Source of the DNA: a bacterium
GTDB lineage: Bacteria > Bdellovibrionota_C > UBA2361 > SZUA-149 > JAEUWB01
DNA: 32,198 bases
Assembly (NCBI GenBank): GCA_016786595.1
Contig: JAEUWB010000007.1
Coordinates: 1 to 32,198, forward strand
Reading direction: 5' to 3'
The number at the start of each line of letters is the position of its first letter. Within the stretch, counting starts at the first letter, position 1. The notes under the pieces are model-generated. The model did not search any database and was not told where the DNA came from. It saw only the letters and a program-made list of their open reading frames with translations. This document shows, in pieces, positions 1 to 32,198 of this stretch. The position numbers and the translations under genes were made by a program.

Positions 1-2
1 TA

Positions 3-476
3 AAACAGGCGCGCATGGAAGAGGCGCTCGAAGTGGCACGCTACCTCGAGCAGCGTTTTAAAGTTACACTCAATGATGCCGCTCCAATGAAACTTAAGAT
101 TGTCGAGAACCCGAGCGGAGACACTTTGGTTTTAGAGTTAAATCTTGTTGAATTAATGCCTACCAACCCAGGAGTTAATACGATTGGCACCGCTGCTGGT
201 TTGTTGGTCCCTGGTGGCGGGCTACTTAAATTTGCTGGCACAGGAAGTATTGCTTTCGAAGGAGTTTTGCGTGATGGCGTCACCAATGATGTCGTAGCGG
301 TCTTTAAGGATCGTGAGCAGGATAAGGGAGGGCCGTTTAGCGTGAAGGATTTTGAAGAGTACGGTCACGTGCGCTCAATTATCGATGAGTGGGCAATGCA
401 GTACGCACTCTTGGCGACCAAACCTCTGGGCACGGAAGTTGCTGATTCCTTGCCAATTGCGCTTTTGCCATACTGA
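3..476 (+). CDS. DUF3313-like protein, 5' partial
   Basis: The reading frame is open to the left edge: codons before the ATG at 15 continue in frame without a stop, so the true start probably lies outside the window. The visible 153-158 residues carry a beta-rich core with the stretches LVELMPTNPGVN, a glycine-rich hydrophobic patch, and GSIAFEGVLRDG followed by a KDRE motif, then a C-terminal helix with DEWAMQYA. This arrangement resembles DUF3313 proteins, which are usually exported lipoproteins of unknown function. A signal peptide cannot be checked because the N-terminus is missing. The family call rests on remembered pattern only, and no biochemical role is proposed. Confidence 0.65.
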   Translation, partial: KQARMEEALEVARYLEQRFKVTLNDAAPMKLKIVENPSGDTLVLELNLVELMPTNPGVNTIGTAAGLLVPGGGLLKFAGTGSIAFEGVLRDGVTNDVVAVFKDREQDKGGPFSVKDFEEYGHVRSIIDEWAMQYALLATKPLGTEVADSLPIALLPY

Positions 477-572
477 ACTCTTTAGCTTTTTTCTTGAGAT
501 TCAAAGCTCTTGCTCAAGTTTCCCGATTTGATCATAATAGCCTTAGGAAAAACCTGACTTTTAGGGGAACAT

Positions 573-866
573 ATGGATCATTTTTATAAAACACTTTTTA
601 TTCTCGCTTCGATTTTTATTCTCGCAAGCTATAGCTTGGCCGATACGCCTGCTGTTTCAGGTGGCGCGACAAATGTTGCTACTGATGAGGAAGCTGAAGA
701 AGGGGATGAAGTTGAAGATGACGGAGCAACGGATGAAGAAGAGATGGCCGATGAGGATAGCTCTGAAGATCAATCAGTAGATGAAGAGGGTGACTCAGAA
801 GAAGATGAAGCTTCAACTGATGACGCTGGAGGAGAAGAGGAGGAGGAAGAAGAGGAAGAAGGTTAA
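573..866 (+). CDS. Small exported, highly acidic low-complexity protein
   Basis: This 97-residue protein starts at an ATG preceded by an AGGGGAA ribosome binding site. Residues 1-23 form a signal peptide (positively charged start, hydrophobic ILASIFILA core, small residues before a cut near ALAD-type positions). Everything after about residue 35 is almost only Glu, Asp, Ser, Ala, Thr and Gly, ending in a run of nine Glu and a Gly. No fold is expected; it should be a disordered polyanion outside the inner membrane. Possible roles are cation binding or an interaction tail, but nothing in the sequence decides this. It lies 21 bp before the phosphofructokinase gene and may be co-transcribed with it. 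I do not recognise a family. Confidence 0.6.
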   Translation: MDHFYKTLFILASIFILASYSLADTPAVSGGATNVATDEEAEEGDEVEDDGATDEEEMADEDSSEDQSVDEEGDSEEDEASTDDAGGEEEEEEEEEG

Positions 867-887
867 TTTTTAGCACCCACGATATTC

Positions 888-2015
888 ATGAAAAACGTAG
901 CTATTGTTGTTAGTGGCGGACCTGCTCCTGGAATCAATAGCGCAATAAGTTCATGCGTCATCGCTGCCGAAAACCGCGGATATAAGTGTTTTGGTCTAGA
1001 GGGCGGTTTCCGCGGTTTTGCTGAAAATCCAGCTCTTGCGCTGAAGCAACTTAGAACCGAAGAACTATCACGAATTTATCGACAGGGAGGGTCTCTCCTA
1101 GGGACTTCCCGGTTTAATCCACTCCAAACTAAGGAGCGTCGTGATAGTTTTTTACAATCAATCACCCAAGCCGGCATTAATGCCCTGATAGTGATTGGTG
1201 GTGATGGGTCGGCAACTGTAGCATATCAATTATGTCAAGTAGCTCCAGAGCTGCAAATTATCCATCTACCTAAGACAATCGATAACGATCTTTTTTTGCC
1301 GCATAATTATCCGAGCTTTGGATTTGAATCGGCACGGCAGGTAGGAACAGAAATTGTTGAAACGCTAATGACCGATGCAAAGACCGTTGGGCGTTGGTTT
1401 ATCGCTTCGACAATGGGCAGAAATGCCGGATTTCTTGCTTTGGCGATTGGACTTGCTTCGCGGGTAACTCTGACTTTAATCCCCGAAGAATTTAATAATC
1501 GCACTTATCAATTAGCCGAAGTTGCCGAACTAATCGTCTTAAGCATGAAGCAACGTTTGGCTGAAGGAAAAAAATACGGTGTAGCTTTGATTGCTGAAGG
1601 CATCATCGACCGCCTTGATGCGAACTCCTCAAGCTTATTAAAAAACTGCCCACGTGATGAAATCGGTCGGATCAAATATTCTGAATGTGAAATCGTCGAT
1701 TTACTTAAGCCAGAACTGCAAGCACAAATCAAAGCGCAAAAGCTAGATCTTAATTTTAATACGAAAAATATTGGCTACGAATTACGCTGTCACGCGCCGA
1801 ACGCCTTTGATGTTGAATATACGACGTTTCTTGGCCATGGGGCGATTCAGGCCTTAGCCCAAGGTCAGAGCGCTGTCACTGTCGTGAAAGATTTTGACAA
1901 ACTTGGCGTAATTCCACTGCAGCAGATGATTGACGATCAAGGCAAATGCCGGTCACGAATAGTCGATTTGAAATCTGACGACTATCAAGTGGCAAGACAT
2001 TTTATGATTCGCTAA
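888..2015 (+). CDS. pfkA: 6-phosphofructokinase (PfkA family)
   Basis: It phosphorylates fructose 6-phosphate to the 1,6-bisphosphate in glycolysis, in the cytoplasm. The 375-residue length fits the family. The N-terminal nucleotide loop SGGPAPGIN is at residues 9-17, the GGDGS motif at 104-108 (phosphoryl donor site) and PKTIDND at 128-134 (catalytic Asp). MGRNAGFLA near 180 and PEE near 200 are the sugar-phosphate-binding segments. The Gly at GGDG favours ATP as donor, since PPi enzymes usually have GGDD, whereas the Lys in PKTIDND is typical of PPi-dependent enzymes and of the ATP-using group found in trypanosomes and plants. I infer an ATP enzyme of that mixed group. No strong ribosome binding site is visible, but the N-terminus matches the family start. 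The 3' end overlaps the convergent gene by 4 bp. Confidence 0.93.
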   Translation: MKNVAIVVSGGPAPGINSAISSCVIAAENRGYKCFGLEGGFRGFAENPALALKQLRTEELSRIYRQGGSLLGTSRFNPLQTKERRDSFLQSITQAGINALIVIGGDGSATVAYQLCQVAPELQIIHLPKTIDNDLFLPHNYPSFGFESARQVGTEIVETLMTDAKTVGRWFIASTMGRNAGFLALAIGLASRVTLTLIPEEFNNRTYQLAEVAELIVLSMKQRLAEGKKYGVALIAEGIIDRLDANSSSLLKNCPRDEIGRIKYSECEIVDLLKPELQAQIKAQKLDLNFNTKNIGYELRCHAPNAFDVEYTTFLGHGAIQALAQGQSAVTVVKDFDKLGVIPLQQMIDDQGKCRSRIVDLKSDDYQVARHFMIR

Positions 2016-2281
2016 TGCACCCAAGGTAGGTCGCGCTCAAGATAGCGCAGCGCGGTTTTAAATGAAATATTTTCTGGCGCAATCAAGACGCCGCCACCTG
2101 ATTCAGAGGCAAGGAGCTCAAGCATTTTTGCATCACCGTCAACACGACGCACTTCATCGGCACCAAGATCTGGTAGAACTGTCTTAATTTGATTTTCGAT
2201 TTCGCTTACAAGTAGTAAGCGATGACCTTTAATCTCAATCAGTTGGGGGCGATTTTTGGAAAATGGAATATAAAACTGCAT
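2012..2281 (-). CDS. Small hypothetical protein, convergent to pfkA
   Basis: This 89-residue reading frame is the only plausible minus-strand gene in the window. Its stop overlaps the pfkA stop by 4 bp, a common layout for real convergent genes. The product is soluble and mixed alpha/beta, with an N-terminal segment of alternating hydrophobic residues (MQFYIPF, HRLLLVSE) and a GGGVLIAPENI stretch near the C-terminus. No signal peptide or membrane helix is present. No good Shine-Dalgarno sequence precedes the ATG; the upstream region is AT-rich. I do not recognise a family. The position in a gap between + strand genes and the protein-like composition make it more likely real than not. Confidence 0.5.
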   Translation of the reverse strand: MQFYIPFSKNRPQLIEIKGHRLLLVSEIENQIKTVLPDLGADEVRRVDGDAKMLELLASESGGGVLIAPENISFKTALRYLERDLPWVH

Positions 2282-2589
2282 AATTTATATATTAAATACC
2301 GATCGTTTTTTTGTATCGAAAATAAGCGTTGTGCGTAAATAAGCACCAGATCGACTTTGCGCAAGTTTTTGTAACATATTGTAATTTAAGGAATTTATAC
2401 CGCGACCATAAATTTTCCTCTTTAACTACTTAAAGGTGTAAAGAGAAGTCGAAAATATGTCGTTTCATGTAGTGATAGAACTTTATTCAATCTTGTGTGC
2501 GAATTAGTCATCATAAGTATGGGTAGGTAGAGTGATCTTAGGTTTTAGATTAATTACCTTTTTGACTTAGTTTTTTTTGGGGAGGTTTT
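2282..2589. other. Divergent intergenic region upstream of the PP2C gene
   Basis: This 308-bp AT-rich gap separates the minus-strand small gene from the signalling block and should hold promoters for both directions. A TTGTAA box near 2370 followed by AT-rich DNA could be a promoter, but the -10 match is poor, so I do not mark it. The final bases (2578-2586) contain a GGGGAGG ribosome binding site for the GTG start at 2590. No tRNA, terminator or repeat was recognised. Confidence 0.4.
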
Positions 2590-3540
2590 GTGCTCACTGA
2601 TTCTTCGACATTGAGAGAACTTGCCGGAAGACCGCAAGCGCAGTCGCACATTCCGGCAGCTGTGACCGATGTTGGTTGCGAACGTGAAATTAACGAAGAT
2701 CGTTATGCCGTGATCGATTCCCCTCAAGGACGGGCCTGGATTGTTTGTGATGGCATGGGCGGGGTCATGGGTGGTGAGCTAGCGGCACAGCTTGCAATTG
2801 ATGCCATGCGTCGCGTGCTTGAAACATCTGACTCTGCAACTCCAGCAGAAACAATTAAATCTGCAATCGAAGAAGCTAATCGAGTAATTGTTTTGCGTCG
2901 TCAAAATCCAGCGTTTAGCTCCATGGGTACGACTGTCATCGCTGCCATGCAAATGCTGGATGAAATCGTAATTGCCCATGCTGGTGATTCACGTGCATAC
3001 GTTGTGCGCGGTCAGGAAATCGAACAGCTCACAGTCGATCACACTTATGTGCAGGATTTAGTTGATAAGGGCGCAATCAAACCCGAAGACGCACTTTCTC
3101 ATCCACAGGCACACGTCCTAACGCGTTGTCTTGGTTCTGAACCACGCTTGAACCTGACATTGCAGCAATATTATCTCTGGGAGGCAGCCCAGCCTGATGT
3201 CTTAGTGCTTTGTAGTGACGGGCTTTATAGCTTAGTTTCTGACAAGGAGATCTCTCAAGTTGTTACTTCGCGCAGCCCGCAAGATGCTTGCGTTGATTTA
3301 GTCGAACTTGCGAAAAGTCGTGGAGGTTTCGATAATATTACCGTGGTAATTCTTCCGCTTGAAGGTCAATTACGAGAAGAAGCAAGCCCAAATCGTCCAA
3401 CAATTGAACGTAAGCAGCATTTACTTTTTGAAGACGAACTCGACCTTCCACCAGTTCCATTGTGGAAGCGTTTATTAATTATCACTCTCCTCATGTGTTT
3501 CGGTTGTGCTGGGACATTGTTGTTCATGTTCTTGACGTGA
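2590..3540 (+). CDS. PP2C-family Ser/Thr protein phosphatase, membrane-anchored
   Basis: It dephosphorylates phospho-Ser/Thr proteins, most likely substrates of the neighbouring kinase. All bacterial PP2C signatures are present over residues 25-257: TDVGCEREINEDRY (metal-binding ED), CDGMGG with D54, MGTTV at 112-116, HAGDSRAYV at 130-138, CSDGLY with D210, and GGFDNIT with D248. Unlike many soluble PppA/Stp1 enzymes it has a C-terminal membrane helix at about 292-314, so the catalytic domain faces the cytoplasm. The GTG start is chosen because GGGGAGG lies 5-10 bases upstream. It is the first gene of a phosphatase, FHA, kinase row just before the Tad genes, an order that recalls the threonine phosphorylation control of some type VI secretion systems. 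Confidence 0.93.
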   Translation: MLTDSSTLRELAGRPQAQSHIPAAVTDVGCEREINEDRYAVIDSPQGRAWIVCDGMGGVMGGELAAQLAIDAMRRVLETSDSATPAETIKSAIEEANRVIVLRRQNPAFSSMGTTVIAAMQMLDEIVIAHAGDSRAYVVRGQEIEQLTVDHTYVQDLVDKGAIKPEDALSHPQAHVLTRCLGSEPRLNLTLQQYYLWEAAQPDVLVLCSDGLYSLVSDKEISQVVTSRSPQDACVDLVELAKSRGGFDNITVVILPLEGQLREEASPNRPTIERKQHLLFEDELDLPPVPLWKRLLIITLLMCFGCAGTLLFMFLT

Positions 3541-3610
3541 GAGAGTTTAAAAATGAAGGCAGTAAAATTGTAGTGAGTGGGACACTAAAGCTATAAAAAA
3601 GTGAGGACAT

Positions 3611-4408
3611 ATGAGCGAAGAATGGCCAAAAGATTCAAATAATCCTGCAGCTCCAGCGGAGCTTGCCAAGGATAATAACGATCCGAAAACAGCGCTGGCA
3701 TCACGTGCGCGGAATCGTACTGTAATGTTACCTCCCGAGGTGACCGGACAAGTCCGTTCAATGCTTGGCCAGGATCCAACTGGGAAAAAACTAGATCCTT
3801 TAGCTGAGATTATGAATGCGCATCAGTCAGCTAGTGAGTCCGCGCGTAAGCTAGATCTGTCACGACCTGCGAGCGAAGCTGCGGCACCACTTTCTAGTGA
3901 TTCTGCAGGATTTATTTCGCTAGCATCTCGTGAAGGGGCAGCTAAACCACGGCCACAAGTGGCACCAAGCCAACATGTAGTACAAGCAGCTAAGGCACCA
4001 GAAATACCTCAAGAGCGTCACGCCCCAGCTCCAGTACGGGCAATTTCAAAAGGACCAAAGACCAAATTAACTGGCTTCTTGATTAGTTTTGACAAAGAAG
4101 AGCTTGGTGAAGTGATTGAACTTCGCGTTGGTCGCTGGTTATTGAGCTCGCGCATGACAGACCATAACGAGACGATTTTAATTGAAGATGAGAGCGTTTC
4201 TCCCTTGCATGCCATTATTCGTGCAACGCAAGACGGGAAAATTCAAATTCTCGATCAATTATCAGAATTCGGAACCGGTGTTACCCGTGCCAAGTCTGAA
4301 CAGGAAGAGGAAGTCACAGGAAGTATGACCACTGTAACTCACGGAGACAAAGTGCGTTTCGGTAAAAGACATTTTATCGTCTGCACGATTCCCGGTGTGA
4401 GTGCCTAA
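3611..4408 (+). CDS. FHA-domain protein with long disordered N-terminus
   Basis: This is a 265-residue cytoplasmic protein. Residues 1-150 are rich in Ala, Pro, Ser, Lys and Glu and probably disordered; they include RTVMLPPEVTG, a possible kinase-substrate Thr. Residues 155-262 form an FHA domain, the phosphothreonine-binding fold: GRWLLSS, then ESVSPLHAIIRA (the Ser and His of the binding loop) and LSEFGTGV. A long acidic insert, KSEQEEE, sits before the last strands. It has a GTGAGGA ribosome binding site. Sitting between a PP2C phosphatase and a Ser/Thr kinase, it is likely a phospho-dependent adaptor. The FHA domain is visibly similar to that of the protein at 19118-20398, pointing to an ancient duplication within this locus. 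Confidence 0.85.
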   Translation: MSEEWPKDSNNPAAPAELAKDNNDPKTALASRARNRTVMLPPEVTGQVRSMLGQDPTGKKLDPLAEIMNAHQSASESARKLDLSRPASEAAAPLSSDSAGFISLASREGAAKPRPQVAPSQHVVQAAKAPEIPQERHAPAPVRAISKGPKTKLTGFLISFDKEELGEVIELRVGRWLLSSRMTDHNETILIEDESVSPLHAIIRATQDGKIQILDQLSEFGTGVTRAKSEQEEEVTGSMTTVTHGDKVRFGKRHFIVCTIPGVSA

Positions 4409-4419
4409 CTTCTTGATGA

Positions 4420-5853
4420 TTGGATAACGATACGCAGTGTGCGTTGGACGATCATTCGTCCGTAGCTAGTGAGGTTAATGTGCAAGGAATGAGTGAGGAC
4501 CAATTTCTTCACCTACAGCCAGGAACGGTCGTAAATGGCCGCTACGAGATTGTAAAATGTCTCGGCACTGGAAGTATGGGTTTGGTCTATGCCTGCAGGC
4601 ATCGCGAGCTTGCTGGGCACCTTGTTGCCATGAAAGTGCTGTTTTCGGAAGTCGCACGTGATCAAGTCGCAGTACAACGTTTCCGCAATGAGATTGTAGC
4701 ATCCTATGGCGTGAGTCACCCCAATGTGGTTCGTGCCTATGAGTATTTCCGTGATGGAGATTTGGTCGCATTTACCATGGAATACGTTGGCGGTGGAGAT
4801 TTGGCAGACCGTATCGTGCAAGATGAATTACTCACTGTGCCTGAAATTGTGCGCATGCTTTCGCAAATGTGTTCAGGTGTGCAGGCAATTCATGAAGCAG
4901 GAATCATCCATCGAGATTTAAAACCCGAGAATATTTTGCTAACCGCTCAAGGTGATATTAAAATTACTGATTTTGGTATTGCGCGCACTGGTTCAGGTCC
5001 AAAGCTCACCGAGCATGGGGGCGTTGTTGGTACAATTGATTATGTTAGCCCTGAATACCTGGAGAAAGGACAAGTCGACGCACGTTCTGATATTTATGCA
5101 CTTGGAGTGCTTGGTTTTGAAATGATTACTGGCGAGGCGCCTTTTAAGGGTAAAAGCGTGATCGAAACGATGACTTTGAGATTGAAGTCTGACCCGCCAT
5201 TTCCTAGTGAAATCCGTAATGACTGCCCACCTGAATTAGATCAAATTATCATGCGTGCGATGAAGCGTGACCCGGAAGAGCGTTATCAAACAGCTAAGCA
5301 AATCTATCGTGATTTGCAAGATCTGATGGGCGGAGGAACGCGCACCTATTCTCGTGACAGACTCGAGAAACAAGTCAAACAAGTCAAGCAAAGCTCTGAT
5401 GCAAGTGTTCAAGCAAAGCCTTCTGGATACACTGCCAACGGCAGTAATGCAGGGAATCAAAGTATTCCTACAGAATTTTCACAAATCGCTGTAAAAGACA
5501 TTCCTGGGTCTAAGGATTCGAAACGTGGGACCTCAGGGTCGAGAAAGAAATTCGACCCTGATGATGTCGAAGAACTTGAAAGTGTTTTGGGTAATCAATC
5601 AGTGGTTGCAGGCCCGCGCGGATTCTCAGAACGCGTGCCGCGGGTTGCCGTTGGCCACTCACACTTGTCAGCAGATCGCATCCGTGCACTCTCTGATGGT
5701 ATTTATACCGAAGAGACGAGTATGTTTAAAACGCTTTTGGTCTGGACGATGGTATTAATTTTGGGATTTGTTGTTACCTTGGTAGTCTTACGCGAGATTC
5801 GACCTGATTTATTTGGTGCTGCAAAGTCTAAAGTTGGAATCGTGGTAAAGTAG
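4420..5853 (+). CDS. Membrane Ser/Thr protein kinase (PknB/PpkA-like)
   Basis: It is a complete Hanks-type kinase. The kinase domain spans about residues 42-310: glycine loop LGTGSMGLVY, K72 in VAMKVL, E91 in the C helix, HRDLKPEN with D166 and N171, and DFG with D184. GTIDYVSPEYL follows, with Ser replacing Ala in APE. A linker of about 120 residues with a KQVKQVKQ repeat follows, then one membrane helix at about 437-457 and a short outer tail, so the kinase domain is cytoplasmic. The longest frame uses a TTG at 4420 with no clear ribosome binding site; the ATG at 4489, 23 codons later, is a good alternative and keeps the whole kinase domain. The start is therefore unsure, the function is not. 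FHA proteins and Tad/T3SS parts nearby are the likely substrates. Confidence 0.93.
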   Translation: MDNDTQCALDDHSSVASEVNVQGMSEDQFLHLQPGTVVNGRYEIVKCLGTGSMGLVYACRHRELAGHLVAMKVLFSEVARDQVAVQRFRNEIVASYGVSHPNVVRAYEYFRDGDLVAFTMEYVGGGDLADRIVQDELLTVPEIVRMLSQMCSGVQAIHEAGIIHRDLKPENILLTAQGDIKITDFGIARTGSGPKLTEHGGVVGTIDYVSPEYLEKGQVDARSDIYALGVLGFEMITGEAPFKGKSVIETMTLRLKSDPPFPSEIRNDCPPELDQIIMRAMKRDPEERYQTAKQIYRDLQDLMGGGTRTYSRDRLEKQVKQVKQSSDASVQAKPSGYTANGSNAGNQSIPTEFSQIAVKDIPGSKDSKRGTSGSRKKFDPDDVEELESVLGNQSVVAGPRGFSERVPRVAVGHSHLSADRIRALSDGIYTEETSMFKTLLVWTMVLILGFVVTLVVLREIRPDLFGAAKSKVGIVVK

Positions 5854-6152
5854 GTTGTCCCTTGGCAACAAAGCTTGGTCTGCCAGAATGCCATTGTTTT
5901 TCTCAAGATCTTGGCCGCTCCGGACACTAAAGATTTTCTACATTTTACTAATAACTTCGCCGATTGGCTCGCTGATCCAGAGTTATTTACTAGGCAAAAA
6001 GCCTATCTGCTGATACTTTGTAGTGATCAACTGCATCTAAATGATAGAAAAGTTTTGTTGCTTCCGGGTATAGTATTCAGGAAGCATCTGGTGTGATGAA
6101 TGACTCTGGGCATTATCTCGACCGTGTAAATTTAATGAAGGTTATATAACCA
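5854..6152 (+). promoter_or_regulatory. Intergenic region upstream of tadZ with palindrome at the start codon
   Basis: This gap of about 300 bp holds no convincing gene. A 73-codon frame (5875-6096) needs a TTG start and lacks a ribosome binding site. At 6140-6151, one base before the tadZ ATG, lies the perfect 12-bp palindrome GGTTATATAACC, which overlaps part of the ribosome binding region (GAAGG at about 6137-6141). Such a site could be an operator or an RNA hairpin that affects tadZ translation, but palindromes of this length and AT content can also arise by chance. Confidence 0.35.
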
Positions 6153-7409
6153 ATGAGAGTTTTAATCGTTGATAATTCTGCTGAAGGTCAACAGCAAGTT
6201 GCAAAACGCATTGAAGTATTTAATCAAAGTGACGTTGAGACTTTGGATTTACGTGTCAAGCTCGTGCTCGACCGTGATGTCGAATCACAATTCCGTGAAG
6301 CAGACGTTTTAATTTTAGGCGCCAATCTGGGTGAGACTGCCGTACAAATTGCACGTTCGGCTCTTACGCAAACTCCCTGGCTGCACATCGTGATGTATGT
6401 CACGAACGAAGCCTATTCGGGCGGAGCTTTTCGCACAGCGCACTCTGCAGGTGTGAGGAAAGTGCTGCCTGAGTCATCAGACCCACTTGATCTCTTGCAA
6501 GAGCTTGTCGCAATTCATGCCGAGTTTCGCCGTGAAGGACGCACACGTGAGGGGCGCGTTGTTTGCGTGACGCATGCAAAAGGTGGCACTGGAGCCACCA
6601 GCATTTGCGCCGCTTTAGCTGAAGTTTGTAGTGTTTATCGCCGCCGCACTATGCTTTGGGATCTGGACGTAGAGACTAGAGACTTGTGCCGATCGTTGAC
6701 GGTGAATGGCTTAGAAGCAAAAGTTGTGAGCTCCTGGGTAAATGGTTCGCGTGAAATTTCGCGTGAAAGTATTGTCGATGCGCTCATTCCCGTCAGTCAG
6801 GACGTCTCTGTTCTGATGCCTCCGGACAGTATGGCTGAATCCATGGATTTAGTTTGTCACACTGATGGCATGCAAATTTGCCAGCGCATTATTGATCTAG
6901 CCCGCGTGATGCAGGATGTGATTTTAATTGATACAGGCGGAAGAATTGGTCCTGCAACTGGTGCGCTGATGCGCATGGCCGACGAAGTCTTGATTGTGAT
7001 TGATGATACGGTGCTTGGATTAACTGCGCTTGACTTGTACTTAAGCTATGCAAAAACTCTTGTTGCTGGTTCGGAAAGACTGAACTTTGTCGTTAACGGA
7101 TATAGCGGAGCACTTTTAGCTGTGCCACAGATTGAGGCAGAATTAGAGCCAGTGCATCACTTAGGGCAACGTCCCTGGAGATTGCCTCCGGTGCCAGTAG
7201 ACCCTAAAGCTTCACTTTGGCCGGGAAGTGGGAGAACACTTTATAGCTTAGGACAAAAATCAACCCGCGCAGCGCTTGAGGAAGTTGCTTTAGAATTAAA
7301 GCTTGTTTCAAGAGAAGATGAAATTGCTACTCAATCGCGTAAATCCTCAAAAACTTGGTGGGAAAAATTCCTTCCAGCAGGCGAACAAAAGGATGAAAAT
7401 CAGCAATAA
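6153..7409 (+). CDS. tadZ: TadZ/CpaE-like pilus localisation ATPase
   Basis: This 418-residue Tad pilus protein belongs to the ParA/MinD superfamily. Residues 1-125 look like a receiver-type domain (LIVDNS at the start, then DVLILGANLG), which CpaE/TadZ proteins carry as an atypical receiver. Residues 135-385 are the ATPase-like domain. The deviant Walker A reads KGGTGATS at 143-150: the P-loop Lys is Ala148, but the MinD-type signature Lys143 is kept. DLDVETRDL and ILIDTGG correspond to the switch and Walker B-like segments. Non-canonical Walker A loops are known in TadZ proteins, so this is not decay. The protein is expected to place the Tad machine at the membrane. The end of the gene overlaps the left arm of a terminator-like hairpin. 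Confidence 0.9.
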   Translation: MRVLIVDNSAEGQQQVAKRIEVFNQSDVETLDLRVKLVLDRDVESQFREADVLILGANLGETAVQIARSALTQTPWLHIVMYVTNEAYSGGAFRTAHSAGVRKVLPESSDPLDLLQELVAIHAEFRREGRTREGRVVCVTHAKGGTGATSICAALAEVCSVYRRRTMLWDLDVETRDLCRSLTVNGLEAKVVSSWVNGSREISRESIVDALIPVSQDVSVLMPPDSMAESMDLVCHTDGMQICQRIIDLARVMQDVILIDTGGRIGPATGALMRMADEVLIVIDDTVLGLTALDLYLSYAKTLVAGSERLNFVVNGYSGALLAVPQIEAELEPVHHLGQRPWRLPPVPVDPKASLWPGSGRTLYSLGQKSTRAALEEVALELKLVSREDEIATQSRKSSKTWWEKFLPAGEQKDENQQ

Positions 7410-7440
7410 TTGCTAATATATTGAAACTATTGCTGATTTT
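7396..7440 (+). terminator. Hairpin terminator after tadZ
   Basis: A perfect 13-bp inverted repeat, AAAATCAGCAATA (7396-7408) and TATTGCTGATTTT (7428-7440), encloses a 19-base loop. The left arm covers the last tadZ codons. The right arm ends in four T residues, which is short for an intrinsic terminator, so termination may be partial. It separates tadZ from the pilin gene and suggests that the pilin has its own promoter. Confidence 0.6.
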
Positions 7441-7683
7441 GCGTGAGAAATTTAATTAAGCTTCAAACAATATTTTTTGAGTCTCGCTGAGCACTGCGAG
7501 CATCAAAAGAGAGGTAGTGGTTCTTGCCATCAAATCTGAAAATATTAATAGTTTTTTAGTGTATATTATCTGCTAAAAATTCTATTGTGTTATGACGACA
7601 ATGATTGCTAGATAGTTAAATAGCCCTGTAGTTACTACTCGGCTCTATTGGTTTACTAAACAGAGAAGTGGGGATCGTTGAAA
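7441..7683 (+). promoter_or_regulatory. Upstream region of the Flp pilin gene
   Basis: This AT-rich leader of about 240 bp separates the tadZ hairpin from the pilin gene. A small stem, CTCGC at 7483-7487 pairing with GCGAG at 7496-7500, is present. TTGCCA at 7524-7529 with an AT-rich stretch 16 bases on (TAATAG) is a weak sigma-70-type candidate. A GTGGGG ribosome binding site lies at about 7668, suited to an ATG at 7684. The long independent leader fits a pilin that must be made in large amounts. The exact promoter is not resolved. Confidence 0.35.
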
Positions 7684-7869
7684 ATGACAACAGAAAATAA
7701 AGATTTGCAAATTCAAAATAAAAGCGAAAAAGGCGCAACAATGCTAGAGTACGCTCTACTAGCTGCTCTAATTGCTGTAGTTTGTATCGTAGCAATTACT
7801 TTCTTAGGCCAGCAGGCTTCAACATCTTTTAGCCGAGTAGGTAGTTCACTTAGCGGAGCAAACGGCTAA
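7684..7869 (+). CDS. flp: Flp-type (type IVb) pilin
   Basis: This is a 61-residue prepilin of the Tad system. The short hydrophilic leader ends with Lys-Gly at residues 16-17, followed by ATMLEYALLAALIAVV. Cleavage by a TadV-type prepilin peptidase after Gly17 would leave mature residues beginning Ala-Thr-Met-Leu-Glu-Tyr, with the invariant Glu+5 and Tyr+6 of Flp pilins. The rest is one hydrophobic helix and a short Ser/Gly-rich tail, giving a mature subunit of 44 residues. An upstream TTG at 7678 would add two residues, but the ATG is better spaced from GTGGGG. A strong terminator follows directly, so the pilin is likely a single-gene transcript. Confidence 0.92.
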   Translation: MTTENKDLQIQNKSEKGATMLEYALLAALIAVVCIVAITFLGQQASTSFSRVGSSLSGANG

Positions 7870-7894
7870 TACCGTCACCGGCTACGCTTATAGT

Positions 7895-7938
7895 AAGAGC
7901 CGCTTTTCGGATATTTGCCGAAAGCGGCTCTTTTTATT
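7895..7938 (+). terminator. Strong Rho-independent terminator after flp
   Basis: The left arm AAGAGCCGCTTTTCGG (7895-7910) pairs with CCGAAAGCGGCTCTT (7918-7932) with one bulged base and a 6-7 base loop, followed by a run of five T (7931-7935). The stem is GC-rich and long. It should end the pilin transcript and isolate it from cpaB. Confidence 0.88.
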
Positions 7939-8339
7939 GTAAATTATCGATAGAGCCAAACGTCTAGGGTCGGCTATAGCTTGACCTCGCACTTCTATCT
8001 ATTTGATATATTTGGGTTTTATCCTAGTTTATTTTTAATAACTGATATTTTTGTTTTTTGAATCTCATTTTAAGCTAAACTATTCAAAATAGTAGGGCAA
8101 TTATATCTGCCCATGGCTAAAAAAGTCTTAAACGTACAGACCGGTACTGCCGATTGTACGGAAGTGAAGCTTTTTGGCTCATAGCGTAAAGCAGCAGTTT
8201 AATTTAATATTTTATTGCGCGCTTGTAGAAGTTAAAATTTTGGTACGGGTGGGTTGTAGTTTGGCTCTTTTCCCGTTTTGAAACACAGAGTGAAGAGCGA
8301 ATTTAGATTATCGTGGTTTTGCTGAGGAGCAATTAGGTT
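7939..8339 (+). promoter_or_regulatory. Long leader upstream of cpaB with stacked hairpins
   Basis: This 401-bp region carries no convincing gene. TTGAAT at 8058-8063 and TATTCA at 8081-8086, 17 bases apart, are a weak promoter candidate. If used, the transcript would begin near a GGGCA/TGCCC stem (8095-8112). It would then reach a second, better stem: CGTACA (8133-8138) with TGTACG (8155-8160), an internal loop, and an inner CGG/CCG pair around a TACTG loop (8142-8152). About 180 bases of leader remain before the cpaB ribosome binding site (GAGGAG near 8322). This could be a cis-acting RNA controlling the pilus operon. It does not match the c-di-GMP-I riboswitch consensus as I know it. Confidence 0.35.
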
Positions 8340-9272
8340 ATGGCAACTCGTTTTGGTGCACCAAGTCCTGCGAAGGCATATGCGACAAAGGTCCGTTGGA
8401 TTATTGGCAGCCTGTCAGCGACAATATTGATTCTTGTTGCGGTGATATTAATCATCGCCAATCAAACTGCGGATACGCCCCCTGATGCAAATCCGAGTAC
8501 AACGATTTCAGATCCTGGCGTTGCTAACGCCAGCACTCAGGCGCAACCAGCTGTTGAAGTCCTAGTTGCAAATCAACGTATTGAAATTGGCTCACCCTTG
8601 ATGCCGCACATGTTCATCTCACAGGCTGTGCCACTTGACCGCCAGCCAGCAGGGGCAATTCCTGCAGCACAAAAAGATGCGCTGGTGGGGAAGTATGCCA
8701 AGAACTTGATCAATGCAAATTTACCACTCTTGCAAGACGACATCTCTGATCAAAAGCCCTTAACTTCCGTAATTGATGCGATTCCACCGGGATTTCGTGC
8801 TGTAACAATTCAAGTCGATGCGCGTTCAGCTGTTGAAGGTTGGGCACAACCAAATTCACGTGTGGACGTGCTCTGGACCTACAAAGACAAAGACGGCGAA
8901 CAGCGCGTTGCTACAATCGTCCACTTTTCGAAAGTATTGTCCGTTGGTGGTGCAACGGCAAACGATCCAAATGCTCAAAAAGGCGGCGCTTCTACAGTGA
9001 CACTATTAGTATCTGAAACAGATGCTAAAAAAATTGAACTGGCGCGTAATCTCGGTTCATTGAGTCTATCTCTTGTGGGCGGGAGTGAAACTGGCAAGGT
9101 TACCTCTGATCCGGATCCAATCGACATTACCCAGATTGTGCCACGTGGCCCAGAAGTTGCGGCTGAAGAACCAGATGCAGATGGCGTGATGTATGCAACT
9201 GACCCAGCCACAGGTAAGCAAATCAAGTTTATTCTCCAAGGCAAACAGTGGAAACGTGATCCGAATTTTTAA
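8340..9272 (+). CDS. cpaB: CpaB/RcpC pilus assembly protein
   Basis: This 310-residue Tad assembly protein acts in the periplasm next to the secretin. One membrane helix at about residues 20-43 anchors it. A SAF domain follows (VEVLVANQRIEIGSPL and the later VGKYAKNLI, about residues 72-140), then the RcpC/CpaB region (GFRAVTIQVDARSAVEGW, RVDVLWTY, and VTLLVSETDAKKIELA near 225-240). The ATG start has GAGGAG upstream and gives the expected N-terminal helix. CpaB normally works with the outer-membrane secretin CpaC/RcpA, but no such gene lies in this window. Confidence 0.9.
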   Translation: MATRFGAPSPAKAYATKVRWIIGSLSATILILVAVILIIANQTADTPPDANPSTTISDPGVANASTQAQPAVEVLVANQRIEIGSPLMPHMFISQAVPLDRQPAGAIPAAQKDALVGKYAKNLINANLPLLQDDISDQKPLTSVIDAIPPGFRAVTIQVDARSAVEGWAQPNSRVDVLWTYKDKDGEQRVATIVHFSKVLSVGGATANDPNAQKGGASTVTLLVSETDAKKIELARNLGSLSLSLVGGSETGKVTSDPDPIDITQIVPRGPEVAAEEPDADGVMYATDPATGKQIKFILQGKQWKRDPNF

Positions 9273-9319
9273 ATAGTTAACGACGTGTTTTCCAAACAAG
9301 GTTTTAGGAAGGTTTATTT

Positions 9320-10780
9320 ATGAGCAAGCAAAATGACAGGGACGCGTTAATCGATCTGTTTTCAACTCGTGCCCGTTCAAGCGGAACTGAGCAACCACAG
9401 CAAGAAACGCAAAAACCAAATTCTCCAGCTACTGAAGTGCGTCGTGTGCGTGTCGGTAGTACGCATCGTGGGGGGACACTTAAAGCCTCACTCTCCCCAG
9501 TGGCAAGCTCGATTCTACGCGAAGCACGAAGAGAAATCTCTGCGGATGATACTGTCGTTGAAAATCAAGAAATCGGGGAAGACACAATCGCCCGAGCAGT
9601 TGATAAAGTTTGTTCACAGCGCGGGCATGTGATCGATGACTTGGTGCGTGCGGAAATTATTGTGCACTTGAAGCGCGATCTCCTGGGTTGGGGTGTGCTC
9701 CAGTCGTTGATTGATAATCCTGAGATTACTGATATCCACTGCTATAACTATCAAACTGTTGTGGTGCAGCGCGGTAAGGCCTGCGAAACTACAGGACTAC
9801 ACTGGCCGAGCCACGAATCATATTGCTCATTTATCGACCGCGTTTTGTTGCGCTTAGGTAAGAGCGTTTCTACCCAGCAACATACAGTTGACGCATCGTT
9901 CCCTGATGGCAAGCGTATCTGCGTAGTGCATGAAAGCGTTTGTAGTACGGGCGGTCCAATTTTAACAATGCGCGTACCACGTGTTCCAGAAACTACCTTA
10001 GAGAGTCTGGTTGCCTATCAGGTTGCTCCGCCGTTAATTGTAAACTATTTGGCTGCGCTCGTGCGTGCTTGCGAATTTACCTTTATGTTTGCTGGCGAAA
10101 CTGGCACTGGTAAAACAACGATCATGCGTTGTCTGGGCACGCAGTTTAAGCCTGATGAGTCTGTAATTGGGGTTGAAGATACTCCAGAATTAAATTTCAG
10201 ACACCCTTACTACCGCGGACTTGTCTCACGTACGGCTAATACGGAAGGTGTCGGAGAAGTTTCACTTTCAGAACATATTAAAACTACCTTGCGTCTTTGC
10301 CCATCGCGCGTGCTTTTGGGTGAAATGCGTACTCCTGAAGCTGCCGAGGCTTTTCTTGAGGCTGCGCAAACAGGTCACTGCGGAATGTCAACGGTGCATG
10401 CGCGAAATGCACGTGAAACACTGACACGACTAGAAAGTTTGCTTGGCCGTGCACAACGCGGGGTATCGATGGATATCATCCGTCAACAGATTGCCCTAGC
10501 GGTGGATGTCGTCTGTTGGATGACACGTGAAAAATCTTCGGGACGTGTGCGTCTTGCTGAAGTGATTGAGGTTGGACATTTTGTTGAAGGCAGTATTCAA
10601 GTCCGTCCGATGTTTAAGCTTGTCGAGGAAGGCGAAAATCCTAAGTGGCAAGTGCAATCATGGGCGAGTAACTATGATCACGTGCTTGAGCGTAACGGTA
10701 TTTTCTTGGGCGATGCTCCAGAATTTTTATCGTTTTCACAGGCTCATGGCGGGTTCAACGAGGTTGCTGCAACACGATAG
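9320..10780 (+). CDS. tadA: TadA/CpaF secretion-type ATPase
   Basis: This is the hexameric motor ATPase of the Tad pilus. Over 486 residues, the N-terminal 85 are low-complexity. The N-terminal ATPase subdomain follows, then the catalytic core: Walker A GETGTGKTT at 259-267 with K265, the Asp box around GVEDTPEL, and the Walker B/His box region LLGEMRTPEAAEAFLEA followed by GHCGMSTVHA. These motifs mark the CpaF/TadA branch of type II/IV secretion ATPases. It should extend, and possibly retract, the Flp pilus by acting on TadB and TadC at the inner membrane. It is the only recognisable secretion ATPase in the whole Tad-T3SS array. Confidence 0.95.
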   Translation: MSKQNDRDALIDLFSTRARSSGTEQPQQETQKPNSPATEVRRVRVGSTHRGGTLKASLSPVASSILREARREISADDTVVENQEIGEDTIARAVDKVCSQRGHVIDDLVRAEIIVHLKRDLLGWGVLQSLIDNPEITDIHCYNYQTVVVQRGKACETTGLHWPSHESYCSFIDRVLLRLGKSVSTQQHTVDASFPDGKRICVVHESVCSTGGPILTMRVPRVPETTLESLVAYQVAPPLIVNYLAALVRACEFTFMFAGETGTGKTTIMRCLGTQFKPDESVIGVEDTPELNFRHPYYRGLVSRTANTEGVGEVSLSEHIKTTLRLCPSRVLLGEMRTPEAAEAFLEAAQTGHCGMSTVHARNARETLTRLESLLGRAQRGVSMDIIRQQIALAVDVVCWMTREKSSGRVRLAEVIEVGHFVEGSIQVRPMFKLVEEGENPKWQVQSWASNYDHVLERNGIFLGDAPEFLSFSQAHGGFNEVAATR

Positions 10781-10816
10781 TTGTTAGTTCAATTACTCTG
10801 AACATTCGGCGCGCGA

Positions 10817-10838
10817 TCTGGCGTAAGTAGTCGCCAGA
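10817..10838 (+). promoter_or_regulatory. Hairpin in the tadA-tadB spacer
   Basis: In the 140-bp gap between tadA and tadB, TCTGGCG (10817-10823) pairs perfectly with CGCCAGA (10832-10838) around an 8-base loop. No T run follows, so it is not an intrinsic terminator. It may be an mRNA processing or stabilising element or a protein site. The spacer is the longest gap inside the downstream run of Tad genes. Confidence 0.35.
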
Positions 10839-10920
10839 CAGTGGAGCCAGTCGAAGTTTGACATGGGAATTAGGTAGTAGCGCAGAATGAATGTTGCTCA
10901 TTGAGAAAGGCGGTTGAGAA

Positions 10921-11925
10921 ATGGATTTAAAGATTGTAATCATAGCTCTGCTAGCAGTCTCGGCATTAATTGGCGTGCTGCTTGTGATCTTAAGCGTCTC
11001 TGCAAAAAAGTCACGTGGTGGTTCAGGTGGAAGTCTTGCGATTTCTGAGTCATTAAGAACACTTGTTGCCTCCCAACGCGAAGCACAGCGAGAGGGGAAG
11101 GATCCCCAAGGCAAAAAAAACTTAGCAATTGCTGCAGCAGCTGACGGACCCGAAACAAAACGCAGCGCCCTGGGATCATCGGCAAATAGCTTAGAGAAGC
11201 GCTTACTCTACGGACGCTGGATTATTACTCCGCTGCAATTTAGGGCAATTCAAGTTGCGCTCACCGTGGCATTGTTGGTGCCGGCAACAATGTATGCGGC
11301 CAAAACAGTGTGGATTACAGTGATCATTATCGTGCCTGCGCTGGTATCTTCTTTTTTAGATCGATCAATTAAAAAAGTATTTAATGCTTTTGATAAGGAT
11401 TACCCGGTTTTCTTAATGCAGCTTGTGAGTTTGCTCAAGACCGGAATGAGCGTGATGCCAGCAGTTGACGCGGCAGCCAAAGCTTTGCCTGAAGATTCAC
11501 TAGTGCGCCAGGAAGTAGCGCTATTACTTGAACGACTACGTTTGGGTATGACCGAAGAACAGGCGATTAATGCTTTTGGGGAGAAAGTTCCACATCCTGA
11601 GATTGAACTTTTTGTGCAGAGCTTATTGCTCAGCCGTCGTGTCGGTGGAACTCTTTCTGCGACTTTGGAACGACTCTCCAAACAAGTTCGTCGCCGTCAA
11701 CAATTTAGAGAAAAAGCGATTGCGGCTGTAGGTATGGAGCGCGGATCGCTACTAGCAATTGCCTTCATCATGACCTTGCTTTTAATTTATCTCTCTGTTT
11801 CTTCGCCGGAACTGATTCTGCCGGCGTTTAAACATAAGCTCGGTAGCGCAATTTTCCAAACTGGACTGTGTTTAGTGTTTTTAGGCTACTACTGGTCCAG
11901 AAAAGTAACGAATATTAAGGTTTAA
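10921..11925 (+). CDS. tadB: TadB inner-membrane platform protein
   Basis: This 334-residue protein has a type II secretion F (T2SSF) domain. It has an N-terminal membrane helix (residues 4-25), a central pair of hydrophobic segments (about 105-145), then the cytoplasmic T2SSF helical domain with VFLMQLVSLLKTGMSVMPAV and VGGTLSATLERLSKQVRRR. Two further hydrophobic segments close the C-terminus. With TadC it forms the membrane platform on which TadA acts. The ATG is preceded by GAGAAAGGCGG. The next gene starts 6 bp after the stop, so tadB and tadC are clearly co-translated. Confidence 0.92.
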   Translation: MDLKIVIIALLAVSALIGVLLVILSVSAKKSRGGSGGSLAISESLRTLVASQREAQREGKDPQGKKNLAIAAAADGPETKRSALGSSANSLEKRLLYGRWIITPLQFRAIQVALTVALLVPATMYAAKTVWITVIIIVPALVSSFLDRSIKKVFNAFDKDYPVFLMQLVSLLKTGMSVMPAVDAAAKALPEDSLVRQEVALLLERLRLGMTEEQAINAFGEKVPHPEIELFVQSLLLSRRVGGTLSATLERLSKQVRRRQQFREKAIAAVGMERGSLLAIAFIMTLLLIYLSVSSPELILPAFKHKLGSAIFQTGLCLVFLGYYWSRKVTNIKV

Positions 11926-11931
11926 GTTGAA

Positions 11932-12858
11932 ATGGATACAACGACAATAGTTGTAATATTAGCGAGTATCATGGGCATTGCCGGTTTGGGCACGATTGCT
12001 TATGTGACTTTTGCTGGAGCTGCGCAAAAGAAGAGTGATGTGCGTGGATTAATGGGTGGTCAAGCAGTTGCTGGACCTGGTGCTCGGCGTCTGGCCAATG
12101 AAGAGGCACTGGAAGCCCTTGCGGCTAAAGGTCCTACGCGGTCAAAAGGTAAAAATCAGCAAGACGATTTGCCGACCAAACTTTTTAAGGCTGGCTATTA
12201 TACTCCGGAAGATAAGCGTAAGTTTCACCTGCTGCGTATTATCTCTCCAATCGTTTTTCCAATTGTCACTACCGGAATAATGGCAGCGATTGGTGGCAAT
12301 GCATTAATGACTTCAATGGGCTTACTCTTGGGGCTTTTTTGTGGCTATATTTTACCACTCTCAATGCTTGACCGCAAAATCCGCTTACGTGCTGAAGATG
12401 TGATGTACTATTTGCCTTTGACGATCGAACAAGTTTCAATCGGTGTTAGTAGTTCACTCGACATTGGACCATGTATTGCGCATATCTTGCAAATGGCGCG
12501 CGAACGTAATTCTTATAACCCCGTGATCGAGATGTTCATTCACGTGGAAAAACTGATTCGTAGTGGTTTGAACCTTGAAGATGCCTTGAAAGAAGTTTCC
12601 GAGATTTACGGGCAGAACGAGCTCAAGCACGCGTTTATGTTTTTAGGCCAATGCGCTCGCCATGGTGGTGAAGTTTCTAGACAATTGCAAGAACTTGCTG
12701 ACGCTGTCATGGTGCAGCGCGAGGTTCAAGTTGAAGGACGTATTACAGCATTGCCGGTCAAAGCTACCTTGCCACTTGTGACAGTTTTTGCGGGATTCTT
12801 TGCCATGCTTTTTGCGGGGCTTGTAGTGCGTTTAATGACCGCCTTTGGTGGCAGTTAA
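11932..12858 (+). CDS. tadC: TadC inner-membrane platform protein
   Basis: This is a 308-residue T2SSF-family partner of TadB. Hydrophobic segments lie at residues 5-28, about 100-145 and 270-303. The T2SSF domain between them shows LPLTIEQVSIGVSSSLDIGPCIAHI and, nearer the C-terminus, CARHGGEVSRQLQELADAV and a VQVEGRI motif before the last helices. TadB and TadC usually occur as a pair, as here. The gene ends only 16 bp before the start chosen for sctV, so the last Tad gene and the first T3SS gene are very likely on one mRNA. Confidence 0.92.
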   Translation: MDTTTIVVILASIMGIAGLGTIAYVTFAGAAQKKSDVRGLMGGQAVAGPGARRLANEEALEALAAKGPTRSKGKNQQDDLPTKLFKAGYYTPEDKRKFHLLRIISPIVFPIVTTGIMAAIGGNALMTSMGLLLGLFCGYILPLSMLDRKIRLRAEDVMYYLPLTIEQVSIGVSSSLDIGPCIAHILQMARERNSYNPVIEMFIHVEKLIRSGLNLEDALKEVSEIYGQNELKHAFMFLGQCARHGGEVSRQLQELADAVMVQREVQVEGRITALPVKATLPLVTVFAGFFAMLFAGLVVRLMTAFGGS

Positions 12859-12874
12859 GAGCTGGGGAGGAAAT

Positions 12875-15046
12875 ATGCCTGCCCCAATCGGAGCTCGAAA
12901 GATCTTAAAAGAAAAAATTAATGCTGTCAGTTTTAGTGCTGACCCAACGCTGCCGCTCTTGCTACTAGGAGCGGTGATTACTTTATTTTTACTTTTACTC
13001 GTGCCGCTGCCGCGTTTCGTAATTGATCTATTAATTGTTGCCAATATTACTTTTACGCTCGCCAGTGCCTTGACTGCGCTGCTTGCTCGAGAAGTTAAAA
13101 TGCTTTTCTTATTTCCCACGATCGTGCTCGTGGCAACACTCTTTCGCTTGGCAATTACGGTAAGTTCGACGCGTTTAATTCTGCTGTATGGCGATCAGGG
13201 ACTTGGCGTTGCGGGTGATGTGATTCGGGTCTTGGGCACAAGTGTGGTGCGCGAAGATTTCCTTGTTGGTATTACAATGTTTGCAATTATTGCAATTGCC
13301 AACGCACTTGTGATCGCTCGCGGCGCGGCACGAGTTGCTGAAGTGCAGGCACGCTTTGTGCTCGATGCCTTGCCGGGGAAACAACTTGCAATTGATGCCG
13401 ATCTAAGAAGTGGATTGATCTCCAAGGAGGATGCATCAAGACGTCGACAAGCGCTGAATCAAGAATCGCAGTTTTATGGCTCGATGGATGGCAGTATGCG
13501 CTTTGTTCAAGGCGATGCGATTGCCACACTCGTGATTACTTTGCTCAATGCCTTTGGGGGCATGTTATTGGGGATGCAGCGCGGACTTAAATTTGATGAA
13601 GCGCTTAGTTCCTTTGGAATTCTAGCTGTAGGAGAAGGCCTTGTTAATATTTTACCAGCACTGTTAATGACTATCTCTACGGGATTTGTTGTTACGAAAA
13701 TCAGCGATCAGGAAGATCTAGTCCGGGAGGGGAGTGCAGAGCAGCACGTCTTTAAAGTTTTCGATAATCGCTCACTACAAATTTCTGGATTTGCAGCGGT
13801 TATTTTTGGGTTACTCCCAGGTGTTCCACTCGTGCCCTTTTTTATCGTTGGCTTGACGTTATTATTTATGTCATTTCGTGCTGAGCGGGGCAGCCGAAGC
13901 GCTCAGCAGTATGGGACAAACTCAATGTTAATCGTCCCGCCAGCCACTACTAAACTCTTAGGCACTGAAGAACAGGGAGTTTTAGCGCTGCCACAACTAG
14001 CGTTAATAGGACTTAAGCTTGCTACTCCTTTTGCTCAGACCATTGATCTCGATCGCTTACGTTCAGATTGGTCGGAGACGCGTTTGCGTGTTGCCCATGA
14101 GCTCGGATTGAATTTGCCGGAAGTGGTTGTAGAGATCGTCAATCAAACTCAAACTGATTATCAAATTGCGGTACGTGAAGTCGTAGCCGACCGCGGGATT
14201 TTACCAAAACAGGCCCATTTTGTTGTTGCGCCATTACGCTTGGCGGACTCTTTGGCGCTCGAGATTGTGCCTGGGCCGGGTACCTTTAATCTCCCGCAGC
14301 TTGGATTTTGGACTAGAACTGGAGCAGATGCCTGTCAGCGATCTGGCGCAAAGGTTTTAGCCAGTGAGGGATTTTTGGCGGAGCAAATTGCTGCGGTAAG
14401 TTTAAATTATATTGATGAGTTGCTGACCCTTGATTATGTGCAGAAGAACATTGAACAAGAGAAACTGCGTAGCCCTAAGATGATTGAGGAATTATTTCTC
14501 AACTCAACAGTCAAAATTGCTGAAGTTACTGAAGTCTTACGTGCCCTGGTGAAAGAGCGGGTTAGTATTCGCGATCTGGGACAGATCTTAGAAGCCTTTA
14601 CTGAGTTTGCAACACGCCATGACCGCCAAGAGTTAGGGTCGGAATATCTGTTTGCTGTAGTTGAGTTTATCCGTAAACGTTGCGCGCGGTCGATTGTTTC
14701 ACCGCTCGTTAGTCAAGATGCAACACTACGTGCGTTTGTCTTAGCGCCGGAAGTTGAGGCTGAATTTCGCTCTGCCAAATTGCCAGGAGAAAGCCTGCCT
14801 GCGCTTGATCCGAGTGCCGCATTGAAATTGCGCAGGATTGCCGACGAGTTATTTGGCCCACCGTTACAAAGCGGAGCGTTGCCACTCGTGATTATTACTG
14901 CGCCTGACATCAGACGCCCAGTCTATGAATTTTTCCGTTCACAATTTCCAGGATCTGACACCTTTAGTGCAGTTTCGGAAGATGAGATTAGTTCCAGTAA
15001 CCGTTTAGAAATAATCGGTTCATTAAGTATCGGTGATGAGTTATGA
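12875..15046 (+). CDS. sctV: SctV, T3SS export gate protein (FlhA/FHIPEP family)
   Basis: This is the largest export apparatus membrane protein. Residues 1-320 hold the transmembrane part with family-conserved stretches: LFRLAITVSSTRLIL, ARGAARVAEVQARFVLDA followed by PGKQLAIDADLRSGLI, and FYGSMDGSMRFVQGDAIA. VGEGLVNILPALLMTISTG lies further on. The rest, about residues 340-723, is the cytoplasmic domain that forms the nonameric ring. The length of 723 is normal. The frame can be extended to a TTG at 12845 overlapping tadC, but the ATG at 12875 has GGGGAGG just upstream and is preferred. It is placed first in the T3SS row and immediately after tadC. The 3' end overlaps the next gene by 4 bp (ATGA). 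Confidence 0.95.
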   Translation: MPAPIGARKILKEKINAVSFSADPTLPLLLLGAVITLFLLLLVPLPRFVIDLLIVANITFTLASALTALLAREVKMLFLFPTIVLVATLFRLAITVSSTRLILLYGDQGLGVAGDVIRVLGTSVVREDFLVGITMFAIIAIANALVIARGAARVAEVQARFVLDALPGKQLAIDADLRSGLISKEDASRRRQALNQESQFYGSMDGSMRFVQGDAIATLVITLLNAFGGMLLGMQRGLKFDEALSSFGILAVGEGLVNILPALLMTISTGFVVTKISDQEDLVREGSAEQHVFKVFDNRSLQISGFAAVIFGLLPGVPLVPFFIVGLTLLFMSFRAERGSRSAQQYGTNSMLIVPPATTKLLGTEEQGVLALPQLALIGLKLATPFAQTIDLDRLRSDWSETRLRVAHELGLNLPEVVVEIVNQTQTDYQIAVREVVADRGILPKQAHFVVAPLRLADSLALEIVPGPGTFNLPQLGFWTRTGADACQRSGAKVLASEGFLAEQIAAVSLNYIDELLTLDYVQKNIEQEKLRSPKMIEELFLNSTVKIAEVTEVLRALVKERVSIRDLGQILEAFTEFATRHDRQELGSEYLFAVVEFIRKRCARSIVSPLVSQDATLRAFVLAPEVEAEFRSAKLPGESLPALDPSAALKLRRIADELFGPPLQSGALPLVIITAPDIRRPVYEFFRSQFPGSDTFSAVSEDEISSSNRLEIIGSLSIGDEL

Positions 15047-17547
15047 GTGACGATTCAAGAGCAGACCTAGAGCGCGAGATTGGACGCGGCACAGAAAGCC
15101 GCTTTACCGTATTATCAAAGCGATTTCAGACTCGCACTGCAGATGCATATGAAGCAATTGATAACGATACGCGTGACCGTGCATTAATTTGGATTTTGCG
15201 AAACACCTTTTCTGCCGGATCGGAAGTTGAACAACGCTTCAAACGCCGGCTCGATCGCTTAAGAACCTTGGCCATCCCAGCACCACGCTTTTTAAAGTAT
15301 GGCTTAGACGCCTCCAGTCATGCCTACCTTGCACTTGAGTATGTGCAGGGTAATCCAGTCGTGGAAGTGGCGCGAACCCCGCAAGAAGGACTGAAAACAT
15401 TTTGCGATCTAATTGATATTCTTGCCCCAATTCACGAACAGGGAATTGCACTTGGTGATATTAGCGATCACTCTTTTATACAAACCTCGGCAGGATCGAT
15501 TTGCCTCATCGGCTTAATTGGATCCTTTGACATCGAATCTTCGGGAACTACACTCATGCCGCCCACTGCAACGCTAGCTTACTTAGCTCCGGAACAGCGC
15601 GGCGGGTCTTTGCCCGGGCCAGCTGCTGATATTTATGCTGCCGGAATTCTTGCTTATTATTTGATGACAAATCGCTTTCCTTTAGGCGATCGGCAATTTA
15701 GCGAGAGTGGAGAGATGATTCGCGAAGCACTGCCACCTTCGGCTGTGACTGCTGAAGTGCCAGCTTGGATTGATGACGTGGTCGGGAAATGTCTAGAACG
15801 TAGCATTAGCGACCGGATCGGGTCAGCGCAAGCTTTGCAGGCCTTACTGCGTGAAGGGCTACAAAAAGGCTATACTTCGCTGGGACGCAGTAATTGGTCG
15901 CATCGAACCTTAATGGTTAGACCAGGGACGACCCCCCATGCACAATCCGACCAAGATCAAAAGGCGATGATCCCACGCGAGCAACTCGAGCAAGGCCAAG
16001 CTGCGCTTACGCAGGCTAGTCAAAATGCTAAACCCCGTCGAAATTTTTCGGGTCCACTTGCAGCGCTGGGATTACTTGCTGGAATTATTTTAGGCGGCGT
16101 GATTTTTGTTGCATTTGAAGACCGTCACAGCGCTTCCAAACCAATTGAACTCCCGATCTCGGAAGTGAAGCTCGATGCCGAATATCAACGTAAGGCCCGT
16201 GAATTGTTACAGCCAGACAGTTCGCTAGAATCGCGCCAAGCTATTCTTGATGCACTCAAGCAAGACCCTGCTGAAGATTCTGAATCGGTTCTACTCATGG
16301 TGAGCGAAGTTGGCTCGGCTGTAGAATTAAAGCACCGTGCACTCAACGCCTTAATTGAGAAAAAAAATAAGCAGAATGCGCCGCACCTTTCAGCACTACT
16401 GACAAATTGGGACAGCAAGTTACAGCAAGGATTAATTGGGCCTCAATTGCAGGCTTTATGGGGCAATTTACTGAAAGCGCTCGATCCTAAGCGTTCAGTC
16501 AGCTCGCGTATCGCCGCGTTGAAGCAAGCAGCTGAGCAGGATCTTGACACCGCGATTCAAGCAGCAGGTGCACTCGCCATCGACACGAGCAGCACGGCTG
16601 AGAATGGGCAACGTGCTTCTGACTATATCCCTTTATTACGCGAATTGCTGGCTAAGGATACTCCCGGTGTAGATTATGCGAATCGAGGGCTCGGAGTATT
16701 GTTGCTTTCTCATCCGCTACTACAGGGCTTTGTTGATGATAATTTAACAAAAGATCTAAGCATTTTTTCGAATGCAGATCTTGCTTTAGCGTTAGTCAAG
16801 CTTGCAGCAACTGATCAAGCCTTACTATATCGGCTGGCAGAGGAAACTTTACGTCGAGAACTGGTTCCACCGTTTCAAGCTGTATTTTTGAAAACCCTTG
16901 TTGCCACAGATAAACCAGCAATGGACAGTTCAGTGCGCAAGACTCTAGTCCGTGGTGCGCGAGGCGAGCTAGATGAGAACGATTTAGTTACCTTAGGACG
17001 TTGGCTCTCGCTTGATGGGGAGCGAGTGCTTTATGCAGCTTGCGCGATGATTCCTGATCAAACTCTCGCGCTCAATGCCTTTGACATTCTTGCCGCAAGA
17101 ACCCTCGAGCATGAACCGGGTAGCGGACTGGTCGCCTGGATCAAGTCTAGCCTCTGGGACAAGCGTAGGAATTTCGTAAAAGCAATTGGCATTCTCGGAC
17201 TCAGCGAAATCGCCACAGCTGAGCAATTAGAATACGCCTTTGATATCTTCACTCCCTATGCACCGGGCGGCACACTTTTAAAGTCACTACTGCGCACAAA
17301 AAATGAGCAAGTAATTTCACGGGCGATTAAGCGTTATGGAGAAATTAGCACTAGCCAGGATTTATTGAATTTACTTTCGCATCAGAGCAAGTCAGTGCGG
17401 ATTGAAGCCGTTAAGGCTTTACGTGGCCGTAATGAATTGGGCACGCTGCAATTAATTTTTAGAGCTTTTGAAAAAGAAAGCGATGAAGAGGTCAAGCAGG
17501 TTTATCGCGAAACGCACTGGGTGGTGCGTGACCGCGAAAGAAGTTAA
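15043..17547 (+). CDS. Pseudokinase with membrane helix and HEAT-like repeats
   Basis: This is an 834-residue protein inside the T3SS operon. Residues 20-270 keep the kinase fold pattern: AYLALEYVQG in the hinge, YLAPEQRGG for APE, ADIYAAGILAYYLMTNRFP. Catalytic residues are lost: the VAIK Lys position reads RALIWIL, HRDLKPEN is replaced by LGDISDHS (only D139 kept), and the DFG segment reads IGLIGS with no Asp. It should therefore not phosphorylate and may act as a scaffold. One membrane helix lies at about 335-357. Residues 380-834 are helical with HEAT-like repetition (LLNLLSHQSKSVRIEAVKALRG near the end) and would be periplasmic if the kinase part is cytoplasmic. It overlaps sctV by 4 bp. 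I know no standard T3SS part with this layout. Confidence 0.8.
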   Translation: MSDDSRADLEREIGRGTESRFTVLSKRFQTRTADAYEAIDNDTRDRALIWILRNTFSAGSEVEQRFKRRLDRLRTLAIPAPRFLKYGLDASSHAYLALEYVQGNPVVEVARTPQEGLKTFCDLIDILAPIHEQGIALGDISDHSFIQTSAGSICLIGLIGSFDIESSGTTLMPPTATLAYLAPEQRGGSLPGPAADIYAAGILAYYLMTNRFPLGDRQFSESGEMIREALPPSAVTAEVPAWIDDVVGKCLERSISDRIGSAQALQALLREGLQKGYTSLGRSNWSHRTLMVRPGTTPHAQSDQDQKAMIPREQLEQGQAALTQASQNAKPRRNFSGPLAALGLLAGIILGGVIFVAFEDRHSASKPIELPISEVKLDAEYQRKARELLQPDSSLESRQAILDALKQDPAEDSESVLLMVSEVGSAVELKHRALNALIEKKNKQNAPHLSALLTNWDSKLQQGLIGPQLQALWGNLLKALDPKRSVSSRIAALKQAAEQDLDTAIQAAGALAIDTSSTAENGQRASDYIPLLRELLAKDTPGVDYANRGLGVLLLSHPLLQGFVDDNLTKDLSIFSNADLALALVKLAATDQALLYRLAEETLRRELVPPFQAVFLKTLVATDKPAMDSSVRKTLVRGARGELDENDLVTLGRWLSLDGERVLYAACAMIPDQTLALNAFDILAARTLEHEPGSGLVAWIKSSLWDKRRNFVKAIGILGLSEIATAEQLEYAFDIFTPYAPGGTLLKSLLRTKNEQVISRAIKRYGEISTSQDLLNLLSHQSKSVRIEAVKALRGRNELGTLQLIFRAFEKESDEEVKQVYRETHWVVRDRERS

Positions 17548-17570
17548 ACTGGTTGTTGGATTAAATTACA

Positions 17571-19085
17571 ATGTTTGCACTGGAAATCGATTTTCATGAT
17601 GGCGTAAGTGAACCGGAGACAATCTTCGTACGTCGCCAGCATGCGATTATTGGTTCGGCAGAGCATGCTCATGTAGTGTTAGAAGGCACACAATCCGAGC
17701 AATTTGAAATCCGCTTAAATCGGGGGATTGGGGCAAAATTTAGAGTAGAATTATTAGCGAATAATGGTAGTGGGGCACCGCGCGTTGACCTTGATAGTGA
17801 GTATGAAGGGACTGCGGAAGTGATGTTTGGAGAAATTCAACTACGAATCACGAGCTTGGATATCGATCTGTATATTCCTGAGGATGCCGATCTCGAGCAA
17901 GCGCGTCGAAATATTTTTGAGCGGGCGCTAGCCTTGCCTACACCTAGATTTCCTTGCCTTGCAATTTTCGGTGCGAGCCCAGTTTATGTTTCCTTTGCAG
18001 AGGATCAGCCCATTTTAGTGGGACGCTCCCGCAAGTGTGCGCTACGCCTGGATGCTCCAGATGTTTCCTTCGAGCATACGCGAATTGGCATAGAAAATGA
18101 CATGTTTTGGGTTGAAGATTTAGCAAGCACGAATGGCACCTTCATCTCAGGGCAGCCTGTCAGTGGCAGGCAGGAAGTTAGTCCGGGCGATGTAGTTCAA
18201 ATCGGAGCAGAATTTAGTATTTATTTGCTAAAAGTCGAAACTGATTTAGCAAAGGTGCAAACAACCCGAAGCCGTCCGCAATCAGCTACGCAGCTCAAAA
18301 GATTTCCCTGCGTGCTGTCAATCTCAGATCAAGTTTTGCCGCATCGCTACCCCTTGTTACATGGCATGAAAGTTTTGCTTGGGCGAGATCCGGCAAATGA
18401 CATTTGGGTTGGCGCATCACATGTTTCACGAGCACATGCCGAACTAATGCTGACAGAAGATGGTTCAGTGCAGATTACTGACTTAAGCAGCAATGGAACG
18501 TTTGTTGACGAAGCGCGCCTTGCTCGAGGTGGAGCGACATTATTACCGAAGAATTTAAGTGTAGTTGACCTGGGTAGTGGAGTTTCTTTTTACGTCGCGC
18601 ACACGGAAGAGCAGGAACAGGCGTTTTTGAAGTTACATAGCCTCGAGGAGCTTCCGGGTGCAAAAGAAACACGGCGCCCGCGTCCGCGTAGACCAACTAA
18701 AGGCTCAGGAACAATAGTTTTTAGAAATGAGCAGCCGCAAAACAATCAGCAGTTGGCCAATGCCGAGCAGAGTTTACCGCAAACCCAGCCCCAGGCAGAA
18801 GCTTTTGACGCATTGGCACAGACCTTGGCAGGTTCAACTCAGCTTGTAGATCAAGCCCTGCAGCAGCGTGCTGGACGCCGCGCGTCGCAAACATCGTTAT
18901 TTAATAACGCCGCATTGGAAATCCGCTCAGAAGCTCAATCCTTGCAGCAAATTTCTGGACGCTTAAATGAATTACAGCTGTTACAGCCAAGTATGACAAC
19001 TAGAGTGATGCAGTTTGCAGTTTGGTTTTCACTCGGGGTTCTCATTGTAATTGGTTTATTATTTGGAATTTCGATGCTGAGATAA
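17571..19085 (+). CDS. Tail-anchored protein with two clear and one degenerate FHA domain
   Basis: Over 504 residues, residues 15-100 look like a worn FHA fold. Residues 147-220 are a clear FHA domain (VGRSRK, SFEHTRI, STNGTF), and 268-343 a second clear one (LGRDPAND, VSRAHAEL, SSNGTF). A Gln-rich linker with RRPRPRRP follows, then a single membrane helix at about 481-502 at the extreme C-terminus. FHA domains bind phosphothreonine, so this is a membrane-bound phospho-reader. T3SS SctD also has a cytoplasmic FHA fold, but followed by periplasmic domains that are absent here. It could be a cut-down SctD replacement or an adaptor that brings phosphorylated partners to the export apparatus. It starts 23 bp after the pseudokinase gene. 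Confidence 0.85.
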   Translation: MFALEIDFHDGVSEPETIFVRRQHAIIGSAEHAHVVLEGTQSEQFEIRLNRGIGAKFRVELLANNGSGAPRVDLDSEYEGTAEVMFGEIQLRITSLDIDLYIPEDADLEQARRNIFERALALPTPRFPCLAIFGASPVYVSFAEDQPILVGRSRKCALRLDAPDVSFEHTRIGIENDMFWVEDLASTNGTFISGQPVSGRQEVSPGDVVQIGAEFSIYLLKVETDLAKVQTTRSRPQSATQLKRFPCVLSISDQVLPHRYPLLHGMKVLLGRDPANDIWVGASHVSRAHAELMLTEDGSVQITDLSSNGTFVDEARLARGGATLLPKNLSVVDLGSGVSFYVAHTEEQEQAFLKLHSLEELPGAKETRRPRPRRPTKGSGTIVFRNEQPQNNQQLANAEQSLPQTQPQAEAFDALAQTLAGSTQLVDQALQQRAGRRASQTSLFNNAALEIRSEAQSLQQISGRLNELQLLQPSMTTRVMQFAVWFSLGVLIVIGLLFGISMLR

Positions 19086-19117
19086 CGGGTATAGGCTTAA
19101 CGTATTAAGGTGAGTTT

Positions 19118-20398
19118 ATGGGAGTAAATGAAACAGAGTTGAAGATGATTCGCTGCCCGGGGTGCCGGGCGCTAGTTTCTGCAAATGCGACAAAGTGCCG
19201 GATGTGTGGAGAAGAATTGAGATCCGAAGCTGCCGCACAAGAGCCTCCGCGTCAGAGCGAAGTATCAGTCCCTGAACAGGAATCAAAACGCAGTCGTATT
19301 CGCCAACGCACAATGACCATGGCCGAGGAGGAATTGCATCCAGTGCGGGGAAGCGGCAGCCGTAGTGCCATTGATGAGCGTAAGCTTGAGGAGCGCAGTA
19401 GCGATCTTGAACGACGTAGTTTCGATCAACGCACTGTTGAGGATCTCGATGAATTCCCGATTAATGCAGATCTTGACGCAGTTGAGGATCGAGATTTTGA
19501 TCTACCTGATACTAAAGAATCACTGGCGGATCGCCCCAAACGACCAGCTTGGAGTATTAGTGGCTTCGATGAGAGTAGACCGTCGAAACTAAAAGAAATC
19601 GAGGACGAGGATTTTTCCACTCTGCCGCAGCTCTCAAGTGACGTCGAGGAGCAAGAAGAAGCTTGGGAGGAGCCTGGTGACGCGGATGAAATTGACGAAG
19701 GCGAGGAGGAAGATCTCAGTGCGGAAATTTCAAATCAGGCTGCAACTGGAGAACGTAAGCGCAGGCGCCGCCGTCGACGCAAAAAGAAGCCAACACAAAA
19801 CTTAGAACAGCCTGGTTTTGGCGCTGCAGGTGCAAGTGTTCAGCAATTTAGTAATGAGCAGCGCGCTCCCGAACAGCCAACCTATCAGCGACCTCAGGCA
19901 TTGCCAAAAGATCGTGAGCTGCTGCAGCGCGAGCAAGCAGCCTTCTACAGTCGCAGTGAAGCTAGAATTAACACCTTAACCGAGGAACCTCCAATGGATG
20001 AGCAGACACAAGCAGTAACCCCACTTAGTAAGCCAGATTTTTCAGCTGCAGGCGCATTGGTTGGTTGGTTTGTAAATTATGAAGGCAACGCCTTTGGCAT
20101 TTCAACAGAAATCCGTGACGGGCGGTTTTTTATCAGCAAGGAGCGGCTTAAGCCGACTGATATGTTGATTGCTAATGATACGATTTCCACTCCACATTGC
20201 GTGGTCAGGGCTTCAGCTGCAGAGGGAATTAAGGTGCAAGATATGTTTAGCGATCAGGGCACATACGTGCGCCGTGCTGGCAGCGATGTGTTTTATAAAC
20301 AATCCGGGTCATTCACTTTGGAACATGGAGATTGGTTACGCTTAGGTGAATATGAAGTCCAAGTCTGTTTATTGCAGCTTGGGCAAAAACGGCGCTAA
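19118..20398 (+). CDS. Zinc-ribbon protein with acidic linker and C-terminal FHA domain
   Basis: This is a 426-residue cytoplasmic protein. A short zinc ribbon near the N-terminus has four Cys (C13, C16, C27, C30 in CPGC and CRMC). Residues 50-300 are highly charged and disordered, with acidic stretches followed by an Arg/Lys run (RKRRRRRRRKKK) near residue 213; a TMTM near residue 65 may be phosphorylated. The C-terminal domain, about 315-420, is an FHA fold: GRFFISK, ISTPHCVVRA, DQGTYVRR, HGDWLRLGEYEVQV. Its pattern matches the FHA domain at 3611-4408 better than those in the neighbour at 17571. It has an AAGGTGAG ribosome binding site. The stop codon shares one base with the ATG of the sctJ frame. 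Confidence 0.83.
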   Translation: MGVNETELKMIRCPGCRALVSANATKCRMCGEELRSEAAAQEPPRQSEVSVPEQESKRSRIRQRTMTMAEEELHPVRGSGSRSAIDERKLEERSSDLERRSFDQRTVEDLDEFPINADLDAVEDRDFDLPDTKESLADRPKRPAWSISGFDESRPSKLKEIEDEDFSTLPQLSSDVEEQEEAWEEPGDADEIDEGEEEDLSAEISNQAATGERKRRRRRRRKKKPTQNLEQPGFGAAGASVQQFSNEQRAPEQPTYQRPQALPKDRELLQREQAAFYSRSEARINTLTEEPPMDEQTQAVTPLSKPDFSAAGALVGWFVNYEGNAFGISTEIRDGRFFISKERLKPTDMLIANDTISTPHCVVRASAAEGIKVQDMFSDQGTYVRRAGSDVFYKQSGSFTLEHGDWLRLGEYEVQVCLLQLGQKRR

Positions 20399-21312
20399 TG
20401 CTAAAAATTGCGAGTCAGATTGGACAATCACGGATGCAGATGTCTTTGCGGATAATTTTGATTACGACGCTTTGGTCTTGCCTTTTACTGGCAGGTTGCC
20501 GCAGCGAAGAAATTTTGCACAATGTTGATGAATCGCAGTCAATTGATGCGGCTGTCGCCTTAGGTAAGGCTGGGATAGCTTCAAAGCGAAGCAGTTCAGG
20601 CAAGGCCGGCCAATATTCACTCGCAGTCGAGAGTAGTCAGGCACTTCAGGCCTTAGAAGTCCTGAAAAAATTTGGATTTCCCAAGAAACCTAATGACGAA
20701 CTTTTAACTTTGACTGCAACAGATGGTTTTGTGCCGACAAGTCCAAAACTCGCTGAGCTTAGGTATTTGCGGGGCCTCGGTGCAGAGGCGGAGCGGATTT
20801 TACGCGCTAAAGAGGGAGTAATTGATGCGACGGTTGTTGTCAGTTTTAGACTTGCTGCGGAAGAGCTGGACTTGAGTGTTTCTTCGCGGCCGCTTAGTGC
20901 TGCAGTTGTTGTCAAAATGCTTAAGCCTAGAACGATGAGCGCGAGTGATTCTCCAACTAGTGAAGTAGCCTTAATTACTTCGCTAGTTAGTCATGCACTA
21001 CCCAATCTACCCGCAGACCAGGTGCAAGTAAGTGTAGAGACGGTTGAGACCGATCATGAGGCAGCTACTGTTTTTGCACGGCTTGAGCCATTTTTCTTTG
21101 AAGTTCGTCAGAGTCAAAAGCAAAATGCGCAAATTCAAGTCGTCTTAATTCTATTAATTGTCGCCGTGGCGGCTTTAGTAGTTGGAACGTGGACAGGGTT
21201 TCGCGTTGGCGGAACGCGTGCGCGTAAGTCATTATTGAAGCTGCAATCTAGTTTAAAGAACGATTCAAAATTAATTGAAGGCTCAGATTCTACTTCCGAG
21301 GGCGAAAGATGA
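20398..21312 (+). CDS. sctJ: SctJ, T3SS inner-membrane ring lipoprotein (YscJ/FliF family)
   Basis: A signal peptide ends in the lipobox LLAGC with the lipid-bearing Cys at residue 34 counted from the first ATG. ATGs at residues 13 and 15 would give a more usual 20-residue signal peptide and are good alternative starts. After the Cys come the YscJ-type ring-building domains: a short first domain containing GKAGIAS, then a second with LRYLRGLGAEAERILRAKEGVIDATVVVSF. A C-terminal membrane helix spans 246-270, with a short cytoplasmic tail. SctJ forms the periplasmic inner ring around the SctRST pore. The first ATG overlaps the upstream stop by one base, and the 3' end overlaps the next gene by 4 bp, so translation is coupled on both sides. 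Confidence 0.9.
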   Translation: MLKIASQIGQSRMQMSLRIILITTLWSCLLLAGCRSEEILHNVDESQSIDAAVALGKAGIASKRSSSGKAGQYSLAVESSQALQALEVLKKFGFPKKPNDELLTLTATDGFVPTSPKLAELRYLRGLGAEAERILRAKEGVIDATVVVSFRLAAEELDLSVSSRPLSAAVVVKMLKPRTMSASDSPTSEVALITSLVSHALPNLPADQVQVSVETVETDHEAATVFARLEPFFFEVRQSQKQNAQIQVVLILLIVAVAALVVGTWTGFRVGGTRARKSLLKLQSSLKNDSKLIEGSDSTSEGER

Positions 21313-21536
21313 GCGACCTTAGGCGCTTCCATAGTTTAGATCCACGTGAGCAACTAGTTTTGGCTCTAGGTATTCTACTGGACGGTAATCAAGTAACCGA
21401 ATTTATTGCTGCAGACCTTGAACGCGGAGCGCCGCTTGTAAAGGCTGCTCAGGAGGTTTTAGCCTTGCCAACGGATCTGCAGCTACAATTCCTCGGGACG
21501 ATTATTAGGAGGCAGATCAGTGGAAAAATCTCCTAA
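21309..21536 (+). CDS. Small unknown T3SS-operon protein
   Basis: This 75-residue soluble helical protein has an ATG that overlaps the sctJ stop (ATGA) and a 3' end that overlaps the next start by 17 bp. That double coupling makes it a real gene. It begins MSDLRRFHSLDPREQLVLAL and has amphipathic helices and no signal peptide, membrane helix or Cys. The position between sctJ and the sctO-like gene is where the stator genes (sctK, sctL) and the ATPase gene sctN lie in many T3SS operons. It is too short for SctL and has no ATPase motifs. It may be a remnant or a lineage-specific accessory such as a chaperone or adaptor. I do not recognise a family. Confidence 0.6.
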   Translation: MSDLRRFHSLDPREQLVLALGILLDGNQVTEFIAADLERGAPLVKAAQEVLALPTDLQLQFLGTIIRRQISGKIS

Positions 21537-22008
21537 GCGTTCACCGAAAACGCTACACTCACTATTGTCCTTGGCTGGCGTTACTGAGAAGGAACAAGTT
21601 AAATCCTTGCACGGTGTGCGTGCGGTGGTTAGCGAACGTGAGCAGGCGTATCAGCGGGCAGTTTCTGAAATTGACCAGATTGACCAGAAACTTCAGGACC
21701 TGCACCAGCAAGCAGGCAAAGCTTTAGTTGCTCAAGGAAATATCCAAGATTTGAAAGTGATTCGTAATTATGAACAGCGCCTTCAAGCTCAGCGTGACCA
21801 ACTCAAGTCAATCCTTGAGACTCAGCGCGAAGACCTAACGCGGGCACGTCATTATGAGTCACGTGCCGAGAGTAGTGTATCTGCGGCGCGCATTGAGAAG
21901 CGCAAAATTGAATCGTTAATGAATGCCGAGGCGATTAAGCATGTGCGGGTGCGTTTATCACAGGAAGAGCAGGAGCTTGATGAGAACTCGAGTAAGAAGA
22001 AAAAGTAG
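21520..22008 (+). CDS. sctO: SctO-like coiled-coil stalk protein (YscO/FliJ type)
   Basis: It is a 162-residue, almost entirely helical, charged protein. Two long heptad-patterned segments, about residues 40-85 and 90-150, form the antiparallel coiled coil typical of YscO/FliJ; RNYEQRLQAQRDQL lies near the turn. It ends in a Lys-rich tail. A GTG start is used, with an excellent AGGAGG at 21508-21513. FliJ/SctO proteins sit inside the T3SS ATPase ring and contact the SctV cytoplasmic ring. The location just before sctQ supports the call, since sequence identity in this family is low. Its presence is notable because no SctN ATPase is encoded nearby. Confidence 0.75.
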   Translation: MEKSPKRSPKTLHSLLSLAGVTEKEQVKSLHGVRAVVSEREQAYQRAVSEIDQIDQKLQDLHQQAGKALVAQGNIQDLKVIRNYEQRLQAQRDQLKSILETQREDLTRARHYESRAESSVSAARIEKRKIESLMNAEAIKHVRVRLSQEEQELDENSSKKKK

Positions 22009-22011
22009 TTT

Positions 22012-23121
22012 ATGAGTGATGGATTTGATTCGCAAAGAGTGGGGAATCTTGAGATTTGGCAGCAAGTCAATGCATTGGAAAAGCTTGATGCTGAGAGTGT
22101 GCGTTATAGTTTGGGACTATTGCGTGCAAATCTCAAATCATTGCTTCCAGACTTTGGAAAAATTTGGAATCAGTTTGCTGCAACGAAAACTGAGCTAAAG
22201 ATCGCAACAACCGACTGCAGCTGGAAAATTGGATTTCCTGAAGGAGTGCAGCGCTTGCATTCCTTTTTACTTAACGATGAAATTGCCGTGATTGGCATTG
22301 ATCAAGATGCAGAACAGCTCATTAATCTAGCGCTTGCTGAGCTTGGTGACTTAAATCCGCAACTTAAACTTGAGGTTAAGGCACAAAAAGCTTTAACAGA
22401 TTACCTGGAGCGACGCTTGCTTGCTTGTGCTGCTAGAGTCTGGAACCAGCATTGGGCTAAAGACGGAGCCGCAGAAGTGGCAATTAGCTATGTTGCACCG
22501 GGCAAGAACCAGAGCGCAGAAATAATTATTACAGCGGAATCTTCAATTCAATATCAAGGGCAGGCAAACCGTAGCGGCAAGCTCTATTGCGGCTTTGGTC
22601 CAAAGGCGGCAAGCATTATTGATTCTGCATGGCGCGCAAAAATTTCCGCGGAGCGTCCAATTCAGATTCAGGCGCGAGACCTGCACGTAGTGAGCTTTGA
22701 AATCGGAAGCTTTAATTTGTCGCCTAGCGAATTGCTGGATTACTTGCGCCCGGGCGCGATTATTCCCATCGGCACTTTGCGTTTACCGCGAGTCGATATT
22801 TGCGTAGATGGTGTTTGTCAGGCACAGGCAGAGTTAGTTAGTTTTAATGGCAAGTTTGCTGCTCGAGTGACAGAGATTATTAACGCTCCAGTTGAGACTA
22901 CTCCAGTCACAGAAGGAAGGTCACTTTTACGTGTCGAGCTTGCACGGGTTTTACTAGAGCCCACGGCTATTTATGAATTTTTCCAGAGTGGGGCAATTAT
23001 CCCTACCCAAGTCTCACTTGCCCCTACGGCCTTGATTTTTATGAGTGGTGAACGCGTGGCTTCGGGCTCAATTGGGAAAACATCCGATGGGAAGCTGGCG
23101 ATAAGCATCTTGCCGAAATAA
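22012..23121 (+). CDS. sctQ: SctQ, T3SS sorting-platform/C-ring protein with two SpoA domains
   Basis: This is a 369-residue cytoplasmic protein. The N-terminal two thirds are variable. Residues 231-296 form the first SpoA (FliN-like) domain, with LSPSELLDYLRPGAIIPI and a following VDICVDG, and about 300-369 the second, with LEPTAIYEFFQSGAIIPT and ending GKLAISILP. The repeated AIIP motif shows the paired domains. SctQ builds pods or a ring under the export gate that recruit substrates, normally together with SctK, SctL and SctN. The ATG lies 3 bp after the sctO-like stop. It directly precedes sctR, the usual T3SS order. Confidence 0.88.
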   Translation: MSDGFDSQRVGNLEIWQQVNALEKLDAESVRYSLGLLRANLKSLLPDFGKIWNQFAATKTELKIATTDCSWKIGFPEGVQRLHSFLLNDEIAVIGIDQDAEQLINLALAELGDLNPQLKLEVKAQKALTDYLERRLLACAARVWNQHWAKDGAAEVAISYVAPGKNQSAEIIITAESSIQYQGQANRSGKLYCGFGPKAASIIDSAWRAKISAERPIQIQARDLHVVSFEIGSFNLSPSELLDYLRPGAIIPIGTLRLPRVDICVDGVCQAQAELVSFNGKFAARVTEIINAPVETTPVTEGRSLLRVELARVLLEPTAIYEFFQSGAIIPTQVSLAPTALIFMSGERVASGSIGKTSDGKLAISILPK

Positions 23122-23144
23122 GCATTCTAAGCGACCCTAGCCGG

Positions 23145-23816
23145 GTGGAAAATTCATTAGTTAATACCTTTATATTTTGGCAGTCGCTTGATCTTTCAAG
23201 TTTTGGAATTGCTGCGCTACTACTGACGGCTTTAACTTTAAGTTCCTTCATTAAAATCGTCACCGTGCTTGGGCTGGTTCGTGCAGGGTTTGGTGTCGAT
23301 AACTTTCCTGCAGGACTGATTGTCACTTTATTGGCGCTTGTGCTCTCTTATTTTGTGATGATTCCAGTGATCGACCGGAGCGTGGCTCAAAGCGTTACTG
23401 CCTGGAATAGCTCTGCAAGCCTGCAGCCCGCTGAACGTAAAGCAACTGCTGTTGCAGCAGGATTTGAAGTCTGGAAAGAATTTGCCTGGCAGCAAAGTGA
23501 TCAGGATGAACGCAATCGTTTTGCCACTTTGGCCGAGCAACTCGCAAAGAAAAAGGACTTCAAGGCGGATCGGAAATCATGGCAAGTGCTGGTGCCTGCC
23601 TTTGTCCTGACGGAATTAAAATCTGCCTTTACTACGGGCCTGACAATTTTTTTGCCATTTTTGGTGATTGACCTTCTGACGGCCAGTATCCTGATGGGCA
23701 TGGGCTATACGGCGCTTAATTCTCAGATTGTAGCCTTGCCCTTGAAAATATTACTTTTTGTGCTCGCGGATGGTTGGACTTTGATTATGACAAATCTGGT
23801 CGGCTCGTATATTTAG
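23145..23816 (+). CDS. sctR: SctR, T3SS export pore protein (FliP family)
   Basis: This 223-residue membrane protein has the family-defining second half: VLVPAFVLTELKSAFTTGLT, then FLPFLVIDLLTASILMGMG and LPLKILLFVLADGWTLI. Four hydrophobic segments are visible (about 14-40, 55-75, 160-190, 195-220). Five SctR subunits with SctS and SctT make the export pore. The start is a GTG at 23145, right after CCGGG, with no strong ribosome binding site, 23 bp after the sctQ stop. Unlike flagellar FliP it has no cleavable signal peptide, as usual for SctR. Confidence 0.94.
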   Translation: MENSLVNTFIFWQSLDLSSFGIAALLLTALTLSSFIKIVTVLGLVRAGFGVDNFPAGLIVTLLALVLSYFVMIPVIDRSVAQSVTAWNSSASLQPAERKATAVAAGFEVWKEFAWQQSDQDERNRFATLAEQLAKKKDFKADRKSWQVLVPAFVLTELKSAFTTGLTIFLPFLVIDLLTASILMGMGYTALNSQIVALPLKILLFVLADGWTLIMTNLVGSYI

Positions 23817-23836
23817 TTTTTGGGGTGCTTGCAGTT

Positions 23837-24103
23837 ATGGAAAATAGCTATGATCTTAGTTTAATTTCTTCTGCCTTTGGCTTGGTTCTACAACTGGCAC
23901 TACCGCTTTTAGCAATTACCTTACTTGGTGCGTTAATACTTGGAATTATCCAGACCGCAACACAAATTCAAGATGATTCAATTAAATTCACTGGGAAATT
24001 TATTGCAGGATTTTGCGCTTTAATGCTTTTCGGCCTTTCTACGCTACGCACTTTAACTGCCTATGCCGTGCGCTTGTGGGGAGATGTGCAGTGGTACCAG
24101 TAG
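23837..24103 (+). CDS. sctS: SctS, T3SS export pore protein (FliQ family)
   Basis: This 88-residue protein with two membrane hairpin helices (about 14-40 and 52-75) has the exact usual length of SctS. LLALGAL-type and QTATQIQDDSIKFTGKF motifs in the loop between the helices match the family pattern GIIQAATQIQE. A longer frame from a TTG at 23774 would lie inside sctR and is not needed; the ATG at 23837 has GGGGTG about 10 bases upstream. It follows the sctR stop by 20 bp and overlaps sctT by 13 bp. Confidence 0.92.
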   Translation: MENSYDLSLISSAFGLVLQLALPLLAITLLGALILGIIQTATQIQDDSIKFTGKFIAGFCALMLFGLSTLRTLTAYAVRLWGDVQWYQ

Positions 24104-24822
24104 TTCCCTTAGAGTTTCCACAGTTTATCTCTCAGTCGCCAGCAGGTCTCGAGTTTCTAACGCGCATTATTGGAATGAGTATTGTCCTGGCAGCAAGCTC
24201 TGTTACGTTACTCTCGATTTGTCTGGCAAGTTGCTTTGGAATTTCTATCGCCTATTTTGGTTTGCCATTTGCCACTCAGCTGACCAATCATGGTCCAGCG
24301 TTACTTTTGGCAGAAGGTCTGTATTTCGGAGCATTGCTGCAACTGGGTATTTTTAGCGCGCTGCTCCTTGGCAGCTGGATTGAGGGTATGTTGGGATTAA
24401 ACTTAAAACAAATCAATTGGAACAAGAGCGCAACGGGGCCATTAGTGGTGTTGCTGTATTTGGCCATTTTTAGCAGTGGGCTCAGTCAATATTTATTTCA
24501 ACAGTTACTGAGCGGACTGCTTGCTGGCCTGCCCTGGCAAGCTGAACAAATCTTAATGAGTCTGATTCGATTGGTTGCGCAAGCATTCTCAATTAGCGCC
24601 AGTGTTTGCCTGCCGTTAATGCTGCTTGTGCTTAGCTGCGATTTGCTGTTGGGGGCGATTTCGCGCATCTATCAGGATTTTTTTACAGTCAACACTACAG
24701 CTGCGTTGCGTCTCCAGTTAGTTATGCTGATTGTAGTGATTTTACTGCCGAGCATTGCCCTGCGAATGTTGCCCGAAGTTTTTAAAGTCAGTCGAGCGGA
24801 GTTAGACGGAGTGCCAAGATAG
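24091..24822 (+). CDS. sctT: SctT, T3SS export pore protein (FliR family)
   Basis: This 243-residue protein has six or so hydrophobic segments. The C-terminal half carries the FliR/SctT pattern FSISASVCLPLMLLVLSCDLLLGAISR. SctT closes the SctR-SctS helical pore. The open frame extends upstream to 24013 inside sctS, but the GTG at 24091 is preferred because GTGGGGAG lies 8 bases upstream and the resulting N-terminus has normal length. It is translationally coupled to sctS by the overlap. It is followed, after 60 bp, by sctU. Confidence 0.92.
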   Translation: MVPVVPLEFPQFISQSPAGLEFLTRIIGMSIVLAASSVTLLSICLASCFGISIAYFGLPFATQLTNHGPALLLAEGLYFGALLQLGIFSALLLGSWIEGMLGLNLKQINWNKSATGPLVVLLYLAIFSSGLSQYLFQQLLSGLLAGLPWQAEQILMSLIRLVAQAFSISASVCLPLMLLVLSCDLLLGAISRIYQDFFTVNTTAALRLQLVMLIVVILLPSIALRMLPEVFKVSRAELDGVPR

Positions 24823-24882
24823 CTGTTGCTGAAGATTTTAGTGTAAGCACTCAGTCTAACTAAGTGCCCTGAGGTAGTTACA

Positions 24883-25602
24883 GTGTCGAGTGAAAATCGC
24901 CCATACCCCCTAAGCTCGAGTAAGCGTGATCGCCTGCGCGCACAAGGAATTTTTCCACAAAGCGACTTACTAGTTGAAGCCTTGCGTTTGTGTGGCTTTT
25001 TATTGGTTTTGGCGTTTATGCTTCCACCGATGCTGCAGGGACTCTTGAATTTTGCTACTAAAGCATTTGCAAATTCCAACCTGCGTCAGGACCTCTGGTC
25101 AGTTGATTTTCTGGGATTCGGGGTGCAAATCTCCCAAGCCTTACTGGTGTTGATTGGCTTGCGGTTTTTGATTGGTTTGCTGCAATCTCGTTTTTTAATC
25201 GACTTTCGTTTGCTGGGGGTAAATTTGGGGCGTCTGGTTCAAGGTTTTCGTGGCTCGTTCAGGCGCGGGCTAAATGCGATGCTCTCGACGGTTATCGCCT
25301 GTCTGGCTTTATGCTTAGCATTTTATTATCTAGCGAGTAGGTCTAAGCAACTTGCCGAAGAAGCCTTAACTAGTGCAAATTTACTGACAACATCTGCATT
25401 ATTTAATAAGTTCTTGTGGACTGCTGGTGGGCTTTGCTGCATTGCAGTAGTGCTGGGCATCTTTGGATACGCTCTGCGCCGAGTTTTATTTTTCAAGGCG
25501 CATGCGATGACGCGTGAAGAAGTTGAGTCGGAGCGGCGCGAAGAAGAGATGTCAGATTTGATGCGTTCCAGCGTTCGTGAGCGTTCGCAGATCAATAAGT
25601 AA
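24883..25602 (+). CDS. sctU: SctU, C-terminally truncated T3SS switch protein (FlhB family)
   Basis: At 239 residues it is about two thirds of the usual 340-380. The N-terminus (SSSKRDRLRAQGIFPQS) matches the KLRDAREKGQ-type start of SctU. Four membrane segments lie at about 36-56, 80-105, 140-160 and 185-210. The conserved linker follows (HAMTREEVESERREEE, then LMRSSVRERSQ), as in FlhB where it reads MTKQEVKDEYK. The protein then stops. The cytoplasmic domain with the self-cleaving Asn-Pro-Thr-His, which switches substrate class, is missing. Only 51 bp separate the stop from the next gene, so there is no room for a frameshifted remnant. The GTG start has TGAGGTAG upstream. The pore-gating part is kept, the substrate switch is lost. 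Confidence 0.9.
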   Translation: MSSENRPYPLSSSKRDRLRAQGIFPQSDLLVEALRLCGFLLVLAFMLPPMLQGLLNFATKAFANSNLRQDLWSVDFLGFGVQISQALLVLIGLRFLIGLLQSRFLIDFRLLGVNLGRLVQGFRGSFRRGLNAMLSTVIACLALCLAFYYLASRSKQLAEEALTSANLLTTSALFNKFLWTAGGLCCIAVVLGIFGYALRRVLFFKAHAMTREEVESERREEEMSDLMRSSVRERSQINK

Positions 25603-25653
25603 ACCAGCAATAGCACGCAGAATACTGTACGGAACTTAACTTAGATAGAATTA

Positions 25654-26379
25654 ATGGCTTTTGACCGTGATCTAAATAACAAAGAACAAATTATAGATGA
25701 AAATCTATCTCGGGGCGTCACGTCCAGACCCAGCACTGAGGCGGCAGTGCTGAAAACTAACTCTGCTTTAAGTTACGCCCATTTAGATCTGCTAGCGAAG
25801 GCTCCGGTAGCAGCTTTGTTGCCCAGAATCGAGGCCTTGAATGTTCCGGTGCACGCGCCAATTTTCTTCCAAGCGCGACTGAATCAATTACTAAGCGGGC
25901 ATTCAAGTGAGCTGCAGCATGAAGTGGGAATGCTTCGACAAGTGTTAACCTGGCTTGGTCGTGGAGGCACAACTGAAATTCCAACAGCAACTTTTTACAC
26001 AACAGCTGATCTAATTTTAATTTATGAAGTTGGGAGGTTATATTATCTACTTGGATATTTTGCTGCGGCGGAGAGAATTTTCCTTGGTTTGTCTCAGCTC
26101 GATCATGGTCTGACAGCTTCGCGACTTGGTTTGGGATTATGTAAACTCGAAAATTCTTTATATGACGATGCGCTACATATTTTGCGAGAAGTTTGCACTT
26201 CTGGGCACTATCAATTGCCGGGCAAGTGTGCGCTGGTAGCCCTGTTTGTTAATGCTGGTGAATTATCGCGTGCTAAGTCCTTACTGCTTGAATTAGCTCC
26301 GGAACTTGAGTCTCAAGCCGTGCCCGGACTGCTTAGGAAATTTTGGGAAATCTTTTCCCTGCGGTGTGAAGGCCGTTAA
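25654..26379 (+). CDS. TPR-like protein, possible T3SS chaperone
   Basis: This 241-residue soluble protein ends the operon. Residues 105-225 are helical with TPR-like pairs: VGRLYYLLGYFAAAERIFLG, then LGLGLCKLENSLYDDALHIL and LVALFVNAGELSRAKSLLLE. The N-terminal 100 residues are polar and give no clear domain. Class II T3SS chaperones (SycD/SctG-like) are TPR proteins that bind translocators, so the position right after sctU makes that role attractive, though the protein is longer than a typical SycD (about 165). The start ATG lacks a strong ribosome binding site. The gap to sctU is 51 bp. Confidence 0.65.
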   Translation: MAFDRDLNNKEQIIDENLSRGVTSRPSTEAAVLKTNSALSYAHLDLLAKAPVAALLPRIEALNVPVHAPIFFQARLNQLLSGHSSELQHEVGMLRQVLTWLGRGGTTEIPTATFYTTADLILIYEVGRLYYLLGYFAAAERIFLGLSQLDHGLTASRLGLGLCKLENSLYDDALHILREVCTSGHYQLPGKCALVALFVNAGELSRAKSLLLELAPELESQAVPGLLRKFWEIFSLRCEGR

Positions 26380-26464
26380 TGCTCTGAAACTCGAATTCAA
26401 ACGCTAAAATTAAATCAATAAATACAAATAGTTAGATAGTCGGGAATGTATTTATATTTGAAAT

Positions 26465-26493
26465 TTGAAGACTTGAATTAACTAGTATATAAG
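26465..26493 (+). promoter_or_regulatory. Putative sigma-70-type promoter of rpsO-pnp
   Basis: TTGAAG at 26465-26470 and TATAAG at 26488-26493 are separated by 17 bases, matching 4 of 6 and 5 of 6 consensus positions. This would start transcription about 40 bases before the rpsO ATG. It lies in the 161-bp gap after the secretion operon, where a separate promoter for the housekeeping pair is expected. Confidence 0.45.
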
Positions 26494-26540
26494 TGCGGGC
26501 GATTCGAAGAGTATAAAATAAGTAGAAGCAAAGGAAAGAT

Positions 26541-26810
26541 ATGGGTCTAACAACCACACAAAAAGATGAAGTAGTTTCAACATTTCGCAAGCACGCTAGC
26601 GATACTGGTTCTAGTGAAGTGCAAATTGCGTTGATCACCCGCAGACTTAATGATCTTCAGGCGCACTTTGAGGCGAATAAGAAAGATCACCACTCACGTC
26701 GCGGATTACTTAAGATGGTCGGTCGGCGTCGCCGCTTATTAGACTACTTAAAGAGCACAAATATCCAAGGCTATCGCTCAATCATTGAGCAGCTTGGTAT
26801 TCGTAAGTAA
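26541..26810 (+). CDS. rpsO: 30S ribosomal protein S15
   Basis: This 89-residue primary rRNA-binding protein of the small subunit is full length. Conserved features are [19 protein letters not shown] in the first half and [20 protein letters not shown], then LDYL, in the second. Some residues (His and Ser in DHHSRRGL, Gly-Ser-Ser) contact 16S rRNA. AAAGGAAAG precedes the ATG. It is followed by pnp, the most common bacterial arrangement. Confidence 0.98.
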
Positions 26811-26827
26811 TTGCGAGTTATTTCATG

Positions 26828-26882
26828 GAGCAAGCATAGATTATCCCAGGTCTAAGTTACCTGAGGTTAAGTGCACTTGCTC
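26828..26882 (+). ncRNA. rpsO-pnp intercistronic hairpin
   Basis: GAGCAAG (26828-26834) pairs with CTTGCTC (26876-26882), and inside it CAGGT (26847-26851) pairs with ACCTG (26859-26863). There is no T run, so it is not a simple terminator. In Escherichia coli the rpsO-pnp gap carries a long stem cut by RNase III that lets PNPase control its own mRNA. This stem may play the same part; that is inference from position. Confidence 0.5.
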
Positions 26883-26925
26883 GTAGATCGAACGATTAAT
26901 TTTCAAAAGATAAAAATAGGTAAAT

Positions 26926-29022
26926 ATGGCTGAATTATTAAGCACTCAATTAAAGAAAACCGTTACACTCCCGTTCCACGGGTCAGAAATTTCCTTCGAA
27001 ACAGGCTGGGTTGCAAAGCAAGCTGGTGGTGCAGTGATTGTGCGCGCTGGAGAAACGATGGTGCTGGTTACGGTCTGTCGCGCTGATGCCAAGCCCGACC
27101 AGAGCTTTTTCCCACTCACTGTGGAATATCAAGAAAAGGCCTATGCAGCAGGAAAAATTCCTGGTGGATTTTTCCGTCGTGAAGCAAAGCCTAGTGAAGG
27201 CGAAATCTTAACTTGCCGCTTAATTGATAGGCCAATTCGCCCACTTTTCCCGGACGGTTACTATGATGAAATTCAAGTGATCTGTACTGTGCTTTCCGCT
27301 GACGGCATAAATAGCCCAGATGTTTTGGCAATCTGCGGAGCGTCAGCAGCTTTGCATATTTCTGACATCCCATTCCAAGGTCCAATTGCTGGAGTTCGTG
27401 TCGGACGTTTAGGGGGACAATTTGTAATTAATCCATCACGTGAAGACTTAGCCCGCTCAGACATGGATTTTATTGTCGCTGGGACGAAAGATGCGATTGT
27501 GATGGTTGAAGGTGCCGCGCAATTTGTACCGGAAAAAGACGTTGTTGACGCGCTATTTTTCGGCCATGAAGAAATTAAAAAGCTCTGCGCCTTACAGGAA
27601 GAGCTACGTAAGCAAGCTGGTAAAGCAAAAATGGAGGTTAAGCTTGTAACTGTTCCAGCAGAAATTACTGCACGCGTAAAAACTCTAGCTTACGATCAAT
27701 TAAAACAAGCTTTAGCGATTTTATCCAAAGCTGAACGCAGAGATGCATTGTCTGCTACTACAAGCTCAACCTTGGAAACTTTAAAGCTTGAGTTTCCAGA
27801 AGGCGAGCGGATGATCAAAAATGAACTCGAGCGATTTGCCGGAGAAATCATGCGCAATCGTGTGCTCGATGAGAAAGTTCGCATGGATGGCCGAAAATTT
27901 GCTGATATTCGTCCAATTGAATGTGAAGTCGCGGTGATTCCACGGGCTCATGGTTCTGCTCTCTTTACTCGCGGTGAAACTCAAGGCTTTGTGACTACAA
28001 CTTTGGGAAGTTCGACTGACGCCCAAAAAATTGATGGCTTAACTGAAACAGCTGAAAAAACCTTTATGCTGCATTACAACTTTCCTCCGTTTTCTACCGG
28101 GGAAGTGAAAAACATCAGAGGCACGGGGCGTCGCGAAATTGGTCACGGCGTGCTGGCTGAGAGAGCTTTAAGGGCTGTTGTACCTCAAGATAAGGACTTT
28201 CCGTTTGTAATTCGTATTGTCTCGGACATCACTGAATCCAATGGCTCTAGCTCAATGGCCACAGTTTGCGGCGGCAGTATGTCATTGATGGATGCTGGTG
28301 TGAAAATTAAAGATCCAGTAGCTGGGGTAGCAATGGGTCTGATTAAAGAAGGCACTCGAGTTGCAGTTCTTTCTGATATTTTAGGTGACGAGGACCATTT
28401 GGGCGACATGGACTTTAAAGTCTGCGGCACCAAAGATGGTATTACAGCGCTACAAATGGATATCAAATGTGATGGTCTCGACCGTAATATTATGACCACT
28501 GCACTTGATCAAGCTTGTGCTGGTCGTTTACACATTCTTGGTGAAATGGCTAAGGCGATCACTAAACCACGCGAAGCGATGAGTCAGTATGCTCCGCAAG
28601 TTGAAATCATGAAAATTAAACCGGACAAAATCCGTGAGGTGATTGGACCGGGTGGTAAAATGATTAAATCCATTGTTGAAGAGACTGGCGTTAAGATTGA
28701 TGTCAGCGATGATGGCACAGTTAAGATTTTCTCAACAGACCGCGTGCAATCAATGCGTGCCAAGGAAATTATCCTGGGGATTGTTGAAGAAGCTGAAGTT
28801 GGAAAACTTTATACTGGTGTTGTGAAGCGTATTACTGACTTTGGAGCATTCATTGAAATTCTTCCGGGTGTAGACGGACTGCTACACATTTCGCAAATTG
28901 CTGCTGAAGGACGTGTTAATCAGGTGACTGATGTGATGCGTGAAGGTGAGGAAGTGCAAGTGAAGGTCGTGGAAATTGACCGTCAGGGACGTGTGCGTCT
29001 TTCCCAGAAAGAAATGAATTAA
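26926..29022 (+). CDS. pnp: Polyribonucleotide nucleotidyltransferase (PNPase)
   Basis: This is the 3'-5' phosphorolytic exoribonuclease, a trimer that also forms part of the RNA degradosome. Its 698 residues hold two RNase PH-like halves: the first starts at FHGSEISFETG, and the second contains PRAHGSALFTRGETQ and DILGDEDHLGDMDFK, where the Asp residues bind metal. They are separated by the helical linker. A KH domain (EVIGPGGKMIKSI) lies at about 560-620 and an S1 domain (VKRITDFGAFIEI, GLLHISQI) at about 625-696. The gene ends right after S1 without the acidic tail some species have. A GATAAAAATAGG region lies upstream; the start fits family length. Confidence 0.98.
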   Translation: MAELLSTQLKKTVTLPFHGSEISFETGWVAKQAGGAVIVRAGETMVLVTVCRADAKPDQSFFPLTVEYQEKAYAAGKIPGGFFRREAKPSEGEILTCRLIDRPIRPLFPDGYYDEIQVICTVLSADGINSPDVLAICGASAALHISDIPFQGPIAGVRVGRLGGQFVINPSREDLARSDMDFIVAGTKDAIVMVEGAAQFVPEKDVVDALFFGHEEIKKLCALQEELRKQAGKAKMEVKLVTVPAEITARVKTLAYDQLKQALAILSKAERRDALSATTSSTLETLKLEFPEGERMIKNELERFAGEIMRNRVLDEKVRMDGRKFADIRPIECEVAVIPRAHGSALFTRGETQGFVTTTLGSSTDAQKIDGLTETAEKTFMLHYNFPPFSTGEVKNIRGTGRREIGHGVLAERALRAVVPQDKDFPFVIRIVSDITESNGSSSMATVCGGSMSLMDAGVKIKDPVAGVAMGLIKEGTRVAVLSDILGDEDHLGDMDFKVCGTKDGITALQMDIKCDGLDRNIMTTALDQACAGRLHILGEMAKAITKPREAMSQYAPQVEIMKIKPDKIREVIGPGGKMIKSIVEETGVKIDVSDDGTVKIFSTDRVQSMRAKEIILGIVEEAEVGKLYTGVVKRITDFGAFIEILPGVDGLLHISQIAAEGRVNQVTDVMREGEEVQVKVVEIDRQGRVRLSQKEMN

Positions 29023-29150
29023 AAATGAAGGGCCGCTCTTGGCCAAATACTACGTTGCGGGAACTTTTTCAAATTTCATGTATTTTAATACATTGGAAAT
29101 TTGGAAAAATTCCCGCGCCTCGTCTTTGACTCAAAACCGGCCCTTCATTT
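29023..29150. repeat. Nested palindrome after pnp
   Basis: An outer perfect 13-bp inverted repeat, AAATGAAGGGCCG (29023-29035) and CGGCCCTTCATTT (29138-29150), encloses two unpaired 21-base stretches. An inner near-perfect hairpin (29057-29116) has arms of about 28 bases starting GCGGGAA and ending TTCCCGC around a 2-base loop. The outer repeat starts immediately after the pnp stop. It can act as a terminator (the right arm ends in TTT, a weak tract) or as an mRNA stabiliser, or it can be a small mobile palindromic element. No target-site duplication is evident. Confidence 0.7.
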
Positions 29151-29431
29151 CTATGAATGCAGATGGTCCCAGGGTCTAAATTTTTTTATTTACGCATAGA
29201 TCTATGGTCTTTTAATATTTACCTCAACAAATCAATTAGTTAATAACCTTGTTCCAATTTGCGGGCATTTGTTCGCATAAATCCTAACATAAAATTAATT
29301 GTTACTAGACCTTCGAAAGCTTGACACGGGGGGGGGGTAGGTAATTTAAGAAGTAGCGCATAGAAGTTACGAGGTGCGATTGCCTGCCAGTGCAGCTTGT
29401 AGCAAGTATGATTATGCAAGGGGGAGTATGT
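29151..29431 (+). promoter_or_regulatory. Promoter region of the YD-repeat gene, with a G10 tract
   Basis: TTGACA at 29321-29326 is a perfect -35 box. It is followed by C and a run of ten G (29328-29337), then TAATTT at 29342-29347 or ATTTAA at 29344-29349 as weak -10 candidates, with spacing 15 or 17. A poly-G run inside a promoter spacer is a known phase-variation layout, for example at the Neisseria porA promoter. A good ribosome binding site (GGGGGAG, about 29420-29426) precedes the ATG at 29432. The rest of the gap, 29151-29320, is AT-rich with nothing recognised. Confidence 0.45.
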
Positions 29432-32198
29432 ATGAGGAAAGTCCTTTCAACTGCTTTGATATTTCCGCTTTTTCTATTGATCTTAGTGGCGTTAAATCCG
29501 CAAATCGCCTTTGCACAGAATCCAGACATCTTGTTTGAGCTTTCGGGGAGTGCAAGTTCAAGTCCACCACCAGCATCTAATCCACTAACGCAGTCAGCTG
29601 ATGATGCGTTTAGTTTTTCTGTGACGAGTCCACAAAGCCGTTCGAGTTTTTCGGGGAGTGCCTCGCTGGGGCACTTTGAAGGAAGCTATGATTCTGGAGT
29701 TTCGAACCATCCGACAGACATACAGTCAGATTCTGCCGGAAGCTGGATCTATGTTTATATCAAATATGGCTCAGGTGTGGAGTATAAGGCAACACGACGT
29801 GACGTTGGTAGTTTAAGCGTGTCTCGCTCAGATACAAGTAGCACCTATGTGGGTTCTTCGTGGAGTAATAAAATTGCGCAATCCTATGGTGGGATAGGCA
29901 CTATTAATACAACTGTGAATGAGACCTATACTGCGGAAGGGGCAGTTTCTGGTGGAGGTGGTCTATATACTTTTGCTGCATATCCAGGTGACTATTATGC
30001 GCGGATTACGTTAGGGACGAGTGCTGCCGCGAACAAGGGTTCGGGTTGGACTCAAGTGGACCCAGTAACTGCCACAGCAACAGCTGACGGCACCGTGGAT
30101 ATGACGATTGATGTTGCGCGGTTTCCTGCCAGGAAGTTGACCCCGGGTCATCCACCGGGAAGTGACACGCAACCGACTGCTTGTGCGTCTTGTCCCTATG
30201 GGTTTGGTAATAGTACTGATGAATTTGTTTCTCAGTCAGAGACAAATATAATTTCTGGCAATCAAACGGTTACGATTTATAGCAGCACTCAAACCGGCAA
30301 ATTCCCAGTTTTAACTAACATTACCCTAAACTCTCAACCTCGAGAAACGAGTCGTCCGATGGGTAATGCAACCTTTAGTTGGGACATGCATGTTGTTCCC
30401 AGTATTTCTGTTCCCGGGGATACGAAGGTTCATAGGATTTTAGTAGATGGAGATGGTAGTTGGTATGATACGGGACGTTCAAATCAAGCTCCTACAATGC
30501 CAGCAGGGGTCTATTCATCTCTTGCGACAATTAGCGGAGGATATCGACTATCTAACGCAGGACCTCCAGGGGATCTTAAGAAGTCAGGGAATTTTACCTA
30601 TGATTTTGATTCCAGTGGAAAGCTAACTCAAATCAAAGACCCTGAAGGAAACACGCAAACTATTGCATACAGTTCGGGTTCGATAATTTTAACTGATACC
30701 AACACAGGAAGAACGGTTAATGCGACTCTTTCAGGGGGATTAATCTCGAGTATTAGTTACAACGGGGAGTTAACGCAGTACTTAACTTATAGTTCTGGAA
30801 AGCTTGCCTCAGTGCGGATGGAAAAGCCAACTGGCACGGTGCTTCGTAGGTACGACTTTACCTACGATGGTTCAGGAAGGCTATCAACGTTTACTCAAGA
30901 TAATGACTCAAACAGTACTCAGACGTTTAGCTATACCATGACAGCGGGGAACATTCCCTTGGCAAACTGGAGCACCAATGAAGCAAGCTCAAATATTACC
31001 TATGACGTTTCTTCGTATAGAAATGGCATGGGAAGAGTTAAGGTTGGGAATGATAAAGGTGGTTATGTTCTTTACGATTACGATTCAAAGTTCCGTGTGG
31101 ATAGAGTTACCCTTCCAACTCATAACGGGGGCACTGCAAACGTTGTCTATGACTATGTTTACGACTCTAACTACAACTTAACTCAAGCAAGTGGTGGTGG
31201 AACAACTCTAACGTTTGCCTACAATGCTAAGGGTAATCTTACCCAAGTTACCGATAGTTCGGGTGCCTATGAGGCGATTACCTATCAGGCAAATAACATT
31301 AATCCCTTAACATATGCTGATAATATTGGGACCTATGCAACGCTTACTTATGGGACGGGAAGTGGAGCAAATCTTGTTGCGACCTTAACTGACGGATTAA
31401 GCCATACGTGGAATTACACTTATAATGGCATCGGTCAGCCTACGGTTATTACGCAACCGACAAGCTCTCCGGAGTCTGCGACAAACCTTGCATACTATGG
31501 TGCTGGTTCTAAGTATCGTCTTTTAAATACAGTTACTGATGGTGGTTCAAACGTAACATCAGTTGATGATTATACGCTTTTAGGAACAGGCACCGAGATT
31601 ACAACAACTGCCAATAGTATGACGAGTACGACGGAGTTTAGCTATGATGGCTTGCAGCGTGTAACCCAGGTTACGAATCCAGATGCTACAACTGTACAAG
31701 CTTCTTATACGGGGAGAAAGCTTGATTCTGTAGAAGATGAAGCTGGGACGCAGACTGATTTTACTTGGTCAGCCGTGACTGGGGCACTTGAGGCGATAGC
31801 GGGGCCGTCTTCCTGGGGGCTTAACTGGGAGTATGACGGGGATAGGGATTTAACAGAGTTTAGTGATGCCAGGAGTAAGGTGACTGACTACCAGTATGGT
31901 CTTGCCGCAGAGCTTAAGAAGGTAGTTTATCCGGATAGTAGTCAGATTGAGTATAAGTATGACAATCAGGGGAGATTAAACCGGGTTATTAATGCGCGTG
32001 CCCAGGAGACGGAGCTAAGTTTTGACAGTGGCAGTCGATTAAGTGGCGTAGACTTTGACCCATCGGCTGAAGGGGACATTTCGATTACTCGTTACGCTAA
32101 CGGGACGTTAAATACTTTTACCGATGGCCTTGGCACTACTAGTTATGAGTATTGGGGAGATAGGCTTTTAAAGAAAGTCACCTATGACTACAGTGCTT
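29432..32198 (+). CDS. Sec-exported YD/RHS-repeat protein, 3' partial
   Basis: The frame is open without a stop to the window end, at least 922 residues. Residues 1-28 are a signal peptide (MRKVLS, a long hydrophobic core, then AFA before the cut at QNP). Residues 30-380 are Ser/Gly/Thr-rich beta-type sequence with a CASCPYG pair of Cys near 250. From about 386 on there are many YD repeats of RHS type, for example YDFDSSGKLTQIKDPEGN, FTYDGSGRLSTFTQD, FSYDGLQRVTQVTNPDA and YKYDNQGRLNRVINARAQ. RHS/YD proteins form large beta shells; many carry toxic C-termini delivered to other cells, while others are surface or adhesion proteins. The C-terminus is outside the window, so toxin status is unknown. 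Sec export, rather than type VI delivery, is suggested by the signal peptide. Confidence 0.9.
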   Translation, partial: MRKVLSTALIFPLFLLILVALNPQIAFAQNPDILFELSGSASSSPPPASNPLTQSADDAFSFSVTSPQSRSSFSGSASLGHFEGSYDSGVSNHPTDIQSDSAGSWIYVYIKYGSGVEYKATRRDVGSLSVSRSDTSSTYVGSSWSNKIAQSYGGIGTINTTVNETYTAEGAVSGGGGLYTFAAYPGDYYARITLGTSAAANKGSGWTQVDPVTATATADGTVDMTIDVARFPARKLTPGHPPGSDTQPTACASCPYGFGNSTDEFVSQSETNIISGNQTVTIYSSTQTGKFPVLTNITLNSQPRETSRPMGNATFSWDMHVVPSISVPGDTKVHRILVDGDGSWYDTGRSNQAPTMPAGVYSSLATISGGYRLSNAGPPGDLKKSGNFTYDFDSSGKLTQIKDPEGNTQTIAYSSGSIILTDTNTGRTVNATLSGGLISSISYNGELTQYLTYSSGKLASVRMEKPTGTVLRRYDFTYDGSGRLSTFTQDNDSNSTQTFSYTMTAGNIPLANWSTNEASSNITYDVSSYRNGMGRVKVGNDKGGYVLYDYDSKFRVDRVTLPTHNGGTANVVYDYVYDSNYNLTQASGGGTTLTFAYNAKGNLTQVTDSSGAYEAITYQANNINPLTYADNIGTYATLTYGTGSGANLVATLTDGLSHTWNYTYNGIGQPTVITQPTSSPESATNLAYYGAGSKYRLLNTVTDGGSNVTSVDDYTLLGTGTEITTTANSMTSTTEFSYDGLQRVTQVTNPDATTVQASYTGRKLDSVEDEAGTQTDFTWSAVTGALEAIAGPSSWGLNWEYDGDRDLTEFSDARSKVTDYQYGLAAELKKVVYPDSSQIEYKYDNQGRLNRVINARAQETELSFDSGSRLSGVDFDPSAEGDISITRYANGTLNTFTDGLGTTSYEYWGDRLLKKVTYDYSA

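What the first reader, a model, noticed from the sequence alone, without database searches (positions are those of the whole stretch)
2590..26379. Tad pilus and T3SS export apparatus fused in one co-oriented array with kinase/FHA/phosphatase genes
Seen: tadZ, flp, cpaB, tadA, tadB and tadC are followed after 16 bp by sctV, and then sctJ, sctO-like, sctQ, sctR, sctS, sctT and sctU in tight or overlapping order, with five signalling proteins in front of and between them. Known: Myxococcus xanthus kills prey on contact with a Tad-like apparatus (Kil) plus a needle-less T3SS. Inferred: here both machines are one genetic unit, perhaps one composite envelope machine in a predatory or contact-killing lineage.
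Basis: partly seen in the sequence, partly recalled or inferred. Interest (0 to 1): 0.92.

Follow-up and report, generated by a model that had tools for sequence, protein, structure and literature searches.

The report
Phylum-wide joined Tad pilus and T3SS
In one whole uncultured bacterial phylum, the genes for a Tad pilus run straight into the genes for the export gate of a stripped-down type III secretion system, which suggests that two machines known to work together when Myxococcus kills prey are built here as one genetic, and perhaps one physical, unit.

Summary
The window is one whole contig of a 2.58 Mb MAG. It encodes PP2C–FHA–kinase–tadZ–flp–cpaB–tadA–tadB–tadC, then after 16 bp (with a Shine-Dalgarno motif) sctV, then pseudokinase/solenoid–FHA×3–Zn-FHA–sctJ–orf75–sctO–sctQ–sctR–sctS–sctT–sctU–SycD-like chaperone. 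It is not an assembly accident: tadC is followed by sctV in 40 of the 46 genomes held for this phylum, in 21 of 24 families. In other orders the array is split after the gene behind sctV, and sctV stays with tad while the rest of the T3SS forms a second cluster. The Tad-linked SctVs form one branch (100/100), separate from flagellar FlhA, from a second SctV in the same genomes, and from injectisome SctV. The system looks needleless: no secretin beyond GspD and PilQ, SctU without its switch domain, SctD reduced to tail-anchored FHA. Scattered TadE/G minor-pilin trios resemble the Kil Tips of Myxococcus. Best reading: a contact-triggered, phosphorylation-controlled Tad/T3SS export machine working like Kil plus T3SS*, but joined genetically. 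Physical fusion, substrates and predation are inferred, not shown. Kinship to the Myxococcus T3SS* could not be tested.

The parts
2590..3540 (+). PP2C-type protein phosphatase, C-terminal TM anchor
   Evidence: Pfam PP2C 2.4e-14; TM 295-313, same in relatives
3611..4408 (+). FHA-domain protein, soluble
   Evidence: Pfam FHA 8.4e-5
4420..5853 (+). Ser/Thr protein kinase with intact motifs (HRDLKPEN, DFG), C-terminal TM
   Evidence: Pfam Pkinase 2e-57; motifs; TM
6153..7409 (+). TadZ/CpaE-like ATPase
   Evidence: AAA_31 1.8e-9, CpaE homologue model 7.1e-14; 62-78% identical across the phylum
7684..7869 (+). Flp major prepilin
   Evidence: Pfam Flp_Fap 1.5e-12
7889..7940 (+). terminator-like stem-loop after flp (GAGCCGCTTTTCGG...CCGAAAGCGGCTC then TTTTTATT)
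   Evidence: read directly in the sequence; scan lists its core 7904-7924
8340..9272 (+). CpaB/RcpC
   Evidence: RcpC 7.8e-21, pilus_cpaB 1.1e-40
9320..10780 (+). TadA ATPase
   Evidence: T2SSE 2.9e-30; TadA-family 5.2e-61
10921..11925 (+). TadB platform protein
   Evidence: T2SSF 4.5e-14
11932..12858 (+). TadC platform protein
   Evidence: T2SSF 5.2e-8
12859..12874 (+). 16 bp tadC-sctV gap with Shine-Dalgarno-like GGGGAGG
   Evidence: sequence; no terminator-like site in it
12875..15046 (+). SctV export gate (ORF open from TTG 12845); member of a Tad-linked SctV branch
   Evidence: FHIPEP 2.9e-149; tree 100/100
15043..17547 (+). pseudokinase - TM - alpha-solenoid protein, solenoid probably periplasmic
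   Evidence: Pkinase 4.4e-11, HEAT_2 1.3e-5; catalytic motifs lost in all homologues with the kinase part; AF2 of residues 360-834 pLDDT 88; two homologues have signal/TM plus solenoid only
17571..19085 (+). triple-FHA protein with C-terminal TM, in the place of SctD, no periplasmic domain
   Evidence: FHA 2.4e-31, Yop-YscD_cpl 7.5e-18; TM 482-500 at the very end, same in relatives
19118..20398 (+). zinc-ribbon + FHA protein
   Evidence: DZR 0.0015 and FHA 0.0026, weak; conserved in place
20398..21312 (+). SctJ inner-ring lipoprotein
   Evidence: YscJ_FliF 1.1e-9; III_secr_YscJ 2.8e-28
21309..21536 (+). orf75, conserved helical protein of unknown family
   Evidence: 9 homologues; AF2 pLDDT 90; no PDB match
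21520..22008 (+). SctO/FliJ-like stalk
   Evidence: FliJ 0.0013; position
22012..23121 (+). SctQ C-ring protein
   Evidence: FliMN_C 3.2e-14
23145..23816 (+). SctR
   Evidence: FliP 1.1e-48
23837..24103 (+). SctS (ORF open from 23774)
   Evidence: Bac_export_3 3.9e-13
24013..24822 (+). SctT (true start uncertain, probably near 24097)
   Evidence: Bac_export_1 0.0032; position
24883..25602 (+). SctU, membrane part only, no NPTH autocleavage domain
   Evidence: Bac_export_2 5.4e-19; alignment A3
25654..26379 (+). TPR chaperone of SycD/LcrH/SctY type
   Evidence: LcrH_SycD hit in 7 of 7 homologues, best 1e-9

Best explanation
This is the genetic locus of a contact-activated hybrid apparatus. A Tad pilus motor/platform (TadZ, TadA, TadB, TadC, CpaB, Flp) is permanently paired with a needleless type III export apparatus (SctV, R, S, T, U, J, Q, O; SctN/SctL encoded elsewhere). 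Shown here: the linkage, its conservation through the phylum, the separate ancestry of this SctV, and the missing parts. Inferred: contact is relayed by a kinase/phosphatase/FHA circuit much as in the T6SS threonine-phosphorylation pathway; the Tad platform assembles and extends a pilus whose tip is one of several TadE/TadG minor-pilin complexes encoded elsewhere; the T3SS part, lacking needle and secretin, exports unfolded substrates (kept by the SycD-like chaperone) across the inner membrane only; and the pilus or its tips carry them on. It works like Myxococcus Kil plus T3SS*, probably to attack other cells, with the pseudokinase-solenoid protein as a likely bridge from the gate into the periplasm.
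For: tadC-sctV adjacency in 40 of 46 genomes and 21 of 24 families. In other orders sctV stays in the tad operon while FHAx3-ZnFHA-sctJ-orf75-sctO-sctQ-sctR-S-T-U-TPR form a separate cluster with no sctV. Tad-linked SctVs are one branch, 100/100, with or without the long rows. No genome of the phylum shows a Tad- or injectisome-type secretin: as a rule two matches, in G000 identified as GspD and PilQ, and 0 of 58 have the CpaC N-domain while the Caulobacter control does. SctU lacks the switch domain in six families. Terminal chaperone is SycD/LcrH-like. TadE/TadG trios lie elsewhere in the genome. In M. xanthus, Kil recruits the needleless T3SS*, the two co-localise, and Tips 1-3 need the T3SS* to kill (PMC12075869).
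Against: No expression, interaction or phenotype data. All genomes of the phylum seen here are MAGs. In M. xanthus the two machines are encoded at separate loci (PMC12075869, PMC8460266), so joint encoding is not needed for function. SctN/SctL are not in the cluster. G000 has three more Tad-like loci, so the scattered tips may serve another pilus. Family f11 keeps Tad and TadZ but seems to lack this SctV.
Confidence: 0.6

Rival explanations
1. Two separate machines share an operon only for co-regulation. The Tad pilus and the needleless T3SS are made together on contact but never touch; clustering reflects timing.
For: M. xanthus Kil and T3SS* come from separate loci yet work together, and pili still form without T3SS* (PMC12075869). 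The T3SS half is unlinked in several orders here, so most of it does not need linkage.
Against: Of all T3SS genes it is specifically sctV that stays with tad across orders. Plain co-regulation gives no reason for that gene alone.
Confidence: 0.3
2. The locus makes an adhesion or surface-sensing Tad pilus, and the T3SS remnant exports pilus parts or enzymes to the periplasm; no killing is involved.
For: No toxin or effector gene in the cluster. Tad pili serve mainly adhesion in other bacteria. No secretin for effector exit.
Against: A SycD/LcrH-type chaperone, the kinase/phosphatase/FHA circuit, and many variable TadE/G tips resemble the Kil arrangement.
Confidence: 0.15
3. Assembly chimera or chance neighbourhood in one MAG.
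For: Source is a 60-contig MAG.
Against: Same junction in 40 independent genomes and 21 families; even base composition along the contig.
Confidence: 0.01

Closest known systems
Myxococcus xanthus Kil (Tad-like) system plus needleless T3SS* (PMC8460266, PMC12075869, PMC3459982)
   Same: Tad core genes with FHA proteins; T3SS without secretin or needle; several minor-pilin tip clusters scattered in the genome; shared prepilin peptidase suspected for the major pilin.
   Different: In Myxococcus Kil is split over two loci with its own secretin KilC, and T3SS* is at a third locus (mxan_2434-2464). Here tad and sct form one array, with a separate SctV branch, no Tad secretin found in the phylum, SctU without switch domain and a pseudokinase-solenoid gene behind sctV. 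Co-occurrence of the two was stated to be restricted to Cystobacterineae (PMC10849154).
Tad/Flp pilus systems (Actinobacillus, Caulobacter)
   Same: Flp, CpaB/RcpC, TadZ, TadA, TadB, TadC.
   Different: No RcpA/CpaC secretin, no TadV, no TadD/E/F/G in the cluster.
Non-flagellar T3SS (injectisome)
   Same: SctV, R, S, T, U, J, Q, O and a SycD/LcrH-type chaperone.
   Different: No secretin, needle or ruler found in the cluster; SctD reduced to FHA plus TM; SctU lacks NPTH; SctV outside the sampled injectisome branch.
Flagellar export apparatus
   Same: Homologous gate proteins; the FlhA model scores slightly above the SctV model.
   Different: SctV is outside the FlhA branch. Most relatives have a separate flagellar set; it was not found in G000.
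T6SS threonine-phosphorylation pathway (PpkA/PppA/Fha), from general knowledge and the discussion in PMC8460266
   Same: Kinase, PP2C phosphatase and FHA protein encoded side by side with a contact-dependent machine.
   Different: Placed in front of Tad/T3SS genes; no T6SS genes in the window.

Membership tests
Tad/Flp pilus system | Flp prepilin, TadA ATPase, TadB/TadC platform, TadZ/CpaE, CpaB | tested here: met
Tad/Flp pilus system | dedicated outer-membrane secretin (RcpA/CpaC) | tested here: not met
   PF00263 finds only GspD and PilQ in G000 and usually two matches in relatives; PF13629 0 of 58 with a positive Caulobacter control
Tad/Flp pilus system | dedicated TadV prepilin peptidase | tested here: not met
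   one Peptidase_A24 in G000, 264 aa open frame, unlinked
Tad/Flp pilus system | TadE/F/G minor pilins | tested here: inconclusive
   absent from the cluster; TadE-TadE-large trios elsewhere, but it is unknown which pilus they serve
Non-flagellar T3SS | export apparatus SctR, S, T, U, V with SctJ and SctQ | tested here: met
   (SctT weak)
Non-flagellar T3SS | ATPase SctN with stator SctL | tested here: inconclusive
   sctL-sctN pair at G000:C9; its close relatives (52-70%) occur only in the window's order; assignment to this system not proven
Non-flagellar T3SS | outer-membrane secretin SctC | tested here: not met
Non-flagellar T3SS | SctU C-terminal NPTH autocleavage domain | tested here: not met
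   239 aa; absent in six families, present in the FlhB control
Non-flagellar T3SS | needle SctF and inner rod SctI | tested here: inconclusive
   none recognised in the window; short proteins are easily missed; the only candidates noted lie beside the second SctV and match no needle model
Flagellar export apparatus | SctV inside the FlhA branch | tested here: not met
   Tad-linked SctVs one side of a 100/100 branch
Myxococcus Kil + T3SS* | co-occurring Tad with FHA proteins and a secretin-less, needle-less T3SS | tested here: met
   literature PMC12075869; absence of a needle rests on sequence search only
Myxococcus Kil + T3SS* | dedicated Kil secretin KilC | tested here: not met
Myxococcus Kil + T3SS* | SctV/TadA phylogenetic kinship with M. 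xanthus | not testable with these tools
   no named Myxococcus sequence could be fetched; the single genome-contig scan went to TadZ
Myxococcus Kil + T3SS* | contact-dependent killing | not testable with these tools
   uncultured

The most novel reading that the evidence does not exclude
The SctV-R-S-T gate is built into the Tad platform, so that one composite inner-membrane machine moves substrates from cytosol to periplasm and loads them on Tad pilus tips, replacing needle and both secretins. It would be a secretion machine type of its own, ancestral to a whole phylum.
Probability: 0.3. Interest if true: 0.93.

Novelty: new variant of a known kind. Interest (0 to 1): 0.82.

Why it matters
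The link between a Tad pilus and a needleless T3SS was known from Myxococcus predation, where how the two cooperate is open and their co-occurrence was called restricted to Cystobacterineae (PMC10849154). Here a separate phylum has kept tadC and sctV side by side through 21 families, even where the rest of the T3SS lies elsewhere. That is independent evidence that the two are one functional machine, and it points at SctV-TadB/TadC as the contact to test. It also gives natural examples of a T3SS with neither secretin nor SctU switch domain.

Tried and rejected
(1) Chimera or chance: rejected by the phylum-wide junction. (2) SctV is a displaced flagellar FlhA: rejected by the tree. (3) Flp missing in some relatives: apparent in the first listing; most of those loci have it on a directed scan, three were not found. 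(4) orf75 as a known T3SS part: confident model but no PDB match with E <= 0.001. (5) Solenoid as a known fold partner: generic HEAT/ARM-like hits only, none with E <= 0.001, low TM-scores. (6) TPR protein against the PDB: only generic TPR hits among the best 60; NCBIfam was informative. (7) Other-phylum examples of tadC-sctV: the TadZ scan of 84,980 species gave 31 loci, nearly all titled as uncultured MAGs with varied labels; examples with an unrelated TadZ would be missed. (9) Two literature searches for a described joint tad-sct locus found none; absence from the library is not proof. The Cell Reports paper on T3SS* (10.1016/j.celrep.2022.111340) is not held. (10) Whether the C9 sctN belongs to this system: not settled.
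Full report
OBSERVATION. The window is the whole of contig C7 (32,198 bases) of a 2,575,016-base genome assembly, 96.8% complete, 0.59% contaminated. TadC ends at 12858. The best start of SctV is ATG 12875, with GGGGAGG in the 16-base gap, and the consensus scan lists no terminator-like site in that gap. flp is followed by a clear stem-loop with a T-run. Corrections: six signalling-type proteins, not five; a further small gene, orf75; and the last gene is a SycD/LcrH-like chaperone (7 of 7 homologues match that model at E up to 0.1, best 1e-9). Weak assignments are SctO (0.0013), SctT (0.0032) and Zn-FHA (0.0015-0.0026); they rest on position as well.

CONSERVATION. The held set has 46 genomes of this phylum, all one class, 24 families. 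Comparing TadC matches with SctV matches shows tadC followed by sctV on the same strand, at most 510 bases between matched parts, in 40 of 46 genomes and 21 of 24 families. Two of the 40 are weaker: G005 rests on a 30-residue TadC end at a contig edge and G004 on a weak SctV match (4e-7). Of the six without it, G011 and G044 are 66-70% complete; the G040 TadC match lies near a contig edge; G022 has a cut TadZ match and no TadC of this type; only G015 and G017 (family f11) look like real exceptions. The named scan of 84,980 species with a TadZ alignment gave 31 loci, with the same order PP2C-FHA-kinase-TadZ-(Flp)-CpaB-TadA-TadB-TadC-SctV-pseudokinase wherever the locus is long enough, except L073 and L074.

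SCTV STAYS WITH TAD. In the window's own order the T3SS genes follow directly in several families. In other orders the first cluster ends after the gene behind sctV, and FHAx3-ZnFHA-sctJ-orf75-sctO-sctQ-sctR-sctS-sctT-sctU-TPR forms a second cluster elsewhere, without a sctV; in some of these a few of the small genes were not recognised or the cluster is interrupted. So the gate is tied more tightly to the pilus platform than to its own export partners. That is the strongest hint of a physical tie found here; it is still an inference.

A SEPARATE EXPORT GATE. Genomes of this class carry up to three or four FliP/SctR matches and several FlhA/SctV genes: a flagellar set (not found in G000), a second non-flagellar set (in G000 on C60 and C38) and the Tad-linked set. 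In a 55-row maximum-likelihood tree the 31 Tad-linked SctVs (one of them assigned by sequence) form one side of a branch with 100/100 support, apart from FlhA, from the second SctV and from four injectisome references; this holds without the three rows L051, L054 and L111 that had the longest branches. The root is not inferred. Myxococcus sequences could not be reached, so the relation to T3SS* is open.

MISSING PARTS. Secretin searches give two proteins in G000, by their neighbours GspD (with GspE/F/G-like genes) and PilQ (with PilM/N/O-like genes). Relatives of the phylum show none to two, one shows three matches. The CpaC N-terminal domain is found in 0 of 58 genomes while the Caulobacter control is positive. 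This holds for all Tad-like loci of G000, including three without sctV, so it is not special to the joint locus. SctU ends after its membrane part in all six families aligned and lacks the NPTH domain that the FlhB control has. The FHAx3 protein in SctD's place ends in a TM helix with nothing beyond it. No needle or rod was recognised in the window.

NEW PARTS. The gene behind sctV encodes a pseudokinase (no glycine loop, no VAIK lysine, no DFG in the homologues with this part), one TM and a 475-residue alpha-solenoid (pLDDT 88; no close PDB match). In L054 and L111 the kinase part is gone and the protein starts with a lipoprotein-like signal or a TM helix, so the solenoid is probably periplasmic. 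orf75 is a helical protein (pLDDT 90) with no PDB match.

TIPS. TadE-type genes are scattered through most genomes of the phylum, 8 matches in G000 and 30 in G001. G000 has two TadE-TadE-large gene trios near the end of C60, an arrangement like the four kilLMN Tip clusters of M. xanthus (PMC12075869). One of the two large members matches the Tad family just under its cut-off (22.2 against 22.3 bits); the other has no Pfam match. Only one prepilin peptidase was found in G000.

MECHANISM. Shown: linkage, conservation, separate SctV, absent secretins and SctU domain. Inferred: contact signal through kinase, phosphatase and FHA; pilus assembly by TadA/B/C; inner-membrane export by SctV-R-S-T; delivery by pilus and tips; use against other cells. 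In M. xanthus the T3SS* is recruited by Kil, co-localises with it, and Tips 1-3 need it to kill (PMC12075869), while the T3SS* lacks secretin, needle and translocon (PMC12075869, PMC3459982). That makes the same working mode likely here; it does not make this locus a proven member.

LIMITS. The named relatives are uncultured assemblies with mixed NCBI labels (Bdellovibrionota, Myxococcota, Pseudomonadota, 'Deltaproteobacteria'); no phylum name is claimed. Adjacency outside the phylum was tested only through TadZ. No expression or phenotype data exist here.

Noticed in passing
window 29390-32197: Large RHS-repeat protein gene cut by the contig end; another RHS C-terminal piece lies on G000:C9:1665-2222, about 2.3 kb before sctL-sctN (L036).
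   Followed up: no
L115, L116, L117 (G000 C23, C51, C52): Three further Tad-like loci without sctV in the same genome; the C23 one has two FHA-TadA ATPases and a kinase gene.
   Followed up: partly
L038 6209-12345 and L095 1590-8272: A second non-flagellar T3SS: sigma factor, SctJ, FliN-like, two small proteins, SctV2, TPR lipoprotein; and SctR/S/T/U with a histidine kinase gene next to a stand-alone FlhB-like protein.
   Followed up: partly
L056, L057, L061, L063, L064, L067 upstream of PP2C: In other lineages a response regulator, a multi-TM hybrid histidine kinase and a small protein of 134-190 aa precede the cluster.
   Followed up: no
L121 7331-13966 (G016:C12): A second Tad copy of the same type without sctV carries its own TadE- and TadG-like genes, unlike the sctV-linked copy.
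   Followed up: partly
window 21309-21536: orf75: conserved helical protein between sctJ and sctO with no known family.
   Followed up: yes
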